DNA from: Micromonospora rhizosphaerae
GTDB lineage: Bacteria > Actinomycetota > Actinomycetes > Mycobacteriales > Micromonosporaceae
Length of the DNA: 64,000 nucleotides
Reading direction: 5' to 3'
NCBI RefSeq assembly: GCF_900091465.1
Contig: NZ_FMHV01000002.1
Coordinates: forward strand, 930,001-994,000
The position numbers were made by a program, and so were the translations under genes. The notes under the pieces were generated by a model, which did not search any database, had not been told where the DNA came from, and saw only the letters and a list, made by a program, of their open reading frames with translations. Shown in pieces: positions 1 through 64,000 of the stretch. How positions within the stretch are numbered: position 1 is the stretch's first letter; each line of letters starts with the position of its first letter.

Positions 1-27
1 TAGCGTCCGGTCCGCCAACCGTGCCAG

Positions 28-462
28 CTAATTCGTGACGTACAGGTGGCGGAGCATGACCTTCTCCGGCCACGCGTCGTCCACTCGGTACAGCCATCTC
101 GAGTACGGCGTCTCGTGCACCTTGAGCAGGCCACGAGCGGCGCGCCGGACCGACATGTCCAGGTCACGCAACTCAGCTTAGGAGACCCAGGTACTTCCGT
201 GAACCGCGCTGTCCGCGCGGGCGATGTCGTCGTAGTCGGCGCGCACGGCCGTCGACACGCCGGCCGGCAGCCCGCGGTCAGCAGCGACCGGCTCCCAACC
301 GATCCAGTTGCGAACACCGAACAGGCAGCCGAATGCCAGGTAGTCGCTATCGGCGTAGAGCGGGCAGAGCTCCATGCACGGCGACCACGGCTCTCCCTCG
401 TACGAAGGATGACTAGCAGGAGGATGAACGACCTCGATGAAGCCGTAGATGTCGGTTGACAC
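28..462 (-). pseudogene. Hypothetical protein gene with in-frame stop
   Basis: Starting at 462 the frame reads 94 residues beginning MSTDIYGFIEV and meets TAA at 178-180. The same frame then stays open for 50 further codons to TAG at 28-30, and the continuation (AELRDLD, then RVDDAWPE) reads like protein. The N-terminal part resembles a small actinomycete family of unknown function with an FGCLFGVRN core and a TWxxWAEL segment; here the stop falls exactly where that Trp would be, giving TWVS-stop-AEL. The family resemblance is from memory. The gene is therefore probably inactivated by a nonsense change. The alternative is a genuine 94-residue protein. No function is known. Confidence 0.6.
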
Positions 463-521
463 GGGCGACAGCGTAGGCGGCTTGCATCCGGCTGGCGCGC
501 AGGTTCAGTTGGCCTGGTACG

Positions 522-556
522 ACGATGGCCCCGGCGGTCAGCGCCGGGGCCATCGT
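522..556 (-). terminator. Intrinsic terminator-like hairpin
   Basis: Perfect 15-bp inverted repeat (ACGATGGCCCCGGCG and its complement) with a 5-base loop, 13 bases beyond the stop of the DUF397 gene. There is no U-tract, as is usual in high-GC actinomycetes. It probably ends the XRE-DUF397 transcript. Confidence 0.75.
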
Positions 557-568
557 GGTGCCGTCGAG

Positions 569-754
569 TCAGTGCTGCTTGGCAAAGTTCAGAAAGGCTT
601 GCCAGGTCTGTGGGTCGAAGGTGAGCACCGGGCCGGTCGGGTCCTTGCTGTCGCGGACGCCGACGACGCCGGCCAGGTTGTCGGCCACCTCGACGCAATC
701 GCCCTGGGTGCCGCTGCGGGTGGACTTGCGCCAGGTAGCCCCGATCAGCTTCAT
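569..754 (-). CDS. DUF397 domain protein
   Basis: 61 residues with the DUF397 pattern: WRKSTRSGTQGDCVEVA near the N-terminus, VGVRDSKDPTGPVL in the middle and a final W-x-x-F segment. The ATG at 754 was chosen because it overlaps the stop of the XRE gene (ATGA) and puts the domain at the usual place; an upstream in-frame start at 826 would only add unrelated residues. DUF397 proteins are small partners of DUF5753 XRE regulators in actinomycetes, where such pairs behave like regulator/antagonist modules affecting development or secondary metabolism. That role is inferred from family and context. Translational coupling to the upstream XRE gene is visible in the sequence. Confidence 0.9.
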   Translation of the reverse strand: MKLIGATWRKSTRSGTQGDCVEVADNLAGVVGVRDSKDPTGPVLTFDPQTWQAFLNFAKQH

Positions 755-1548
755 GACGTCATCACTTCCTTCATCAGCTCGATCGACTGCCGGCGAGACA
801 GGGCCTCGCTGCGAACGCTCTCCCACCGCGACAGCAGGATAGCCACATCCTCATCGTTGTCGACCACTACGCCGCCGAGCTGGTTCTCCAGGTGACCGAC
901 CCATCCGCCGTCGCTGCCACGAGCCAACGCGAATGGGCCGACCAGTCCGACGTGCATGGTGACCTCAGTCGGAACGATGTGGACGTGGATGTGTGGACGC
1001 TCGGCGCACTCGATCAGATGCGCGAGCTGATCCGTCATGAGCCCTCGGAAGCCCTCGTCGGCCCGGCGGAGGACGGTCTCCTCGATCACTGCAACGTACT
1101 TCGGGCGATCGGGGCTGGAGAGGATGGACTGCCTGTCCATCCGGACCGATAGCCGCCTCTCCAACTCGTCGTCGCAGATCATGTCGTCCGTCCGGATCAC
1201 CGCGCGGGCGTAGTTCTCGGTCTGTAGCAGCCCGGGGACGAGTGTGGGCTGATAGCACCGCATCTGCTGTGCCTGCCGCTCCGCCTCCAGCCATGGCCGG
1301 AACCAGCTCGGCTGCCCGTCCCGCTCAGCCAGCTTGAGCAGAGACGTCAACAGGGCACCCGTCCCCAGCACCTCGTCCGCCCGCTTGAGGAAGAACCGGT
1401 CGAGCGGCCGCTGCCCCAGCTCGATGGCGGATACCTGGGAACCCGAGAAGTGGACGAGTTTCCCGAACTCCTCCTGGCTCAGGTCGGCGTTCAGCCGCAG
1501 GCGCCGGAGTTGTGCCCGGATCAGCTCCGCGGTCGGCTCACCTTCCAC
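751..1548 (-). CDS. XRE-family regulator with DUF5753 domain
   Basis: 265 residues from a GTG at 1548 preceded by GGAGGAAGA; an in-frame ATG at 1587 would lack a good ribosome site. Residues about 8-65 form a Cro/C1-type helix-turn-helix (LSQEEFGKLVHFSGSQVSAIE). The rest is DUF5753, including the typical PTLVPGLLQTENYARAV and RMDRQSIL segments. It probably binds DNA as a dimer and works with the DUF397 partner encoded by the overlapping downstream gene. The divergent small genes from 1766 may be under its control (inference). A second pair of the same kind lies at 33809-34881, so the window holds two such modules. Confidence 0.92.
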   Translation of the reverse strand: MEGEPTAELIRAQLRRLRLNADLSQEEFGKLVHFSGSQVSAIELGQRPLDRFFLKRADEVLGTGALLTSLLKLAERDGQPSWFRPWLEAERQAQQMRCYQPTLVPGLLQTENYARAVIRTDDMICDDELERRLSVRMDRQSILSSPDRPKYVAVIEETVLRRADEGFRGLMTDQLAHLIECAERPHIHVHIVPTEVTMHVGLVGPFALARGSDGGWVGHLENQLGGVVVDNDEDVAILLSRWESVRSEALSRRQSIELMKEVMTS

Positions 1549-1765
1549 TCTTCCTCCACAGTTTTCCCGGAGTCTCCACCGCCCCACCGGGCGGACGGAT
1601 CAGCCGACCAGGCCTCGCCACGAGCAGCATCGATGCCTTCCGAGAGTAGTTCCGTCCTAACCAGACTGTCACGCAGCGGGCCGCCTCCCGTCCGGCCCGC
1701 TCCGGGCCGCCCGTGAATCCCCGTGCACGGGCGGTCCCGGCCCGTACGTCTTAGAGGAGGTCGAG
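1549..1765. promoter_or_regulatory. Divergent intergenic region
   Basis: 217 bases between the XRE gene and the small-gene pair. It must hold both promoters and carries strong ribosome sites at each edge. I see no clear palindromic operator and no convincing small gene. Confidence 0.35.
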
Positions 1766-1957
1766 ATGCGCAACCCGATCCGCTGGCTCTCGTGTCGGAT
1801 CGCCGTCCCACCGCCAGCGCTGCCCCGGCCGGGCCGTGGCACCAACCTGCCGGACTGGATGCGCGAGCCGACCCGTGCCTTTCCGGCGATGGAGCCGGGT
1901 CGGGTCGGCCGGCTCACCCCGGCTCAGGAGTGGCGCGCCAACGGGGGTCGGTGGTGA
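1766..1957 (+). CDS. Small conserved protein, unknown function
   Basis: 63 residues beginning MRNPIRWLSCR and ending LTPAQEWRANGGRW. A strong ribosome site (GAGGAGG) precedes the ATG. Short proteins with an arginine-rich start and an LTPxQxWR ending are, from memory, common beside XRE regulators in Micromonosporaceae. The stop overlaps the start of the next gene (GTGA), so the two are translated together. No membrane segment or catalytic motif is visible. Confidence 0.65.
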   Translation: MRNPIRWLSCRIAVPPPALPRPGRGTNLPDWMREPTRAFPAMEPGRVGRLTPAQEWRANGGRW

Positions 1958-2301
1958 CCTACCCCGAGCTCCCCGTGCCCCGCCTCGGGCCGTACCCCGA
2001 TCGGCCGCGGGCGTACCCGCCGGGTCATCCGCCGCACCTGCCGATCCGCCCGCTGTGGGTGTGCCGGGCCTGCGGGCTGCCGTGGCCGTGCGCCGAGGCC
2101 CGGCTGCTCCTCAGGGTCGAGTACGACGACAACCCCGTAGACCTGGCCGTCTACCTTTCCGGGCTCTACCACGAGGCGACCCACGACCTGCTCCGGCTGA
2201 ACCCGCACGATGGCCCGACCCCACGCGAGCTGTTCGAGCGGTTCGTCGCCTGGGGTCCGTACCGGAGGGCGGTGGTCGAGCCACCGAACGCCGACCGTTG
2301 A
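1954..2301 (+). CDS. Small conserved protein with WVCRACGLPWPC motif
   Basis: 115 residues from a GTG at 1954 overlapping the previous stop by four bases. The first third is Pro-rich, followed by WVCRACGLPWPCAEARLLL, which has three cysteines and could bind metal, and then a helical stretch (LYHEATHDLLRLN, then LFERFVAWGPYR). The family occurs in Micromonosporaceae downstream of the preceding small gene; its function is unknown and I do not assign one. Metal binding is only suggested by the Cys spacing. Confidence 0.75.
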   Translation: MTYPELPVPRLGPYPDRPRAYPPGHPPHLPIRPLWVCRACGLPWPCAEARLLLRVEYDDNPVDLAVYLSGLYHEATHDLLRLNPHDGPTPRELFERFVAWGPYRRAVVEPPNADR

Positions 2302-2450
2302 GCCGACCGGGCCCGACGATTGCGGACCCGCGCGAGCCGATTCGCCGGTGTCGGATTTTCTGCAGAGATACCGGCAACCACGGTGCGGCAGGGTGGCGTC
2401 TGGGGAGGCATCACGCTGATGCACCACCTGACCTCAAGGATCGGCTCGTG

Positions 2451-2981
2451 ATGGACCCTCTCCTGAGTGAGTTCGACTCGTTCGTGCGTACCCGTACGCC
2501 CGCACTGCTGCGCTCGGCGTACCTGCTCACCGGCGATCAGCACCTGGCCGAGGATCTCGTCCAGTCCGCGCTGGCCAGGACCCACCGGTCGTGGAACCGG
2601 CTGCACGACAGCGGGAACGCCGAGGCGTACACCCGCAGGACCATGTACCACCTGCAGGTTTCCTGGTGGCGCCGGCGCCGGGTGGCCGAGTCGATGCCGG
2701 GGGACCTACCCGAGCCGCGCGGAGGCGACCCGGCCGCCGACCACGCCCACCAGACCACGCTGAGGCTCACCTTGCGGGCCGCTCTGCAGAAGCTCTCCGC
2801 CAAGCAGCGGGCCGTGCTGATCCTGCGGTTCTTCGAGGACCGCACCGAGGCCGAGGCCGCCGAGCTGCTCGGCGTCACCGTCGGCACCGTGAAGAGCCAG
2901 ACCGCCAGGGCGCTCGCGAAGCTGCGCACCGTCGCCCCGGAACTTGCCGAGCTGTACGTCCTGGAAGGAACCACCCGATGA
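2451..2981 (+). CDS. SigE-family ECF RNA polymerase sigma factor
   Basis: 176 residues. Sigma region 2 spans about 5-75 (SAYLLTGDQHLAEDLVQSAL, then RRTMYHLQVSWWRRRR) and region 4 about 105-160 (LSAKQRAVLILRFFEDRTEAEAAE, then VGTVKSQTARALAKLR). The acidic tail after region 4 and the LRSAYLLTGD opening fit the actinobacterial SigE family. The ATG at 2451 has AAGGA 10 bases upstream. The stop overlaps the next start (ATGA), coupling it to a membrane-anchored propeller protein that probably controls it. No zinc-binding anti-sigma motif is encoded nearby. Confidence 0.93.
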   Translation: MDPLLSEFDSFVRTRTPALLRSAYLLTGDQHLAEDLVQSALARTHRSWNRLHDSGNAEAYTRRTMYHLQVSWWRRRRVAESMPGDLPEPRGGDPAADHAHQTTLRLTLRAALQKLSAKQRAVLILRFFEDRTEAEAAELLGVTVGTVKSQTARALAKLRTVAPELAELYVLEGTTR

Positions 2982-4114
2982 ACCACGACCGCCTCCGGCT
3001 CGACCTGGCCGCCCTGGCCGACGAGGTCACCCCGGTCGACCTGCGGGACCGGGCCCTGCGTACCTCGAGGCGGCTCGGCATCCAGCGGGCCGTCGCCACC
3101 TCCGCCGCCGCCCTGGTGGTGCTGGCCGCCGCGACCGGGACCGCGCTCGCCATCCGGCCGAACGGGCAGCCCCCCGCGCCCCAGCCGGCCGGCCCGTCGG
3201 TCACCAGCACCTGGCCCCCGGTCGAGGTCACCCCGACGCCGGCGCCCTCGCGGGCGTCCACCGAGCCGAGCGGCAGCCCCAGCACGTCGACGGCCACGCC
3301 GCCGTCCGTGCTCACCGGCACCCGGTACTACCTGGAGAAGACGTCCCCCGAGGCCCGGATTCACGCGATCCGGGGCCGCTCGGACCAGGTGGTCTACCGG
3401 ATCGCGGCCCCCACCTGGGGCTGCGAGCTCAACACCGTCACCATCTCGCCGGACGGAAAGCGGGTGGCCTGGGTGCAGGACAGCACAGACGGCGGCATCA
3501 CCGGCGTGCTCCTGCTCGGTGCGCCGGGGCAACCGTCCTCGCGCACGCTGCTGAGCGGGGTGACCTGCGTGGACAGCAACGCGCTGGTCTGGAAGGGCAA
3601 CGACCACCTGATGGTCCGCCAGCGCCTCCGCCCGGTGCTCATCGACGTGGCGGCCGGCAAGCCGGTCGGCGGCGACCCGGGCCAGGAGACCGACCGGTGC
3701 TGGTCGGTGGACGGGCGGTGGCTCGCGGCGAAGAGCGACGGCAAGCCGTACGTGACCGACGGGCAGACCACCCGCACCTTCCGCTACACGCCACCAGCGG
3801 AGGAGGCGGCGAAGTGGGGCGGCTGGCGCGCCCGCAGCGTCTCGCTGGACGGCCGATACGTCTCCATCGGCTGGGTCGGCACCGACCCGTCCCGCCGGGA
3901 CGGCAGCTTCACGGTCGTGGACACCGTCACCAGCAAGGTCATTGATCTCCCGGTCTCCGGCAAGGTCGAGAGCATCCAGTTCACCGCGGACTTTCGGGTG
4001 CTGGTGCGGCAGGCGGCCCGGATCGTGGTGCTGGACTCCGGCTTCCGCAAGCTCGGCGAGGTGGCGGAGCCGCGGGACGTGCAGAAGCTGACCCTGCTGG
4101 CCTACGTGCCCTGA
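2978..4114 (+). CDS. Membrane-anchored beta-propeller protein coupled to sigma factor
   Basis: 378 residues. A short cytoplasmic part (1-36), one membrane helix (about 37-57, ALVVLAAATGTALAI), a Pro/Ser/Thr linker (about 60-107), then an extracellular domain with repeated beta-propeller signatures such as ISPDGKRVAWVQD, SVDGRWLAAKSDG and SLDGRYVSIGWVG (WD40-like/TolB type). It overlaps the sigma gene by four bases. The short N-terminus lacks the HxxxCxxC motif of zinc anti-sigma factors, so sigma control through it is an inference from coupling. The second sigma/propeller pair at 17042-18825 has the same plan. Confidence 0.8.
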   Translation: MNHDRLRLDLAALADEVTPVDLRDRALRTSRRLGIQRAVATSAAALVVLAAATGTALAIRPNGQPPAPQPAGPSVTSTWPPVEVTPTPAPSRASTEPSGSPSTSTATPPSVLTGTRYYLEKTSPEARIHAIRGRSDQVVYRIAAPTWGCELNTVTISPDGKRVAWVQDSTDGGITGVLLLGAPGQPSSRTLLSGVTCVDSNALVWKGNDHLMVRQRLRPVLIDVAAGKPVGGDPGQETDRCWSVDGRWLAAKSDGKPYVTDGQTTRTFRYTPPAEEAAKWGGWRARSVSLDGRYVSIGWVGTDPSRRDGSFTVVDTVTSKVIDLPVSGKVESIQFTADFRVLVRQAARIVVLDSGFRKLGEVAEPRDVQKLTLLAYVP

Positions 4115-4129
4115 CCGATCGCAAAGCTT

Positions 4130-4164
4130 GGGGCCGGACGGGCACTTGTCGCCCGTCCGGCCCC
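4130..4164 (+). terminator. Strong intrinsic terminator hairpin
   Basis: Perfect 14-bp inverted repeat (GGGGCCGGACGGGC) with a 7-base loop, 15 bases after the stop of the propeller gene. Confidence 0.85.
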
Positions 4165-4305
4165 CGCGCCGCGCCTGCCGCGCTGCCCCGACTCCCATCT
4201 GCGGCGTGGGCCGCGCCACGTCCGGACGCGGCGGGCGCCCGTCGACCACCTGTGGTGCCAGAATGGCCGACACCGATGGGAACCCGGGAACCGGAGGGAC
4301 AACAG

Positions 4306-5073
4306 GTGCGCTGGCGCAGTTTCGTGGCGGTGGGCGACAGCTTCACCGAGGGCATGGACGACGCGTACCCGGACGGCACCTACCGCGGCTGGGCCGACCT
4401 GGTGGCGACCCGGCTGGCCGCCGAGGCCGGCCCGGACTTCGGGTACGCGAACCTGGCGATCCGCGGTCGCCTCTTCCCCAACATCGTCGCCGAGCAGGTG
4501 CCGGCCGCCCTGGCCATGAAGCCGGATCTGATCAGCTTCGCCGCCGGCGGCAACGACGTGCTGCGGCGGACCTTCGACCCCGCCTCCTTCGTCGCCCGCT
4601 TCGACGACGTGGTGGGCGAGCTGCGTTCCGGCGGCGCGGACGTCATCCTCTTCCGGTTCGCCGACGTGATGGCCCGGTTGCCCGGCCAGCGGCTCGTGGC
4701 ACCTCGGGTGACGTTGCTCAACCGGGTCGTGGGGGAGGTCGCGGAGCGGCACGGCGCCATCCTGGTCGACCTGTACGCCGACGACACCTACCTCAACCCG
4801 ATGCTCTGGAGCACCGACCGGCTGCACCTGTCGCCCGCCGGGCACCGGCGGGTCGCCGGGCAGGTGCTCACCGCGCTCGGGGTCGGCTGCGACGAGGAGT
4901 GGCTGATGGTGCCGCCGCACCCGGCGCCGGCCCCGTGGCTCGCCGGGCGCGCCGCCGACCTGCGCTGGGCCGGCCAGCACCTGGCACCCTGGATCAAGCG
5001 CCGGCTGACCGGCCGCTCCTCCGGGGACACGATCACCGCGAAGCGCCCGATGCTCGGCCCGGTCACCGACTAG
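4306..5073 (+). CDS. SGNH/GDSL-family hydrolase
   Basis: 255 residues with the SGNH blocks in order: FVAVGDSFTEG (block I, nucleophile Ser about residue 11), an NLAIRGR segment (block II Gly), FAAGGNDVLR (block III, Asn) and STDRLHLSPAGHR (block V, Asp/His). This supports an esterase or lipase-like hydrolase. There is no signal peptide, so it should be cytosolic. The GTG at 4306 sits 7 bases after GGAGGG; upstream in-frame starts at 4252 lack this. The substrate is unknown; related actinobacterial enzymes include acyl-CoA thioesterase-like and lipid esterases. It stands alone between a terminator and the aminotransferase gene. Confidence 0.9.
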   Translation: MRWRSFVAVGDSFTEGMDDAYPDGTYRGWADLVATRLAAEAGPDFGYANLAIRGRLFPNIVAEQVPAALAMKPDLISFAAGGNDVLRRTFDPASFVARFDDVVGELRSGGADVILFRFADVMARLPGQRLVAPRVTLLNRVVGEVAERHGAILVDLYADDTYLNPMLWSTDRLHLSPAGHRRVAGQVLTALGVGCDEEWLMVPPHPAPAPWLAGRAADLRWAGQHLAPWIKRRLTGRSSGDTITAKRPMLGPVTD

Positions 5074-5154
5074 CGGGCGGACGATCCACGCGAGTCCGTC
5101 GGACCTGAGCGCCCGGTGACCCGTTCGTGACGTAGCCGGCGGACGATCGAGGGC

Positions 5155-6450
5155 ATGCAGTTCAGCCGACGAAGCCTGCTGGGCGCGACAGCGGCTGCCG
5201 GGATAACCGGCGTGACCACGAGCTGCGAGCCGGACCGACGGGAGTCCGGCGGCACGCCCGCCTTCGACCCGGCCAGCTGGGACAGCGTACGGGCGCAGTT
5301 CGCGCTCGACCCTGGCCGGGCGCACCTGGCCACCTTCGTCTTCGCGGCCCACCCCGCGCCGGTCCGCGCGGCCGTCACCGCGCACCGGGACGGGCTCGAC
5401 CGGGACGCGGTCGGCTACCTGGCCGCCAACGAGGAACGGCTGGACGAGGCTGTCCTCCGGGGGGCTGCCGACCACCTCGACACCAGCCCGGACCAGATCG
5501 CCCTCACCGACTCGACCACGATGGGCCTCGGGCTGCTCTATACGGGGCTGCGGCTGCGGCCCGGCGACGAGGTGCTCACCACCGAGCACGACTTCTACGC
5601 CACGCACGAGTCGTTGCGGCTGCGGGCCGAGCGGGACGGGGTGACCGTGCGCCGGGTACGCCTCTACCGCGACCCGGCGGTGACCACCGTCGACGAGATC
5701 GTCGCCAACCTCGCGGCGGCCGTCACCACCCGCACCCGCGTCGTCGCGCTCACCTGGGTGCACTCCAGCACCGGAGTGAAGCTGCCGATCCGGCAGCTCG
5801 CCGAGGCGGTTCGGGCACGCAGTCCGGAGGCACTGGTCTGCGTGGACGGGGTGCACGGCTTCGGTGCCGAGGCGGTGACCCCGGCCCAGCTCGGCTGTGA
5901 CGTACTAATTTCGGGCTGCCACAAGTGGCTGCTCGGACCGCGCGGCACCGGACTCGGGTGGGGGAGTGAGCGGGCGTGGAACCGGATGACGCCGGTCATC
6001 GCCACCTTCGATCGGCGCAGCATCGGCCACTGGCTGTTCGGGGATGGTGGCGCGCCGCCAACGCCCGCGGGGCCCGCGCACACGCCCGGGGGCTACCACA
6101 CCTTCGAGCACCGGTGGGCTCTGGCCGAGGCGTTCGAGTTCCACCGGCGGATCGGGCCGGAGCGGATCGCCTCGCGGACCCGCGAACTGGCCGACCGGCT
6201 CAAGGAGGGCCTCTCCGGTATCAGCGGGCTGCGACTGGTGACGCCGCGCTCGGCCGAGCTCTCCGCCGGCATCGTCTGCTGCGACGTGACCGACCTGCCG
6301 ATCGGTGAGGCGGTGGGCCGACTCCACGCCGCCGGAGTGACCGCCAGCAGCACCCCGTACAACCCCTCCCACCTGCGGTTCGGGGCGACCATCGCGAACA
6401 GCCCCGAGGATGTCGACGCGGCGATACGGGCGGTTCGTGGGCTGGTCTGA
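5155..6450 (+). CDS. Exported class V aminotransferase (PLP-dependent)
   Basis: 431 residues. The N-terminus has a twin-arginine motif (FSRRSLLG), a hydrophobic stretch and a Cys at residue 24, suggesting Tat export and possibly lipidation. The catalytic part is a fold-type I class V aminotransferase related to isopenicillin N epimerase: the PLP lysine is K257 in ISGCHKWLLGPRGTG, preceded by the VDGVHGFG aspartate that holds the pyridine nitrogen. PLP enzymes outside the cytoplasm are uncommon but this Tat-class V family is known in actinomycetes. The substrate cannot be told. Only a weak ribosome site (GAGGG) precedes the ATG. Confidence 0.9.
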   Translation: MQFSRRSLLGATAAAGITGVTTSCEPDRRESGGTPAFDPASWDSVRAQFALDPGRAHLATFVFAAHPAPVRAAVTAHRDGLDRDAVGYLAANEERLDEAVLRGAADHLDTSPDQIALTDSTTMGLGLLYTGLRLRPGDEVLTTEHDFYATHESLRLRAERDGVTVRRVRLYRDPAVTTVDEIVANLAAAVTTRTRVVALTWVHSSTGVKLPIRQLAEAVRARSPEALVCVDGVHGFGAEAVTPAQLGCDVLISGCHKWLLGPRGTGLGWGSERAWNRMTPVIATFDRRSIGHWLFGDGGAPPTPAGPAHTPGGYHTFEHRWALAEAFEFHRRIGPERIASRTRELADRLKEGLSGISGLRLVTPRSAELSAGIVCCDVTDLPIGEAVGRLHAAGVTASSTPYNPSHLRFGATIANSPEDVDAAIRAVRGLV

Positions 6451-6474
6451 GCTTTGCCGCGTACCTTGGGCTTC

Positions 6475-7377
6475 ATGCCAGTGCCCAGCGATCCGAATCC
6501 CCGCCTCAAGTCGTACGCCGACCCGCAGCGCCTGGTCACCACGGAGTGGCTGGCCGAGCACCTCGGCGACGAGGGCCTCGTCGTGGTGGAGTCCGACGAG
6601 GACGTGCTGCTCTACGACACCGGTCACATCCCGGGCGCCGTCAAGGTCGACTGGCACACCGAGCTGAACGACCAGGTGACCCGGGACTACCTGGACGCGA
6701 AGAGCTTCGCCGAGCTCTGCGCCGCCAAGGGCATCGGTCGGGACGACACGGTGGTCTTCTACGGCGACAACTTCAACTGGTGGGCCGCGTACGCCCTCTG
6801 GGTCTTCTCGCTCTTCGGCCACCCCGACGTGCGGCTGCTCGACGGTGGCCGGCAGAAGTGGATGGCCGAGGGGCGCGAGCTGACCAAGGAGAAGGTGACC
6901 CGCCCGCCCGCCGAGTACCCGGTGCCGCAGCGGAACGACGCGCCGCTCCGGGCCTTCCGCGAGGAGGTGATGGCGCACATCGCCGCCGGTCGACCGCTGG
7001 TCGACGTCCGCTCGCCGGGCGAGTACACCGGCGAGATGCTGCACATGCCGGACTATCCGCAGGAGGGCGCGTTGCGCGGCGGGCACATCCCGGGCGCGGT
7101 CAACAAGCCGTGGAAGTCCGCCGCGAACGACGACGGCACCTTCAAGTCCCCGGACGAGCTACGCGCCATCTACGCCGATCAGCTCGGGTTGAGCCCGAGC
7201 GACGACGTGATCGCGTACTGCCGGATCGGGGAGCGGTCCAGCCACACCTGGTTCGTGCTGCGGCACCTGCTGGGCTATCCGCAGGTGCGCAACTACGACG
7301 GCTCGTGGACCGAGTGGGGCAACCTGGTCCGGGCCCCCGTCGCGAGGGGCGACCAGCCGGGCGGCATCGCCGGCTGA
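6475..7377 (+). CDS. Thiosulfate sulfurtransferase (tandem rhodanese)
   Basis: 300 residues with two rhodanese domains. The N-terminal one (about 15-135) is inactive-looking, with FYGDNFNW where the active loop would be. The C-terminal one (about 160-285) has the six-residue active loop CRIGER, with the persulfide-forming cysteine after VIAY. This is the standard architecture of actinobacterial sulfurtransferases (CysA/SseA type), which move sulfane sulfur to cyanide or other acceptors. The ATG at 6475 lies 8 bases after TACCTT, so the mRNA may be leaderless; a start at 6454 would run into the preceding stop region. Confidence 0.93.
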
Positions 7378-7395
7378 CCGCCGTCCCGGTCCAGT

Positions 7396-7428
7396 GAACG
7401 GCCGTGGTCACGCTGACCGCGGCCGTTC
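7396..7428. terminator. Bidirectional terminator between convergent genes
   Basis: Inverted repeat with GAACGGCCG arms extended by GGTCA/TGACC and only one wobble pair, 3-base loop. It lies between the convergent rhodanese and TetR genes and so probably serves both. Confidence 0.85.
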
Positions 7429-7429
7429 G

Positions 7430-8014
7430 TCATGCCGAGGCCGGGGTCGGGCCGGTCAGGTAGCGCTGGACGGTCGGGGCGACCCAGGCGACCAGCTCGG
7501 CCGGGTCCAGGTCGACCACGGGCGGCAGCCGGATGATGTACCGGGTCAGCGCGAGCCCGAGGATCTGGCTGGCCACCAGCCCGGCCCGGCGGGGGGCCTC
7601 GGTCGGGTCGGCGAGCCCGGCCATCGCGGCGGTCAACTGCTCGGCGAAGATCGCGCGCATCCGTTCGGCCGCCCCGGGGCTGGTGGTGGCCGTGCGGACC
7701 AGCGCCGCCAGCGTCTCGTCCCCCTCCCAGCGGTCGAGGAAGTGCCGCACCAGCAGTTCGCCGAGCTGCTCGCGGGGTAGCTCAGCCAGCGCCGGCAGGC
7801 GCAGGTCGAACTCGGCCGCCGCGGCGAAGAGTCCCTCCTTGCTGCCGTAGTAGCGCATCACCATGGACGGGTCGATCCGGGCCTCGGCGGCGATGGCGCG
7901 GATGGTGGAGCGGTCGTATCCGTCGGCGGCGAACCGCTCGCGGGCGGCGCGCAGGATCGCGGCGCGGGTGGCGTCCGAGCGGCGGGCGCGGGTCGGTGCC
8001 GGTTCCGAAGTCAT
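7430..8014 (-). CDS. TetR-family repressor
   Basis: 194 residues. The N-terminal helix-turn-helix (about 14-60) reads ATRAAILRAARERFA and IAAEARIDPSMVMRYYGSKE; the C-terminal ligand domain is typical in length. It is divergent from the FAD monooxygenase at 8122, and the 107-base gap holds several CCAAC/GTTGG half-sites (8014-8102), so it very likely represses both itself and the monooxygenase, relieved by an unknown aromatic or polyketide-like ligand (inference). Confidence 0.92.
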   Translation of the reverse strand: MTSEPAPTRARRSDATRAAILRAARERFAADGYDRSTIRAIAAEARIDPSMVMRYYGSKEGLFAAAAEFDLRLPALAELPREQLGELLVRHFLDRWEGDETLAALVRTATTSPGAAERMRAIFAEQLTAAMAGLADPTEAPRRAGLVASQILGLALTRYIIRLPPVVDLDPAELVAWVAPTVQRYLTGPTPASA

Positions 8015-8102
8015 GCCAACAACTGTAGGCCAACACGCGTTGACATCGCCATGCCGGTCGACCTACTGTTGTCAACAAGCGTTGGCAAACAACTGTTGGC
8101 AC
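8014..8102. promoter_or_regulatory. Multi-site TetR operator region
   Basis: Two imperfect palindromes with the same arms: GGCCAACACGCGTTGACA at 8028-8045 and TGTCAACAAGCGTTGGCA at 8070-8087. Two further half-site pairs sit at the edges, TGCCAACAACTGT at 8014-8026 and ACAACTGTTGGCA at 8090-8102, as inverted copies of each other. The common arm is TGyCAAC/GTTGrCA. The outer copy overlaps the TetR start codon. Confidence 0.75.
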
Positions 8103-8121
8103 TCGCTTCCGGAGGTGGGCC

Positions 8122-9276
8122 ATGCTGCCCGAAAGCACGGACGTCCTGGTGGTCGGGGCCGGACCGGTCGGCCTTGCGACCGCGGTGACCCTCGCCCTGC
8201 GAGGTGTCGAGGTGACGCTGGTCGACCAGGCGGAACAGTCCCCGCTGACCTCCCGCGCCGCCGTCGTGCACGCGTACACCCTGGAGGTGCTGGACCGGAT
8301 CGGGGTCGCCGCATCGCTGGTCGAGCGCGGGGTACGGGCGCCGCGGTTCACCGTCCGCGACGGCGACCGGACGCTGCTCGTCGCCCGGTTCGACACACTG
8401 CCGACCCGCTACCCGTACGCGCTCATGGTGCCGCAGTCGGTCACCGAGGCGGTGCTCACCGAGCGGCTGACCGCGCTTGGCGGCCGGGTGCTGCGGCCGC
8501 ACCGGTTGACCGAGCTGAGCCGGGACGACACCGGCGCGCTGGCCCGCTTCGCCGACGGCAGCACCGTCCGCGCCCGGTACGTGGTCGGTGCCGACGGCAT
8601 GCACAGTACGGTCCGGGGGCTGGCCGGCATCGGCTTCAGGGGCCCGGCGGACGGCGGCGAGTCGTTCACCCTGGCCGACATCCGGATCGACAGCCCGCTG
8701 CCCCGTGACGAGGTGGTGCTCTTCTTCGACCGGCGGGGAATGCTGGTCTGGGCGCCGCTGCCGGACGGCGTGGTGCGGGTGGTGGCGGCGGTGGACGACG
8801 CCCCCGAGCACCCCGACGTGCCGTTCGTCCAAGCCCTGCTCGACCGGCGCGGACCGCGCCGACCGGGGCGGATCACCGAGGTGCTGTGGGGCTCCCGGTT
8901 CCGGGTGCACCACCGCGTCGCCGACACCTTCCGGGTCGGGCCGGTGCTGCTCGCGGGCGACGCCGGGCACGTGCACAGCCCGGCCGGCGGGCAGGGCATG
9001 AATCTCGGCCTGCGCGATGCGGTCGCCCTCGGCACCGCCCTCGGCGACGTGGTCGCCGGCGGCTCCGACGCCCTGCTCGACGCCTACGCCGCGCAGCGCC
9101 GTCCAGCCGCCGAGGAGGTGGTCCGCTTCGCCGGCCGCCTCACCCGGCTGGCCACCGTCCCGCAGACCCGACGGCCGGCCCGCAACCTGCTGCTCCGGCT
9201 GCTCTCCGCCGTGCCGGCGGCCCGGCACCGGCTGGCCATGCGACTGTCCGGGCTGGAGCAGCGGGCCGCCGGTTAG
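8122..9276 (+). CDS. FAD-dependent aromatic monooxygenase
   Basis: 384 residues of the PHBH/UbiH-like flavoprotein hydroxylase family. The dinucleotide fold is at the N-terminus (VVGAGPVGLATAV), the DG motif is VVGADGMHS in the middle, and the second FAD motif is LLAGDAGHVHSPAGGQGMN near residue 275. It is shorter than the 500-residue polyketide hydroxylases because it lacks the thioredoxin-like C-terminal domain. The ribosome site GGAGGTGG precedes the ATG. Being divergent from a TetR gene with shared operators, it is probably induced by its own substrate and may detoxify an aromatic compound or antibiotic; the substrate is unknown. Confidence 0.9.
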   Translation: MLPESTDVLVVGAGPVGLATAVTLALRGVEVTLVDQAEQSPLTSRAAVVHAYTLEVLDRIGVAASLVERGVRAPRFTVRDGDRTLLVARFDTLPTRYPYALMVPQSVTEAVLTERLTALGGRVLRPHRLTELSRDDTGALARFADGSTVRARYVVGADGMHSTVRGLAGIGFRGPADGGESFTLADIRIDSPLPRDEVVLFFDRRGMLVWAPLPDGVVRVVAAVDDAPEHPDVPFVQALLDRRGPRRPGRITEVLWGSRFRVHHRVADTFRVGPVLLAGDAGHVHSPAGGQGMNLGLRDAVALGTALGDVVAGGSDALLDAYAAQRRPAAEEVVRFAGRLTRLATVPQTRRPARNLLLRLLSAVPAARHRLAMRLSGLEQRAAG

Positions 9277-9285
9277 GCTGCGCGG

Positions 9286-9855
9286 ATGGCGCAGGTGTGG
9301 CGCGACTGGGGGCCGGTGCTGGTCGCGGTGCTGGCCGGGCTGCCGGTCGCGGCCCTGCTCACCGGCGTACTGGCCGCCGGTCGGCGGGACGCCCGGCCGA
9401 TCGGGGAACGGTGGCGGCGCAGCGTCGCCGAGGTGGGCGCGGTGGCGGGGACCGTCCCCTGGGTGTGGATGATCCTCACGCCCCGCCCGGCGCCGCGGCA
9501 GGTCGACCTCGTGCCCCTGCGCGACCTGGCCGACCTGCTGGTCGGGCCGCCGGCCACCGTCGTGGTGCAGGTGGTCGGCAACCTGCTGGTCTTCGCCGCG
9601 CTGGGCTTCTTCGCCCCGGTACGCTTCGCCGCCCTGGCCGGTGTCGGCCGGCTCTTCCTGCTCGGCGCGGCGGGCTCGGTGCTGGTCGAGTCGTTGCAGT
9701 ACCTGCTCGACCTCGGGCGGGTCTCCTCGGTCGACGACGTGCTGCTCAACGCCGCGGGCGCAGCGCTGGCCGGCCTGCTGTCCCGACCGGGGTGGGCGGG
9801 GCGGCGGTCGGCTCCGGCGCGGCTGCCCGCAGCGTCCGCCACGCCCCGACCGTGA
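9286..9855 (+). CDS. VanZ-like membrane protein
   Basis: 189 residues with four to five hydrophobic segments and the VanZ signatures: a DLVPLRDL motif after helix 2, a GNLLVFAALGFFAP helix, and ESLQYLLDLGRVSSVDDVLLNAAGA. VanZ proteins lie in the membrane and some relate to teicoplanin resistance, but most have unknown roles. A TAGGCT -10 element at 9274-9279 overlaps the previous stop and lies 6 bases from the ATG, so the mRNA may be leaderless. The last 110 bases overlap the 3' end of the MFS gene on the opposite strand. Confidence 0.85.
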   Translation: MAQVWRDWGPVLVAVLAGLPVAALLTGVLAAGRRDARPIGERWRRSVAEVGAVAGTVPWVWMILTPRPAPRQVDLVPLRDLADLLVGPPATVVVQVVGNLLVFAALGFFAPVRFAALAGVGRLFLLGAAGSVLVESLQYLLDLGRVSSVDDVLLNAAGAALAGLLSRPGWAGRRSAPARLPAASATPRP

Positions 9856-11071
9856 CCACGGCGAAGATCGCGGCCGCGGCCCAGCCCACCGGCGCCACCC
9901 CGTACGCCTGCCCGGCGAACCCGACGACCGCCGCCCCGATCGGCGCGCTGGCCCGCCCGACCACCCGCTGCGCCGCGCCGACCCGGCCGAGCAGCTCCGC
10001 CGGTACCTGCCGCTGGCCGTACGAGGCCCAGAGGCTGTTCCAGATGGTGGTGCCGGCGGCGAAGCAGGCCAGCGCGAGGCCGCCGGGCAGCGGGTGCCGG
10101 GCCAGCGCGAACCCGGTCAACGCCAGGGTCTGCACGGCCAGCACGCCGCGCAGCGCGGGCACGGTGCCGAACCGGCCGGCGAGGCGTCCCGCGGCGAGCG
10201 CGCCGACCAGGCCGCCGACCACCGCCCCGGCCGCGAAGAGCCCGTACCCGGCCGCCGGCACCCGCAGCACCTCCAGCGCGTACAGCACCAGCACCGCCAT
10301 CAACCCGCTGATCGCCAGGTTCGACCCCGCCGTGAGCAGCGTGATCCCCCACAACACCCGGTCCCTGCGCACCCACCGCACCCCCTCCCACGCCTCCCGC
10401 CACACGCCCCCGCTTCTCCCGCCGATCTTGCAGTTGTGGTTGACCTTTTGCCGGTCACCAGCCGGTTTGTCCCCACCGCAACTGCAAGATCGGGGGACTC
10501 GGGCGGGGGGGAGGGAGAGGGTGAGGAGGGCGGCGGCGGCGAAGGTGAGGGCGTCGAGGGTGAAGGGGAGGGCTGCCGAGAGGGCGAAGAGCACGCCGGC
10601 GAGGGGGGCGCCGAGGAAGCCGCCGGCCACCGCGGTGCCGGCCTGGAGGCGGCCGTTCGCGGTGGGCAGGGCGGCCGGGGCGACCAGGGACGGGAGCACG
10701 GCGAAGGAGGCCGCGTCGAAGACGGTGCCGAGAGTGGCGAGCAGGAGGGCGGCCGCCGCCAGCGCCGCCACGCCGGCCCGGCCGGTGGCGACCAGCACGG
10801 CCAGGGCGGCCACCACGCCGGCCCGCAGCCCGTCCACGGCCGCCATCGTGCGGCGGCGGTCCCAGCGGTCGGCGTAAGCGCCGCCGAGCAGACCGAGCAG
10901 CAGCGGCGGGAGCTGCCCGGCGACTGTCACCGCGGCGATCGCCCGGGGGTCGCGGGTCAGCGTGGCGGCCAGCAGGGCCAGTGCCGGCGTACGCAGGGAG
11001 TCGCCGAACCGGGAGGAAACGGCGGCGGACCACAGCAGCCGGAAGTCGCGGCCGAGTACGGGAGCGGTCAT
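9746..11071 (-). CDS. MFS transporter with unusual central loop
   Basis: 441 residues, about 12 membrane helices, of the drug-exporter type (DHA3-like). The loop after helix 2 carries GGAYADRWDRRRTM, the MFS loop motif. The C-terminal half has LLGRVGAAQRVVGRASAPIG. The central cytoplasmic loop contains about 24 Cys/Lys/Asn-rich residues (around SCSCGGDKPAGDRQK and VNHNCKIGG) that are encoded exactly by a palindromic repeat (see 10422-10493). The reading frame stays open through it. The gene probably exports a hydrophobic compound. Its 3' end overlaps the VanZ gene tail to tail. Confidence 0.88.
   Translation of the reverse strand: MTAPVLGRDFRLLWSAAVSSRFGDSLRTPALALLAATLTRDPRAIAAVTVAGQLPPLLLGLLGGAYADRWDRRRTMAAVDGLRAGVVAALAVLVATGRAGVAALAAAALLLATLGTVFDAASFAVLPSLVAPAALPTANGRLQAGTAVAGGFLGAPLAGVLFALSAALPFTLDALTFAAAALLTLSLPPARVPRSCSCGGDKPAGDRQKVNHNCKIGGRSGGVWREAWEGVRWVRRDRVLWGITLLTAGSNLAISGLMAVLVLYALEVLRVPAAGYGLFAAGAVVGGLVGALAAGRLAGRFGTVPALRGVLAVQTLALTGFALARHPLPGGLALACFAAGTTIWNSLWASYGQRQVPAELLGRVGAAQRVVGRASAPIGAAVVGFAGQAYGVAPVGWAAAAIFAVVTVGAWRTLRAAAPEPTAAPPTPVGTAGRPALRPRR
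10422..10493. repeat. Palindromic repeat inside MFS coding sequence
   Basis: A 72-base element with arms CCGATCTTGCAGTTGTGGT and, about 30 bases on, ACCGCAACTGCAAGATCGG (one mismatch over 19). Flanking Cs allow a few more base pairs. Length is 24 codons, so the frame is kept. AT-richness and codon use differ from the rest of the gene, and the encoded loop is unlike MFS sequence. It looks like an inserted dispersed palindrome. Confidence 0.75.
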
Positions 11072-11194
11072 GCCGACGGACCCTGCGGCCTGAACCGGGT
11101 CGAGGGTCAAGCGGGCCGTAGACGGGCGGGGTGGGGGGCGACCGACGGGTAACCGAACCGCCACCGCCTTCCGCCGCGGTCTAGGCTTGCCCGC

Positions 11195-11821
11195 GTGGCG
11201 GTGGAACAGCAGGCGCGCGGCGCGGCGAACGGCACGAACGGTGCGGGCCGACGGCGGTCCCGGCGGGACGAGATCCTGGAGATCGCGGTCGGCCTCTTCG
11301 CCGCCCGCGGCTACCACGGCGTGTCGATGGACGACATCGGCGCCGCCGCGGGGGTCACCGGTCCGGCCCTCTACCACCACTTCGCCGGCAAGGAGGCCAT
11401 GCTCGCCGCCGCGCTGATCCCGGTCAGCGAGGGGCTGCTCGCCGGCGGCCGGGAGCGGGCCGCCAACCACCCGAACGACCCGCGCGGGACGCTCGAGTCG
11501 CTGATCGACTTCCACGTCGACTTCGCGCTGGCCAACCCAGCGGTGATCGCCCTGCACCTGCACGAGCTGGACCGTCTCCCCGACGAGCCGCGCCGGCGGA
11601 TCCGCCGGCTTCAGCGGCTCTACGTCGAGGAGTGGGTGACCGTGCTGACCGCGCTGCACCCGGGCCTGCCCGACGGCGAGGCGCGAGTGCTCGCCCACGC
11701 CGCCTTCGGTCTGATGAACTCGACCCCGTTTCTCGGTGGCGAGGTGGACCGACGCCGCCGGGCCGAGCTGCTGCGCGGCGCGACGCTCGCCGCCCTGCTG
11801 GCGCCCACCGATCCGGCCTGA
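11195..11821 (+). CDS. TetR/AcrR-family regulator
   Basis: 208 residues. The helix-turn-helix lies at about 22-68 (RRDEILEIAVGLFAARGYHGVSMDD and VTGPALYHHFAGKEAML motif parts). The C-terminal domain contains HLHELDRLPDEPRRRIRRLQ, similar to TetR regulators of acyl-CoA or fatty-acid genes in actinobacteria. A -10 element TAGGCT at 11182-11187, 7 bases before the GTG start, indicates a leaderless mRNA. The biotin carboxylase gene follows 83 bases later on the same strand with a 60-bp repeat between them; co-regulation is possible but not shown. Confidence 0.9.
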   Translation: MAVEQQARGAANGTNGAGRRRSRRDEILEIAVGLFAARGYHGVSMDDIGAAAGVTGPALYHHFAGKEAMLAAALIPVSEGLLAGGRERAANHPNDPRGTLESLIDFHVDFALANPAVIALHLHELDRLPDEPRRRIRRLQRLYVEEWVTVLTALHPGLPDGEARVLAHAAFGLMNSTPFLGGEVDRRRRAELLRGATLAALLAPTDPA

Positions 11822-11840
11822 CACGCCGCGTCGGGCTTAA

Positions 11841-11900
11841 CGCGTGTTAAGAAGGGGCCCCGGCTATACACCAGGCGTTAAGAGGGGGCCCTTCCTTGCA
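11841..11900 (+). repeat. 60-bp dispersed GTTAAG/GGGGCCC repeat, copy A
   Basis: The element has two direct GTTAAGA-GGGG-CCC units about 33 bases apart and ends in CTTCCTTGCA, four bases before the ATG of the biotin carboxylase. A second copy is at 61621-61680 in opposite orientation. By hand, 42 of 60 positions match without gaps. Confidence 0.8.
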
Positions 11901-11904
11901 GAAC

Positions 11905-13272
11905 ATGATCGAGTCGCTGCTGATCGCCAACCGGGGCGAGATCGCCCGCCGGATCATCCGTACCGCCAAGCGGCTTGGCATCCGTGCGATCGCGGTGCAC
12001 TCGGAGGCCGACGCCGGCCTGCCGTTCGTGACCGAGGCCGACGAGGCGGTAAATGTCGGCCCGGCCAACCCGGCGCAGAGCTACCGGAACGTCGAGGCGA
12101 TCCTCGCCGCCGCCAAGTCCACCGGCGCGCAGGCGATCCACCCGGGCTACGGCTTCCTCTCCGAGAACGCGGACTTCGCCCGTACCGTCGAGGCCAGCGG
12201 CCTGATCTGGGTCGGGCCCGGCGCGGACGCGATCACCGCGATGGGCGACAAGATCAACGCTCGGAACCTGATGGCGGCGGCCGGCGTCCCGGTCGCGCCC
12301 GGCACCACCGACCCGGCGGCCGACCTGGACGCGGCCGTCGCGGCCGCCGCGGAGATCGGCTACCCGGTGATGGTCAAGGCCGCGGCCGGTGGCGGCGGCA
12401 TGGGCATGGGCGTGGCCAACGACGAGGCCGCGCTGCGCACCGAGTACGACAAGGTCCGCGGGTTCGCCGAGCGGATGTTCGGCGACGGCTCGGTGCTGAT
12501 CGAGCGGTACTTCCCCCGGGTGCGCCACGTCGAGGTGCAGATCCTCGGCCTGGCCGACGGCCGGGTCGTGGCCCTCGGCGAGCGGGAGTGCTCGGTGCAG
12601 CGGCGCAACCAGAAGCTGGTCGAGGAGTCCCCGTCCCCCGCGGTCTCCCCGGAGCTGCGCTCGCGGTTCCTGGCGGCCGCGGTCCGGGCGGGTGAGGCGG
12701 TCGGCTACCGCAACGCTGGCACGGTCGAGTGTCTGTTGGTCCCGCGTCAGCGGGACTTCGAGGGCGGTGGCCCCGGCACCGAAGAATTTTTCTTCCTGGA
12801 GATGAACACCCGGCTCCAGGTGGAGCACCCGGTGACCGAGCTGGTCTACGGGGTGGACCTGGTCGAGGAGCAGCTGCGGGTGGCCGCCGGTCTGGCCCCG
12901 ACCTTCGACCCGGCCGCGCTCGCCCCGCGCGGGCACGCCATCGAGCTGCGGATCAACGCGGAGGACCCGAAGCGCTTCCTCCCCGGCCCGGGCGCGATCA
13001 CGACCTGGAACGAGCCCACCGGTTCGGGGGTGCGGGTCGACTCCGGCTACGTCGTCGGCAACATGGTCACCCCCTTCTACGACAGCCTGATGGCAAAGCT
13101 GATCGTTAGCGGGGCGACCCGCGAGGAGGCGGTGGAGCGGGCGAAGGCCGCGGTGGCCCAGTTCGAGATCGCCGGCCCGAAGAACAACCTCCCCTTCTTC
13201 GCCGAGCTGCTGGAGAACGCGGAGTTCCTCTCCGGCGACTACGACACCGGCATCGTCTCCCGCATGCGCTGA
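11905..13272 (+). CDS. accC: Acetyl-/acyl-CoA carboxylase, biotin carboxylase subunit
   Basis: 455 residues of a biotin carboxylase: LIANRGEIARRII at the N-terminus, ATP-grasp glycine loop VKAAAGGGGMGMG (about 160), ERECSVQRRNQKL (carboxylation site region), EMNTRLQVEHPVTE (Mg/ATP) and the C-terminal domain. It uses ATP and bicarbonate to carboxylate biotin. It stops before any biotin carrier domain, unlike the roughly 590-residue actinobacterial alpha subunits, and no MKM biotinylation motif appears downstream. ATG at 11905 is preferred; an in-frame TTG at 11896 lies inside the repeat. It may work with the beta subunit at 21159 or others elsewhere. Confidence 0.92.
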   Translation: MIESLLIANRGEIARRIIRTAKRLGIRAIAVHSEADAGLPFVTEADEAVNVGPANPAQSYRNVEAILAAAKSTGAQAIHPGYGFLSENADFARTVEASGLIWVGPGADAITAMGDKINARNLMAAAGVPVAPGTTDPAADLDAAVAAAAEIGYPVMVKAAAGGGGMGMGVANDEAALRTEYDKVRGFAERMFGDGSVLIERYFPRVRHVEVQILGLADGRVVALGERECSVQRRNQKLVEESPSPAVSPELRSRFLAAAVRAGEAVGYRNAGTVECLLVPRQRDFEGGGPGTEEFFFLEMNTRLQVEHPVTELVYGVDLVEEQLRVAAGLAPTFDPAALAPRGHAIELRINAEDPKRFLPGPGAITTWNEPTGSGVRVDSGYVVGNMVTPFYDSLMAKLIVSGATREEAVERAKAAVAQFEIAGPKNNLPFFAELLENAEFLSGDYDTGIVSRMR

Positions 13273-13278
13273 CCGGAG

Positions 13279-13313
13279 GCGGCGTCCCCGGGGTTGCCGC
13301 CCGGGGACGCCGC
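13279..13313 (+). terminator. Strong terminator hairpin
   Basis: Perfect 14-bp inverted repeat (GCGGCGTCCCCGGG) with a 7-base loop, immediately after the biotin carboxylase gene. Confidence 0.85.
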
Positions 13314-13355
13314 GTGGTCGCCGGCTGCTCGCCGAGCTGGGACCAGGTGCGTCCG

Positions 13356-14549
13356 TCACAGCCCGGCGAGAGCCGTGGTGGGCGCCAGCCGGCTCGCCCG
13401 GATCGCCGGGTAGAGCCCGGCGACCGCGCCGATCAGCAGGGTTGCCGCGACGCCGCCGGCCATCCCCCAGGCGGGCACCACCGTGGGCCAGCCCTGGCTG
13501 TACGCGTAGAGCCCGGTGATCCCGATGCCGACCAGCGTGCCGCCGGTCCCGCCGAGCGCGGAGAGCAGCAACGACTCGGCGAGGAACTGGACCCGGATCT
13601 GGTGCCGGGTGGCGCCGAGTGCCCGACGCAATCCGATCTCGGCGCGACGCTGCAGAACGGAGATCACCATGGTGTTGGCGATGCCGACCCCACCGACCAG
13701 GAGCGCGACGGCGCCGAGCCCGAGCAGCAACCCGTTGAGTGCGGTGTCGGTGGCCTGCCGGGCGGCCAGCGCGTCGGAGGGGCGGGACACGGCCACCTCG
13801 TTCGGTGCCGGTGGGTTGGCGGTGCGGCCCAGCACCGATCGCACCGCCGCGACCTGACTCTCCGCGGCACGGACGTAGATCCGGGTCGGACGGCCGTCGA
13901 AGTCCAGGTACTGCCGGGCCGCCTGCCAGCCCACCAACGCCGCCGAGTCCAGTTCCTCGGCCAGCGGTACGGGCGCCAGGATCCCGACCACGACGAACCA
14001 TTCACCGCCGAGCCACACCCGGTATCCCACCCCCGGCACGTCCAGCCGCTGGGCCGCGGTGGTGCCCAGCACTACCGTGGGGAAGGCCGCGGTCGCGGCC
14101 GTGAACCAGGAACCGGCGTGGACCGTCCCGCCGACGGTGGCGAGCAGGTCCGACCGGGCGGCGAGCACCGCGATGCTGCTCGTCTGGCCGGCCGGCACGT
14201 GATCATTCCGGTAGACGGACCGCTCGATCGCGGCGGTCGCGCTGACCGAATCCACCGGCCCGATCCGGTCGACCATGACTACCGACTCCTCGGGCAGGAC
14301 GGCCTTCTGCCCAGTCCGGGTCTCGCCCGGAGCCGCGGTGAGCAGGTTGGTGCCGAGCCGGTCCAGCGTCCGGTCCAGTTCGGCGCGGCTGGAGGTGGAG
14401 ATGCCCACCACCGACAGCATCGCCGCGATGCCGATGGCGATGCCCAACGCGGAGAGGAACACCCGCAGCGGATGGGTTCGCAGCCCGGTCGCGCCCAGCC
14501 GGGCCATGTCGGCGGGGGTCAGCCGACCGGGTCTCAGCCTCCCCGTCAC
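13356..14549 (-). CDS. MacB-type ABC transporter permease
   Basis: 397 residues: one N-terminal membrane helix (about 27-50, [19 protein letters not shown]), a large extracytoplasmic MacB periplasmic-core domain (about 50-265), and three C-terminal helices of the FtsX/MacB fold, with [18 protein letters not shown] as the coupling segment and [14 protein letters not shown] at the end. The start overlaps the ATPase gene by four bases (GTGA). In Gram-positives such permeases, with an ATPase and an HlyD-like adaptor, act as mechanotransmission exporters for peptides or lipids. It is the last gene of the sigma-led operon. Confidence 0.93.
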
Positions 14550-15241
14550 GACCGGACCGCCGGCAGCGAGCCCGAATCGTGCACCACGCGGCCGTCGCGC
14601 AGCATGATCCGCCGCGGCAGGTCGGCCGCGAGCTGCCGGTCGTGGGTGATGACCACGACCGTGGTGCCGAGGGCGTGCAGGTCGCGCAGCAGCGCCAGCA
14701 CCGACGCGCCGGAGGCGGAGTCGAGGTTGCCGGTGGGCTCGTCGGCGAGCAGTAGAGCGGGCTCGCCGACGACCGCCCGGGCGATCGCCACCCGCTGCCG
14801 CTCGCCCCCGGACAGCTCGTGCGGCCGGTGATCGAGCCGGTGGCCGAGACCGACCCGGACCAGTGCGGACTCGGCGCGCCGCCGCCGGTGCCGGAGGGGT
14901 ACGCCGGCATAGAGCAACCCGTCGGCGACGTTGTCCAGCACCGGCAGGCCGGCGGCTAGGTGGAACTGCTGGAACACGAAGCCGATCCGGCGGCTGCGCA
15001 GGGCGGACAGCTCCCGGTCGGTGAGGGACGAGACGTCGTGCCCGTCGATGCGGACCGCCCCCGACGACGGGCGGTCGAGCGTGCCGATCAGGTGCAGCAT
15101 CGTGGACTTGCCGGACCCGGAGGGGCCGACGACGGCGACGAGTTCGCCGTAGCCGATGCGCAGGTCGACCTCACGCAGGGCGGTCACCCCGCCCGGATAG
15201 GTGCGTGACACACCGGACAGCTCGACGACGTGTCCGCTCAT
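14546..15241 (-). CDS. MacB/LolD-type ABC transporter ATPase
   Basis: 231 residues with Walker A ([12 protein letters not shown], about 36-47), Q-loop ([17 protein letters not shown]), signature [14 protein letters not shown] (about 140), Walker [14 protein letters not shown] and the H-loop (VVITHD). It powers the permease encoded next. ATG at 15241 overlaps the stop of the adaptor gene (ATGA), so adaptor, ATPase and permease are translated as a coupled set. Confidence 0.96.
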
Positions 15242-16365
15242 CCGGGCACCCCCACCGACAGCCCCTCGGTCAGGCCGTCGCCCTGCACCTCGACCCGCCC
15301 TTCGGCGAAGAGTCCCACCTCCACCGCCACGATCCGGGTGCCGCCCGGATCGGTCACTTCCAGGCCGTAGCCGCCTTCGGTGAGGGCCAGCAGCGCGGTG
15401 ACGGGAACGGTGAGCACCTTCTTGCGCTCCTGCGCGACGTACCGGACGTCGACCGAGGCGCCGGCCAGCCCACCCAGCGCCTTCTGATCGGGGATGGCGA
15501 TGGTGACCTGAACGGCTGCCGCGCCGGTGCCGGGGTGCTCGGGATCGGGTGGTGTCTGGCCGCCCGACGCAGCGGGTGTGGGCGGGCCGATGGCGGTGAC
15601 CTGCCCGGCCACCGAGGTGCCGGTGGGCAGGGTCACCGTGACCTTGGCGCCCTTCGCCGCCCAGGCGGCCTCACCGGCCGCCGCGGACACCGTCACCATC
15701 CGGGTGTTGCCGGTGTACGACAGCACGTCGCCGGTCGCGCTCGCGCCCACGCGAGCGAGCCGCTGCGCGATGCGGACCGGACCCGGGGTGTAGATCACCC
15801 GGTCCCGGTCGACCGTGCCGGTCTCCGGAACCTCCAGGTCCTTCTGCCAGCGCTTCACCGCGTCCGAGGTGCTGGCGGAGAACTCCTCGTCCACGGTGAA
15901 TCCGCGATAGCCGAGGGCCGCCAGATTTCGTTCGAACTGCCGCACGTCCGAGCCCTGCACGCCTGTGGTCAGCGGCCGGTACATGGGCAGGAAGCCGTAC
16001 AGCAGCACCACCGGCAGCTCGTCGGCGCGCAGCAGGGCCTCGCCGCGCCGGACGGTGGTCCCGACATCGGGCAGCCAGGTCACCGTACCGGTGGCGGTCG
16101 AGGTCAGCGGTGCGGCCGGCCCGTACCCCAGTTCGCCGGCCAGCGTCACGGTCTTGACCAGCGTCTGCCGAGTCACCGTGGCGGTCGCGGCAGGTCCGGT
16201 GCGGCGCGGGACGGCCTGGTCCGCGCCGCGACCGCCGAGGCCGAGGGTCGCGGCGCCGGCCACCGCCAGGGTCGTGAGCACCAGTCCGGCCCCCGCCACG
16301 GCCCGCAGTCGCCGTCGTGCCGGCCGGCTGCGGGGCCGCTCGGTCGAGTCCATCCGCCCGCTCAT
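15238..16365 (-). CDS. HlyD-like adaptor with peptidoglycan-binding domain
   Basis: 375 residues. A basic N-terminus, one membrane helix or signal anchor (about 22-48), a short barrel segment ([23 protein letters not shown]), then a PG_binding_1 domain at about 135-185 ([18 protein letters not shown], then [14 protein letters not shown]), followed by beta-barrel/membrane-proximal domains. It should link the MacB-type transporter to the cell wall, as membrane-fusion proteins do in related Gram-positive systems. It overlaps both neighbours by four bases. Confidence 0.88.
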
Positions 16366-16964
16366 CCTTTTGCGGTCGAGTTCGGATCGGGGGTGGTCGG
16401 TGGCTTGCCGTCGAGGACCGGATTGCAGATCTGGCCGGCCCGGAACTCGGCTGCCGCCTGTTGCTCACTTATCTGGCCGCTGCCGGTCTCCCGCGGCCAG
16501 TTGCCGTCCGGGCCCGGGTCGGGGAAGTCCGGTAGACCGTTGTCCCGCATGCACTGGGCGTAGGCGCGGCGGTGCACGATCTCCTCCGCCGTCCACACCG
16601 CCTTCTCCTCCAGTTCCTCCGGAACCGGCATGTTGTACTTCATGCACGTCATCTGAGCGGCCGTCCATTTCGGGTCGGCCTTCTTCGGCGCACCGGGCGC
16701 ACGTAGGTCGACGAAGCCCTTGGCGTCCGGATCCGGCAGGTCGAAGCCCTGTTCCCGCAGACACTTGACCCACCGGCGTTGCGCTTCGACGTACTGGGCG
16801 ACGGCCCCGCCGGTGCCGGCCGACTGCAAGGCTCTGGTCCCCGGGCTGCCGGCCGTGGCCACGCCCGGCGCTTTGTCCTCTCCGCCGCACCCGGCGAGTG
16901 CCAGGATCAGTGCGGCCGTCCCCAGGCCGCCGGCGAGTGGCCGCTGCCAGCGTGGATAGATCAT
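16362..16964 (-). CDS. Lipoprotein with duplicated Cys-Pro-Asp motif
   Basis: 200 residues from the ATG at 16964. The signal peptide ends in the lipobox LALAGC. The mature part holds two copies of a similar motif, KCLREQGFDLPDPDAKG near residue 67 and QCMRDNGLPDFPDPGPDG near 140, plus two more cysteines (MTCMKYN and GQICNP), suggesting an internal duplication and disulfides. An in-frame start at 17009 would place arginines oddly before the signal. Related lipoproteins occur beside HlyD/MacB sets in actinobacteria (from memory). It overlaps the adaptor gene (ATGA) and probably serves as an extracellular partner of the transporter. Confidence 0.85.
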   Translation of the reverse strand: MIYPRWQRPLAGGLGTAALILALAGCGGEDKAPGVATAGSPGTRALQSAGTGGAVAQYVEAQRRWVKCLREQGFDLPDPDAKGFVDLRAPGAPKKADPKWTAAQMTCMKYNMPVPEELEEKAVWTAEEIVHRRAYAQCMRDNGLPDFPDPGPDGNWPRETGSGQISEQQAAAEFRAGQICNPVLDGKPPTTPDPNSTAKG

Positions 16965-17041
16965 TCCTTTTCCTCTCATTTCGGGGTGCGAGGGGGCGAC
17001 ACGCGTCATGGCAGCGCGTCAACGCCCGGGGTTGGAGATCG

Positions 17042-18289
17042 TCAGCGGTTGGTGACCGGCGACCAGTGCCAGCCGTCGGTGGAGCCGTACAGCACGTTGT
17101 CGGGGTAACCGATCGCGTAGAACCAACCGTCTCGCGTACGGCGGATCGGGCCGGCCGTGGCCGGCAGGCCAGCCAGCTCGACCATCCGGTACGCGCCGCC
17201 GTCGCGGGCCGCCCAGTAGCGGTAGGCGAAGTTCTGGCGGTCCTCCGGCTGGAAGAGCACGTGGGTGCCGTCGGCGGCGACGAATGACCCGTATCCGTTC
17301 GTCCCGTGCGGGATCTCACCGGTATCCGTGAGCCGCTGCCAGCCGTCCTTGGTGGTACCGCCGTTGAGGCGATAGACCGCCAGGACGCGCTCGCCGCTGA
17401 CCACGGCGTACACCGTCTTCCCGCCACCGTCCACCGCCAGCGACAGCGGCTCGCAGCCCGCGCTCGGGCAGGACGGCGCGTCCCGGAAGACATGGGTGGC
17501 CCAGGTGCGACCGGCATCCGCGCTCACCGCGACCGCGGGTCGGCCGGTTGCCGGTTCGCGGCCCGGTATCCAGAGCCGGCCGGACAACTCGTCGATCCGC
17601 AGGCCATCCGGCTGCAACGTCAGGGCCGGTTGACGGGACAGGGGCGCGACCCGGTGCGACGCCGCGTCCACCGCCTGCATCGTGCAGGACGGCCCCGCCG
17701 TCTCCGGCCAGCAGATGGCCGTGCCACCGTCCGGCACCGCGTCCACCGCCGGCGCCTCCTGCGCCTTGCTCCAGTGGCGACCGCCGTCCGTGCTGATCAT
17801 CAGGCTGGCCGTGGCGGCGCCCGGCTGATCCGGCTGCGCGGCCCTGATCAGGACATCGGGACCGAGCACCGCCATCGCGCCGAGCCGCATCAGCGTGCCC
17901 CGGTCGGTCCAGGTGCGGCCGCCGTCGTCGGAGCCCTTCAGTTGGGCGACAGACTTGTCGCACGTGCTCGGCGTGGTGCAGGTCAACAGCAGGTAGAGGT
18001 GCTTCGCGTCGGCGGCGTCGACCCACTGCAACCGCTGTCCGGGAAGCGGGCTGGCGCTCGTCGGCGGGGTGCTCCCGTCCGCGATCGGCAGTTCGTCGAC
18101 CGAAGGCCGGGCCGTGGCCAGCAACGACGCGGCCAGTACGGCGATCGCCGCGACCGCCGAGATCCCCGCCACCGCCAGTCGCCGGCGGCGCCATTGACGG
18201 CGACCTGCCGTGTACACCTCGTCCGCCAGCAGGCGGCTCGGCGGCGACGATTCCGCCGCCTCCTCGAACAACTCACGCAGCCCGGTCAT
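17042..18289 (-). CDS. Membrane-anchored BNR/Asp-box propeller protein coupled to sigma factor
   Basis: 415 residues. Cytoplasmic segment of about 37 residues (LRELFEEAAESSPPSRLLADEV start), a basic RRQWRRRR patch, one membrane helix (about 39-62), a linker, then an extracellular propeller with Asp-boxes: SDDGGRTWTD, STDGGRHWSK, SADAGRTWAT and STDGWHWSPV. BNR/Asp-box propellers occur in sialidases and photosystem assembly factors; no sialidase catalytic set is seen. The start overlaps the sigma stop by four bases (ATGA). It likely restrains the sigma factor or passes a surface signal to it, which is inference. Confidence 0.82.
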   Translation of the reverse strand: MTGLRELFEEAAESSPPSRLLADEVYTAGRRQWRRRRLAVAGISAVAAIAVLAASLLATARPSVDELPIADGSTPPTSASPLPGQRLQWVDAADAKHLYLLLTCTTPSTCDKSVAQLKGSDDGGRTWTDRGTLMRLGAMAVLGPDVLIRAAQPDQPGAATASLMISTDGGRHWSKAQEAPAVDAVPDGGTAICWPETAGPSCTMQAVDAASHRVAPLSRQPALTLQPDGLRIDELSGRLWIPGREPATGRPAVAVSADAGRTWATHVFRDAPSCPSAGCEPLSLAVDGGGKTVYAVVSGERVLAVYRLNGGTTKDGWQRLTDTGEIPHGTNGYGSFVAADGTHVLFQPEDRQNFAYRYWAARDGGAYRMVELAGLPATAGPIRRTRDGWFYAIGYPDNVLYGSTDGWHWSPVTNR

Positions 18290-18825
18290 GCCCTTCCCTC
18301 CGTAGCGCCGGCGAGGGCGGGCACGGCATCGCCCAGAATCTGGCGCAGCGCGGCGAGACCCCGCGCCGTCTGGCTCTTGACCGTGCCCTCTGAGCAGCCC
18401 AGCGCGGCGGCTGTCTCGGCCACGTCCAGCCCCTGGTAGAACCGACAGACCAGGGTCACCCGTTGGCGGGGCGGCACGTGGCGCAGCGCCTGGACGAACA
18501 CCATCCGGCGGGTCGTCGTCTCCGCGTCGTCGTCCGGGCCGGCCCGGTCCGGTGTTTCGGCGACACTGCGCTCGCGGCGCCGCCACACCCGCCGGGTTTC
18601 GGACAGGTAGGTCCGGACCAGGCAGGTCCGGACGAACGCGTCCAGCGCCTCCGGGTCGCGGATCCGGTGCCAGCTTGCGGCGACCCGGATGAACGCGGCC
18701 TGGGTGAGGTCGTCCGCCCAGTGCCAGTCCCCGCACATCAGGTAGGCGGTACGCCGGACCACCTCGCGCCGGGCAGCGAAGTAATCGCTGAACTGGCGGC
18801 GGCCCTCGTCGTCATCGCTTCGCAT
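18286..18825 (-). CDS. SigE-family ECF sigma factor
   Basis: 179 residues with region 2 (RRTAYLMCGDWHWADDLTQA, about 23-44) and region 4 (LRHVPPRQRVTLVCRFYQGL and CSEGTVKSQTARGLAALR, about 113-165). It opens a minus-strand operon reaching 13356, in which all junctions overlap by four bases except a 77-base gap after the propeller gene. It is a paralogue of the sigma factor at 2451 and, like it, is followed directly by a membrane propeller protein. Self-regulation of the operon is likely but no -35/-10 element was recognised. Confidence 0.93.
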   Translation of the reverse strand: MRSDDDEGRRQFSDYFAARREVVRRTAYLMCGDWHWADDLTQAAFIRVAASWHRIRDPEALDAFVRTCLVRTYLSETRRVWRRRERSVAETPDRAGPDDDAETTTRRMVFVQALRHVPPRQRVTLVCRFYQGLDVAETAAALGCSEGTVKSQTARGLAALRQILGDAVPALAGATEGRA

Positions 18826-19008
18826 CCCGCTCCCTTCACGGATAGGTGCACGAGCGAAGCCCGATCGGTTGCACGGGTGGGCGGGAACGTTGTGCCGGAT
18901 GTCGCTCGGTGCGGCCGGCGAGCGGATTGGCGTCCGCTGCCGCTGCTCTGCTTATCTGGAGAGCACAGGGCGGAGCATGCAGGACAGATGTCACAGTGAG
19001 GTGACCAG
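18826..19008. promoter_or_regulatory. Divergent promoter region
   Basis: 183 bases between the sigma factor and HMG-CoA lyase genes. Both promoters must lie here. GTGCACGAGCG near 18847 and GGTTGCACGGG near 18869 share a TGCACG core but I could not define an operator. Confidence 0.3.
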
Positions 19009-19929
19009 ATGAGCCAGCTACCGGAGTTTGTGTCGATCCGCGAGGTCGGCCCGCGTGACGGGTTGCAGAACGAGGACCCGATCCCGACCGACGCCAAGGT
19101 GCGGCTGCTCGACGCCCTCTCGCGCACCGGCGTCAAGCGGATCGAGGCGGTCTCCTTCGTGCACCCGAAGGCGATCCCGCAGATGGCCGACGCCGACGAG
19201 GTGTGGCGGCGGGCCACGAAGGCGGAGGACGTGCGCTACTCGGCGCTGGTGCCGAACACCCGGGGCGCGCAGCGGGCGCTGGCCGCCGGCTTCACCGAGA
19301 TCGAGGTGGTGGTCTCGGCCAGCGACACGCACAACCGGCGCAACGTCAACCGCTCGACCGAGGAGTCCCTCGACGACATCGCCGAGCTGATCCACCTGCT
19401 GCACGGCGCGGGCGCCCAGGCGGAGGTGATCGTGGCGACCAGCTTCGGCTGCCCGTACGAGGGGGACATCGACCCGCAGCGCGTCGCGGGCATCGTCGAC
19501 CGGGTGGTCCGGGACGGCGCGGACCGGGTGGCCTTCGGCGACACCACCGGCATGGCCACCCCGCGCCGGGTCCGCGAGCTGATCACCGCGGTGTGCGACC
19601 GCAACGCCCACATCCCCGTCCTGCTGCACTTCCACAACACCCGGGGCACCGCGCTGGCGAACCTGTTGACCGCGCTGGAGCTGGGGATCACCGAGTTCGA
19701 CGCCAGCGTCGGCGGCCTCGGCGGCTGCCCGTATGCCCCGGGGGCCAGCGGCAACCTGGCCACCGAGGAGGCGGTGCACATGCTGCACGACATGGGCATC
19801 GACACGGGCATCGACCTGGACGCCCTGATCGAGGCGGCCGAGCTGGCCGAAGAACTCGTCGGCAAGAAGCTTCCCTCCGGCGTCCTCCGCGCCGGCCCCC
19901 GCACCCGCCTCACCCCTCTCCCCGCCTGA
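19009..19929 (+). CDS. mvaB: Hydroxymethylglutaryl-CoA lyase
   Basis: 306 residues of the HMGL/DRE-TIM family. The barrel start has REVGPRDGLQNE (metal-binding Asp, catalytic Arg), the metal-binding histidines sit in LLHFHNTRGTA, and the active-site cysteine loop reads GGLGGCPYAPGASGN. It cleaves HMG-CoA to acetoacetate and acetyl-CoA, the last step of leucine breakdown. The 306-residue length matches bacterial enzymes. The carboxylase beta subunit and acyl-CoA dehydrogenase genes 1.2-2.9 kb downstream fit the same pathway. Transcribed divergently from the sigma-led operon. Confidence 0.94.
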   Translation: MSQLPEFVSIREVGPRDGLQNEDPIPTDAKVRLLDALSRTGVKRIEAVSFVHPKAIPQMADADEVWRRATKAEDVRYSALVPNTRGAQRALAAGFTEIEVVVSASDTHNRRNVNRSTEESLDDIAELIHLLHGAGAQAEVIVATSFGCPYEGDIDPQRVAGIVDRVVRDGADRVAFGDTTGMATPRRVRELITAVCDRNAHIPVLLHFHNTRGTALANLLTALELGITEFDASVGGLGGCPYAPGASGNLATEEAVHMLHDMGIDTGIDLDALIEAAELAEELVGKKLPSGVLRAGPRTRLTPLPA

Positions 19930-19957
19930 CGGCCCGCCCCAGACCTGCTGAGCCGGG

Positions 19958-20005
19958 TCGACCAGGAGGTTCGCGCCCGGTTCAGGATGCGAACCTCCTG
20001 GTCGA
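19958..20005. terminator. Long perfect palindrome, terminator-like
   Basis: Arms TCGACCAGGAGGTTCGC of 17 bases, perfectly complementary, around a 14-base centre. It lies between the convergent HMG-CoA lyase and rhodanese genes, so it can terminate both. Its length and perfection exceed ordinary terminators here and it may belong to a dispersed palindrome family. Confidence 0.7.
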
Positions 20006-20020
20006 AGGAACGGGCGCGGG

Positions 20021-20359
20021 TCAGCGGGTGAGGGCGCCGGACTCGGTGGGGAGGCCGGCGGCGACCCAGTCCTCGATGCCGGCGGCGTACTTGCGCACGT
20101 CGGTGTAGCCGAGGGCGGTGAGCCGGTCGGCGACCCGCCCGCTGTTCGGGCAGGCGAGGTTGGAGCAGTACGTGACGATGGCGGCGTCCCGGTCCGGCAG
20201 CAGCTCGCCGGCCCGCTCGGCCACCTCGGCCTCGACCAGCGGGATCGCGCCGGGCAGGTGCTGCCGGGCGTAGTACTCGCCGCCGAGCGCGTCGACGACG
20301 GTCACCGTGCCGGCGTCGATCGCGGCGCGCAGCTCGTCCCGGGTGATGAGGGTGGTCAT
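20021..20359 (-). CDS. Single-domain rhodanese-like protein
   Basis: 112 residues forming one rhodanese fold. The active loop follows VTYC (catalytic Cys about 66) as SNLACPNS, so a persulfide-carrying cysteine is present and a second cysteine lies in the loop. AGGAGG precedes the ATG. Such small rhodaneses carry sulfane sulfur in stress or cysteine metabolism. It is divergent from the TetR gene at 20395 with only 35 bases between the two starts, and operators in that gap and just beyond suggest that TetR controls it. Confidence 0.88.
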   Translation of the reverse strand: MTTLITRDELRAAIDAGTVTVVDALGGEYYARQHLPGAIPLVEAEVAERAGELLPDRDAAIVTYCSNLACPNSGRVADRLTALGYTDVRKYAAGIEDWVAAGLPTESGALTR

Positions 20360-20378
20360 GGCATCCTCCTGAGGAATT

Positions 20379-20426
20379 GGACTACAGTCCGGTTATGTCC
20401 TGGAACGTTAGCGGACCACAGTCCGC
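20379..20426. promoter_or_regulatory. Paired TetR operators around a start codon
   Basis: Site 1, GGACTACAGTCC at 20379-20390, is a palindrome with 5-base arms. Site 2, GCGGACCACAGTCCGC at 20411-20426, has 6-base arms around CACA. They share GGACnnnAGTCC-like cores and their centres are 34 bases apart, about three helical turns. Site 1 covers a -10 element TACAGT (20382-20387); site 2 is inside the first codons of the TetR gene. Confidence 0.72.
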
Positions 20427-21036
20427 TTCTGCCACCCCTCCACCCGAACTGCTCAAGTTGCGTAGCTCACCGCCCCGGGAGCGGGCCGACGCCGCGCGCA
20501 ACCGAGCGGCCGTCCTGGACGCCGCAGCGGTCCTTTTCCGGGAGCGGGGAGTGGAGGCGGTCTCGATGGACGCCGTGGCCGCCGCCGCAGGGGTCGGCAA
20601 GGGAACGCTGTTCCGCCGGTTCGGGGACAAGGCGGGTCTCGCCGTGGCGCTCCTCGACCAGCAGGAGCGAGCGCTCCAGGAGGCGATCCTCTTCGGTCCG
20701 CCCCCGCTCGGGCCCGGCCCGGCCGGAGCGGAGCCGCCCGCGCGCGACCGGCTGCGGGCCTTCATCTCCGCCTACCTCGACTACCTGCTCGCCCACCTCG
20801 ACCTGGTCCGGATGTCGGAGACCGCATCGCCGGGCGCGCGCTACCGGATCGGCGCCTACCGGTTCTGGCACCGGCACGTCACGCTGCTGCTGGCCGGGCG
20901 CGAGGACCCGGCGGCCGACGCGCACACGCTGCTCGCGCCCGTCGCCGCCGAGCACGTGCGCGGGGTACGCGAGGAGCTGGGCGACGAGCGGCTGCGGGCC
21001 GCCGTGCTGGCGCTCGCCGACGCGCTCACCGGCTGA
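20395..21036 (+). CDS. TetR-family regulator
   Basis: 213 residues. Helix-turn-helix at about 35-80 (ARNRAAVLDAAAVLFRERGV, then VGKGTLFRRFGDKAGL). The C-terminal domain is short and typical of TetR proteins with SBP56/TetR_C_33-like ligand domains. ATG at 20395 lies 7 bases after the TACAGT -10, fitting a leaderless mRNA; the next candidate, a TTG at 20458, would remove a non-conserved tail and put site 2 upstream of the gene. Probably represses itself and the divergent rhodanese gene. Confidence 0.9.
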   Translation: MSWNVSGPQSASATPPPELLKLRSSPPRERADAARNRAAVLDAAAVLFRERGVEAVSMDAVAAAAGVGKGTLFRRFGDKAGLAVALLDQQERALQEAILFGPPPLGPGPAGAEPPARDRLRAFISAYLDYLLAHLDLVRMSETASPGARYRIGAYRFWHRHVTLLLAGREDPAADAHTLLAPVAAEHVRGVREELGDERLRAAVLALADALTG

Positions 21037-21101
21037 CCCCGCCGGCACCGCTCAGCCCGGCGTACGTCGGGTCGCCGGAGGGGGCACGGATGCGCTAACC
21101 T

Positions 21102-21111
21102 AACGATCGTT
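21102..21111. promoter_or_regulatory. Palindrome AACGATCGTT upstream of carboxylase
   Basis: Perfect 10-base palindrome 48 bases before the carboxylase start. Such sequences resemble operators of TetR regulators of acyl-CoA degradation genes. It may be the target of one of the TetR proteins in the window; none is shown to bind it. Confidence 0.45.
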
Positions 21112-21158
21112 CAGGTCGGTCGGCGCGCTCATGAGGCGCGGGTGGCGAGGGAGTCGGC

Positions 21159-22691
21159 GTGACGCTCGACGGTGAGGCACTGGAGCAGCTGCGCAAGCGC
21201 GCCAAGGCCGGCGGTGCGGACAAGTACCACGCGGCGAACGCCGCGAAGGGCAAGCTCTTCGCCCGCGAGCGGGTCGCCCTCCTGGTCGACGAGGGCTCCT
21301 TCGTCGAGGACGGCCTCTACGCCAACGCGATGGCCGAGGGACTGCCGGCCGACGGCGTGGTCACCGGCACCGCCACCATCGACGGCCGCCCGGTCTGCCT
21401 GATGGCCAACGACTCCACGGTCAAGGCCGGCAGCTGGGGTGCGCGGACCGTCGAGAAGATCATCCGGATCATCGAGCGGGCGTACTCGACCGGCGTGCCG
21501 ATGGTGTACCTGGTCGACTCGGCCGGCGCCCGGATCACCGACCAGGTTGAGCTCTTTCCGGGCCGGCGCGGTGCCGGAAAGATCTTCTGGAACCAGGTCC
21601 GCGCCTCCGGCTCGATCCCGCAGGTCTGCGCGCTCTTCGGGCCCAGCGCGGCCGGCGGGGCGTACATCCCGGCGTTCTGCGACGTGGTGGCCATGGTGGA
21701 CGGCAACGCCAGCATGTACCTCGGCTCCGACCGGATGGTCGAGATGGTCACCGGCGAGAAGACCACCCTCGAGGCGATGGGCGGGGCCAAGGTGCACTGC
21801 GCCGAGTCCGGCGTCGGGCACTTCCTCTGCAAGACCGAGGCCGACGCGCTCGACGTGGTGAAGCGCTACCTGTCCTACCTGCCGGCGAACTGGACCCAGG
21901 CGCCCCCGGCCGCCGAGGCCGTCCCCGCGCCCGAGAACGCCGACCTGGCCGCGCTGGTCCCGACCAGCGAGCGGCAGGCCTTCGACATGCGCCGGTACGT
22001 CAAGGGTCTGCTCGACGCCGGCTCGTTCTTCGAGATCCAGGCGCTCTGGGCGAAGGAGCTGACCATCGGTTTCGGCCGGCTGAACGGCGAGGTCGTCGGC
22101 GTGGTCGGCAACAACTCGATGTTCAAGGGCGGGGTGCTCTTCGTCGACTCGGCCGACAAGGCGACCCGGTTCGTGCAGCTCTGCGACGCGTTCAACGTGC
22201 CGCTGCTCTTCCTCAGCGACGTGCCCGGCTTCATGGTCGGCAGCGCGGTGGAGAAGCAGGGCATCATCCGGCACGGCGCCAAGATGATCACCGCGATCTC
22301 CGAGGCGACCGTACCGAAGATCTGCGTGGTGGTCCGCAAGGCGTACGGCGCGGGCCTCTACGCGATGGCCGGGCCTGGCTTCGAGCCGGACGCCACCATC
22401 GCGCTGCCCACCGCGAAGATCGCGGTGATGGGCGCCGAGGCCGCGGTCAACGCGGTGTACGCCAACAAGATCGCCGCCATCGCCGACGAGACCGAGCGCG
22501 CCGCCTTCGTCGCCGCGAAGCGCGAGGAGTACGAGCGGGACATCGACATCGTCCGGCTCGCCAGCGAGCTGGTGGTCGACGCGATCGTCGAGCCGCACGA
22601 GCTGCGTGCCGAGCTGGTCCGCCGGTTCGCCGCCGCCCGCGGCAAGGAACGGCACTTCTCCCGGCGCCGGCACGGCGTCAGCCCGGTCTGA
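21159..22691 (+). CDS. Acyl-CoA carboxylase beta subunit (carboxyltransferase)
   Basis: 510 residues with the two crotonase-like halves of a carboxyltransferase. The N-half has LFARERVALLVDEGSF, VYLVDSAGARI and an oxyanion loop in FGPSAAGGAYIPAF; the C-half has GVVGNNSMFKGGVLF and ICVVVRKAYGAGLYAM. It transfers CO2 from biotin to an acyl-CoA. Neighbouring HMG-CoA lyase and acyl-CoA dehydrogenase genes suggest methylcrotonyl-CoA (leucine pathway) as substrate, though propionyl-CoA-type use cannot be excluded. GTG start at 21159 follows GAGGGAG. The alpha subunit is not adjacent. Confidence 0.92.
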   Translation: MTLDGEALEQLRKRAKAGGADKYHAANAAKGKLFARERVALLVDEGSFVEDGLYANAMAEGLPADGVVTGTATIDGRPVCLMANDSTVKAGSWGARTVEKIIRIIERAYSTGVPMVYLVDSAGARITDQVELFPGRRGAGKIFWNQVRASGSIPQVCALFGPSAAGGAYIPAFCDVVAMVDGNASMYLGSDRMVEMVTGEKTTLEAMGGAKVHCAESGVGHFLCKTEADALDVVKRYLSYLPANWTQAPPAAEAVPAPENADLAALVPTSERQAFDMRRYVKGLLDAGSFFEIQALWAKELTIGFGRLNGEVVGVVGNNSMFKGGVLFVDSADKATRFVQLCDAFNVPLLFLSDVPGFMVGSAVEKQGIIRHGAKMITAISEATVPKICVVVRKAYGAGLYAMAGPGFEPDATIALPTAKIAVMGAEAAVNAVYANKIAAIADETERAAFVAAKREEYERDIDIVRLASELVVDAIVEPHELRAELVRRFAAARGKERHFSRRRHGVSPV

Positions 22692-22788
22692 CCCCGGCGG
22701 CCGGCCCGACCCGCGCCGGCCGGAACGGCACGAGCGACCAGTCCCGGCGTCACGAGCGCCCGGCGACCCGTCCACACAGGAGGAACAG

Positions 22789-23937
22789 ATGGACTTCCGG
22801 CTCACCGAGGAGCAAGAGGCGCTGCGGGAGAGCGTGCGGGACTTCGCCCGCGAGGTGGTCGCGCCGGTCATCGCCGAGCATTACGAGAAGCACACCTTCC
22901 CGTACGAGGTCATCCGGCAGATGGGCAAGATGGGCCTCTTCGGCCTGCCCTTCTCCGAGGAGTACGGGGGCATGGGCGGCGACTACTTCGCCCTCTGCCT
23001 GGCCCTCGAGGAGTTGGCCCGGGTGGACTCCAGCGTGGCGATCACGCTGGAGGCGGCCGTCTCCCTCGGCGCGATGCCGATCTACCGGTTCGGCACGGAC
23101 GAGCAGAAGGCGCAGTGGCTGCCGAAGCTGCTCAGCGGCGAGGCGCTGGCCGGTTTCGGGCTGACCGAGCCGGGCTTCGGCTCGGACGCCGGCGGCACCC
23201 AGACCCGCGCCGTCCTGGACGGCGACGAGTGGGTGATCAACGGCTCGAAGGCGTTCATCACCAACTCGGGAACCGACATCACCGCGCTGGTCACCGTTAC
23301 CGCGGTCACCGGCACGAAGCCGGATGGCTCCAAGGAGCTCTCCACCATCATCGTGCCGTCCGGGACCCCCGGCTTCACCGTCGCGCCCGGCTACTCCAAG
23401 GTCGGCTGGACCGCCTCGGACACCCATGAGCTGACCTTCGACGACTGCCGGGTACCGGCGGCGAACCTGCTCGGCCAGCGCGGCCGGGGCTTCGCCCAGT
23501 TCCTGCGCATCCTCGACGAGGGGCGGATCGCCATCGCCGCCCTGGCGGTCGGCCTCGCCCAAGGCTGCGTCGACGAGTCGATCAAGTACGCGAAGGAGCG
23601 GCACGCCTTCGGCCAGGCGATCGGCAACTACCAGGCGATCCAGTTCAAGATCGCGGACATGGAGCTGAAGGCGCACACCGCCCGGCTCGCCTACTACGAC
23701 GCCGCCGCGCGGATGCTCGCCGGCGAGCCGTTCAAGCGGCAGGCCGCGATCGCCAAGCTGCACGCCAGCACGATCGCCGTCGACAACGCCCGCGAGGCCA
23801 CCCAGATCCACGGCGGCTACGGCTTCATGAACGAATACCCGGTGGCCCGGTTCTGGCGGGACGCCAAGATCCTGGAGATCGGCGAGGGCACCAGCGAGGT
23901 GCAGCGCATGGTCATCGCCCGCGGCCTCGGCATGTGA
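22789..23937 (+). CDS. Acyl-CoA dehydrogenase (isovaleryl-/short-branched type)
   Basis: 382 residues of the standard length. FAD/substrate motifs: GFGLTEPGFGSDAGG, VINGSKAFITNSG, and QIHGGYGFMNEYPVARFWRD near the C-terminus. The catalytic base is probably E366 in the EIGEGTSEVQ segment, the position used by short-chain dehydrogenases. The ATG follows AGGAGG (22779-22784). It lies 97 bases after the carboxylase gene in the same direction, fitting an operon for leucine or branched-chain acyl breakdown. Electrons would go to ETF and then possibly to the EtfD-like membrane protein at 54290. Confidence 0.94.
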   Translation: MDFRLTEEQEALRESVRDFAREVVAPVIAEHYEKHTFPYEVIRQMGKMGLFGLPFSEEYGGMGGDYFALCLALEELARVDSSVAITLEAAVSLGAMPIYRFGTDEQKAQWLPKLLSGEALAGFGLTEPGFGSDAGGTQTRAVLDGDEWVINGSKAFITNSGTDITALVTVTAVTGTKPDGSKELSTIIVPSGTPGFTVAPGYSKVGWTASDTHELTFDDCRVPAANLLGQRGRGFAQFLRILDEGRIAIAALAVGLAQGCVDESIKYAKERHAFGQAIGNYQAIQFKIADMELKAHTARLAYYDAAARMLAGEPFKRQAAIAKLHASTIAVDNAREATQIHGGYGFMNEYPVARFWRDAKILEIGEGTSEVQRMVIARGLGM

Positions 23938-23938
23938 T

Positions 23939-23984
23939 GGAGGGCAGACCCGTGCAGGTGCGCTGAGCCCCGGACGGGTCCCTC
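23939..23984 (+). terminator. Imperfect terminator hairpin
   Basis: GAGGGCAGACCCGT pairs with ACGGGTCCCTC with a two-base bulge and a loop of about 20 bases, immediately after the acyl-CoA dehydrogenase stop. Confidence 0.5.
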
Positions 23985-24067
23985 TCCTGTCGGATATCCG
24001 CACCGGAACGTCGGCTGCGCGACGCTCGACTGCCCACGGCCGCAGCCGATCTCTAATCTTCGTGCCC

Positions 24068-26839
24068 ATGACTCCGGAGCATGATCGTTCGCGGCGGTCG
24101 GGCGGTCGTACCGGCCTGGCCGAGCTGCTGCGGGGGCACCGGCTCGCCGCCGGCCTCACCCAGGCCGAGCTGGCGTCGCGGGCGGGCGTCGGGGTGCGGA
24201 CGGTCCGTGACCTGGAGCGGGGCCGGTCCACGCGACCGCAGCGCACCACGGTGGAGTTGCTCGCCGATGCGCTGGGGCTGACCGGCGAGAGCCGGGCGGG
24301 ATTTCTCGCCACGGCCCGGTCGCCGGTCGCCGCCCCGCGGCCGGCCGCGCGGCAGCTGCCGGTCACCGGCCCCGGCGCCCCCTCCGGTACGCCCATCACC
24401 CTCCCCCCACCGGTGCCGCTGATCGGCCGGGACCGGGACGTCGCCGAGCTCGCCGCCCTGCTGACCGCCGACCACCTCGTGGTGAGCCTGGTCGGGCTGG
24501 CCGGGGTCGGCAAGACCGCGCTGGCCCTGGCGGCGGCCCACGCCGTCGCCGTCCACCACCCCGCCGGGGTGGCCGGGGTCCTGATCGGCGAGGCGTCCGA
24601 CGCGGCGGACGTGCTCGCCGCGGCGGTGGCGGTCTTCGGGGTCAACCGGCTGCCCGACCTCGCCGGTCGGCTCGGCGGACGGCCGGCGCTGCTGATGGTG
24701 GACGCGGTGGAACGCGCGCCCGACCCGGTGGCCGAGGCCCTGCAGAAGCTCCTGACCGCGGCCCCGACGCTGCGGGTGCTGGTCACCGGCCGGCACCCGG
24801 TCGGGTTGCCCGGCGAGCGGGTCTGGCCGGTGGCGCCGCTCGACGTGCCGCCGGCCGGGATCGTCCCATCGGGTCCGGCGGAGCTGGCCCGCTGGCCGGC
24901 GGTGGCGCTCTTCACCACCCGCCTGGGCCAGGTGCGCCGCGAGCCGCCCGGCCCGGCGGAGCTGGCCGCCCTCGCCGCGCTGGTCCGGCGGCTGGGCGGG
25001 CTGCCGCTGGCGATCGAGCTGATGGCCGCCCGTGGCCGGATCCTCGACGTCACCGAGCTGCTCGACCGGTACGGCGATCGGGTCCTCGACCTCCCCGCCG
25101 CGCCCGACGGCCGCCCCGGCTGGGACCGGGCGGATGGCGTGCTGACCCTGCGCGAGGCGGTCGCCACCAGCTATCACCTCCTGGCTCCCGAGGAGCGGGC
25201 GGCCCTGCGCCGGCTCTCCGCGTTCCGCAACCGGTGGTCGCTGGAGCTGGCCGAGGAGCTGCTCGCCGACCGCGCCGACGGGGCGGCGGGCGCGGACCCG
25301 GTCCCGCTGCTGGACCGGCTGCTCGAACTCGGCCTGCTCAGCGTCCGGGGCACCGGTCCGTTCCGGTTCCGCCTCCTCGACGCCGTACGCGACTTCGCCA
25401 CCGAGCAGGCCGCCGGCGCGGGCGAGCTGGCCGGCGTCCGGCGCCGGCACGCGCTGGTCATCGCCGGATTGGTGACCCGGACCGCCCCGGACCTGGTGGG
25501 CGCGGAACTCACCGGCGCGGTGCAGCTGCTCGACGAGGTGACCAGCGACATCAACGCCGCCCTGGCGCACGCCGCCGTCGACGACCCGGTCACCGCGCTC
25601 CGGCTGGCCGCCGCGCTGCCCCGCTGGTGGCGGTTCCGCGGTCGGGACGTCTTCGGGCGGCAGTGGCTGCGCCGGCTGCTGGCCGACCCGCGTACTGCCG
25701 ACGCGGACCCGGTGCTGCGCGCCTGGGCGCTGCTCGGAGTGGCTCGGCTGGCGGCCGAGCACGGGGCGGGGGCGGAGGAACTGCCGGCGGCGCGGGCCGC
25801 GCTGATCGTCTTCGGGGAGGCCGGCGACGTGACCGGGGAACTGTCCACCCGGACGGTGCTGTGCGCCCTGCTGCACGCGACCGGCGATCAGAAAGAGGCC
25901 CGGGAGCAGGCCGAGGCGGTGCTGGAGCTGGCGACCCGACACGGCCGGGTGCGGGACATGGCGGTCGCCCAGAACAACCTCACCTGGCACGACATCCGGG
26001 TCGGCGACCTGGCCGGGGCGCGACGCCGACTGGCCGTGGTGGAGCGGCTGGCGGCCCAGCGCGGCGAACTGCGGCTGCGGGTGCTCGCCTGGGCGAACCT
26101 GGCCGAGGTGACCCGGCTGGAGGGCCGGTACGTCGACGCGGTGGAGCAGGGGCGCCGGGTCGCGACGGCGCTCGCCGAGCTGGGTGACCCGGGACACCGG
26201 CGCCGGGTGCTCGGCACGGTGGGGCTGGCGCTCGCCCAGGACGGCCGGGCCACCGAGGCGTTGGAGGTGGTGGCGGAGCTGCGTTCGGCGGGGGCGCCCG
26301 GGCCGGCGCCGCGTGGCCCGGAGCCGGCGCTGCGCGGCCCGGAGTCGGCGCTGCGCGGCCCGGAGCCGGCGGGCGGCCTGGAGCCGGCCGGCGGCCTGGA
26401 GCCGGCCGGCGGCGTGGAGTTGGCGGCGGGCGGCCCGGAGTTGGCGGTGGGTGGGCGGCCCGGCGCCGGAGGCTCGCCGCGCTCCGCGGGCAACCGACCC
26501 GAGGACGCGGTCTGCGCGCTGATCGAGGGCAACCTGGCGCTGCACCGGGGCGACCGGGAGCTGGCGGCCGAGTGGTTCGCCGCGGCGGCCGAGGCCGGCG
26601 CCACCGGCCAGGACCGGCGCGACGTCGTCGAGGCGCTCGTCGGGCTGGCGGCGAGCACGGCCGACGTCGCGGTGCTGGACCGGCTCGACCGGGTGCGCCG
26701 GGCGAGCGGGATCAGTCTGCTGCCGCAGGAGGAGGAACTGCTGTACGCGCTGGTGGCGCGCCGCAAGCCGGGCGCGCGCCGCGACGGCGAGGCTAGGTGG
26801 GAGGGCCAGGAGCCGGCGGTCCGTGCGGTGCGTGAATGA
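24068..26839 (+). CDS. XRE-STAND ATPase-TPR regulator
   Basis: 923 residues. An N-terminal Cro/C1 helix-turn-helix (about 15-70, LTQAELASRAGVGVRTVRD), a STAND/NB-ARC P-loop NTPase with Walker A VGLAGVGKTAL (about 140-151) and a hhhhD Walker B (ALLMVDAVE), a winged-helix segment near LRRLSAFRNRWSLELAEELL, then TPR-like helices to the end. Such large actinobacterial regulators act as ATP-switch transcription factors. The TPR region is interrupted by a Pro/Gly/Glu repeat stretch (26312-26446). A TAATCT -10 at 24054-24059 lies 8 bases before the ATG, so it may be leaderless. The target genes are unknown. Confidence 0.88.
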   Translation: MTPEHDRSRRSGGRTGLAELLRGHRLAAGLTQAELASRAGVGVRTVRDLERGRSTRPQRTTVELLADALGLTGESRAGFLATARSPVAAPRPAARQLPVTGPGAPSGTPITLPPPVPLIGRDRDVAELAALLTADHLVVSLVGLAGVGKTALALAAAHAVAVHHPAGVAGVLIGEASDAADVLAAAVAVFGVNRLPDLAGRLGGRPALLMVDAVERAPDPVAEALQKLLTAAPTLRVLVTGRHPVGLPGERVWPVAPLDVPPAGIVPSGPAELARWPAVALFTTRLGQVRREPPGPAELAALAALVRRLGGLPLAIELMAARGRILDVTELLDRYGDRVLDLPAAPDGRPGWDRADGVLTLREAVATSYHLLAPEERAALRRLSAFRNRWSLELAEELLADRADGAAGADPVPLLDRLLELGLLSVRGTGPFRFRLLDAVRDFATEQAAGAGELAGVRRRHALVIAGLVTRTAPDLVGAELTGAVQLLDEVTSDINAALAHAAVDDPVTALRLAAALPRWWRFRGRDVFGRQWLRRLLADPRTADADPVLRAWALLGVARLAAEHGAGAEELPAARAALIVFGEAGDVTGELSTRTVLCALLHATGDQKEAREQAEAVLELATRHGRVRDMAVAQNNLTWHDIRVGDLAGARRRLAVVERLAAQRGELRLRVLAWANLAEVTRLEGRYVDAVEQGRRVATALAELGDPGHRRRVLGTVGLALAQDGRATEALEVVAELRSAGAPGPAPRGPEPALRGPESALRGPEPAGGLEPAGGLEPAGGVELAAGGPELAVGGRPGAGGSPRSAGNRPEDAVCALIEGNLALHRGDRELAAEWFAAAAEAGATGQDRRDVVEALVGLAASTADVAVLDRLDRVRRASGISLLPQEEELLYALVARRKPGARRDGEARWEGQEPAVRAVRE
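26312..26446 (+). repeat. In-frame tandem repeats in STAND gene
   Basis: About seven units of 18-21 bases with core GGCCCGGAGCCGGCG, encoding RGPEPAL, RGPESAL, RGPEPA, GGLEPA (twice), GGVELA and AGGPELA. All unit lengths are multiples of three, so copy number can change without frameshift. Confidence 0.85.
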
Positions 26840-26865
26840 GGAGACCCTGGAGGTCCGGTCCAGAA

Positions 26866-26950
26866 GAGCGGGGGTGGCGCGAGCGAAGAAGCCCCCTGGT
26901 GTTGCCCCTCGCTCATCGCTCGCGCCGGCACCTCCCGGTGCCCCCCCGCT
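26866..26950. other. Imperfect inverted repeat downstream of STAND gene
   Basis: AGCGGGGGTGGCGCGAGCGA (26867-26886) is matched by an inverted copy around 26918-26950 that carries an extra 14 or so bases. It may be a terminator or a dispersed GC-rich repeat. The 220-base gap has no convincing gene; a 60-codon frame at 26823-27005 lacks coding character. Confidence 0.4.
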
Positions 26951-27059
26951 GACCGAAGCCTATCCGTCCCGCTGGGAGGATTTGGTCGATTCCGGGCACT
27001 TTTAGCCTGGATATCGGCCGGTTCTGCCGGTCTTTCTGCCGGTGCGAGGTTGACCGGGG

Positions 27060-27560
27060 TCAGCAGTTGGCCGACGCCGGCTCCTCGGTTGGCGCGCTGC
27101 CGGCGGTCGCGCCCGGATGGACCGCGTCGCGTACCCGACGGAGGCCGTCGAGCAGGGCCTCGAGCGCGGCCGGTTCGAGCTGGCCGGTGAACCACTGCTC
27201 GATGATCCGCAGGTGCCCGGGGAGGGTCTCCTCCAGCCGTTCCATTCCGGCGCGCGTGACCACCGCGTACGAGCTGCGCCGGTCGGAGGGGCACGCGCTG
27301 CGGCAGAGCAGGCCGTCGCGTTCCATCCGGTCGACCACCCGGGTCACCCCGCTGGTGGACAGTGAGGTCTGCGCGGCGAGGTCGGTCATCCGCAGCTGGT
27401 TGCCGGGTGAGCGGGCGAGCCGCATCAGCACCTCGAACTCGACCGGGGAGAGGCCGTGCTCGTCGAGCTCGGCGGCGAACCGGGCCGACAGCCCGGCGTG
27501 CGCCTCGACGAGGAGGCCGACGGCGGTGATCCGGGGATCGTCGAACACGTTCTGGTCCAC
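27060..27560 (-). CDS. MarR-family regulator
   Basis: 166 residues with a winged helix-turn-helix: LSPVEFEVLMRLARSPGNQL, DLAAQTSLSTSGVTRVVDRM and the wing SDRRSSYAVVTRAG. Two cysteines in DGLLCRSACPSDRR lie beside the DNA-binding helix and the wing, a position where MarR/OhrR-type proteins can sense oxidants. It starts with GTG at 27560 and is divergent from the YceI gene, sharing a 102-base control region, so it is likely the repressor of that gene and itself. Confidence 0.9.
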   Translation of the reverse strand: MDQNVFDDPRITAVGLLVEAHAGLSARFAAELDEHGLSPVEFEVLMRLARSPGNQLRMTDLAAQTSLSTSGVTRVVDRMERDGLLCRSACPSDRRSSYAVVTRAGMERLEETLPGHLRIIEQWFTGQLEPAALEALLDGLRRVRDAVHPGATAGSAPTEEPASANC

Positions 27561-27662
27561 GCACCTATCCTAGCAGTACTTGACACACGGAATATTGTCA
27601 TGGCTATAGTTGCTGAGTCAGCCGTTGGGCTACTTAACAAACTTCCCCGGGAGGACAGCACC
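27561..27662. promoter_or_regulatory. MarR/YceI divergent control region
   Basis: TTGACA at 27580-27585 followed by ATATTGTCATGGCTATAGT gives a plausible promoter toward YceI. The same TGACA and the TGTCA 10 bases later form an inverted repeat that could be the MarR operator. The ribosome site GGGAGGA for YceI is at 27650-27656. Confidence 0.5.
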
Positions 27663-28244
27663 ATGACCAGCAGCACCGAATCGGTTACCCGCGACTGGAA
27701 CGGCCTCACCATCCCGGCCGCCGGCACATACCTGCTGGACGCGGCTCACAAGCGGGTCGGCTTCGTCGCTCGCCACATGATGGTGAGCAAGGTACGCGGT
27801 GAGTTCGGCGACGCGACCGCCACGATCACCGTCGCGGAGGACCCGATGCAGTCCTCCGTCACCGCCACCATCCAGGCGGCCAGCATCCACACCGCAATGG
27901 CTGACCGCGATGCGCACCTGCGCAGCGGGGACTTTCTGGACGTGGAGGCCTTCCCGACGCTGGAGTTTCGCAGCACCGGCGTGAAGTCCTGGAACGGTAA
28001 CCAGTTCATCCTCTCCGGCGAGCTGACCATCAAGGACGTCACCCGTCCGGTGGACCTGGAGGTCGAGTTCGAGGGCGTCGGCCGCAGCCCGTTCGGTCAG
28101 GACATCTTCGGCTTCTCCGCCAGCACCGAGATCGACCGCGAGGCCTTCGGCCTCACCTGGAACGTCGCCCTGGAGCGCGGCGGCGTCCTGGTCGGCAAGA
28201 AGATCAAGATCGAGATCGAGGGCGAGGCCATCCGCCAGGCCTGA
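27663..28244 (+). CDS. YceI-family protein
   Basis: 193 residues forming a lipocalin-like barrel. Family features: YLLDAAHKRVGFVARHMMVSKVRGEF near the N-terminus, HLRSGDFLDVEAFPTLEF in the middle, and GELTIKDVTRPVDLEVEF. No signal peptide is present, so this is the cytosolic actinobacterial form. YceI proteins bind polyisoprenoids or amphiphiles and often respond to stress. Divergent MarR control suggests induction by a hydrophobic or oxidising compound (inference). Confidence 0.95.
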   Translation: MTSSTESVTRDWNGLTIPAAGTYLLDAAHKRVGFVARHMMVSKVRGEFGDATATITVAEDPMQSSVTATIQAASIHTAMADRDAHLRSGDFLDVEAFPTLEFRSTGVKSWNGNQFILSGELTIKDVTRPVDLEVEFEGVGRSPFGQDIFGFSASTEIDREAFGLTWNVALERGGVLVGKKIKIEIEGEAIRQA

Positions 28245-28263
28245 TCGCCCCGCAGGACGCGAA

Positions 28264-28294
28264 GGGCCCGTGCCGTCACCGACGGCGCGGGCCC
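28264..28294 (+). terminator. Terminator hairpin
   Basis: GGGCCCGTGCCGTC pairs with GACGGCGCGGGCCC (one wobble), loop ACC, 19 bases after the YceI stop. Confidence 0.85.
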
Positions 28295-28501
28295 GTTCGC
28301 GTACGTCCGGACGGGTGCGAATTGTCACGGCTTATTCGGCGGCGCCACCGGGTGCGCCGCGGACGGGCTGGGTAGGGATTCGGCATGAGCGCCCGTCGAG
28401 GTCCGACCCCAGGCTCCTCGATCTAGGCGCTCGTAACGTGAATGGTTCACAATGCGTTCCGGAACGATACTGTTCCGTTGCGCCTCGCGCCGGGAGGACA
28501 C

Positions 28502-29980
28502 ATGGGCAGAGACGTCGAGCAGGGCGCCTTCTCCCGGGAGGATCGGGCCCGCTACCGGCAGAAGGTCCGGCGGTGCCTGGACGTCTTCGCGCTGATGCTG
28601 GACGACTTCGGCTTCGACGCCGACCGCCCGATGACCGGGCTGGAGATCGAACTCAACCTGGTCGACGCGGCCGCCGAGCCGGCCATGCGCAACGACCAGA
28701 TCCTCGCCGACATCGCCGACCCGCTCTTCCAGACCGAACTGGGGCAGTTCAACCTGGAGCTGAACGCCCCGCCCCGGCTCATCGAGGGTGGCGGCTTCGC
28801 CGACTACGAGCAGGACCTGCGCAACAGCCTCACCCGCGCCGACGAACGGGCGGCGAAGTCGGACGCCAAGATCGTCCTGGTCGGCATCCTGCCCACCCTC
28901 ACCGAGCGCCACCTGGTGGTGGACAACCTCTCCACGAACGAGCGCTACCGGGCCCTCAACGACCAGATTGTCGGCGCCCGGGGCGAGGACATCGACCTCG
29001 ACATCCGTGGCGTCGAGCGGCTGCAGACGCACAATGACTCGATCGCACCCGAGGCCGCCTGCACCAGCCTCCAGTTCCATCTCCAGGTCGCGCCGGACAG
29101 CTTCGCCGACTACTGGAACGCCGCCCAGGCCATCGCCGGCCCCCAGGTCGCGGTGGGCGCGAACTCGCCGTTCCTCTACGGCCGGCAGCTCTGGGCGGAG
29201 ACCCGGATCGCCCTTTTCCAGCAGGCCACCGACACCCGCCCCGACGAGCTCAAGGCCCAGGGCGTACGCCCCCGGGTGTGGTTCGGCGAACGCTGGATCA
29301 CCTCGATCTTCGACCTCTTCGAGGAGAACGTACGGTACTTCCCCCCGCTGCTGCCGATCTGCCAGGACGAGGACCCGGTCGAGGTGCTGCACGCCGGCGG
29401 GGTGCCCGAGCTGAGCGAGTTGCGGCTGCACAACGGCACCGTCTACCGCTGGAACCGCCCGGTCTACGACATCATGAACGACCGTCCGCACCTGCGGGTG
29501 GAGAACCGGGTGCTGCCGGCCGGGCCGACGGTGGTGGACATGCTGGCCAACGCCGCCTTCTACTTCGGGTTGGCCCGAGGGCTGGCCGAGGCGGATCGGC
29601 CGATCTGGAGCCAGCTCACCTTCAGCTCCGCCGAGGAGAACTTCCACGCCGCCGCCCGGCGCGGCATGGACGCCGTACTGCACTGGCCCCGGCTCGGTGA
29701 GGTGCCGGTGGCCAAGCTGGTGCTCGATGTCCTGCTGCCGAAGGCGGCGCAGGGGCTGGACCGGTTCGGCGTCGCCCCGGCCGAGCGGGACCGGCTGCTC
29801 GGCATCATCGAGCAGCGCTGCCGCACCGGGCGCAACGGCGCCGTCTGGCAGACCGAGACGGTCTGGGCGGCCGAGCGGCACCGGGGCATGGACCGGAACG
29901 CGGCGCTGCACCACATGGTCGAGCGCTACGCCGAACTGCAGCGCAGCAACGAGCCGGTGCACACCTGGCCAGCCGACTGA
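28502..29980 (+). CDS. Glutamate-cysteine ligase family enzyme
   Basis: 492 residues of the GCS2-like carboxylate-amine ligase fold. Typical parts are TGLEIELNLVD near the N-terminus (Mg-binding acidic residues), SLQFHLQV (substrate histidine), VGANSPFLYGRQLWAETR, and PHLRVENRVLPAGPTV (nucleotide-binding Arg/Glu). The related enzymes join glutamate to cysteine or another amine using ATP. Actinomycetes use mycothiol and ergothioneine, so this may be EgtA-like or act on another amine; length and sequence do not decide. ATG at 28502 follows GGGAGGA; a 28442 start lacks one. Confidence 0.82.
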   Translation: MGRDVEQGAFSREDRARYRQKVRRCLDVFALMLDDFGFDADRPMTGLEIELNLVDAAAEPAMRNDQILADIADPLFQTELGQFNLELNAPPRLIEGGGFADYEQDLRNSLTRADERAAKSDAKIVLVGILPTLTERHLVVDNLSTNERYRALNDQIVGARGEDIDLDIRGVERLQTHNDSIAPEAACTSLQFHLQVAPDSFADYWNAAQAIAGPQVAVGANSPFLYGRQLWAETRIALFQQATDTRPDELKAQGVRPRVWFGERWITSIFDLFEENVRYFPPLLPICQDEDPVEVLHAGGVPELSELRLHNGTVYRWNRPVYDIMNDRPHLRVENRVLPAGPTVVDMLANAAFYFGLARGLAEADRPIWSQLTFSSAEENFHAAARRGMDAVLHWPRLGEVPVAKLVLDVLLPKAAQGLDRFGVAPAERDRLLGIIEQRCRTGRNGAVWQTETVWAAERHRGMDRNAALHHMVERYAELQRSNEPVHTWPAD

Positions 29981-30010
29981 CCATCGGCCCCGCCCCATGC
30001 CGGCCGATGG
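29981..30010 (+). terminator. Weak terminator hairpin
   Basis: CCATCGGC and GCCGATGG, 8-bp arms around 14 bases, starting right after the ligase stop. Confidence 0.45.
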
Positions 30011-30077
30011 CGGCCCGGGCTCACCTGGCCAGCCCCGCCGAATGGTCGGCCCCGTCGTGGCCCGGCGTGTGGCGGGA

Positions 30078-31430
30078 TCAGCGGCTGCGGCGACCGGGGC
30101 GGGTCTTCGGTCCGGTGGTCGGAGGGGTGGTCGTGCCGCTCTCCGGCTGGCTGGTGGTGGTCGCCTCCGACGGCGCTCCCGTTGCCGGCTCATCCGCCGG
30201 CGATGCCTCGGTTCGACCGGTCGAGCTCGCGCGGGCCGGGCGCGTCGTGGATCGGTTCCGGGTGGCCGCGCCGGTGGCCGAGCCGCCCGGCTCGCCGGCT
30301 TCCGCCACCGCCAGAGCCGAGTCGGCGGTCGGTTCGGTCGTTTCCGTCGCCGCGGGCGGTGGACCGGAACTGCCGGCCCGACCGCGGCCGCCCACCGGCC
30401 GACCCGTCGCCGCCGGCTCGTGAGTGCCCGTTGCCTTGCCGGCCGTCGGCTTGTCCAGGGTTCCCCGCGGGTGCTCGGTAGGCAGGTCGTCCGGCTCGCC
30501 CGTGCGCTGCCGGGGCAGGGTCACTCCGGCCTCCCGCGTGGCGGCGCGCTGGTCGGCCCGCTGGGCCAGTGCGGCCACCAGGACCGAGCCGCCCACCCCC
30601 GCGATCACCGCGTACGGGGCGATCAGGTGGGCCGAGACCTGCTCCGTGGCGATCGCCGCCAGCCTCGGCACGGCCAGCAGGTACGCCACCGCGACGAGGA
30701 GCGGCCCGGCCGCCCCGGACGCCGCCGCACCGATTCGCCGCTCGGGCAGCCGGGCGGTACGCCGGGCGGCCAGCGCGCCGATCACCAGGGCGGAGCCCAC
30801 CGAGAGCAGCGCCCCGGGCCAGTAGAAGTAGTCCCGGATCCAGATCCGGCCGCTGTCCACGCTGATCTGCCAGATGCCGAGCTGCGCGCTGGTCAGGCCC
30901 CGTCCGGAGCGGACCCCGTCGGCAACCGCGATCACGGCGAGCAGCCAGAGCCAGCCGGTCGTGGCGACGACGTTGGTGGCCGCCGCCCGGGAGCGCAGCG
31001 CCCAGCTCGCCACCAGCACCCCGAACAGCAGCCCGACGGCGGCGTAACCGGCGGCGGTGCTCTGCGGGAAGAAGGTGTCCGGCACGCTCGCCGTGCGGGC
31101 CGGTACGGCGACCAGCAGCACGGTGATCAGCCCGCCGACCGCCGCGGCGACCGCCAGGGTGATCTTCCGCAACGTCCCGTCGGGATCCTGGTCGCCGAGG
31201 CCGCGGTCGTGCAGCCGCTGCGCACACACCGCGCCGGCGACGACCGAGGTGGCGGAGATCCAGGTGGCCCAGGCGAGGCTGGCCACCCACGCCGCCTCGA
31301 CCTGGGCGGCGTCGGCCGGAGTCCAGTCGATGATGCCCAGGCCGTAGCCGAAGCCCAGTTGCGCGGCGCCCGCACCGGCAGCGACGCCGATCGCGGTGGC
31401 GACCGATCCTCCCCAGCCCCGTCTGGCCAT
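30078..31430 (-). CDS. Multi-pass membrane protein, unknown function
   Basis: 450 residues. About eight hydrophobic segments occupy residues 10-300, such as ITLAVAAAVGGLITVLLVAV and WLWLLAVIAVADGV, with an aromatic motif IWIRDYFYWPGALL. The last 150 residues are Thr/Pro/Ala/Glu-rich and disordered. I do not recognise the family and assign no function. The ATG at 31430 was chosen because residues before it are of non-coding character. It is divergent from the PASTA protein at 31620. Confidence 0.75.
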   Translation of the reverse strand: MARRGWGGSVATAIGVAAGAGAAQLGFGYGLGIIDWTPADAAQVEAAWVASLAWATWISATSVVAGAVCAQRLHDRGLGDQDPDGTLRKITLAVAAAVGGLITVLLVAVPARTASVPDTFFPQSTAAGYAAVGLLFGVLVASWALRSRAAATNVVATTGWLWLLAVIAVADGVRSGRGLTSAQLGIWQISVDSGRIWIRDYFYWPGALLSVGSALVIGALAARRTARLPERRIGAAASGAAGPLLVAVAYLLAVPRLAAIATEQVSAHLIAPYAVIAGVGGSVLVAALAQRADQRAATREAGVTLPRQRTGEPDDLPTEHPRGTLDKPTAGKATGTHEPAATGRPVGGRGRAGSSGPPPAATETTEPTADSALAVAEAGEPGGSATGAATRNRSTTRPARASSTGRTEASPADEPATGAPSEATTTSQPESGTTTPPTTGPKTRPGRRSR

Positions 31431-31619
31431 GCCGGGGAGCGTAGCGCCCCGTGGTCGGTGGGGCGAGTGGTGGCGGGAACCGCGACCGGCCGCGGCAGCG
31501 GGCCTGGCGGCCGACACCATGCCGGGCGGCTCGCCGCGCTGATCCCTGCCGATGGCCTCCCCGACGGTTAGCTTTGACGGTCGAGGGCCCGCGGCGCCCA
31601 ACCCGGTGGGGAGAGGACG

Positions 31620-32360
31620 ATGAGCGACGATCGTGAGGAGCGACCCGCCGGGGAGAACGCGGACGCCACCCGGCCGCTGCCGCCCGATCGCACGGGCCAG
31701 GAGCCGGGCGAGACCACCCGTCCCCTGCCGCCGGACGGTGAGCGGACGGAACGGCAGGAGCCGGTGGACTCGACCCGCCCGATGCCGCCCACCCCGCCGT
31801 CGGCCTGGTCCGGGCGGGCCGAGGTCCCGCCGCCCCGGCCGGTCGGCTACCGGGAGCAGACCACCGAGTGGTACACCGAGGAACAGGCGGGCCGCCGCTG
31901 GTGGATGCCGATCCTGCTGGGCATCCTCGCCCTGGTGCTGCTCGCGCTGATCGGGCTGGGCGTCTGGCTGGCGCTGCGCGCCGCGGACGAGGGACCCGCG
32001 CCGTCGTCCTCGCCCTCGTTCCCGCCGACCTCCGCCCCGGCGACCTCCGCCGCGCCCACGTCGGCGGCGCCGAGCACCGAGCCGCCGACGACCCCGCCTG
32101 CCACCACGGCCCCGGCCCGGGTGCCGATGCCGCCGCTGGTTGGCCTGTCGGAGGCCACCGCCCGCGCCATCCTCGACCGGCTGGGCGTGGGCTACCGCGT
32201 GGAGACCCGCATCTCGGACCGCCCGGCGGGCACGGTGCTCGAGACCGACCCCGGTGCGGGCGAGCTGATTACCGAAGGCGAGCAGGTCACCCTCGTGGTC
32301 GCCCAGGCCGCGGCGCCGACGACCGGCGCCGGCACTCCCACGCCCAGTCCGACCCCCTGA
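31620..32360 (+). CDS. Single-PASTA membrane protein
   Basis: 246 residues. A disordered cytoplasmic part with three repeats of a TRPLPPD-like motif (TRPLPPDR, TRPLPPDG, TRPMPPT), one membrane helix (about 98-120, ILLGILALVLLALIGLGVW), a Ser/Pro/Thr stalk, and one PASTA domain (about 170-236, PPLVGLSEATARAILDRLGV). PASTA domains bind peptidoglycan fragments or lipid II. The repeated Thr-Arg-Pro motifs could be kinase substrates (inference), interesting given PknB in the same window. Ribosome site GGGAGAGGA. Confidence 0.85.
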   Translation: MSDDREERPAGENADATRPLPPDRTGQEPGETTRPLPPDGERTERQEPVDSTRPMPPTPPSAWSGRAEVPPPRPVGYREQTTEWYTEEQAGRRWWMPILLGILALVLLALIGLGVWLALRAADEGPAPSSSPSFPPTSAPATSAAPTSAAPSTEPPTTPPATTAPARVPMPPLVGLSEATARAILDRLGVGYRVETRISDRPAGTVLETDPGAGELITEGEQVTLVVAQAAAPTTGAGTPTPSPTP

Positions 32361-32363
32361 CCG

Positions 32364-32807
32364 TCACCACATCCGGCGTCTGGTGCCGACCAGCCCGAGC
32401 CCGGCCAGCGAGATGGTGAGGCCCAGCAGTCCCGAATAGAACAGGGACCGGCTGACGTCGTCCGTCGTGCGTACGCCGTTCGAGCCGGCCGGGGCCTCCG
32501 CCAGCCCGCCACCGCCGCCCGCCTCGCCGCCCACGGGTGCGGCACCGGCGTCCCGGCCGATGGAATCCGCGCCGGGCCCCGCCCAGCCGGGCTCCTCCGG
32601 CTCGGTGGGTGGGAAGGATCCCTCGCCGACCACGGTGATCTCCGGCGCTGGCACCGGTTCGCTCAACTGCTCGGTGGAGGAGAGGGCGGGGTAGCGGACC
32701 ACGACCACGAGAGTGGTGGCGGCGCCGACCAGCGCCAGAAGCCCAAAGGCGTAACCGATACGGGACCTGTGGTGCCGCCGCGCGGCGGGCAGATTGACCA
32801 TGGCCAT
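32364..32807 (-). CDS. Small two-helix membrane protein
   Basis: 147 residues. Helix 1 at about 17-38 (GYAFGLLALVGAATTLVVVV), an extracytoplasmic acidic Pro/Gly-rich loop, and helix 2 at about 122-142 (LFYSGLLGLTISLAGLGLVG), ending RRRMW. Function unknown. Only 3 bases separate its stop from that of the convergent PASTA gene. Start could be ATG 32807 or 32801. Confidence 0.65.
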   Translation of the reverse strand: MAMVNLPAARRHHRSRIGYAFGLLALVGAATTLVVVVRYPALSSTEQLSEPVPAPEITVVGEGSFPPTEPEEPGWAGPGADSIGRDAGAAPVGGEAGGGGGLAEAPAGSNGVRTTDDVSRSLFYSGLLGLTISLAGLGLVGTRRRMW

Positions 32808-32905
32808 CCCAGGTTCAGGGTCCGGGACGCGCGGGGTGAAGACTTCGCCGGGGTAGGCGTACCGATTCTATGGCGACGACACGGCCCCGACCTGGCAATC
32901 CGGGG

Positions 32906-33190
32906 TCAGCCCACCCGGACCGGGGTCCGGGCGAGCGGGCGAAGCGTGCGTACGGGATTCGGGCGCATCGCCGGCGTCGCCGGAAGCTGGCGCAGCCCGG
33001 CTGCCTGCACGAAGATCGACCGCCGGTTGATCGCGTCCCCCGTTGCGTTCAACTCGTAGCCGTCGAGCCACACCCAGCCGTCGTAGGTGGGCCAGTCGTG
33101 CACCCGGATCACCCGGAACATGATGGGTCGAAGGAACTGGACACTCGCCGTGCGGGTCACGTGCAGTACGTCACCGGAGCGGGGAAGCAC
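32906..33190 (-). CDS. Small conserved Micromonosporaceae-type protein
   Basis: 94 residues beginning MLPRSGDVLHVTRTASVQF and containing FRVIRVHDWPTYDGWVWLDGY and DAINRRSIFVQAAGL. The coding pattern is clear, and I recall near-identical small proteins in Micromonospora genomes; function unknown. No membrane segment. AGGAG lies upstream of the ATG on the minus strand. Confidence 0.75.
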   Translation of the reverse strand: MLPRSGDVLHVTRTASVQFLRPIMFRVIRVHDWPTYDGWVWLDGYELNATGDAINRRSIFVQAAGLRQLPATPAMRPNPVRTLRPLARTPVRVG

Positions 33191-33808
33191 ATGAGCTCCT
33201 GGGAGGAATCGGCCGGCGGGCGAGCCGGCGGGAAGCTGAATCGGGGGACGGATCGGCCCGGTGGCGGGGTCGTGCCTGGTGGACCTTGATCAGGGTGTCG
33301 GCGGTGGTCGGGCCGTACCCGCGATCTGCGCGTCGCCACCCGACCATCACCCGGCTGCTCCCGGGTTACCGCGCCCGCCGCCGCAGCCATCCGGCGTCCA
33401 GCGGCGGGGTCATCACCCCGGGGTGGCAAATCCGGTCGGCTCGCCGCCCGCGTCCCGCGGCGGGTGGAACCACCACGCCGAGAGATCATCTGGGAACGGT
33501 GAGTGACCTTCGCCATATCGACAGAGTGCACCAGCGTCGTGCTTCGTGCAAGTTGCACCTCGACTTTTGCCGATAGATGAGCGGACACGTCAGTGCGACG
33601 CTTGATGCCTCCGCACCGGGGCGGCAGACTGGACGCCGGTTTCGCCCGTCGCGGCCGGTCGAGTACCGGCATCACCCCTGCCGCGAACGATCGCCCGCCG
33701 TACGACGGTCGCGCCCTCGGCGGGCGAGGAGCCGGGCGCGATCGACCGGAGGTGGCGGATGAGCGCGAGCAGCCAGCGTTCCCGTCCCGCGACCCGCGGG
33801 GTGGCCCC
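33191..33808. other. Gene-free stretch upstream of XRE regulator
   Basis: 618 bases with no convincing gene on either strand. Base composition is less GC-rich than the neighbours around 33480-33580, and a palindromic site lies at 33546-33558. It may hold a long control region or decayed sequence. Confidence 0.5.
33546..33558. promoter_or_regulatory. Perfect palindrome GTGCAAGTTGCAC
   Basis: 13 bases, arms GTGCAA/TTGCAC around one central base, 251 bases before the XRE start. GTGCAA/TTGCAC sites resemble targets of XRE-DUF397-type regulators in streptomycetes (from memory). Confidence 0.5.
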
Positions 33809-34690
33809 GTGAGCGTGCGGCGCAGCCCCACCATCCGGCGTCGACGGCTGGGGGCGGAACTCCGCCGCCGGCGGGAGGCCGCCGGCATCACCATCGAGGC
33901 GGTCGCCGAGCAGCTGGAGTGCTCCGCCTCGAAGATCTCCCGCATCGAGACCGGTCACACCACCGCCACCCCGCGCGACGTTCGGGACATGCTCCGGATC
34001 TACGGGGTGGTGGGCGCCGAGAGCGACGAGCTGGTGCAGATCGCCCGGGAGGCCCGGCAGAAGGGCTGGTGGCATCCGTACAGCACGGTGCTGGTCGGGG
34101 CGTACGTGGGGCTGGAGGCGGCGGCCAGCTCGATCCGGGCGTATGAACAACAGGTCGTGCCGGGCCTGCTGGAGACCGAGGAGTACGCGGGGGCGATGAT
34201 CCGGGCCGCCCGGCCCGACTTCTCCGCCGATCAGGTCCAGCAACGGGTGCGTGTCCGTCTGGGCCGTCAGTCGTTGTTGATCCAGGACGATCCGGTCGAT
34301 CTGTGGGTGGTGCTCGATGAGGCGGTGCTGAGCCGGCCGGTGGGTGGCGACGAGGTGATGCGTGGCCAGCTCAGACGGCTGGTAGAGGTGGCCGAACTGC
34401 CGAACGTGACGCTCCAGGTCCTGCCCTTCGAGGTGGGGGCGCACGCCGGCATGGACGGCACCTTCACGATCCTCAGCTTCCCCGAACCGAGTGATCCCGA
34501 TGTCGTGTACGCGGAGAACGCCACCGGGGGGCTCTTCCTCGAGAAGAGCGACGAACTGCAGAAGTACAGCTTCATCTTCGATCACATACGGGCAGCAGCC
34601 ATACGGCCCGAGGAATCCATCGCATACATCGCAAAACTTGCAGAGGAGCCGTTGTGGAAATGGCGACCAAGAAGTTCCCCGTGGACCTGA
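33809..34690 (+). CDS. XRE-family regulator with DUF5753 domain
   Basis: 293 residues from GTG 33809; the frame is open further upstream but without coding character. Helix-turn-helix at about 12-65 (RRREAAGITIEAVAEQLECS and SKISRIETGH), then DUF5753 with AYEQQVVPGLLETEEYAGAM, RVRLGRQSLL and QVLPFEVGAHAGMDGTF. It is the second XRE-DUF397 module in the window. Its end overlaps the DUF397 gene by 37 bases, so the two are translated in coupling. Confidence 0.92.
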   Translation: MSVRRSPTIRRRRLGAELRRRREAAGITIEAVAEQLECSASKISRIETGHTTATPRDVRDMLRIYGVVGAESDELVQIAREARQKGWWHPYSTVLVGAYVGLEAAASSIRAYEQQVVPGLLETEEYAGAMIRAARPDFSADQVQQRVRVRLGRQSLLIQDDPVDLWVVLDEAVLSRPVGGDEVMRGQLRRLVEVAELPNVTLQVLPFEVGAHAGMDGTFTILSFPEPSDPDVVYAENATGGLFLEKSDELQKYSFIFDHIRAAAIRPEESIAYIAKLAEEPLWKWRPRSSPWT

Positions 34691-34881
34691 CCCACGCCAC
34701 CTGGTTCAAGAGCTCGAAGAGCGGGCCGAACTGCGACAACTGCGTGGAGGTCGCGTACGTGACCGGGGCGGTCGGCGTGCGGGACTCGAAGGACAGGACG
34801 GGCCCGGCCCTGGTCTTCGCCCCGAGCGACTGGCACGCCTTCGTCTCCGGCGCCCGGGACGGAGCGTTCGTCCGGGCCTGA
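34654..34881 (+). CDS. DUF397 domain protein
   Basis: 75 residues with DUF397 features: THATWFKSSKSGPNCDNCVEVA, VGVRDSKDRTGPALVF and W-x-x-F near the end. Start is GTG 34654 or ATG 34660, both inside the XRE gene. The Cys-rich GPNCDNCVE differs slightly from the GDCVE of the copy at 569. Function is probably as the partner of the XRE regulator. Confidence 0.9.
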   Translation: MEMATKKFPVDLTHATWFKSSKSGPNCDNCVEVAYVTGAVGVRDSKDRTGPALVFAPSDWHAFVSGARDGAFVRA

Positions 34882-34892
34882 TCCGGCGTACC

Positions 34893-34929
34893 GGGTGGAC
34901 GGTGGGTCCGCCGGATCCACCGCCCACCC
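34893..34929 (+). terminator. Terminator hairpin
   Basis: GGGTGGACGGTGG pairs with CCACCGCCCACCC with one mismatch; 11-base loop. It follows the DUF397 stop by 11 bases. Confidence 0.75.
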
Positions 34930-35026
34930 GTCGCCACTTCCGCCGCCGCCTCGTTGAACCCGTCGGTACGGCGCTGGTCGGCCACCCGCCGAGGGGATCG
35001 GCAACCGAGCGAGGCAGGCGAGAGGG

Positions 35027-35434
35027 ATGACGACGATCGGTTCAGGGAACGTCACCAACGGTCCCGGCAAGTCGGAGCGGTTCGGCGGCAAGTACCGCGG
35101 CACCCGCCGGGACACCGTGCTCACCGAGGTGGTCTCCACCGACACCGAGAGCGGCGGCCGGGACGGCTCCTCGTCCACACCGGAGCACGCCGATCCGCCG
35201 TTGTCGCTGCCGTCGCTGGACCCGAACCCGCTCACCGAGCCGTCCTTCCCGCCGACCGGCTGGCCGATGGAGTCGGCCGAGTCCCTGGTGGACCATCCGC
35301 TGCTGCGCGGTCTGCTGATGGAGCTGCCCCCGAGGGGCAGCGTGCCGCCGCCCGGCTGGCTGGACCGCTGGTTCGACGCGACCCGGGCGATCCTCGAGCT
35401 GCTATACGTGCAGGGGGCTGGCCGCTCGCGGTGA
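35027..35434 (+). CDS. Hypothetical soluble protein
   Basis: 135 residues. The first half is disordered and Ser/Thr/Gly-rich; the second half is ordered, with DHPLLRGLLMELPPRG and DRWFDATRAILELLY. GAGAGGG precedes the ATG. I do not recognise a family. Its last 33 bases overlap the convergent membrane protein gene. Confidence 0.65.
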   Translation: MTTIGSGNVTNGPGKSERFGGKYRGTRRDTVLTEVVSTDTESGGRDGSSSTPEHADPPLSLPSLDPNPLTEPSFPPTGWPMESAESLVDHPLLRGLLMELPPRGSVPPPGWLDRWFDATRAILELLYVQGAGRSR

Positions 35435-36001
35435 CGCGGCGGCGTCCGGCATCGCCCGCTCGGCGAGCCGGCTGTGCCGCAGCGCGTGGCGTACCCCGAT
35501 CGCGGCCACGCCGAGGGTGCCGACGGTGATCGCGGGCCCGGTCACGGCGGGCCCGGCGAAGAGGTCGACGCCCGCCGCCGAGATGACCGCCGGGACGACC
35601 GCCAGGGCGGTGGCCTGCAGTGGCAGCGCGATCAGCGGGTGCGCCGCGGCGGCGCGCAGGCCGTGCGGGGCCGGGGTCCCTGGCGCCGCGGCGAAGGCGC
35701 CGGCGCCGGCCCACAGCCGCCGCACCCGCCGTACCGTGCAGGCCGCGACCACCAGTGCCGGGGCCGCCGCGAGGGCGAGGCCGGCGGCGGCCCGGTCGAA
35801 CGGCGTCATGCCCGCGCTCTGCAGGTCCGCGACCAGCACCGCGGCCGTCAGCCCGAGGCCGGTCAGGGTCAGCGCGGACAACCATCCGGTACGCCGGCGG
35901 AGTGCGCGGGCGCGGCGCGGCCGGGGCAGTCCGTCCGCGACGACGCCGGCGGCCAGCCACACGACGGCGACCGGGAGCAGAACCGCGAGCTGGTCATCCA
36001 T
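35402..36001 (-). CDS. Hypothetical membrane protein
   Basis: 199 residues with about five hydrophobic segments (LLPVAVVWLAAGVVADGL, LTLTGLGLTAAVLVADL, AAGLALAAAPALVVAA and two more toward the C-terminus). ATG 36001 starts at the first helix; longer forms lack coding character. No motif identifies a function. Confidence 0.65.
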   Translation of the reverse strand: MDDQLAVLLPVAVVWLAAGVVADGLPRPRRARALRRRTGWLSALTLTGLGLTAAVLVADLQSAGMTPFDRAAAGLALAAAPALVVAACTVRRVRRLWAGAGAFAAAPGTPAPHGLRAAAAHPLIALPLQATALAVVPAVISAAGVDLFAGPAVTGPAITVGTLGVAAIGVRHALRHSRLAERAMPDAAASPRAASPLHV

Positions 36002-36217
36002 GCCGTCAGCCTTGCCCGGTACGACGTCCACCGAATCCGGGCCGGTCCCGGGTCCGCCCCCCAACTCGGCCCGTAGGGGCCATCCCACGGCGATATGGAG
36101 ACTTCGACATGTTCAACCTTCCTCCACCGCTGGCCTAGTCTCTGCCTGATCGGTAATCGTCGATCTGCCTGCCGCTCCGGGCGGACGATCGTGTGCCGGT
36201 CGGAGGGAGGTAGGGAG

Positions 36218-38227
36218 ATGGGTCTCCCACACAGGTCCGTACTCGTCGGCGTGGCCGCCCTGGCGATGCTCGCGGCGGCCTCGCCCGCACTGGCCGCCGA
36301 ACCGTCCGGAGTGATCCGGAACGCCGGCGGCGCAACCGCGGTGGCCGACAGCTACATCGTCGTGTTGAAGGACAGTGCGGTCGCCCCCGCCCGGGTCGCC
36401 GCGACCGCGCAGCGGCTGACCGCCCGGCACGGCGGCACCGTCGCCCGCACCTGGCGCACCGCGCTGCGCGGCTTCGAGCTCCGGGTCGGCGCGCGGGCCG
36501 CCGCACGGATCGCCGCCGACCCCGCCGTGGCGTTCGTGGAACAGAACCACACGGTCTCGATCGCCGGCACCCAGACGAACCCGCCGTCCTGGGGCCTGGA
36601 CCGGATCGACCAGCGCAACCTGCCGCTGGACAGCTCCTACACCTACCCGAACACGGCGAGCAACGTGCGCGCCTACATCATCGACACCGGCGTGCTGTAC
36701 GGGCACAACGACTTCGGCGGCCGGGCGGTCTCCGGCTTCGACGCGGTGGACGGCGGCTCCGCCGACGACTGCAACGGCCACGGCACGCACGTCGCGGGCA
36801 CCGTGGGCGGCTCCTCGTACGGCGTGGCCAAGGGCGTTCAGATCGTCGGCGTCCGGGTGCTCAACTGCCAGGGCAGCGGCACCAACGCCCAGGTGGTGTC
36901 CGGCATCGACTGGGTCACCGCGAACGCGGTCAGGCCGGCGGTGGCGAACATGAGCCTCGGCGGCTCCGCCAACAGCTCGATCGACACGGCGGTCACCAAC
37001 TCCATCAACTCCGGCATCACCTACGCGGTGGCCGCCGGCAACGGCGACATCTTCGGCAACCGGCAGAATGCCTGCAACTTCTCCCCGGCCCGGGTCGCGT
37101 CGGCGATCACCGTCGGCGCCACGCAGAACAACGACGCCGCCGCGAGCTTCTCCAACTACGGCACCTGCGTCGACATCCTGGCGCCGGGCGTCAACATCAC
37201 CTCCGCCTGGTACACCAGCAACAGCGCGACGAACACCATCAGCGGCACCTCGATGGCTACGCCGCACGTGGCCGGCGCCGCAGCGCTCGTGCTCTCGGCC
37301 AACCCGTCGTGGAGCCCGCAGCAGGTGCGGGACAGCCTGGTCAACAACGCCACCCCGAACGTGGTGACCAACGTCGGCACCGGCACCCCGAACCGGTTGC
37401 TCTACGTCGTCAACGGCAGCCCCCCGCCGCCGACCAACGACTTCTCGCTCGCGGTGTCGCCGACCTCCGGCTCCACCGCGGCGGGCGGCTCGGTGACGGC
37501 CACCGTCACCACGGCGACCACCAGCGGCTCGGCCCAGTCGGTCAGCCTCTCGGCGAGCGGCCTGCCGGCCGGCGCCAGCGCCTCGTTCAACCCGTCCACA
37601 GTGACCTCCGGCGGGTCGTCCACCCTCACCATCACCACCTCGGCGAGCACCCCGGCGGGCACGTACGCGGTCACGGTCAGCGGCACCGCGGCCTCGGGCA
37701 CGAAGACGGCGACGTACTCCCTGACCGTCAGCGGGACCGGTGGCTGCAGCGGCGCCGGCCAGAAGCTCGCCAACCCGGGCTTCGAGTCCGGGAACACCGG
37801 GTGGACCGCCACCTCCGGCGTCATCGGCCAGTACGGCTCGTCCGGCCAGCCGCCCCGCTCCGGCACGTGGAACGCCTGGCTGGACGGCTACGGCACCTCG
37901 CACACCGACACCCTGGCCCAGTCGGTGGCCCTGCCGGCCGGCTGCTCGTCGTACAGCCTGAGCTTCTGGCTGCACATCGACACCGCCGAGACCACCACCA
38001 GCACCGCGTACGACACGCTGCGGGTGCAGGTGCTCAACAGCAGCGGCTCGGTGCTGGCCACCCTCGCCACCTACTCGAACCTGAACAAGAACACCGGCTA
38101 CGCGCAGAAGTCGTTCAACCTGGGCGCCTACGCCGGCCAGACCATCCAGATCAAGTTCACCGGCGTGGAGGACTGGTCCCTGCAGACCTCGTTCGTCCTC
38201 GACGACACGGCGCTGAACGTCTCCTGA
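36218..38227 (+). CDS. Secreted subtilisin-like protease (S8)
   Basis: 669 residues. Signal peptide (1-27, cut after SPALAA), inhibitor I9 propeptide (about 45-120), then the S8A domain with the triad D156 (YIIDTGV), H188 (CNGHGTHVAG) and S345 (GTSMATPHVAG), and oxyanion Asn in AVAAGNGD. After a short Pro linker (about 405) come an Ig-like Ser/Thr-rich domain and a C-terminal jelly-roll-like domain (LANPGFESGNTGW to the end), probably for substrate or wall binding. The start follows GGAGGGAGG. It should be exported by Sec and self-activated. Confidence 0.95.
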   Translation: MGLPHRSVLVGVAALAMLAAASPALAAEPSGVIRNAGGATAVADSYIVVLKDSAVAPARVAATAQRLTARHGGTVARTWRTALRGFELRVGARAAARIAADPAVAFVEQNHTVSIAGTQTNPPSWGLDRIDQRNLPLDSSYTYPNTASNVRAYIIDTGVLYGHNDFGGRAVSGFDAVDGGSADDCNGHGTHVAGTVGGSSYGVAKGVQIVGVRVLNCQGSGTNAQVVSGIDWVTANAVRPAVANMSLGGSANSSIDTAVTNSINSGITYAVAAGNGDIFGNRQNACNFSPARVASAITVGATQNNDAAASFSNYGTCVDILAPGVNITSAWYTSNSATNTISGTSMATPHVAGAAALVLSANPSWSPQQVRDSLVNNATPNVVTNVGTGTPNRLLYVVNGSPPPPTNDFSLAVSPTSGSTAAGGSVTATVTTATTSGSAQSVSLSASGLPAGASASFNPSTVTSGGSSTLTITTSASTPAGTYAVTVSGTAASGTKTATYSLTVSGTGGCSGAGQKLANPGFESGNTGWTATSGVIGQYGSSGQPPRSGTWNAWLDGYGTSHTDTLAQSVALPAGCSSYSLSFWLHIDTAETTTSTAYDTLRVQVLNSSGSVLATLATYSNLNKNTGYAQKSFNLGAYAGQTIQIKFTGVEDWSLQTSFVLDDTALNVS

Positions 38228-38247
38228 GCCAACCTTCCCACCGGCGT

Positions 38248-38278
38248 CCGGCGGTCACGCTGCACAGGTGGCCGCCGG
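38248..38278. terminator. Bidirectional terminator
   Basis: CCGGCGGTCAC pairs with GTGGCCGCCGG (one mismatch) between the convergent protease and glycosyltransferase genes. Confidence 0.7.
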
Positions 38279-38292
38279 GCGTCGTTCCGCGG

Positions 38293-39099
38293 TCAGACGG
38301 CGAAGCTGGCGGGGCGCTCGGTGGCGGGGGGCGGTGGGGTGGCCTTCCACAGGCCGGTCTTCTGTGCCGCGAGGCGGGCCAGGTAGGCCGGGTTGAGGAT
38401 CACGTACCGGCGCCAGAGCCGCTTCGGCTCCAGCCCGAGCCGCCAGAACCACTCCAGCCCCGCGCGCTGCATCCACCCGGGCGGGTTGCGCAGCAGGCCG
38501 GCGTGGTAGTCGAAGGCCGCCCCGACCGCCATCAGCGGCATGTCCAGCAGCGGCCGCATGGCGTACGCGAAGACCTCCTGGCGGGGGCAGCCCAGCCCGA
38601 CCAGGACGAGCCGCGCTCCGCTGGCCCTGATCCGGTCGGCGATCTCGACGTCCTCGCCCGGCTGCAGGCCGCGGAACTTCGACGGCTCGACGCCGGCGAT
38701 CTTGAGGGCGGGGAACTTCTCCTCCAGCGCGGGCACCAGCCGGGCCAGGGTCTCCTCGGTGGAGCCGTACAGGTAGACCGGCAGCCCCTCCTCGGCGAAG
38801 CGGGAGAGCACCCGAAGGGTGAGCTCCGGGCCGTACACCCGGTCGGTGAGGCCGGCGCCGTGCAGCAGGTTGAGTGCCCAGCGGACCGGCTGCCCGTCCG
38901 GCGTGACCAGGTCGAACGCGTTGAGCCGGGCGTTGTGCGCCGGGTCGAGCACGCCGGTCATCACCCCGTGCACGGCCAGCGCGGTCAGGGCCAGCGGACG
39001 GCGTTCGTGTGCCGCCGCGACCACCGCGTCGGTCGCCGTGGCGTAGTCGGTCGCGTCGACCAGTACGCCGAGGACGTTCCGCTTGGTGTCGGTGGTCAT
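38293..39099 (-). CDS. WecG/TagA/CpsF-family glycosyltransferase
   Basis: 268 residues of GT26: [31 protein letters not shown] (the catalytic Asp and Asn region), [11 protein letters not shown], and [17 protein letters not shown] (the GCPKQE motif). Such enzymes transfer an N-acetylmannosamine-type or other sugar to a lipid-linked acceptor in wall teichoic acid or exopolysaccharide synthesis. The start overlaps the epimerase stop by four bases, so both probably build one glycan. ATG 39099 chosen for this overlap and the [12 protein letters not shown] start. Confidence 0.93.
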
Positions 39100-40169
39100 G
39101 CCTGCGGCACCCACTTGTCCACGTTCGCCTCGTAGATCTCCCGCGCGATCATGGGCACGTCGTAGATCTGCTTCCAGTCCGGGTAGTCGGCCTGGAACGC
39201 CTCGTTCGAGCCGATCCACCACTTGTGGTCGCCGATCCGGTTCGCCTCGACGTACTCGCTGATCATCTCATGGCCGGTGATCTCCTCGGCCAGCATGAAG
39301 ACCTCGCGCATCGAGATGTTGGAGTGCCGGCCGCCGCCCAGGTTGTAGACCGCCGCCGAGCGCGGGTTGCGGAAGAACGCCTCGAACGCGGAGACCACGT
39401 CGGAGCTGTGGATCGCATCCCGGACCTGCTTGCCCTGGTAGCCGAAGATCCGGTACTTCCGGCGCTCCATGTTGGCGCGCATCACGTAGCCCAGGAAGCC
39501 GTGCAGCTCGGTGGCGGAGTGGGCCGGCCCGGTCAGCGTGCCGCCCCGGAAGCAGGCGGTCTTCATGCCGAAGTAGCGGCCGTACTCCTGCACCATCACG
39601 TCCGCGGCGACCTTGGAGGCGCCGAAGACCGAGTGCAGGCAGGCGTCGATCGACATGTCCTCGCGGATGCCCTGCTCGTACGGGTGCCCCGGCTCGATCT
39701 CCCAGCGGGTCTCCAGCTCGACCAGGGGAAGGGCGTTCGGCCGGTCGCCGTAGACCTTGTTGGTTGAGCAGTGGATCACCGGCGCCTCGATGCAGTGCTC
39801 GCGGACGTTCTGCAGCACGTTGAGGGTGCCGCCGGCGTTGACGTCGAAGTCGGTGAACGGGTCGCGTACCGCCCAGTCGTGGGACGGCTGGGCGGCGGTG
39901 TGGATCACCACGGCGATGTCGCGGCCGTACCGCGCGAAGAGCTTCGCCAGCGCGTCCCGGTCCCGGATGTCGATGCTGTGGTGGGAGTACGCCGACCCCA
40001 GCTCGTCGGTCAGCCGCCGGACGTTCCACGCGGTCGACGCCTCGGCGCCGAAGAACTCCTGCCGCATGTCGTTGTCGATGCCGACCACGTCGAGACCGAG
40101 GCCGGCAAAGTGCCGGACCGCCTCGGAGCCGATCAGACCGCCCGATCCGGTCACCAACGCGACACTCAC
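39096..40169 (-). CDS. NAD-dependent nucleotide-sugar epimerase/dehydratase
   Basis: 357 residues of the extended SDR family, similar to CDP-paratose/tyvelose epimerases: [13 protein letters not shown] at the N-terminus (NAD), [10 protein letters not shown], and the catalytic region [15 protein letters not shown], in which the usual Tyr of YxxxK is Phe. C-terminal substrate segment [15 protein letters not shown] 40169 follows AGGAG; a longer frame runs through the tRNA gene and is not real. Coupled to the following glycosyltransferase. Confidence 0.9.
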
Positions 40170-40276
40170 ACGCCACTCCTGGTCGATAGGAGGCAGGGAA
40201 ACCATCGGAGCATAGCGTGACGTCCGCCATGCCCCGATACGACGCGAGGGCCCCGCGACGTGCGGAGCCCTCGTGG

Positions 40277-40362
40277 TGGTGGGGAAGGGGGGAGTTGAAC
40301 CCCCACGCCCTTTCGGGCACACGGACCTGAACCGTGCGCGTCTGCCATTCCGCCACTTCCCC
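40277..40362 (-). tRNA. tRNA-Leu (anticodon CAG)
   Basis: Long-variable-arm tRNA with GGGGAAG/CTTCCCC acceptor stem, D-arm GTGGCGGAATGGCAGAC, anticodon loop TTCAGGT, variable arm TGCCCGAAAGGGCG, T-arm GGGGGTTCAACTCCCCC and encoded CCA end. It decodes CUG. In mycobacteria leuT lies at the same place beside fhaA. Confidence 0.97.
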
Positions 40363-40597
40363 GTGGCTTGACCCAAAACACCGTAGCTCATCCCGGTCCC
40401 GCCATCTGCGGCGGGTGCCGAAACATATTACGCTGATCCCGGTCATCGCCACGAGCGATCACCGTTCGTGGCGGACGAAACTGTAGCACGACGCGAGGGG
40501 TCCGTTCGAACGGGCCGCCGGTAGCCGCCGAGCGGCGTGTGAGCTGCGGGGGCGGTGTCCGGATACCATCATGGCCTCGGAACCCGAGGAGGAGCCG

Positions 40598-41362
40598 GTG
40601 AGCGTGCTGCAACGCTTCGAGAAGCGTCTGGAAGGCCTGGTCGAGGGGGCCTTTGCCAAGGTCTTCAAAGGGGTGGTCCACCCCGTGGAGATCCTCAACG
40701 CCATGCAGCGGGAGGCCGAGGCGCACAAGGCGATCCTGGCCGGTGGGCGCACGTTGGTGCCCAACCGCTACGTGATCGATCTCTCGCCGTACGACCACAG
40801 TCGGCTGGCGCCGTACGCCGCCGCGCTGGCCCAGGAGCTGGCCCAGTCGCAGGCGGAGTTCATCGGCGAGCAGGCCTGGACGGTCTACGGCGACGTGATC
40901 GTGGAGGTCGAGCGCGGTGAGGGGCTGGACACCGGCATGTTCCGGGTCACCGCCGAGGTCTACACCGGCGGCGAGGTCGCCCCGGTCTCCGCGCCCGGCG
41001 GCTACGACGCCGGCCAGCCGGCGTACCCGGCGTACGACCAGGGCGGCGGCTACGGTCCTCCGCCCGGCCACGGTGGCGGCCGCAACGTCCGGCTGGTCTC
41101 CGGCGACGGTCGCACCTACCCGCTGCAGATGGGCTCGACCGTGATCGGCCGCGGTGACCAGGCGAACCTGCGCCTGCCCGACGTCGGCATCTCCCGCCGG
41201 CACGCCCGGCTGGACTTCGACGGCGGCCAGGTCGTGCTGACCGACCTCGGCTCCACCAACGGCACGATGGTCAACGGCCAGCGGGTCTCCGCCGTCGCCC
41301 TCAACCCGGGCGACATGATCCAGCTCGGCACGACCACCCTGACCTTCCGCGTGGACGGCTGA
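40598..41362 (+). CDS. fhaA: FhaA: DUF3662 and FHA domain protein
   Basis: 254 residues. The N-terminal DUF3662 domain (about 1-110, VLQRFEKRLEGLVEGAFAKV), a Gly/Pro/Tyr linker and a C-terminal FHA domain (about 165-250: VIGRGDQANLRLPDVGISRR, then STNGTMVNG). FHA domains bind phosphothreonine; in mycobacteria FhaA binds phosphorylated MviN and PbpA/PknB partners to control wall synthesis. GTG 40598 with GAGGAG is preferred over ATG 40571. First gene of the growth-control cluster. Confidence 0.95.
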   Translation: MSVLQRFEKRLEGLVEGAFAKVFKGVVHPVEILNAMQREAEAHKAILAGGRTLVPNRYVIDLSPYDHSRLAPYAAALAQELAQSQAEFIGEQAWTVYGDVIVEVERGEGLDTGMFRVTAEVYTGGEVAPVSAPGGYDAGQPAYPAYDQGGGYGPPPGHGGGRNVRLVSGDGRTYPLQMGSTVIGRGDQANLRLPDVGISRRHARLDFDGGQVVLTDLGSTNGTMVNGQRVSAVALNPGDMIQLGTTTLTFRVDG

Positions 41363-41368
41363 CCCGCG

Positions 41369-41854
41369 TTGCCCGAACTCGTCATCACGGTTGCCCGGTT
41401 CGGGTTCCTGATCCTGCTGTGGATCTTCGTGTTCACGGTGGTCGGGGTCATCCGCCGAGACCTCTTCGCGGGAGCGCGGTTAGGTCGGCTGGTGGCCGCG
41501 CCGCGCGGGATCGGTGCCTCGATCGGGCCGGCGGCGAAGCCGGCGAAGGTGAAGCGGGGCAGGGCCGCGCACCAGCTGGTGGTCACCGCCGGCCAGCTGG
41601 CCGGCACCCGGATCACCCTCGGCGAGGCTCAGATCACCATCGGACGCGCCGAGGATTCCACGCTGGTGATCACCGACGACTACGCCTCCGCGCGGCACGC
41701 CCGGCTCGTGCCGCGCGACGGGCAGTGGTTCGTCGAAGATCTCGGCTCCACTAACGGCACCTACCTGGATCGCGCTAAGGTCACCGGACCGACCCCCGTC
41801 CCCCTCGGCGTGCCGATCCGGATCGGCCGCACCTCTCTCGAATTACGGCCATGA
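41369..41854 (+). CDS. fhaB: FhaB/FipA: membrane-anchored FHA protein
   Basis: 161 residues. One N-terminal membrane helix (about 5-27, VARFGFLILLWIFVFTVVGV) and a C-terminal FHA domain (about 65-155; TIGRAEDSTLVITDDYASARHA and GSTNGTYL). It starts with TTG six bases after the FhaA stop. FipA is a mycobacterial division protein and substrate of PknA/PknB. Its stop overlaps the next start (ATGA). Confidence 0.93.
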   Translation: MPELVITVARFGFLILLWIFVFTVVGVIRRDLFAGARLGRLVAAPRGIGASIGPAAKPAKVKRGRAAHQLVVTAGQLAGTRITLGEAQITIGRAEDSTLVITDDYASARHARLVPRDGQWFVEDLGSTNGTYLDRAKVTGPTPVPLGVPIRIGRTSLELRP

Positions 41855-43269
41855 CTCTGACCCTGCGCTATGCGGCCCACAGCGACCGCGGTCTGATCCG
41901 AGACGGTAACCAGGATTCCGTCTACGCCGGACCGCGGCTGCTCGCCGTCGCCGACGGCATGGGCGGCATGGCCGCCGGTGACGTCGCCAGCAACATCGTC
42001 ATCGGTGCCATGGCGCCCCTCGACGAGGACGTCCCCGGGGACGCCCTCGTCGACGCGCTGCGATCGGCCGTCGGCACCGCCAACCAGCAGCTCCGCGACA
42101 CCGTTGACGCCAACCCGCAGCTGGAGGGGATGGGCACCACGCTCACCGCCACCCTCTTCTCCGGCAGCAAGCTGGGCATGGTGCACATCGGTGACTCGCG
42201 GGCCTATCTCCTGCGCAACGGCGAGTTCGCGCAGATCACCAAGGACGACACCTACGTCCAGATGCTCGTCGACGAGGGCCGGATCAGCGCGGAGGAGGCG
42301 AGCAGCCACCCGCAGCGGTCGCTGCTCACCCGGGCGCTGGACGGTCGCGACATCGACCCGGAGTACAGCGTCCGCCAGGTGCTTCCCGGCGACCGTTACC
42401 TCATCTGCAGCGACGGGCTCTCCGGCGTGGTCAGCGCGGACACCATCGCCGACACCATGCGGGAATACGCCGACCCGCAGCAGTGCGTCGAACGCCTGGT
42501 GCAGCTGGCGCTGCGCGGCGGCGGCCCGGACAACATCACGGTGATCATCGCCGACGCCACCGACCAGGACATCGTCGAGGCGTCCCCGATCGTCGGCGGC
42601 GCCGCCGCCCGGGACCGCGGCATGACCACCTCGGCCGACGTCTCCACCCCGGCCGCCCGCGCCTCTGCGCTCTCCGCCCCGCGCCCGGCCGCCCCGGAGG
42701 ACCCGGCGGACGATCGGGAGGACGAGCCGGAGCGGCGCCGGCACCGCCCGGTGCGCACCGCGGCGATGCTGCTGGCGCTGCTGGTCATCCTCGGTGGCGG
42801 CCTCTTCGCCGGGTGGAGCTACACCCAGCGGCAGTACTACGTCGGCACCACCGAGGAGGGTCAGCTCGCCGTCTTCCGCGGCGTGCCGGGCCAGATCGCC
42901 GGCCTCGACCTGTCCCGGGTCCACTCCACCAGCGAGGCCAAGCTGGACGATCTCACCCTGGCCGCGCAGGAGCAGGTCAAGCAGGGCATCCAGGCCAGGA
43001 GCGAGCCGGACGCGCTGCGCCGGCTGGCCGAGCTGACCAGCGACGACCCGGCCAACCCGAACCTCAAGCCGATCTGCCCGCCCAGCCCGACGGCCGCGGC
43101 GGTCACCCCCGCGCCCACCATCACTCCGGTCGCACCGGCCCCCAGCGGCACCGGCCGACCGGTCGCCCCCACCGCTCCCACCGCCCCCGCGCCGACCACC
43201 ACGCCCGACGCCGTCCCCTCCGACACCGTCCCGCCGGTCGACCCGGCTGGCTGCCGGTCGCCGGAGTGA
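41851..43269 (+). CDS. pstP: PstP, PP2C-type Ser/Thr phosphatase
   Basis: 472 residues. Catalytic PPM domain (about 5-240) with the metal motifs RDGNQDSVYAG, LAVADGMGGMAAGD, GDSRAYLLR, CSDGLSGV and GGGPDNITVII. A membrane helix lies at about 308-328 (AAMLLALLVILGGGLFAGW), followed by an extracellular domain and a Pro/Thr-rich tail. It dephosphorylates PknA, PknB and their substrates. The length matches mycobacterial PstP. Confidence 0.97.
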   Translation: MTLTLRYAAHSDRGLIRDGNQDSVYAGPRLLAVADGMGGMAAGDVASNIVIGAMAPLDEDVPGDALVDALRSAVGTANQQLRDTVDANPQLEGMGTTLTATLFSGSKLGMVHIGDSRAYLLRNGEFAQITKDDTYVQMLVDEGRISAEEASSHPQRSLLTRALDGRDIDPEYSVRQVLPGDRYLICSDGLSGVVSADTIADTMREYADPQQCVERLVQLALRGGGPDNITVIIADATDQDIVEASPIVGGAAARDRGMTTSADVSTPAARASALSAPRPAAPEDPADDREDEPERRRHRPVRTAAMLLALLVILGGGLFAGWSYTQRQYYVGTTEEGQLAVFRGVPGQIAGLDLSRVHSTSEAKLDDLTLAAQEQVKQGIQARSEPDALRRLAELTSDDPANPNLKPICPPSPTAAAVTPAPTITPVAPAPSGTGRPVAPTAPTAPAPTTTPDAVPSDTVPPVDPAGCRSPE

Positions 43270-43297
43270 GCGTCCGCTCGACAGCGAGGACCCTTCC

Positions 43298-44788
43298 GTG
43301 ACCGCAGCCGCCGTACCGGCAGCCTCGCCCGCCTCGACGGGCGAGCAGCCCGGCGTGCGCCTGGCCCGGTCCCGGCGCAACGCCGAACTGTCGCTGCTGC
43401 TGCTCGCCATGGTCCTGGTGGCCGCGTACGCGGCGACGGTCGAGGCGAACGTGCTGGACACGGTCACCTCGGACTTCTGGATGCCCGCCGCCGCCCTGGG
43501 GCTCGTCTTCCTCGGCCTGCACCTGGTGATCCGCTGGCTGGCACCCTTCGCCGACCCGGCGCTGCTGCCCGCGGTCGCCCTGCTCAACGGCATCGGCGTG
43601 GGCTTCCTGCGCCGGTACGACCTGGCCAAGGCGGCGCCGGCCGACCGGGAGGACCTGGCCATCTTCGCCGGTACCGGCGGGCGTCAGCTGGCCTGGACGC
43701 TGCTCTCGGTGATACTCGCCGCCGGGCTGCTCGCGCTGATGCGGGACCACCGCTCGCTCTCCCGGTACGCATACACCCTGGGGCTCGCCGGCATCGTGCT
43801 GGTGATGATCCCGGCGGTGCTGCCGGGGCGGTTCTCCGAGATCAACGGGGCGAAGCTCTGGATCCGGATCGGCGGGTTCTCCATCCAGCCGGGTGAGTTC
43901 GCCAAGCTCGCCCTGCTCGCCTTCTTCGCCTACTACCTGGTCCGCAAGCGCGAGGTGCTCTCGCTGGCCAGCCGGCGGGTGCTCGGGATCGACTTCCCGC
44001 GCGGGCGCGACCTCGGTCCGGTCCTCGGGGTCTGGATCATCAGCCTCCTGGTCCTGGTCTTCGAGAAGGACCTGGGCACCTCGCTGCTCTACTTCGGCAT
44101 GTTCGTGGTGACGCTCTACATCGCCACCGAACGGGTGAGCTGGCTGCTCATCGGTCTGGTCCTCTTCTTCGGCGGTGCCTACCTGGCGTACCTGCTCGGC
44201 AGCACGGTCGGCGGGCCGTTCGCCAACTTCTACGATCGGGCGCAGATCTGGCTGGACCCGTTCGCCGAGCCGTACGACCGCGGCTACCAGTTGGTGCAGG
44301 GGCTGCTCACCCTCGGCACCGGCGGCCTCTTCGGCGCCGGCCCGGGCGGCGGCCAGCCCACCCTGCTGCCCGAGGTGCAGACCGATTTCATCTTCGCCGG
44401 CATCGGCGAGGAGATCGGCCTCTTCGGCCTCTCCGCGCTGCTCGTGGTCTACCTGCTGATCGTCGAGCGGGGGCTGCGGGCGGCGCTGGCAGTGCGGGAT
44501 TCGTTCGGCAAGCTGCTCGCCGGCGGCCTCGCCTTCACCCTCGGCCTCCAGGTCTTCGTGATCGTCGGTGGGATCAGCAAGCTCATCCCGCTGACCGGCC
44601 AGACCACCCCGTTCCTCTCCGCCGGTGGCTCGTCGCTGATGGCGAACTGGCTGCTCATCGCGGTCCTGCTCCGGGTCTCCGACGGCGCTCGCCGCCCGGT
44701 GACGCCCGGCGGGGGTCCGGCGGCCCGCCCGAGCGGCGGTCCGCCCGAGCAGCTGCACGGTGCCCCCACGGAGGTGATTCGGCCGTGA
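43298..44788 (+). CDS. rodA: RodA/FtsW-type SEDS peptidoglycan glycosyltransferase
   Basis: 496 residues, about ten membrane helices. SEDS motifs: KLWIRIGGFSIQPGEFAKL (the SIQPGEFAK substrate/PBP contact), LLVLVFEKDLGTSLLYFGMF with the catalytic Asp, the loop YQLVQGLLTLGTGGLFGAGPG, and LPEVQTDFIFAGIGEEIGLFG. It polymerises lipid II with PbpA, encoded next. The GTG start lies 29 bases after PstP; its stop overlaps PbpA (GTGA). Confidence 0.96.
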   Translation: MTAAAVPAASPASTGEQPGVRLARSRRNAELSLLLLAMVLVAAYAATVEANVLDTVTSDFWMPAAALGLVFLGLHLVIRWLAPFADPALLPAVALLNGIGVGFLRRYDLAKAAPADREDLAIFAGTGGRQLAWTLLSVILAAGLLALMRDHRSLSRYAYTLGLAGIVLVMIPAVLPGRFSEINGAKLWIRIGGFSIQPGEFAKLALLAFFAYYLVRKREVLSLASRRVLGIDFPRGRDLGPVLGVWIISLLVLVFEKDLGTSLLYFGMFVVTLYIATERVSWLLIGLVLFFGGAYLAYLLGSTVGGPFANFYDRAQIWLDPFAEPYDRGYQLVQGLLTLGTGGLFGAGPGGGQPTLLPEVQTDFIFAGIGEEIGLFGLSALLVVYLLIVERGLRAALAVRDSFGKLLAGGLAFTLGLQVFVIVGGISKLIPLTGQTTPFLSAGGSSLMANWLLIAVLLRVSDGARRPVTPGGGPAARPSGGPPEQLHGAPTEVIRP

Positions 44789-46299
44789 ACGCACCCCTGC
44801 GCCGTGTCGGCGTCGTCGTCATGATCCTGTTCGGCCTGCTCTTCGCGAATCTGAACTGGATCCAGGCCTACAAGGCCGACGAATACCGCAACAGCGACTA
44901 CAACGGCCGGGTCCAGGTGGCCGAGTACGAGCGCAAGCGCGGCAACATCGAGGTGGGTGGCACCGCGTACGCCCTCAGCAAGGAGACCGGCGGCAAGCTG
45001 AAGTTCCAGCGCAGCTACCCCGGCGGCGAGATGTACGCGCACGTGCTGGGCTACAAGCCGGTCAACCTCGGCGACAAGGGCATCGAGCAGGTCGAGAACG
45101 ACTTCCTCGCCGGCACCAGCGATCAGCTCATCGGCGACCGGGTGAAGGACATGTTCACCGGGAACAAGACCGGTGGCGGCAACGTGCTGCTCACGCTCTC
45201 CAAGCGGGCTCAGGAGACGGCCTTCAAGCAGCTGCGGGACAACCAGGTGGGGGCGACCAAGGGCGCGGCGATCGCGATCGACCCGCGTACCGGGGCGGTG
45301 CAGGCGCTGGTCTCCATGCCGAGCTTCGACCCCAACCCGCTGGCCAACCACGACACCAACGAGGCCACGGCGGCGTACAACAGGCTGGAGAAGGACCCGG
45401 ACCGCCCGCTGGCGAACCGGGCGCTGTCGGAGACGCTGCCGCCGGGCTCGACCTTCAAGATCGTGGTGGCCGCGGCGGCGCTGGAGAACGGGATCACCAA
45501 GGAGACCCAGATCCCGGCCGGCACCAGCTACACCCCGCCGACCTCCGGCCAGCCGATCCGCAACGCCGCGCCGAGCATCTGCCCGGGGCCGGCCGGCACC
45601 ACCGTCAGCCTCAACGAGGCGGTCACCGAGTCCTGCAACACCGGCTTCGCCCAGCTCGGCGTCCGGCTCGGCGCCGACAAGCTCAAGGAGAAGGCCCGCC
45701 AGTTCGGCTTCGAGCAGGAGGACCTGAACGTCGGGCAGCTCGGCGACGGCGGTCTGCCCGTGGCGGCCAGCCACACCGGCGACATGGAGGCCCCGGGCGG
45801 GGCCACCGACCCGGCCGCCCTGGCCCAGTCCTCCATCGGCCAGCGCGACGTGCGGATGACCCCGCTGCAGGGGGCCCTGATCGCCGGGGCGGTCGCCAAC
45901 GGCGGCAGTCAGATGCGGCCGTACCTGGTCAAGCAGCTGCTCGCCCCGGACCGCACCACCAGTTACTACACCGCCAAGGCGCGAGAGCTGCGCCGGCCGG
46001 TGAGTGGCCAGGTCGCCAGCGACCTGCGGGACATGATGGTCAGCGTGGTCGAGAGCGGGACCGGCCAGAAGGCGCAGATCGACGGCTACACGGTCGGCGG
46101 CAAGACGGGCACCGCCCAGTCCGGCCCGAACACCCCGGACCACGGCTGGTTCATCGGCTTCGCAATCGACAAGAACGGCACCCCGGTCTCCGCGGTCTGC
46201 GTGGAGCTGGAGCAGGCCGGCAAGGGCGGCAGCGCCGAGGCGGCCCGGATCGCCGGCCGGATCATGCAGGCCGCCATCGCCGACTCCGGGAGCCGCTGA
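44785..46299 (+). CDS. pbpA: PbpA, class B penicillin-binding protein
   Basis: 504 residues. One N-terminal anchor helix (about 7-25), a PBP dimerisation region, then the transpeptidase domain with S222 in STFK, SCN in TESCNTGF, and KTG in GGKTGTAQ. It cross-links wall peptides together with RodA, whose gene it overlaps by four bases. Confidence 0.97.
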   Translation: MNAPLRRVGVVVMILFGLLFANLNWIQAYKADEYRNSDYNGRVQVAEYERKRGNIEVGGTAYALSKETGGKLKFQRSYPGGEMYAHVLGYKPVNLGDKGIEQVENDFLAGTSDQLIGDRVKDMFTGNKTGGGNVLLTLSKRAQETAFKQLRDNQVGATKGAAIAIDPRTGAVQALVSMPSFDPNPLANHDTNEATAAYNRLEKDPDRPLANRALSETLPPGSTFKIVVAAAALENGITKETQIPAGTSYTPPTSGQPIRNAAPSICPGPAGTTVSLNEAVTESCNTGFAQLGVRLGADKLKEKARQFGFEQEDLNVGQLGDGGLPVAASHTGDMEAPGGATDPAALAQSSIGQRDVRMTPLQGALIAGAVANGGSQMRPYLVKQLLAPDRTTSYYTAKARELRRPVSGQVASDLRDMMVSVVESGTGQKAQIDGYTVGGKTGTAQSGPNTPDHGWFIGFAIDKNGTPVSAVCVELEQAGKGGSAEAARIAGRIMQAAIADSGSR

Positions 46300-46300
46300 G

Positions 46301-47668
46301 ATGCTCAGCCCCGGCGTCCAGCTCGGCAACCGATACCGCCTCGACGAGCGGATCGCGAGCGGTGGCATGGGCGACGTCTGGCGCGGCACCGACCAGGTGC
46401 TGGGCCGTACGGTCGCGGTGAAGAGCCTGCTGCCCGCGCTGCTCGACGAGCCGGGCTTCGCCGAGCGGTTCCGCGGCGAGGCGCGGACCATGGCCACCAT
46501 CAACCACCCCGGGGTGGTCGACGTCTACGACTTCGGCAGCGACCAGCAGGTCGCCTTCCTGGTGATGGAGTACGTCGAGGGCGACCCGCTCTCCTCGACG
46601 CTGAGCCGGGTCGGCCGGCTCACCCCGGCCCGGACGATGGCCCTGGTGGCCCAGGCCGCCGAGGCGCTGCACGCCGCTCACGAGAAGGGCATCGTGCACC
46701 GCGACGTGAAGCCGGGCAACCTGCTGGTCCGGCCGAACGGCACGCTGGTGCTGACCGACTTCGGCATCGCCCGCTCCGACCTGGTCGGCCAGCTCACCGC
46801 GGCCGGCTCGGTGCTCGGCACCGCCTCCTACATCTCGCCCGAGCAGGCCACCGGGGCGGTCGCCACCGCCGCCTCCGACGTGTACGCGCTCGGCGTGGTC
46901 GCGTACCAGTGCCTGGCCGGTCGGCGTCCCTTCGAGGGGGACAACCCGCTCGAGATCGCCATGAAGCACGTCCGCGAGGCGCCCCGGCAGCTGCCCGGCG
47001 ACATCCCGCCCCAGGTGAAGGCGATCGTCGAGCGGGCCATGGCCAAGGATCCGGCGGCCCGCTGGCCGAGCGCCGCCGCGCTGGCCAGCGTCGCCCGCCA
47101 GGCCAAGCTGGCCCTGTCGCAGCAGGCCCGCACCGGCGGCCACCCCGGCCAGATCTCCGGCGTACCGGCCTCACCGGGCGCGCCGTCCGCTCGGGCCCAG
47201 GTCCCGACGGCGTCCCGGCAGCAGCCGCGCCCGCCCGCGGTGACGCCGCGGCCGCCGGTCGCGGCGTCCCGGCCGACCGCGGTGGCGCCGCCGCGGCCGC
47301 CGGTGGCGCAGTCCCCGCGCGCGGCGGCGGCCGTCCCGCCGGCCCGCCAGCACAACCCAATCGGGTACGCCCGGCAGCCGGCCGCCCCGCCGGCCCCCCG
47401 TCGGTCCAGGTCGGGGCTGTGGCTGGTCGCCATCCTGGTGGCCGTGCTGGTTCTGATCTGCGCCGGCGTGATTTCCTACAACTCCCAGCAGAGCGGGGGG
47501 TCCGGCAACGCAGGGGCGCTCGCTCCGGTGAGCGTGACGAGCGTGACCTCTGGCGCTGCGTGGGCCCAGGGAGGCGACGATCTGGACCGGACGTCGTACC
47601 GTCGTGTGGTACGGCTCCAGCCGGGTGGCGGCGAGACGACGACGAGCGAAGGACGAGAGACGCGATGA
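46301..47668 (+). CDS. pknA: PknA, membrane Ser/Thr protein kinase
   Basis: 455 residues. Kinase domain about 12-270: glycine loop IASGGMGDVW, K41 (VAVK), HRDVKPGNLLV, DFGIARSDLVG, and the activation loop with GTASYISPEQATG. A long Pro/Ala/Arg-rich linker leads to a helix at about 370-390 (SGLWLVAILVAVLVLICAGV) and a tail of about 60 residues. Unlike PknB it has no PASTA domains. It starts two bases after PbpA and its stop overlaps PknB (ATGA). Confidence 0.96.
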   Translation: MLSPGVQLGNRYRLDERIASGGMGDVWRGTDQVLGRTVAVKSLLPALLDEPGFAERFRGEARTMATINHPGVVDVYDFGSDQQVAFLVMEYVEGDPLSSTLSRVGRLTPARTMALVAQAAEALHAAHEKGIVHRDVKPGNLLVRPNGTLVLTDFGIARSDLVGQLTAAGSVLGTASYISPEQATGAVATAASDVYALGVVAYQCLAGRRPFEGDNPLEIAMKHVREAPRQLPGDIPPQVKAIVERAMAKDPAARWPSAAALASVARQAKLALSQQARTGGHPGQISGVPASPGAPSARAQVPTASRQQPRPPAVTPRPPVAASRPTAVAPPRPPVAQSPRAAAAVPPARQHNPIGYARQPAAPPAPRRSRSGLWLVAILVAVLVLICAGVISYNSQQSGGSGNAGALAPVSVTSVTSGAAWAQGGDDLDRTSYRRVVRLQPGGGETTTSEGRETR

Positions 47669-49476
47669 CAGCGCAGGCCCGCCTGCTCGGTGGCAGGTAC
47701 CAGGTCGGCGAGCTGCTCGGCTACGGCGGCATGGCGGAGGTGCACCGCGGTCGCGATCTCCGGCTCGGTCGGGACGTCGCGATCAAGATGCTCCGCGCCG
47801 ACCTGGCTCGGGACGCGACCTTCCAGATGCGGTTCCGCCGGGAGGCGCAGAACGCCGCCTCGCTCAACCACCCGGCCATCGTCGCCGTCTACGACACCGG
47901 CGAGGAGACCGCGCCGACCGGCGAGACGCTGCCCTTCATCGTGATGGAGTTCGTCAACGGACGGACCCTGAAGGAGGTGCTGGGCACCGAGGGGCGGCTC
48001 CAGCCGCGCCGGGCGCTGGAGATCTGCGCCGACATGTGCGCGGCGCTGGAGTTCAGCCACCGGCACGGCATCATCCACCGGGACATCAAGCCGGGCAACG
48101 TGATGCTCACCCAGACCGGCCAGGTCAAGGTGATGGACTTCGGTATCGCCCGCGCGCTGGCCAGCGGCGCCACCACGATGACCCAGACCAGCGCGGTCAT
48201 CGGCACGGCGCAGTATCTCTCGCCGGAGCAGGCGCGCGGCGAGGCGGTCGACGCCCGCTCCGACGTGTACGCGGCCGGCTGTGTCCTCTTCGAGCTGCTC
48301 TGCGGGCACCCGCCGTTCGTCGGGGACAGCCCGGTCAGCGTCGCGTACCAGCACGTCCGGGAGGCGCCGCCGACGCCGAGCGACCTCAACCCGGACGTCA
48401 ATCCGGCCGTCGACGCGATCGTGCTCAAGGCGCTGTCGAAGAACCCGCTCAACCGGTACCAGAGCGCCGGCGAGATGCGGGCGGACCTGCTCCGCGCGGC
48501 CGCCGGCCGGCCCGTGCTGGCCACCCCGGTGCTGCGCGAGGCCGAGACCGCCCCGATGTCCCCGGCCGGCGCGGCGGCGGGCTACCCGACGCAGGTCGTC
48601 GGGCCGCAGACCCGGCAGATGCCGGCCCGGGTCGGGGACCCGCGCAAGCGCAAGAGCTCCGGCTGGGTGATCGCCACCTTCGCCGCGCTCGGCGTGCTCG
48701 CAGTGATCGCCCTGGTCGCCGCCCTGCTGATGAACCAGGGCGGCACCGCGAAGGCGGCCGTCCCGGACCTGAAGGGCCAGACGGAGGCCGCCGCCCGGAC
48801 CCTGATCCAGCAGGCGGGACTCACCCCGCTGCTCGGTGATCCGGTTGCCGGCACGGACTGCACGAAGGGCACGGTGGTCAACCAGAACCCCGCCCCCGGC
48901 ACCCAGCTGGAACAGAAGCGCGAGGTCACCTACCAGCTGTGCGGCGGCCCCCAGCAGGTCACCATCCCGCGCGGCCTGGTCGGTGGCACCTTCGAAAGCG
49001 TCAAGCAGCAGCTCGAGGATCTGAAGCTCACGGTCACCCGGAAGCTCGTGGACAGCGGCGCGCCCGAGGGGCAGGTGACCAAGGTGACGCCGGACTCGGG
49101 CAGCAAGGTGACGGAGGGTTCCGAGGTCATCGTCGAGGTGTCCCGGGGCAACATCAACGAGGTGCCCGAGGTGGTGGGCTTCACCCGGGAGCTGGCCGAG
49201 AGGACGTTGAAGGCGGCCGGCTACAAGGTGAAGGTCGTGGACGGCGACGAGGTCGGGCCCGACAAGGTCGGCACGGTCACCAGGCAGCGGCCGGATGCCA
49301 ACGAACCGCTGGAGAAGGGCAAGACGGTCACCATCGAGATCGGCATGGCGCCGCCGGAGCCGACCGAAACGCCCAGCTCGCCCACCCCGGACCCCAGCGT
49401 TACGCCCACCACGCCGGGTGGCGGTGGCGGGTGGCCGGTGCCCACCACCGCGCCACCCGGAGCGGCCACCCAGTGA
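47665..49476 (+). CDS. pknB: PknB, PASTA-containing Ser/Thr kinase
   Basis: 603 residues. Kinase about 11-275 with LGYGGMAEVHRGR, K41, HRDIKPGNVML, DFGIARALA and TSAVIGTAQYLSPEQ. A juxtamembrane linker, membrane helix at about 331-355 (VIATFAALGVLAVIALVAALL), then three PASTA repeats (about 362-560; VPDLKGQTEAAARTLIQQAG, IPRGLVGGTFESVKQQLEDL, VPEVVGFTRELAERTLKAAG). Mycobacterial PknB has four repeats; the short Pro/Thr tail here replaces the fourth. It senses muropeptides or lipid II and controls wall synthesis. Confidence 0.97.
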   Translation: MTAQARLLGGRYQVGELLGYGGMAEVHRGRDLRLGRDVAIKMLRADLARDATFQMRFRREAQNAASLNHPAIVAVYDTGEETAPTGETLPFIVMEFVNGRTLKEVLGTEGRLQPRRALEICADMCAALEFSHRHGIIHRDIKPGNVMLTQTGQVKVMDFGIARALASGATTMTQTSAVIGTAQYLSPEQARGEAVDARSDVYAAGCVLFELLCGHPPFVGDSPVSVAYQHVREAPPTPSDLNPDVNPAVDAIVLKALSKNPLNRYQSAGEMRADLLRAAAGRPVLATPVLREAETAPMSPAGAAAGYPTQVVGPQTRQMPARVGDPRKRKSSGWVIATFAALGVLAVIALVAALLMNQGGTAKAAVPDLKGQTEAAARTLIQQAGLTPLLGDPVAGTDCTKGTVVNQNPAPGTQLEQKREVTYQLCGGPQQVTIPRGLVGGTFESVKQQLEDLKLTVTRKLVDSGAPEGQVTKVTPDSGSKVTEGSEVIVEVSRGNINEVPEVVGFTRELAERTLKAAGYKVKVVDGDEVGPDKVGTVTRQRPDANEPLEKGKTVTIEIGMAPPEPTETPSSPTPDPSVTPTTPGGGGGWPVPTTAPPGAATQ

Positions 49477-49483
49477 GCTCCGG

Positions 49484-49510
49484 CGGACCGGCACGAGATG
49501 TGCCGGTCCG
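49484..49510 (+). terminator. Terminator hairpin after PknB
   Basis: Perfect 11-bp inverted repeat CGGACCGGCAC with loop GAGAT, seven bases after the PknB stop. Confidence 0.85.
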
Positions 49511-49521
49511 TCGAGCGATGA

Positions 49522-49586
49522 ACTCCATTTCCCCGACGTTGGGGCGTCCGATCGACCGTGATGCAGCAACGTCGCGGAAATGGAGT
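49522..49586. repeat. Long dispersed-type palindrome
   Basis: ACTCCATTTCCCCGACGTTG is matched 25 bases later by CAACGTCGCGGAAATGGAGT (19 of 20 pair). It lies in the 183-base gap between pknB and the convergent glutamine amidotransferase gene. It is more AT-rich than its surroundings, suggesting an inserted element. Confidence 0.75.
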
Positions 49587-49659
49587 GGATCAAGACCGAT
49601 CGGTCCAGACGGCCTGGCCGGTGGGATCGGTGGCGGAACGGCCGGGAGCGCGGCCCGGG

Positions 49660-50310
49660 TCAGGCGGCGGCGAAGGCGGCGCGGCGGCGGGCGTCCACCT
49701 CGGCGGCGAGCTCCGGCGCCCGCTCCCGCGCCTCGGGGAAGCCGCAGACGGCGAGCCAGTTCGCCAGCATGAGGTGACCACCCTCGGTCAGCACCGACTC
49801 GGGGTGGAACTGGACGCCCTCGATCGGCAGGCTCCGGTGGCGCATCGCCATCACCACGCCGGTCCCCGTCCAGCCGGTGACCTCCAGCTCGTCCGGGAGC
49901 GTCTCCGGCAGTACGGCGAGCGAGTGGTAGCGGGTCGCGGTGAAGGGGTCCGGCAGCCCGGCGAGCACACCGACCGAGTGGTGCCGTACCTCGGAGGTCT
50001 TGCCGTGCAGCAGCTCGGGCGCCCGGGTCACGGTGGCGCCGAACGCCTCGCCGATGGCCTGGTGGCCCAGGCAGACGCCGAAGAGCGGTAGCTTGCCCGC
50101 GTACTCGCGGATGACGTCCAGGCAGATCCCGGCGCGGTCCGGGCTGCCCGGCCCCGGCGAGAGCAGGACGCCGGCCGCGCCCACCCGGCCGACCTCGGCG
50201 ACGTCGATCTCGTCGTTGCGCCGGACCTCGCAGTCGACGCCGAGCTGGCCCAGGTACTGCACCAGGTTGAAGACGAACGAGTCGTAGTTGTCGATCACCA
50301 GGACGCGCAT
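49660..50310 (-). CDS. Glutamine amidotransferase, TrpG/PabA type
   Basis: 216 residues of a class I glutamine amidotransferase: LVIDNYDSFVFNLVQYL, LLSPGPGSPDRAG, GVCLGHQAIGEAFG (nucleophile Cys) and QFHPESVLTEGG (His/Glu). It supplies ammonia to anthranilate or aminodeoxychorismate synthase; with no partner gene nearby, tryptophan versus folate use is undecided. The same gene (trpG) lies here in mycobacteria. Four bases separate it from the small membrane gene upstream. Confidence 0.95.
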   Translation of the reverse strand: MRVLVIDNYDSFVFNLVQYLGQLGVDCEVRRNDEIDVAEVGRVGAAGVLLSPGPGSPDRAGICLDVIREYAGKLPLFGVCLGHQAIGEAFGATVTRAPELLHGKTSEVRHHSVGVLAGLPDPFTATRYHSLAVLPETLPDELEVTGWTGTGVVMAMRHRSLPIEGVQFHPESVLTEGGHLMLANWLAVCGFPEARERAPELAAEVDARRRAAFAAA

Positions 50311-50314
50311 CGGC

Positions 50315-50608
50315 TCACCTGCTCCCGGTGGGAGGCGGGGCGTTGTTGGAGTGGGTGCTGTAGGGCAGCTCGTGCGGGTCGCCGGTCGGCTCGTCCCCGG
50401 CCGGGCCGGAGTCCCCGGTCTGCCCCCCGGTGTCGCCCGGCACGCCCGAATCCTGGGTGACCTGCACGTCGTCGAAGGGCAGCAGCGGCTCGGCCCACGG
50501 GAAGACCACGAACCACAGCAGCGCCACCGCCGCGGCGGCGATCAGCACCGAGCCGGTCAGCTTGCCGGCCAGCCCGAACGGGAGCTTGCGCCAGATCCAC
50601 CCGTACAT
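50315..50608 (-). CDS. Small membrane protein of the sortase locus
   Basis: 97 residues. One membrane helix at about 18-38 (GSVLIAAAAVALLWFVVFPW), preceded by MYGWIWRKLPFG, and an acidic, disordered Asp/Gly/Thr tail. ATG 50608 has GGGAGG upstream and lies two bases after the sortase stop. Related small proteins sit between class E sortase and amidotransferase genes in other actinomycetes (from memory). Function unknown. Confidence 0.82.
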   Translation of the reverse strand: MYGWIWRKLPFGLAGKLTGSVLIAAAAVALLWFVVFPWAEPLLPFDDVQVTQDSGVPGDTGGQTGDSGPAGDEPTGDPHELPYSTHSNNAPPPTGSR

Positions 50609-50610
50609 CG

Positions 50611-52635
50611 TCAGCCTCCCAGCTCCGGCGGGCGACCCGCCGACTTGGCCAGCACGTGGTCCAGCCGGGCGTGGACGATGAGCCGCTGGTAGTTGTCGAA
50701 CTTGGGGTTGCACGTGGTGAGGGTCAGCAGCTTCTCGGTCGGCTTCGCGCCCGGCTCCATCGGCACCGGCGCCACCACCTCGACCTGGTTCGGCTTGACG
50801 ATCCGGGTCTTGTAGACCTTGTAGATGAACCACTCGGTCTTGCCTTCGACGACGATGTCGTCGCCGGGGTTCAGCTCGTCCAGCCGCCAGAAGGTGGCCC
50901 GGTTGCGGTGTCCGGCGACGGCGAAGTTGCCCAGCTCGCCCGGCATGGCGCTCTTCGGGTAGTGGCCCGGGGCGTACCGGATGTCGGCCTGGGTGACCCC
51001 CTCGACGACGACCCACTGCTTGTCCAGCTTGGGAATGTAGAGCCCCGCGATCGGCTTGCCGTGCACCGGCGGCGTCGGCTTCGCCGTGGGGCCGGTCGGC
51101 CCGACCGTCGGGTCGCCGGTCGGCCTCCACTCCTGGGCCAGCTGGCTGCTCAGGTCGTCCTGGTGGGCGTTGACGATGGCCGACTTCCCCCAGATCTCGT
51201 AGCCGGCGAAGAGCAGCACCACCAGGCCGAAGGTGATCAGCAGTTCGCCGGTGACCCGGATGCCGGTCCGGAGCCGGGACGCGAGGGAGGGGCGGGTCAG
51301 CTCGGAGTAGACGCTCTTGTAACCCTCGCCGGTCTGCTCGGGCCGCAGCTGCACCACCCGCTCGCCCCGCCTGGGGCGCGGCGGTTCGGCCGGGGGGTCG
51401 GGCTCCCCGTCGCCGGTGTCCCGGACGGGCGGCACCGCACCCATCAGCGCGGTCGAGTCCAGCGCCGGGTTGCCGGCCCGACGACTGGTGACGGCCGGGA
51501 TCACGGCGGTCGCTCCCGGGTCCGCGGGCCGTGCGGTCTCGGTCCCGCCTGCTCCGGGCCGTGCGGGTTCGGCCCCGCCTGCTCCGGGCCGTGCGGGTTC
51601 GGCCCTACCTGCTCCGGGGCGCGCCGGGCCGCCCTCCTCCCGTACTCCGGTCGGAGGTACGCCGGTGGCGCGGCCGTCGACCGGGGCTGCGGCGCGAAGA
51701 GCGGCAGCGCGGCCGTCCGCCGCCGCGGCCGATGCACGGTCGGCCGGGGACGTCGTACTGGAACGGCTCTCCGATCGGGAGGCCACCTTGGGGATGATCG
51801 CGGTCGGCGCCTCGCCGACGGTCGCCGGTCGTACCCCCGGGGTGGTGGGCGCCTCCGTGAGCGGGCGGGCGGGCGGCGTGTCGATGGTCGGGCCCGACGC
51901 CTGGGTCGGCGGCTCCTCGGCCGGGCCGCGCCGGGCGGCACCCGCGCGGTGCTCGGGCTGGTCGGCCGGCGGAGTGGTGACCGTGCGCGGCGCGGGCGGG
52001 TCGGCCGGCGGAGTGGTGACCGCGCGCGGCGCGGGCGGGTCGGCCGGCGGAGTGGTGACCGCGCGTGGCGCGGGCGGGTCGGCCGGCGGGGCGGCGACCG
52101 GGCGCGGGGTGGCCTGGTCGGCCGGCGGGGCGGCGGCTGCCCGGTGGGTGGGCTGGCCCGTGGTGCCGAACCAGTCGGACGCTGCCGGCTGGCCGGACTC
52201 GTGAGCTGACGCGGCCGGCCGGTGCGCGGCGGCCGGCGCCGGCGGTCGGATCTGGGAGCTGCCGGGCCAGGCCGGCGGCGGGGAGCGGAAGGCGTCGCCC
52301 GGGCGGGCGGAGTGCTCACTGGTCCCGCTGGCGGAAGCTCCGGGTGCCGGGCTCGCCGTGGATCGTCCGGGGGCGCCTCCCGGGTCAGGTGTGGTCGGAC
52401 GCGGCGTCGACTCCTCGGCGGGGACGGCGTCCGGCGGGCGGGGCGCCGCGGAGCGCGCCGCGCCGCGGTCCGGCCAGGGCAGGTCGAGCGGGTCGGCTGG
52501 AGCCGTACGCGGCGGCGCGGATCGCCCCGCGTCAGCCGGCGCCGGACGGTCGACCTTGGGGATGAACGCGGTGGGCTCGTCGCTCCGGTCGCGGTGGCGG
52601 CCGTCCCGGCCGTTGGCGCGGTCCTCGGGTGTCAC
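50611..52635 (-). CDS. Class E sortase with long disordered N-terminus
   Basis: 674 residues. The first 440 are Pro/Ala/Thr/Arg-rich and include two sets of tandem repeats; the motif TAFIPKVD near the start recurs as TAIIPKVA and TAVIPAVT. A helix at about 467-490 precedes the sortase domain (about 515-674): FAVAGHRN (His), LLTLTTCNP (C642) and QRLIVHARL (Arg). Class E sortases anchor proteins to the wall by LAxTG-like signals. Usual length is 200-350, so the N-terminal extension is large. GTG start overlaps the DUF881 stop. Confidence 0.92.
51531..51620 (-). repeat. 30-bp tandem repeat in sortase gene
   Basis: Three units of 30 bases with core GCTCCGGGCCGTGCGGGTTC, encoding [20 protein letters not shown] and [10 protein letters not shown]. 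Confidence 0.9.
51961..52155 (-). repeat. 39-bp tandem repeat in sortase gene
   Basis: Five units of 39 bases, the first three almost identical on the plus strand (start GTCGGCCGGCGGAGTGGTGA) and the last two diverged. They encode a 13-residue unit related to [13 protein letters not shown]. Confidence 0.9.
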
Positions 52636-53438
52636 CGGGGCACCGTCGCGGACCGGAGGGCGGTCGAGTCCTCGAACGCCGGCACCCGCACCGTGGAAAC
52701 GGTCTCCTTGTAGCCGAGCTGATAGTGCTCGACCGCTTCCTTGAACAACCGGACTCCCTCGGAGGCGGCGAGGGCCTGCTGAAGTTCAGCGGGGTCGCCG
52801 ATTGCCACGATCTTGAACGGAGGGGAGTACACCCGGCCGTGCAGCAGCAGGGTGTTACCGACGCAGCGTACCGCGCTGGTGCTGAGCACGCGGACATCCA
52901 TGATTGACATGGCCTCGGCTCCGCCCGCCCAGAGCGCGTTCACGACCGCTTGGACGTCGCCCTGGTGGACGACCAGGTCGTCGTTGCTGGCACCTTTGGG
53001 CAGGGTCTGGTCGGCGCGCCGGGGCGCGTCGTTCAGCTCGATGGTCACCCCGGGCCCGGTGAGCGCGGTGAACCCGGCGGCCTGCCGGCTCGCGGCGGCC
53101 CGGTCCCGCTGGTCCTTGATCGGGCCGTCCGTGTCGGCCAGCGCGGCCGTCTGGCTCTCGACCTCGGCGCGCAGGCGGGCGGCCCGCAGCTCGCTCGCCG
53201 CCACCTGCTCGCGTCGGTCCTCGATCAGCTGGGTGAGCTGAGGCCGGCGGTCCTCGCGGAGCGCTGTGCCGCCGGCGGTGGTCGCGGTGGTGGTGAAGAG
53301 CAGCCCGGCCGCGGCGGCGATCAACGGCACCCCGATCGACCAGCCCGGTCGTCGCTGCCGTGGTCGTCGCGGCAGCAGGCCGGCGACCGCCCGCCGGAGG
53401 ACCTTCTGCCAGGAGGCGGCGCCGGATGTGTACTCCAC
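52632..53438 (-). CDS. DUF881 family protein
   Basis: 268 residues. A basic N-terminus, one membrane helix (about 33-57), a coiled-coil (about 60-105, [20 protein letters not shown]), and the DUF881 domain with [38 protein letters not shown] and [10 protein letters not shown] motifs. DUF881 proteins lie next to division genes in Gram-positives; their role is unknown. GTG start; the stop overlaps the sortase start. Confidence 0.9.
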
Positions 53439-53668
53439 CGAGCGTTCCTTCCCCGTCGTCTCGTGCCGGGCCGCGCCGCCGCGGACCCGCCTGCCCGACC
53501 CGAAGAAGTCCGCCCTTTCGGGTCACTCCGTGCACCGGACTGACCCCATTCGTGGCCGGGACGGGCCGTCGGGACTACGCTAGCTGTCGAACATTATTGG
53601 CCATGGACCGTCGCCCCCGCGCCCGGTTGTCAGGCCGGACGAGGTCGTCACCCCCTCTGGAGAGCGTC

Positions 53669-53932
53669 GTGCCCAAGTCTCAGGTCCGCAAGAAGAAGGT
53701 GTACACCCCGCCGACGGACGTGCGTCCGACGGCGACGGCGGCGACGCGCAAGCCTAGCCCCGTCTGGCTGCCGGTCACCGCCGTCGCGCTGATCGTCGCC
53801 GGCATCGGCTGGCTGGTCGTGTACTACCTCTCGGAGCAGGCGTACCCGGTCGCGACGTGGGGTTACTGGAACCTCGCGGTGGGCTTCGGCGCGATGGTCG
53901 CCTCCCTGATCCTGCTCTCCCGCTGGCGCTGA
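53669..53932 (+). CDS. crgA: CrgA, septation inhibitor / divisome protein
   Basis: 87 residues with a basic N-terminus (PKSQVRKKKVYTPP) and two membrane helices (about 30-50 and 63-82), ending LILLSRWR. It is the canonical CrgA, which bridges divisome and elongasome parts in actinobacteria. Start is GTG 53669 with GGAGAG. Its gene is divergent from the DUF881-sortase operon. Confidence 0.97.
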   Translation: MPKSQVRKKKVYTPPTDVRPTATAATRKPSPVWLPVTAVALIVAGIGWLVVYYLSEQAYPVATWGYWNLAVGFGAMVASLILLSRWR

Positions 53933-53946
53933 CCCGCGCGATGTCC

Positions 53947-53970
53947 GGCCCGGCCCCTCGGGGTCGGGCC
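53947..53970 (+). terminator. Terminator hairpin after crgA
   Basis: GGCCCGGCCC pairs with GGGTCGGGCC (one wobble) around a 4-base loop. Confidence 0.75.
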
Positions 53971-54114
53971 GTTCGCCTGTCCGGCGCCGGATGGTCGTCC
54001 CTGCCCGGTTCTCCCGTCGTACGGGGGTGGATGAACCTCACGCCACGACGCCCCTGTCCGGCGCAGCCGGCTCGGCCCACCTAAGGTGTGCGCAGGGCGG
54101 CGCGGCCGATGCGA

Positions 54115-54154
54115 GGTTACTCACGTTACTGCTGGGTAACCTTGCGCGTAGGCT
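54115..54154 (+). promoter_or_regulatory. Promoter with inverted-repeat operator
   Basis: GGTTAC at 54115-54120 and GTAACC at 54136-54141 form an inverted repeat over the -35 region; a TAGGCT -10 sits at 54149-54154, seven bases before an ATG at 54162. The rest of the 357-base gap after crgA has the terminator and no convincing gene. Confidence 0.55.
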
Positions 54155-54161
54155 GCACTGC

Positions 54162-54236
54162 ATGACCGAGCGGAGCGAGGTCATCGACCGGTCGGGTCGG
54201 GGTTGCGGTAGCGACGGAACGGCTACCGCGCGCTGA
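54162..54236 (+). CDS. Possible leaderless upstream ORF
   Basis: 24 codons beginning MTERSEVIDRSG and ending TATAR-stop, placed exactly at the predicted start of transcription. It ends 53 bases before the EtfD-like gene. The first bases form an ATGACC...GGTCAT palindrome. It may be a regulatory leader peptide or simply a repeat; there is no ribosome site. Confidence 0.3.
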   Translation: MTERSEVIDRSGRGCGSDGTATAR

Positions 54237-54289
54237 GCCGGCCCGGTCGCCGAGCCGCTCGACAGGCAGCAGACCGGGAGGCCAACTCG

Positions 54290-56488
54290 ATGGGCAGCGT
54301 CCAGATCGTCACCACGATCCTCGCGGCCGCCATCACCGCGGTCGCGGTGGGGCTTGCGGTACGCGCGGTCATGAAGATGGTGGCAGTCATCCGGCTGGGT
54401 CAACCCGCGCCGGAGCGGTTCACCGACAAGGGCACCCGCACGAAGACGATGCTGGCGGAGACCGCCGGCCACACCCGGATGCTCCGGTGGAGCGTGGTGG
54501 GCGCCGCGCACTGGTTTGTGATGATCGCGTTCATCGTGCTCTCGCTGCTGGTGCTCGAGGCGTACTTCGAGGTGGTCACGCCGGGCGGCGGGCTGCCGAT
54601 CATCGGGCCCACGACGGTCTTCGGCCTGGCCACCGAGCTCATCGGCGTGCTGGGCCTGGTCGGCATCCTGGTGCTGATGGCGATCCGGCTGGGCAACCGG
54701 CCCACCCGGCCCGGCGGCCGCTCCCGGTTCACCGGCTCGACCATGTGGCAGGGCTACTTCGTCGAGTGGGTCGTGCTGCTGGTCCTGATCTTCGGCTTCC
54801 TGATCCGGGGCTTCAAGGTCGCCACCGACCACTTCGAGTACCCGGTCTGGGCCACCCCGGTCAGCCACGCGATCGGCGCCGCGCTGCCGGCCTGGACCGC
54901 CGGCGTCAGCGTCGCCGCGCTGATCAAGATCGTCATCTCGATGACCTGGCTCATCGTGATCTCGCTGAACGTCACCATGGGCGTCGCCTGGCACCGCTTC
55001 CTGGCGTTCCCCAACATCTTCTTCAAGCGCAACCCGGGCCGGGCCGGCTCCGGCCTCGGCGCGCTGCGGCCGATGATGAGCGACGGCAAGCCGCTCGACT
55101 TCGAGGAGGCCGACCCGGAGAAGGACCAGTTCGGCGTCGCCCAGGTCGAGCAGTTCACCTGGAAGGGCCTGCTGGACTTCAGCACCTGCACCGAGTGCGG
55201 CCGCTGCCAGTCGCAGTGCCCGGCCTGGAACACCGGCAAGCCGTTGTCGCCGAAGCTGCTCGTGCTGAGCCTGCGCGACCACGCGTACGCCAAGGCGCCG
55301 TACCTGCTGGCCGGCGGCGGCAAGGACCTGACCGGCGAGGAGAAGGCGACCGCCGCCCAGCTTGCCCACGTGGACGTGCTGGCGCTGGCCGAGGCCGACC
55401 GCCCGCTGATCGGCGGGGCCGAGGAGAACGGCGTCATCGACCCGGACGTGCTCTGGTCCTGCACCACCTGCGGCGCCTGCGTCGAGCAGTGCCCGGTGGA
55501 CATCGAGCACGTCGACCACATCGTCGACATGCGTCGCTACCAGGTGCTGATCGAGTCGAGCTTCCCGTCCGAGGCCGGGGTGATGCTGCGCAACCTGGAG
55601 AACAAGGGCAACCCGTGGGGCGCCCCGCAGAACACCCGCGAGGACTGGACCAAGGGTTTCGGCTTCGAGGTGCCGCGGGTCGGCGAGGTCGAGGACTTCG
55701 AGTACCTGTTCTGGGTCGGCTGCGCGGGCGCGTTCGAGGACCGGGCCAAGAAGACCACCCGGGCGGTCGCCACGCTGCTCCACGAGGCCGGCGTCTCCTT
55801 CGCCATCCTCGGCGAGGGCGAGACCTGCACCGGTGACCCGGCCCGCCGGATCGGCAACGAGTTCGTCTTCCAGATGCTCGCCCAGCAGAACGTCGAGACG
55901 CTGAACGAGGCGTTCGAGGGCCGGGAGAAGAGCAAGCGCAAGATCGTGGCCACCTGCCCGCACTGCTTCAACACTCTGGGCAACGAGTACGGGCAGCTCG
56001 GCGGCGATTTCGAGGTGGTCCACCACACCCAGCTCCTGGCTCACCTGGTGAGCACCGGCAAGCTCACCCCGGTGCAGCCGGTGGACGGCGGCGTCACCTA
56101 TCACGACCCCTGCTACCTCGGCCGGCACAACCGGGTCTTCACCCCGCCGCGCGAGGTCCTCGGGAGTGCTCTCGGTTCCGCCGAGATCACCGAGATGCCC
56201 CGCAACAGCGAGCGCTCCTTCTGCTGCGGTGCCGGCGGCGCCCGGATGTGGATGGAGGAGAAGATCGGCAAGCGGATCAACGTGGAGCGGGTCGAGGAGG
56301 CCATGTCGACCGGGGCGAAGACCATCGCGGTCGGCTGCCCGTTCTGCTCGACGATGCTCAACGACGGGGTGAACGGCAAGGGCGCCGGCGAGCAGGTCGA
56401 GGTCGTCGACGTCGCCAGCGTGCTGCTCCGCTCGGTCAAGCCGACGGACGCCGCCGGCGAGAAGGAGAGCGAGCCCATCGCCGGCTGA
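54290..56488 (+). CDS. Membrane Fe-S oxidoreductase, EtfD/heterodisulfide-reductase-like
   Basis: 732 residues. Four to five membrane helices in the first 240 residues (a NarI-like part), then a double [4Fe-4S] ferredoxin domain with CTECGRCQSQCP (about 302) and CTTCGACVEQCP (about 392), and two CCG domains (GCAGAFEDR..., HCFNTLGNEY, DPCYLGRHN and FCCGAGGARMWMEE, CPFCSTML). It resembles mycobacterial Rv0338c (EtfD), which passes electrons from ETF, and thus acyl-CoA dehydrogenases, to the quinone pool. The substrate partner here is inferred. Ribosome site GGGAGG. Confidence 0.88.
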   Translation: MGSVQIVTTILAAAITAVAVGLAVRAVMKMVAVIRLGQPAPERFTDKGTRTKTMLAETAGHTRMLRWSVVGAAHWFVMIAFIVLSLLVLEAYFEVVTPGGGLPIIGPTTVFGLATELIGVLGLVGILVLMAIRLGNRPTRPGGRSRFTGSTMWQGYFVEWVVLLVLIFGFLIRGFKVATDHFEYPVWATPVSHAIGAALPAWTAGVSVAALIKIVISMTWLIVISLNVTMGVAWHRFLAFPNIFFKRNPGRAGSGLGALRPMMSDGKPLDFEEADPEKDQFGVAQVEQFTWKGLLDFSTCTECGRCQSQCPAWNTGKPLSPKLLVLSLRDHAYAKAPYLLAGGGKDLTGEEKATAAQLAHVDVLALAEADRPLIGGAEENGVIDPDVLWSCTTCGACVEQCPVDIEHVDHIVDMRRYQVLIESSFPSEAGVMLRNLENKGNPWGAPQNTREDWTKGFGFEVPRVGEVEDFEYLFWVGCAGAFEDRAKKTTRAVATLLHEAGVSFAILGEGETCTGDPARRIGNEFVFQMLAQQNVETLNEAFEGREKSKRKIVATCPHCFNTLGNEYGQLGGDFEVVHHTQLLAHLVSTGKLTPVQPVDGGVTYHDPCYLGRHNRVFTPPREVLGSALGSAEITEMPRNSERSFCCGAGGARMWMEEKIGKRINVERVEEAMSTGAKTIAVGCPFCSTMLNDGVNGKGAGEQVEVVDVASVLLRSVKPTDAAGEKESEPIAG

Positions 56489-56512
56489 GGCGTACCCCAG
56501 GACCGCTGGACG

Positions 56513-56552
56513 CACGACGGCGGTGGCACCCACGGGCGCCACCGTCGTCGTG
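56513..56552 (+). terminator. Terminator hairpin
   Basis: CACGACGGCGGTGGC pairs with GCCACCGTCGTCGTG (one mismatch) with a 10-base loop, 25 bases after the Fe-S gene. Confidence 0.85.
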
Positions 56553-56664
56553 TCGTCAGCGGGCGGTGGGGGCGGCCGGGCGGGCACTCGTCCAACCGGC
56601 GGCCCCGTGGAAGAATCGCGCCCGAGGTGAGGCGATCATCGACGGCCCTCTGGTCACCACGCTG

Positions 56665-57969
56665 TTGCCCCTGGCCGGCTTCGTCCTGCTGACCGCCGGC
56701 AACGCGTTCTTCGTCGCGGCCGAGTTCGCGCTGGTCACCGTCGATCGCGCCGAGATCGACCGGCGGGCCGCCGAGGGCGACGGCCGCGCGGCGACGGTAC
56801 GCCGGGCGCTGCGGGAACTCTCCTTCCAGCTCTCCGGCGCGCAGCTCGGCATCACCATCACCGCGCTGCTCACCGGCTACCTGGCCGAACCGGCCCTGGC
56901 CCGGCTCTTCGCCCCGCTGCTGCGCCCGCTCGGAGCGGACCGGCTCAGCCCGCTGTTCGCCCTGGCCCTGGCCACGCTGATCTCGATGCTCTTCGGCGAG
57001 CTGGTGCCGAAGAACGCCGCGCTCGCCCGGGCGATGCCGGCCGCGCTGGCCACCGCCGGGCCGATGCGCGGCTTCTCCCGCGCGTTCGGCTGGCTGATCC
57101 GGGGGCTGAACAACTCGGCGAACCGGCTGGTCCGGCAGCTCGGCATTGAGCCGCAGGAGGAGCTGGCCAGCGCCCGATCGCCGGAGGAGCTGGGGCTGCT
57201 CGCGGCGATCTCGGCCCAGGCCGGCGCGCTGCCACCGGACACCGCGATGCTGCTGCGTCGGACCATCCGTTTCGGCGACAAGCGGGCCGCCGAGGCGATG
57301 ACGCCTCGGGTCGACGTGATCGCGCTGCGGGCCACCGCCACGGTCGCCGAGCTGCTGGACCTCTCCCGGGAGACCGGACGGACCCGGTTCCCGGTCTTCG
57401 AGGAGACCCTCGACCTGGTCACCGGGGTCGCCGGGGTGCCGGACGCGCTCGGCGTGCCGCTGACCCGCCGGGCCTCGACCACCGTCGCCGCGGTCGCCCG
57501 CGAGCCGGTGTACGTCCCGGAGAGCCTGGACCTGGACGGCGTCCTGGCCGCGCTGAAGGCGGCCGACGCCGACCTGGCCATCGTGGTCGACGAGTACGGC
57601 GGGACCGACGGCGTGGTGACCGTGGAGGACCTGGTCGAGGAGTTGGTCGGGGAGATCGCCGACGAGTTCGACCCGGACGCGGTCGACGACCTCGGGCCGG
57701 TCGAGCTGACCGTGCCGGGCGGGGAGCGGACCGTCCTGGTCGACGGCGTGCTGCGCGAGGACGAGCTGGCCGAGCAGACCGGCTTCCGGCTGCCCGAGGG
57801 GCCGTACGAGACGCTCGCCGGCTTCCTGATGGCCCGGCTCGGACACATCCCGGCCGCTGGCGAGACCGTCGAGGAGGGCGGGTACGAGTTCACCGTCGTC
57901 GAGGTCGACCGGCACCGGGTCGAGCAGGTCCGGGTGCTCCGCCCCGAGGAGCCCGCCGACGATGAGTGA
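56665..57969 (+). CDS. CNNM/CBS transporter-like protein (hemolysin C family)
   Basis: About 434 residues. CNNM domain with about three to four helices (about 1-190; FVLLTAGNAFFVAAEFALVTVDRAEI, LSGAQLGITITALLTGYLAEPAL, LFGELVPKN), two CBS domains (about 205-330; MTPRVDVIALRAT, TRFPVFEETLDLVTGVA, IVVDEYGGTDGVVTVEDLVEELVGEI) and a C-terminal CorC/HlyC domain. These act in Mg/Co export. No ATG/GTG with a ribosome site opens the frame: TTG 56665 is used here, while GAGGTGAGG at 56624-56632 directly precedes in-frame ATC codons (56635). Start uncertain. Overlaps the next gene by 8 bases. Confidence 0.88.
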   Translation: MPLAGFVLLTAGNAFFVAAEFALVTVDRAEIDRRAAEGDGRAATVRRALRELSFQLSGAQLGITITALLTGYLAEPALARLFAPLLRPLGADRLSPLFALALATLISMLFGELVPKNAALARAMPAALATAGPMRGFSRAFGWLIRGLNNSANRLVRQLGIEPQEELASARSPEELGLLAAISAQAGALPPDTAMLLRRTIRFGDKRAAEAMTPRVDVIALRATATVAELLDLSRETGRTRFPVFEETLDLVTGVAGVPDALGVPLTRRASTTVAAVAREPVYVPESLDLDGVLAALKAADADLAIVVDEYGGTDGVVTVEDLVEELVGEIADEFDPDAVDDLGPVELTVPGGERTVLVDGVLREDELAEQTGFRLPEGPYETLAGFLMARLGHIPAAGETVEEGGYEFTVVEVDRHRVEQVRVLRPEEPADDE

Positions 57970-58966
57970 GCTGCTGGTCGCCGTCCTGCTGCTGCTCGGC
58001 AACGCCTTCTTCGTGGGGAGCGAGTTCGCGCTGATCGCGTCCCGCCGTACGGTGATCGAACCGCTCACCGCCGGCTCGAAGCCGGCCCGGTGGGCGCTGT
58101 CGGCGATGAACCAGATCCCCCTGATGATCGCCGGGGCGCAGCTCGGCATCACGATCTGCTCGCTGGGGCTGGGCGCGATCGCCGAGCCGGCGCTGGCCCA
58201 CCTGCTGGAGGCGCCGTTCGAAGCGTTCGGCCTGCCGGCCGGGGCGGTGCACCCGGTGGCCTTCGTGATCGCCCTCGGTGTGGTGGTCTTCCTGCACACC
58301 GTGGTCGGCGAGATGGTGCCGAAGAACATCACCCTGGCCGGTCCGGAGCTGTCCGCGCTCTGGCTGGGACCGGCGATGCTGGCCTTCTGCGTGGCCACCA
58401 AGCCGCTGCTGCTGGCCATGCGTTGGGCGGCCCGGCAGGTGCTGCGCTGGTGGCGGATCGAGGCGACCGACGCGGTGAAGACGGTCTTCACCGCGGAGGA
58501 GTTGGCCGGGCTGGTCTCCCAGGCGCGGACCGAGGGACTGCTCGACGCGGAGGAGCACGCCCGGATCACCGGCGCTCTCGCCCTGCACAGCCGGACGGCG
58601 GCCGACGCCCTGCAACCGTGGTCGACGGTGACCACGGTGGCCGAGGACGTCTCGCCCGCGTCACTGGAGGTGCTGGCCACCCGGACCGGCCGGTCCCGCT
58701 TCCCGGTGGTGCAGCGGTCCAACCGGCGGGTGCTCGGTTTCGTGCACGTCAAGGACGTGCTCGGGTACGCCGGCGCGAGCCGCCGCGCTCCCGTCCCCGC
58801 CGAGGTCTACCGGCCGCTGGCGGTCGTCCCGCCGGACCGTACGCTGGCCGACCTGCTGCTGTCGATGCGCCGCGAGCGTCGGCACATGGTCCTGGTGAGC
58901 GACGGCCGCCGACCGCTGGGCGTGGTGACGCTCGATGACGTATTGACAGCGATCGTTGGAAAGTGA
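57962..58966 (+). CDS. Second CNNM/CBS protein
   Basis: 334 residues. CNNM domain (LLLLGNAFFVGSEFALIASR, IAGAQLGITICSLGLGAIAEPAL, EMVPKNITLAGPE) and two CBS domains (about 200-330, ending LGVVTLDDVLTAIVG). It lacks the C-terminal CorC domain of its neighbour. Overlapping starts (ATGAGTGA) and paired occurrence suggest the two form a hetero-oligomeric divalent-cation transporter. Such pairs are common in actinobacteria. Confidence 0.92.
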   Translation: MSELLVAVLLLLGNAFFVGSEFALIASRRTVIEPLTAGSKPARWALSAMNQIPLMIAGAQLGITICSLGLGAIAEPALAHLLEAPFEAFGLPAGAVHPVAFVIALGVVVFLHTVVGEMVPKNITLAGPELSALWLGPAMLAFCVATKPLLLAMRWAARQVLRWWRIEATDAVKTVFTAEELAGLVSQARTEGLLDAEEHARITGALALHSRTAADALQPWSTVTTVAEDVSPASLEVLATRTGRSRFPVVQRSNRRVLGFVHVKDVLGYAGASRRAPVPAEVYRPLAVVPPDRTLADLLLSMRRERRHMVLVSDGRRPLGVVTLDDVLTAIVGK

Positions 58967-58980
58967 ATGAATACCCTTGG

Positions 58981-58998
58981 TGCGCAACCGGTTGCGCA
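58981..58998. promoter_or_regulatory. Perfect 18-base palindrome
   Basis: TGCGCAACCGGTTGCGCA, fully self-complementary without a loop, 14 bases after the CNNM stop and 25 bases before the -35 of the NlpC/P60 promoter. It looks like a binding site of a dimeric regulator rather than a terminator. Confidence 0.6.
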
Positions 58999-59022
58999 AA
59001 TGTGAAAGCCGATTAGGCCACC

Positions 59023-59051
59023 TTGATTCCACTGGCGGCCTTCCCTAATGT
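59023..59051 (+). promoter_or_regulatory. Sigma70-type promoter of first NlpC/P60 gene
   Basis: TTGATT at 59023-59028, 17-base spacer and TAATGT at 59046-59051. Transcription should begin near 59057-59058, at the foot of the following RNA structure. Confidence 0.6.
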
Positions 59052-59056
59052 GGGGC

Positions 59057-59115
59057 ACCGACCGCTGTGGGTCGTCTGCCTCGACCTTCCCTCTCTCGAG
59101 GCGCCCGCGGTCGGT
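59057..59115 (+). ncRNA. Structured 5' leader, two nested stems
   Basis: Outer stem ACCGACCGC (59057-59065) with GCGGTCGGT (59107-59115), perfect; inner stem GCCTCGA (59078-59084) with TCGAGGC (59096-59102), perfect, loop CCTTCCCTCTC. The AAGGAG ribosome site follows five bases after the outer stem. I know no matching riboswitch class. Confidence 0.55.
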
Positions 59116-59134
59116 TGCAAAGGAGTCGGTGCCG

Positions 59135-60145
59135 GTGGCAACCATGCCCCTCCATCGTCACGCCCCGAGTCAGCCGCGCGTCCGACCGGTCGGTGTGCGC
59201 CGGGTCGTACATCGTCTGCTCACCCTGGTCGCGGCCGTCGCGGTCGGTGCCGGGCTCGTGGCCGCTCCGGCGCACGCAGCGCCCTCGGTGGACGAGATCG
59301 ACGCGATGATCGACAAGCAGTGGGAGAAGCTCGAGCCCACCATCGAGGACTACAACAAGATCCGCGCCCAGCTCAAGGCCAACCAGAAGAGGTCGGCGGA
59401 CCTGCAGAAGAAGATCGCGCCCCTCGAGCTGGAGTCGGCGCTCGCCCTGAACCGGGTCGGCGACATCGCCGCCCACTACTACAAGGATGGCCCGTCGCAG
59501 GAGATCGGCGCCCTGCTGGTGACCACCAGGCCCGGCACGCTCGCCGAGCAGCTCACCATGCTCGACCGGCTCGCGGCCGAGCAGCACAAGCAGGTCGCCG
59601 GCGTGCTCGCCATCCGCGACAAGTACAACCGGCAGAAGCGGAAGCTGGACGAGCTGATCGCCACCCAGAAGAAGCAGCAGGCCGAGCTGGCGGCGAAGAA
59701 GAACGCGATCAACGCCGAGATCAAGCGGCTGACCGCCATGCTGCCGAAGACCTCGGTGCGGGTCGAGGGCTGCCCCGCCATCGACGGCGTGGTCAGCTCC
59801 GCCGCGCGGATCGCGATCAGGACCGCCTGCGCCCAGGTCGGCGACCCGTACGTCTGGGGTGCCGACGGCCCGGACTCGTTCGACTGCTCCGGCCTCACCC
59901 AGTACGCCTACAAGGCGGCCGGCATCTACCTGACGCACCACACCGGCGACCAGTGGAACGAGGGGCGGGCCGTCTCCCGCTCCGACGCCCGTCCGGGTGA
60001 CCTGGTGTTCTTCTACAGCGACCTGCACCACATGGGCCTCTATCTGGGCAACGGCCTGATGGTGCACGCGCCCCGGACCGGCAAGCCGGTCCAGGTGTCG
60101 AAGATCAGTTACATGCCGGTGGCCGGCTTCCGCCGCGTCACCTGA
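59135..60145 (+). CDS. Secreted NlpC/P60 peptidoglycan hydrolase
   Basis: 336 residues from GTG 59135 (9 bases after AAGGAG; GTG 59129 and ATG 59144 are alternatives). Signal peptide (cut after PAHA, about residue 47), a long coiled-coil (about 50-205; IDKQWEKLEPTIEDYNKIR, AAKKNAINAEIKRLTA), and a C-terminal NlpC/P60 domain with C251 (DSFDCSGLTQYA), His in DLHHMGLYLG and a final polar residue. RipA-like endopeptidase cutting wall stem peptides; the coiled-coil may hold it inactive as in RipA/PcsB-type enzymes. Paralogue of the next gene. Confidence 0.94.
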   Translation: MATMPLHRHAPSQPRVRPVGVRRVVHRLLTLVAAVAVGAGLVAAPAHAAPSVDEIDAMIDKQWEKLEPTIEDYNKIRAQLKANQKRSADLQKKIAPLELESALALNRVGDIAAHYYKDGPSQEIGALLVTTRPGTLAEQLTMLDRLAAEQHKQVAGVLAIRDKYNRQKRKLDELIATQKKQQAELAAKKNAINAEIKRLTAMLPKTSVRVEGCPAIDGVVSSAARIAIRTACAQVGDPYVWGADGPDSFDCSGLTQYAYKAAGIYLTHHTGDQWNEGRAVSRSDARPGDLVFFYSDLHHMGLYLGNGLMVHAPRTGKPVQVSKISYMPVAGFRRVT

Positions 60146-60164
60146 TCCCGGCCGCCACGACGAT

Positions 60165-60196
60165 GAAGGCCCCCGGTCGCTCGACCGGGGGCCTTC
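60165..60196 (+). terminator. Terminator hairpin
   Basis: GAAGGCCCCCGGT pairs with ACCGGGGGCCTTC, perfect 13 bp, 6-base loop, after the first NlpC/P60 gene. Confidence 0.9.
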
Positions 60197-60360
60197 GTCC
60201 TGTGGACCGGTGACTACTGCGGCGCGCCCACCGAGGCCGGCAGGATCTGTACGTCGTCCAGGTTCCCGTTCCGGTCAATAGCTTACCGGTTAATGATGTT
60301 GCGTGAAGGAAACCTTCAGAGGGCGTGGAAAGTGCGTACGGAGTGTCATGGCGTCGCGAG

Positions 60361-60390
60361 TTGCGGATCGATAACGACCGTCTCTACTCT
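60361..60390 (+). promoter_or_regulatory. Candidate promoter of riboswitch transcript
   Basis: TTGCGG at 60361-60366, 18-base spacer, TACTCT at 60385-60390, giving a leader of about 185 bases before the GTG at 60584. Confidence 0.4.
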
Positions 60391-60443
60391 GATTCATCGT
60401 CGACCGGTAGCAGCACCGCCCACCCGGGCGGTGACGGTCCGAC

Positions 60444-60558
60444 ACCGCCGAGTCGCCTCCGGGCGAGCCGGGGACCCAGGTACCTGGGGTGAATCCGCAG
60501 CAGTGCGGTAGGGCGGCTCCCTTCTCGCCCGAACCCGTCAGCTAACCCGGTAGGCGGT
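60444..60558 (+). ncRNA. c-di-AMP riboswitch (ydaO-yuaA type)
   Basis: Closing stem ACCGCC (60444-60449) with GGCGGT (60553-60558), and the conserved core GAGCCGGGGACCCAGGT, TGGGGTGAATCCGC, GGTAGGGCGGCTCCCTTCTC and GAACCCGTCAGCTAACCCGG in the usual order of actinobacterial ydaO elements, which control wall hydrolase genes. A preceding hairpin, ACCGCCC-ACC-CGGGCGGT (60415-60432), shares the ACCGCC/GGCGGT sequences and could compete with the closing stem. Confidence 0.93.
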
Positions 60559-60583
60559 CAGCGAAGAAGGAGTACGGAGCCCG

Positions 60584-61618
60584 GTGGCACATCATGCCCC
60601 GTGGCCACCGTCGGTCCGGTCGATCGACCGGGTCGCGGCTGCGCCGCGTTCATGCTGGTCCCGCTTCACCACCGCCCTCGCCGCCCTGGCCGGCATCGCC
60701 GTCATCCTGACCGGCGGCGCCACGGCGGCCCATGCCGAGCCGTCGATCGCCGAGATCGAGCGCCAGATCGACCAGGACTGGAACAAGCTCGAGCCGATCA
60801 TCGAGCAGCACAACGCCGCACGTCAGGACCTCGCCCGCAAGCGGAAGCAGGCGGACGTGCTCGCCAAGCAGATCGCGCCGCTGCAGCTTCAGGTTGACCT
60901 CGCCATGGGCCAGGTCGGTGGCCTCGCCGCCGAGGCGTACAAGGGTGAGAGCGTCTCGACGGTGAACGCGCTGCTGGGCAGCCGGTCGCCGAGTGACGTG
61001 GTCACGGGCCTCGAACTGCTCGACCGGTTCGCTCACCGGCAGCAGCAGCAGGTACAGAACGTCCTCGACCTGCGCAACCAGCTGGCCGCCAAGAAGAAGC
61101 CGCTGGACGAGATGATCGCCCAGCTCACCCGCACCGAGGCCCAGCTGGCGGCGAAGAAGAAGCAGATCAACGCCGAGATCGACCGGCTGCAGAAGCTCCG
61201 GCTCAAGGTGTACGGCAGCGGCGGCGCCGGTCCGCTGCGGCCCGCCCCCTGCCCCTCGGAATACGTCTCCGGCCCCGGCGGCATCGCGGCGAAGTTCGCC
61301 TGCGCCCAGATCGGCAAGCCGTACGTCTGGGGAGCCGACGGTCCGGACTCGTACGACTGCTCCGGCCTGACCATGGCCGCCTGGGCCAAGGCCGGCGTCT
61401 CACTGCCGCACAACGCCCGGCAGCAGCGGGCGGTGACCGCCCGGGTGAGTCGGGCCGACCTGCGCGTCGGCGACCTGGTCTTCTACTACAGCGACCTGCA
61501 CCACGTGGGGATGTACGTCGGCAACGGCTGGGTGGTGCACGCCTCCCAGGCCGGCGTGCCGATCAAGATGAAGCGCATCGACGACGGCCCGATCAACAGC
61601 TACGGCCACCCGAGCTGA
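60584..61618 (+). CDS. Secreted NlpC/P60 hydrolase under c-di-AMP riboswitch
   Basis: 344 residues, GTG start with AAGGAG/GGAG upstream. Signal peptide (cut near TAAHA, about residue 50), coiled-coil (about 52-210), and an NlpC/P60 domain with C259 (DSYDCSGLTMAA) and His in DLHHVGMYVGN. The same plan as the gene at 59135, especially in IGKPYVWGADGPDS versus VGDPYVWGADGPDS, so the two arose by duplication. The riboswitch ties its level to c-di-AMP, linking wall cleavage to osmotic or growth state. Confidence 0.95.
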   Translation: MAHHAPWPPSVRSIDRVAAAPRSCWSRFTTALAALAGIAVILTGGATAAHAEPSIAEIERQIDQDWNKLEPIIEQHNAARQDLARKRKQADVLAKQIAPLQLQVDLAMGQVGGLAAEAYKGESVSTVNALLGSRSPSDVVTGLELLDRFAHRQQQQVQNVLDLRNQLAAKKKPLDEMIAQLTRTEAQLAAKKKQINAEIDRLQKLRLKVYGSGGAGPLRPAPCPSEYVSGPGGIAAKFACAQIGKPYVWGADGPDSYDCSGLTMAAWAKAGVSLPHNARQQRAVTARVSRADLRVGDLVFYYSDLHHVGMYVGNGWVVHASQAGVPIKMKRIDDGPINSYGHPS

Positions 61619-61620
61619 GG

Positions 61621-61680
61621 TGCAAGCAGGGGTCCCCTCTTAACGTCTCATGCCGAGGAAGGGGCCCCTGCTAACGCGTG
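61621..61680 (-). repeat. 60-bp dispersed repeat, copy B
   Basis: Reverse-complement copy of the element at 11841-11900 with the shared core GACGTTAAGAGGGG and the CTTGCA end lying three bases after the NlpC/P60 stop. It also forms a hairpin-capable region between convergent genes. Confidence 0.8.
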
Positions 61681-61686
61681 CCGGGG

Positions 61687-62265
61687 TCAGCGGGTTGGCC
61701 AGGTGCGCCAGTTCTGCCAGGAGCGGCTCGGTGTCGGCCCGCGCTGCCCCTGGTAGCGCGACCCGTAGATGGCGGAGCCGTACGGGTGCTCGGCCGGCGA
61801 GGAGAGCCGGAAGATGCAGAGCTGGCCGATCTTCATCCCCGGCCAGAGGGTGATCGGCAGGTTCGCCACGTTGGAGAGCTCCAGCGTGACGTGCCCGGAG
61901 AAGCCCGGGTCGATGAAGCCGGCGGTGGAATGGGTGAGCAGCCCGAGCCGGCCCAGGCTGGACTTGCCCTCCAAGCGACCCGCGAGCTGGTCGCCGAGCG
62001 AGATCACCTCGAGCGTCGAGGCGAGCACGAACTCGCCCGGGTGCAGCACGAACGCTTCGCCCTCCGGCACCTCGACCATCGAGGTCAGGTCGTCCTGCTG
62101 CACGGCGGGGTCGATGTGCGTGTAGAGGTGGTTGTTGAAGACCCGGAAGAGCCTGTCCAGGCGTACGTCGATGCTGGACGGTTGCACCAGCATGGGTTCG
62201 AAGGGTTCCAACGCGAGCGTGCCCGCCTTGATCTCGCTGACGAGGTCCCGGTCGGAGAGCAGCAT
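61687..62265 (-). CDS. dcd: dCTP deaminase
   Basis: 192 residues from ATG 62265 (conserved [12 protein letters not shown] start; GTG 62271 is an alternative). Trimeric dUTPase-like fold: [47 protein letters not shown] (catalytic Glu and nucleotide contacts) and [10 protein letters not shown]. The signature is shared by mono- and bifunctional enzymes; actinobacterial ones often make dUMP directly. Deaminates dCTP for dTTP synthesis. No clear ribosome site. Confidence 0.96.
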
Positions 62266-62361
62266 TCGCACACCATAGCGCGGTGCCGGATGCCCTCACC
62301 GGAGCGGATGACTTGGCGCGTCTCGCTCGCCTCTCGTACATATGTTCGATAGACTGTCCAC

Positions 62362-62922
62362 ATGGCTTCCTGGTCCGAATTCGCCGCCGACGAGCCCCGA
62401 CTCGCTGACGAGATCCGCCTTCTCATGCAGCAGTACGGGCCGGGCTTCGGCTATCTCGCCACGGTCCGCCCGGACGGCGGCCCCCGGGTCCACCCGGTCT
62501 CCCCGGTCATCACCGATGAGGGGCTCTTCTGCTTCGTCATCGACTCGCCCAAGCGCCGCGACCTCGAACGCGACGGTCGGTACGCGCTGCACTCGTTCCC
62601 GCCCGAGGAGACCGACGACGAGGCGTACGTCGCCGGTCATGCCCGCCCGGTCACCGACCAGGCGCGGGTGGCGCGGGTGGCCGCGACCGGCCGGGCCGCG
62701 CCGCAGGTCGACTGGCGGCTTTTCGAGTTCACGGTCGACGTGGCGATGCTCGCCCGCCGTGACCAGGCCGGCCCGGCCAGCCAGGGAGGCCGCTCCGGTC
62801 GGCCGGCGGTGCAGGTGTGGCTCGATCCCCGCGCGGCCGCCCGAGCGACCCGGCCGTCGGCCGGGCCGGAGGGTCGGTTGCGCGGCCGGCACGGCTTCGA
62901 CACCCGCCGACCCGCCGCCTGA
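62362..62922 (+). CDS. Pyridoxamine 5'-phosphate oxidase-fold protein
   Basis: 186 residues with the PPOX split-barrel: [23 protein letters not shown] at the N-terminus, [17 protein letters not shown] and [13 protein letters not shown]. Binds FMN or F420 in relatives; the reaction is unknown. TAGACT at 62350-62355 lies six bases before the ATG, so the mRNA may be leaderless. Divergent from dcd. Confidence 0.85.
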
Positions 62923-62933
62923 GGCCGCAAGAC

Positions 62934-62973
62934 GCCGGTGCCGGCCCCGTCGTCTGACGGAGCCGGCACCGGC
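62934..62973 (+). terminator. Terminator hairpin
   Basis: GCCGGTGCCGGC pairs with GCCGGCACCGGC, extended by CCGTC/GACGG, after the PPOX gene. Confidence 0.85.
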
Positions 62974-62982
62974 TGCGGTACG

Positions 62983-63177
62983 TCGCGTTACGGCCGCGCG
63001 GTAGCCGTTCCACGCGGTCAGCATCCGGCTCGCCTGCCCAACGGTGAACTGGTGCATGCACGAGTCGTAGGTGTAGTCCATGAAGTTGGTGATCGGGTCG
63101 AGGCGGGGCGTGGTGCAGGTGTCCCGCCCCGCCGGGCACTCGAACGCGGGCGACGCCTCCGCCGGGGTGTCGTCGAC
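62983..63177 (-). pseudogene. C-terminal remnant of M43-type metalloprotease
   Basis: A 65-residue stretch reads [14 protein letters not shown], then [19 protein letters not shown] and [17 protein letters not shown], the C-terminal part of secreted pappalysin/M43 zinc metalloproteases (Met-turn in NFMDY). The zinc motif HExxHxxGxxH and all upstream parts are missing. An ATG frame at 63224 ([12 protein letters not shown]) runs in another frame just upstream, as if an internal deletion or frameshift joined a start to the end of the gene. No stop follows the expected end; the frame runs on. Confidence 0.7.
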
Positions 63178-63480
63178 GCGACGCTGGCGGCACGCCGGGT
63201 CAGCAGGTTGGGACGGAGTCCCATGGGCCCACCTCTTTCTGCCGGCGCGAACGGGGGACATGTCGCGCCGGGTCGGAGAACGTGTGGCAGACGTCACAGC
63301 CGATGAATCCATTTGAGAACGTCCATATATTGCCGCAGGGAAACTTTCTGTCACTTCGGCGCATGACGGTGACTCAAGATCGGGTCAGGCCGGGTTCCGT
63401 CGCAGGCGGAGCCGGGTGTGGGCGCGCCGGGGGTGCCTGGGTGCAGGGAGGCGGTGACGTCAGGTACAGTGGTGCCGCCT
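63178..63480. other. Gene-free stretch before tRNA-Gly
   Basis: 303 bases. Apart from the possible start of the metalloprotease remnant near 63224 and the tRNA promoter region I see no gene; base composition around 63290-63370 is less GC-rich. Confidence 0.5.
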
Positions 63481-63554
63481 GCGGGTGTAGTTCAATGGCA
63501 GAACATCAGCTTCCCAAGCTGACAGTGCGGGTTCGATTCCCGTCACCCGCTCCA
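63481..63554 (+). tRNA. tRNA-Gly (anticodon CCC)
   Basis: Cloverleaf with GCGGGTG/CACCCGC acceptor, D-arm TAGTTCAATGGCAGAA, anticodon loop TTCCCAA, T-arm GCGGGTTCGATTCCCGT and encoded CCA. It decodes GGG. Confidence 0.97.
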
Positions 63555-63559
63555 CACGA

Positions 63560-63596
63560 AAGGCCCTGGCCAGGACGAGTCCCAGGCCGGGGCCTT
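63560..63596 (+). terminator. Terminator after tRNA-Gly
   Basis: AAGGCCCTGGCC pairs with GGCCGGGGCCTT with one mismatch, loop of 13 bases. Confidence 0.8.
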
Positions 63597-63851
63597 CGGT
63601 TTGTGGGAAATCACCTTTCCGGTGCCGGGCCATCCACGGGCCATAGGCTGGCCACCCGATGCCAGTGGTGCGATCCGATTTTTCCGCAGGTCACACGCAC
63701 TCATCGACCGCTGTCGGTGCCTGTCCTTCACGCGTGGCTGCATTCGAGAAAGCGCTCAGAGATGTGGCTCGGAGGGTCGTGACGGCGGGTGCTGAGGCGG
63801 AGCCGTCCGCACCGCTAACCGAGCGCCACGCGCGGCGATCGCGAGCAACAG
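63597..63851. other. Gene-free stretch
   Basis: 255 bases between the tRNA terminator and the end of the partial gene. Open frames here (for example 63601-63795) lack actinomycete codon bias. No direct repeat of the tRNA 3' end that would mark an attachment site is visible inside the window. Confidence 0.45.
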
Positions 63852-64000
63852 TCAGGAGACCGCAGCCTTCACCAGCTCGACGACCTTCTTCTCTACCACG
63901 GGGCTCCACTTTTGGAGCGCGTAAGACACCGGCCACAGGTCCCCGTCGTCGAGGTTGGCCGCGTCCTGGAAGCCCAGGGTCGAGTACCGGTAGTTGAACT
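63852..64000 (-). CDS. Partial DUF1801-like protein, C-terminus
   Basis: 49 codons, open to the window edge, stop at 63852-63854. It reads FNYRYSTLGFQDAANLDDGD, then LWPVSYALQKWSP and VVELVKAAVS, matching (from memory) the end of DUF1801/YdhG-like proteins, which often read TLGF-x-x-ANLD-x-G-x-x-WP. The function of these proteins is uncertain; some are called iron chaperones. The start lies beyond the window. Confidence 0.75.
   Translation of the reverse strand, partial: FNYRYSTLGFQDAANLDDGDLWPVSYALQKWSPVVEKKVVELVKAAVS

Follow-up and report, generated by a model that had tools for sequence, protein, structure and literature searches.

The closest described counterpart of the modules reported here is the Tt-RpoE1/Tt-TolB pair of Thermoanaerobacter tengcongensis, in which an ECF sigma factor gene is followed within 2 bp by the gene of a TolB-domain protein whose N-terminus of 39 residues leads into a single membrane domain (residues 39 to 61) (PMC3397946). 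As described there, residues 1 to 39 of Tt-TolB bind Tt-RpoE1 in a yeast two-hybrid assay, Tt-TolB inhibits transcription in vitro, and Tt-RpoE1 activates its own gene in vitro. In the class II pair CnrH/CnrY of Cupriavidus metallidurans, the anti-sigma factor consists of two helices, the first lying on sigma4 and the second on sigma2; anti-sigma domains of classes I, II, and III are all described as having a dual sigma4/sigma2 interface, and those of class I (ASDI; RseA, RsiW, and RskA) have four helices and about 101 residues on average (PMC7406223). Domains shorter than 50 residues were left out of that study as possible class II. A sigma factor coupled to a WD40-like propeller is known from ECF57, where the repeats are in the C-terminal extension of the sigma factor itself (PMC8999054), and Streptomyces SigE, also of the SigE family, is under transcriptional control by a two-component system (SigE-CseABC; PMC8999054, PMC13251363).

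We analysed a 64,000-nucleotide stretch of the Micromonospora rhizosphaerae genome (the window), in which two SigE-family sigma factor genes are each followed by the gene of a membrane protein with an extracellular propeller. Module A is on the plus strand, and module B is wholly on the minus strand. The features are as follows.

2374..2401, plus strand, putative autoregulatory ECF promoter of module A, GCAACC-N17-CGTCT
2451..2981, plus strand, sigma factor A, SigE family (TIGR02983, 183.1 bits; cut-off, 141.55)
2978..4114, plus strand, partner A: short cytoplasmic tail, one membrane helix, Pro/Ser/Thr-rich linker, TolB-type propeller
4130..4164, plus strand, strong hairpin behind the gene of partner A; its stem has 14 bp and there is no T run (4115-4180: -41.2 kcal/mol, z -4.05)
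13356..14549, minus strand, ABC transporter permease (MacB_PCD and FtsX)
14546..15241, minus strand, ABC transporter ATPase (FtsE/LolD/MacB type)
15238..16365, minus strand, membrane-fusion-like protein with PG_binding_1, overlapping the gene upstream of it
16362..16964, minus strand, lipoprotein-like gene of operon B, recognised from its sequence
17042..18289, minus strand, partner B: predicted two-helix tail, one membrane helix, BNR/Asp-box propeller
18286..18825, minus strand, sigma factor B, SigE family (TIGR02983, 151.4 bits; cut-off, 141.55)
18843..18872, minus strand, putative promoter of module B, GCAACC-N17-GCACCTA

Most of the anatomy given in a preliminary description of the window held. 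Both sigma factors scored above the curated SigE-family cut-off, and the model of sigma factor B was all-helical (pLDDT 78). The 4-base ATGA overlap of sigma and partner genes was present in both modules (2978-2981 and 18286-18289), and the tails were indeed shorter than 40 residues, since in a Kyte-Doolittle scan the first predicted membrane helix began at residue 33 of partner A (33-51) and residue 38 of partner B, leaving 32 and 37 residues, respectively. The propellers also differed as claimed: in profile searches against the PDB, partner A with nine relatives matched TolB (E 1.5e-13), and partner B, which carries repeated S-x-D-G-G-x-x-W boxes, matched BNR sialidases with nine relatives of its own (E 9e-9). 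Structure matches of the partner B model were sortilin (by E-value), the PLL2 lectin (TM-score by target length at most 0.58), and YCF48. With single sequences, the Pfam scores stayed below the cut-offs for PD40 in A (14.8 against 20.9 bits) and BNR_2 in B (25.0 against 31.4 bits). What did not stand was the designation of the modules as two copies, as the sigma factors are only 37% identical and the partners are without detectable similarity to each other.

The partners share with Tt-TolB the gene order and the layout of N-terminus and membrane domain, but Tt-RpoE1/Tt-TolB is a single system of a Firmicute, and we liken it to the SigE-family tails by layout, not by sequence homology. Two known classes of anti-sigma domain were rejected for partners A and B. 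The zinc anti-sigma class (ZAS, zf-HC2) was rejected because neither tail contains HxxxCxxC on inspection by eye or matches zf-HC2, confirming that the zinc motif is missing; as a control, zf-HC2 did match the partners at two further ECF loci in this genome (L024 and L028). The class I domain was rejected because 32 to 37 residues compare with about 100 for its four-helix fold. Both tails fall under the limit of class II (CnrY type, fewer than 50 residues). CnrY is not known to carry a propeller. Unlike in ECF57, sensor and sigma factor are here encoded by two genes, with the partner in the membrane.

No Pfam or NCBIfam model matches the tails, which form one family with two predicted helices and a conserved, amphipathic alignment pattern. 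We trained a tail-only profile on 179 tails, leaving out those of the same genome and of module-B loci. The tail of partner A matched the profile trained without tails of its own genome at E 3e-9, and that of partner B matched at E 4.7e-7. In 325,830 bases that contain 22 sigma loci, only 14 ORF segments matched up to E 0.01, each directly behind a SigE-family sigma gene, and the first match elsewhere came at E 0.012. For the partner B tail, helices were predicted at residues 3-13 and 22-43, the second continuing into the membrane helix, with low confidence (pLDDT 53-68).

A survey of other genomes, proposed in the preliminary description, bore out the linkage of sigma and partner. A short-tail membrane partner was present at 257 of 288 untruncated, unique loci sampled by sigma factor (154/180 and 103/108), and for the 180 loci this is above chance, as by the same rule such a partner followed 19 of 155 ORFs of at least 200 aa in the window, the window's own sigma genes included. 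One membrane helix was predicted in 222 of the 257 partners, the tail was 30 to 50 residues long in 239 (median, 41), and the genes shared a 4-base start-stop overlap in 189. When candidates were instead derived from propeller peptides, a SigE-family sigma gene was directly upstream in 18 of 19 loci, the nineteenth being at a contig edge. After reinspection, 16 of the 180 sigma loci still had no recognisable tail partner. Of the 22 best SigE-family loci in the M. rhizosphaerae genome, 18 are such modules, A and B included.

The outside parts of the paralogous modules were diverse, comprising TolB, Asp-box, HAF repeats, LCP, PASTA, Germane/Gmad2, and PKD domains and mostly unrecognised sequence. 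Among TolB-type relatives, all 15 with a sigma gene upstream (the window's own partner included) had the tail, while all 5 without a sigma gene and with a readable N-terminus were lipoprotein-like and had none. A natural sigma-propeller fusion was sought in 27 loci. Length singled out 7 segments (L090, L096, L098, L102, L104, L107, and L108), but no membrane helix was predicted beyond the tested point in any of them, and hence no such fusion was found in those loci.

Contact between tail and sigma factor, also put forward in the preliminary description, was judged by covariation in 337 sigma/tail pairs with MI-APC and DCA. The MI-APC top-10 mean was 5.83. The highest values over 100 shuffles per scheme were 3.32 (free), 4.26 (within 20 sigma clusters), and 5.26 (within 60 sigma clusters), while the membrane helix, used as a control, gave 2.91, within its nulls. 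With DCA, the top-10 mean reached 4.20, and none of 62 shuffles within 60 clusters exceeded 3.63; 15 of the top 20 DCA pairs joined helix 1 to sigma4 or helix 2 to sigma2 (null mean, 9.8; maximum, 13). Among the covarying pairs were V111-A11, A49-G29, L125-F8, and sigma 132-tail R5 (numbering of module B). The proposal was supported as regards the helix-to-domain pattern and the membrane-helix control but not by the largest single DCA coupling, which at 4.75 did not exceed the strictest null (maximum, 4.95). The largest MI value was barely above its null (8.41 versus 8.35), and 18 of 20 MI pairs fitted the geometry, yet shuffles reached 19 (20 clusters) and 20 (60 clusters). Two couplings ranked in an earlier DCA of 233 pairs, I46-Q32 and D98-S44, were outside the top 25 with 337 pairs. 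When sigma factors were matched to tails within genomes, the correct tail came first in 79 of 155 cases (15 expected; control, 18) with close relatives in the training set, in 28 (control, 17) with training sigma factors below 45% identity, and in 12 (control, 21) below 40%, where matching failed. As matching faded once relatives were removed, much of the pairing signal is at the level of subfamilies. The covariation suggests a mode of contact already known from published anti-sigma factors, namely, that of CnrY, to which the likeness is one of layout and not of sequence relationship, and of class I domains, which are far longer than the tails of the window's partners.

Promoter-like elements were conserved upstream of the sigma genes. 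Of 180 sigma genes, 40 were preceded by CAACC-N14..18-CGTC, where shuffling gave a mean of 1.1. Among 46 loci retrieved with partner B, 20 had CAACC-N17-GCACCT in the upstream region, and the full element of module B, GCAACC-N17-GCACCTA, had a single exact match in the 7.18-Mb genome, the one at module B. The elements of A and B have GCAACC-N17 in common and differ in their -10 parts. A regulon of module A was not found with its promoter pattern (8 matches; 9 for the backwards control), and a looser pattern was at chance within the window (2 found; 1.38 expected). The hairpin at 4130..4164 likely marks the end of a two-gene operon A. Sigma factor B heads a six-gene minus-strand run that includes the ABC exporter, and the lipoprotein-like gene also follows the module in five other loci (L116, L117, L118, L121, and L122). 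No sigma-70 promoters or T-run terminators were seen in a scan of window positions 13000-19100.

From the anatomy, linkage, tail homology, covariation, and conserved promoter-like element, we consider it quite probable that each module is an autoregulated signalling line with one membrane helix, whose partner acts as a membrane anti-sigma factor. The cytoplasmic tail would be a two-helix anti-sigma domain. Helix 1 would dock on sigma4, and helix 2, which would pass without a break into the membrane helix, would dock on helices one and two of sigma2; docking on both would keep the sigma factor at the membrane, away from RNA polymerase. The outside propeller would be the sensor, and a ligand or an envelope change would release the sigma factor to transcribe its own operon from the GCAACC-N17 promoter. 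Operon B would add a lipoprotein and a MacB-type exporter to the output of sigma factor B.

Sigma factors are often co-transcribed with their targets, and the partner could be merely such a target, an exported propeller without sigma contact, its long basic N-terminus serving as a signal anchor; the Arg-rich, n-region-like N-terminus and the further exported or envelope genes in run B would suit this. We regard it as improbable, however, because the tail is conserved in pattern and varies little in length, its profile is specific for sigma neighbours, it covaries with the sigma factor while the membrane helix does not, and a lipoprotein-like signal replaces it in the five sigma-less relatives. 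The covariation gives no sign to the interaction, so that the tail could bind the sigma factor as a membrane tether, chaperone, or co-activator instead of an inhibitor, and RskA is referred to in a title as a dual activator-inhibitor of SigK (PMC7509140). Against this unlikely alternative, the covarying sigma2 and sigma4 faces resemble those blocked by anti-sigma factors (PMC7406223), and Tt-TolB, which is the nearest system to have been tested, is an inhibitor (PMC3397946).

It is very improbable that the sigma factors are controlled otherwise, by two-component or transcriptional regulation, with the partner a vestigial neighbour. Control of Streptomyces coelicolor SigE by CseBC (PMC13251363, PMC8999054) is a precedent, and several high-scoring loci of two genomes, G083 and G147, are without a tail partner (L089, L103, L164, and L189), but retention of the partner across the sampled genomes and the 4-base overlap are so regular that it is hardly a vestige. 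With the anti-sigma reading preferred, the modular surface-sensing system envisaged in the preliminary description is supported in part: linkage is conserved, the tail has the layout and covariation of an anti-sigma domain, and the outside parts differ; instead of a two-copy propeller module, however, A and B belong to a large set of paralogous modules. Of the two outcomes that the description names as refuting, absence of tail-sigma contact and absence of conserved linkage in other genomes, neither was seen by computation, with contact judged from covariation. The description gives no strand and leaves out the six-gene run of module B with its ABC exporter and the promoter-like element of each sigma gene.

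Because a TolB-type anti-sigma factor with a 39-residue sigma-binding tail is known from a Firmicute (PMC3397946), the mechanism itself is no novelty; what may be new is the scale of the family and the exchange of sensors. Somewhat better than evenly balanced, in our judgement, is the joint proposal that Actinobacteria carry a plug-in receptor family in which one unannotated two-helix docking module (mostly 30 to 50 residues) is combined with many unrelated outside sensors, about half of the Micromonosporaceae genomes searched have at least 10 parallel membrane-to-promoter lines, coevolution of sigma/tail contacts keeps the lines separate, as do -10 elements that differ behind a common GCAACC-like -35, and the tail is absent where the sigma factor is, the sensor then being made as a lipoprotein. 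If this is true, many sigma factors that now have only the family name SigE would gain a shared control mechanism open to testing, and the sequence of the tail could be used to find receptors whose outside domains differ widely. Short sigma-binding peptides would become usable in circuit design, and actinobacterial membrane sensing (of cell wall and glycans, and in exporter control) would become directly testable in laboratory strains through swaps of tails or ectodomains.

The two modules, each a sigma gene followed by the gene of a membrane-propeller partner, comprise the following features.

2451-2981, plus strand: sigma A, above the curated SigE-family cut-off (TIGR02983, 141.55 bits)
2978-4114, plus strand: partner A, with an ATGA overlap with sigma A
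18286-18825, minus strand: sigma B, above the same cut-off
17042-18289, minus strand: partner B, with an ATGA overlap with sigma B

The overlap noted in the preliminary description was thus found in both modules, while the designation "two copies" had to be abandoned. Because the two sigmas are only 37% identical and a comparison of partner A with partner B detected no similarity, the pairs are paralogous modules with unrelated sensors, not copies. A profile of partner A with nine relatives matched TolB in the PDB (E 1.5e-13), and the corresponding profile of partner B matched BNR sialidases (9e-9) and YCF48 (0.0013). Partner B was modeled from 19 sequences (pLDDT 80, pTM 0.74) as an all-beta body preceded by helices 3-13 and 22-43, both of which have low confidence; the best structural matches of the model were sortilin chains by E-value and, among the 50 matches listed, PLL-type lectins by TM-score (0.54-0.58 by target length), with YCF48 also listed.

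Since a strong hairpin lies 3' of partner A, operon A probably consists of just two genes. In operon B, a lipoprotein-like gene 77 bases past partner B is followed by a PG_binding/membrane-fusion-like gene, an ABC ATPase gene, and a MacB/FtsX permease gene, each of these three overlapping the preceding one. This set of genes was conserved in four (L116, L117, L118, and L121) of the 19 named module-B relatives and partly present in L122; behind the remaining ones no tblastn match was found within up to 7 kb of sequence (much less for L123 and L132). Judging by genus names, we take the 19 relatives to be Micromonosporaceae, one being named only as a MAG of that family. The lipoprotein-like gene (16362-16964, minus strand) encodes two Cys-containing stretches, each leading into a PDP-type motif, and had no Pfam match.

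We then determined how often a SigE-family sigma gene is accompanied by a partner with a short cytoplasmic N-terminus (the tail). A partner qualified if its ORF started between -35 and +60 of the sigma stop, lacked HxxxCxxC, and encoded a first membrane helix predicted at residue 23-76; any number of helices was allowed. Such a partner was present at 154 of 180 untruncated, unique loci chosen by the sigma alone (183 examined, 3 truncated ones left out) and, in a second set, at 103 of 108 loci (119 examined; 1 truncated and 10 duplicates left out), so that the linkage of sigma and membrane partner proved to be conserved in other genomes. By the same rule, 19 of 155 ORF ends within the window qualified. 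One membrane helix was predicted in 222 of the 257 qualifying partners, two in 34, and four in 1, and 189 of the 257 started at -4 relative to the sigma stop. Among the 26 misses of the first set, a recognizable tail was still present in 10 and absent in 16. The sigmas of L089, L103, L164, and L189 (genomes G083 and G147) are among the highest scoring of the family, yet have no tail partner; possibly they are Streptomyces-like SigE proteins under other control.

In the organism's own genome (7.18 Mb), the 22 best SigE-family loci (at least 83.9 bits) were examined, and in 18, including all 11 above the cut-off, the first membrane helix of the partner was preceded by a 32-69-residue tail. Two membrane helices were predicted in the L025 partner and one in each of the other 17. 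The rest comprised two zinc anti-sigma partners (L024 and L028), a partner with a long cytoplasmic part (L026), and a locus without a partner (L027). Fourteen of the 22 loci lie within 0.66-2.03 Mb of the 7.15-Mb contig. One SigE-type sigma, 1.3 kb past the window end (L018, G000:C2:990300-996500), scored just below the cut-off (140.8 bits), and its membrane partner has a 44-residue tail. Sigma matches were found in 15 of 60 genomes drawn across the phylum (E 1e-40 or better), in 27 of 40 genomes of the class (1e-42), and in 24 of 25 genomes of the family (0 to 27 matches per genome, with 13 genomes having at least ten). None of the 14 named control genomes gave a match in the phylum, family, or class search.

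The converse search, with the partners as queries, gave matches in 27 (partner A) and 29 (partner B) of 61 family genomes, many spanning only residues 1 to ~85, i.e., the tail and membrane helix. Outside the own genome, a sigma stop lay between -60 and +330 of the match start at 43 of the 58 loci fetched. At L073, L074, L075, and L082 the match begins within a partner ORF directly behind a sigma. At L045 and L063 a sigma is directly upstream, its frame lacking a stop near the partner start and continuing past it; the usual overlap is absent there and the gene order is kept. Other exceptions were L065 and L076 (contig edges), L054 (broken frame), and L087. L060 has an intact, full partner B homologue (52-54% identical) preceded, upstream of position 1501, by only the last part of a sigma gene, a sigma loss. 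The 15 exceptions also included four sigma-less, lipoprotein-like loci (L030, L042, L043, and L057). Among TolB-type propellers of L029-L058 with a readable N terminus, excluding pieces cut by the locus end (L030 and L038) and L051 fragments, a tail was present in 15 of 15 with a sigma upstream (the window's own included), and a signal peptide with a Cys at the start in 5 of 5 without one (L030, the second copy in L033, L042, L043, and L057); a script matched a lipobox pattern in four of these, L043 being assessed by eye. L030/L056 is among the sigma-less lipoprotein-like propellers. Such a propeller adjoins a sigma module in G045 and G044, where it resembles a secreted twin of the sensor, and lies ~3 kb off in G051.

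The tail alignment shows the motifs L-R-x-h-L/F-x-x-h-A and D-L-A-x-x-V-h, joined by a linker that contains Pro; an Arg-rich stretch precedes the membrane helix, and 99% of residues are hydrophobic in two columns. A tail-only profile was built from 179 tails, with the window, the rest of the own genome, and partner-B-fetched loci excluded and relatives of partner A retained. Up to E 0.01, it matched 14 ORF segments in 325,830 bases (the window plus L116-L134), all 14 directly behind a SigE sigma (module A, 3e-9; module B, 4.7e-7), and its first match elsewhere was at E 0.012; the profile misses some tails, as the searched sequence contains 22 sigma loci. The parts outside the membrane are diverse. 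Own-genome ectodomains above curated cut-offs were LCP (L012), PD40 (L010), and HAF repeat (L011); at L012:1143-2201 the sigma-linked tail is fused to a LytR-CpsA-Psr domain, a cell-wall ligase-type outside part. In 87 partners from L191-L290 that were selected through their sigma (88 examined, one cut at a contig end omitted), Pfam at E 0.001 identified PD40 (7), a THOC3 propeller model (3), Germane (2), Gmad2 (2), and PASTA, PKD, PKD_4, and Big_7 (1 each), and NCBIfam identified TolB (5), CU044_5270 (5), and two further families (1 each). No single Pfam or NCBIfam family occurred in more than 7 of the 87; therefore, no model of either collection fires on the shared tail at this threshold.

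Covariation between sigma and tail was determined in 337 pairs (effective number, 293; module-B numbering). The strongest couplings (sigma-tail) were L125-F8, V111-A11, A50-G29, G132-R5, A49-G29, S13-A22, D14-E24, R20-L21, and T105-E13, with membrane-helix couplings such as A63-V40 ranking in between. Of the 337 pairs, 185 combine D at sigma position 132 with R5 of the tail. In the sigma model, residues 13-20 lie in the first helix, 44-50 in the second, 105, 111, and 125 in two sigma4 helices, and 132 in a loop. Because of this placement of the strongest couplings, tail helix 1 is predicted by covariation to pair with sigma4 and tail helix 2 with sigma2. This arrangement fitted 16 (DCA) and 18 (MI) of the top 20 pairs, compared with ~50% expected. 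In all three nulls the MI top-10 mean lay above every one of the 100 shuffles. The MI geometry exceeded the free null only (maximum, 16), as shuffles within 20 or 60 clusters reached 19 and 20. For DCA, the top-10 mean and geometry exceeded 62 of 62 shuffles within 60 sigma clusters, and the single largest value did not; a smaller DCA test (233 pairs; 14 and 14 shuffles) pointed in the same direction. Membrane-helix columns, which have the same ancestry as the tail, stayed inside the MI null, and their DCA top-10 mean was 3.44 (a figure without a null of its own) versus 4.25 for the tail. Cognate matching gave first place in 79 of 155 cases; the expected number was 15, and the membrane-helix control reached 18. 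Restricting training sigmas to <45% and <40% identity lowered this to 28 (control, 17) and then 12 (control, 21) of 155; the matching signal therefore rests mostly on subfamily relationships.

CAACC or CAACG was found 5' of 144 of 179 sigma genes, mostly 60-105 bases before the sigma domain, and CAACC-N14..18-CGTC upstream of 40 of 180 versus 1.1 in shuffles. The promoter-like elements are GCAACC-N17-CGTCT (module A), for which no excess was found in the genome, and GCAACC-N17-GCACCTA (module B). Of the 46 upstream regions of partner-B-fetched loci, in which some strains are represented twice, 20 contained CAACC-N17-GCACCT. The genome has a single exact match to the module B element, suggesting that its regulon is local and self-contained. 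Across the SigE-family upstream regions, the -10 elements behind the common CAACC-type -35 vary (CGTC/T, GCACCTA, and CGTG..TAG), a possible case of promoter insulation between paralogous lines.

The mechanism initially proposed, in which the tail holds or releases the sigma, has already been demonstrated in a Firmicute: PMC3397946 describes a protein with a TolB domain and one membrane domain that is encoded directly after an ECF sigma and binds this sigma through a 39-residue N terminus, with inhibition in vitro. The two-site contact suggested for the tails is the same as that given in PMC7406223 for anti-sigma domains of classes I, II, and III. Actinoplanes missouriensis has 11 SigE-family sigma genes and no Cse genes according to PMC13251363, the accessible text of which says nothing on their partners, and PMC10733313, as far as its available text goes, concerns a different kind of system. 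We found no description of the tail family in the literature searched, a search outside which the two likeliest surveys lie. We regard the partners as probable membrane anti-sigma factors in which a short, class-II-like domain is combined with differing sensors.
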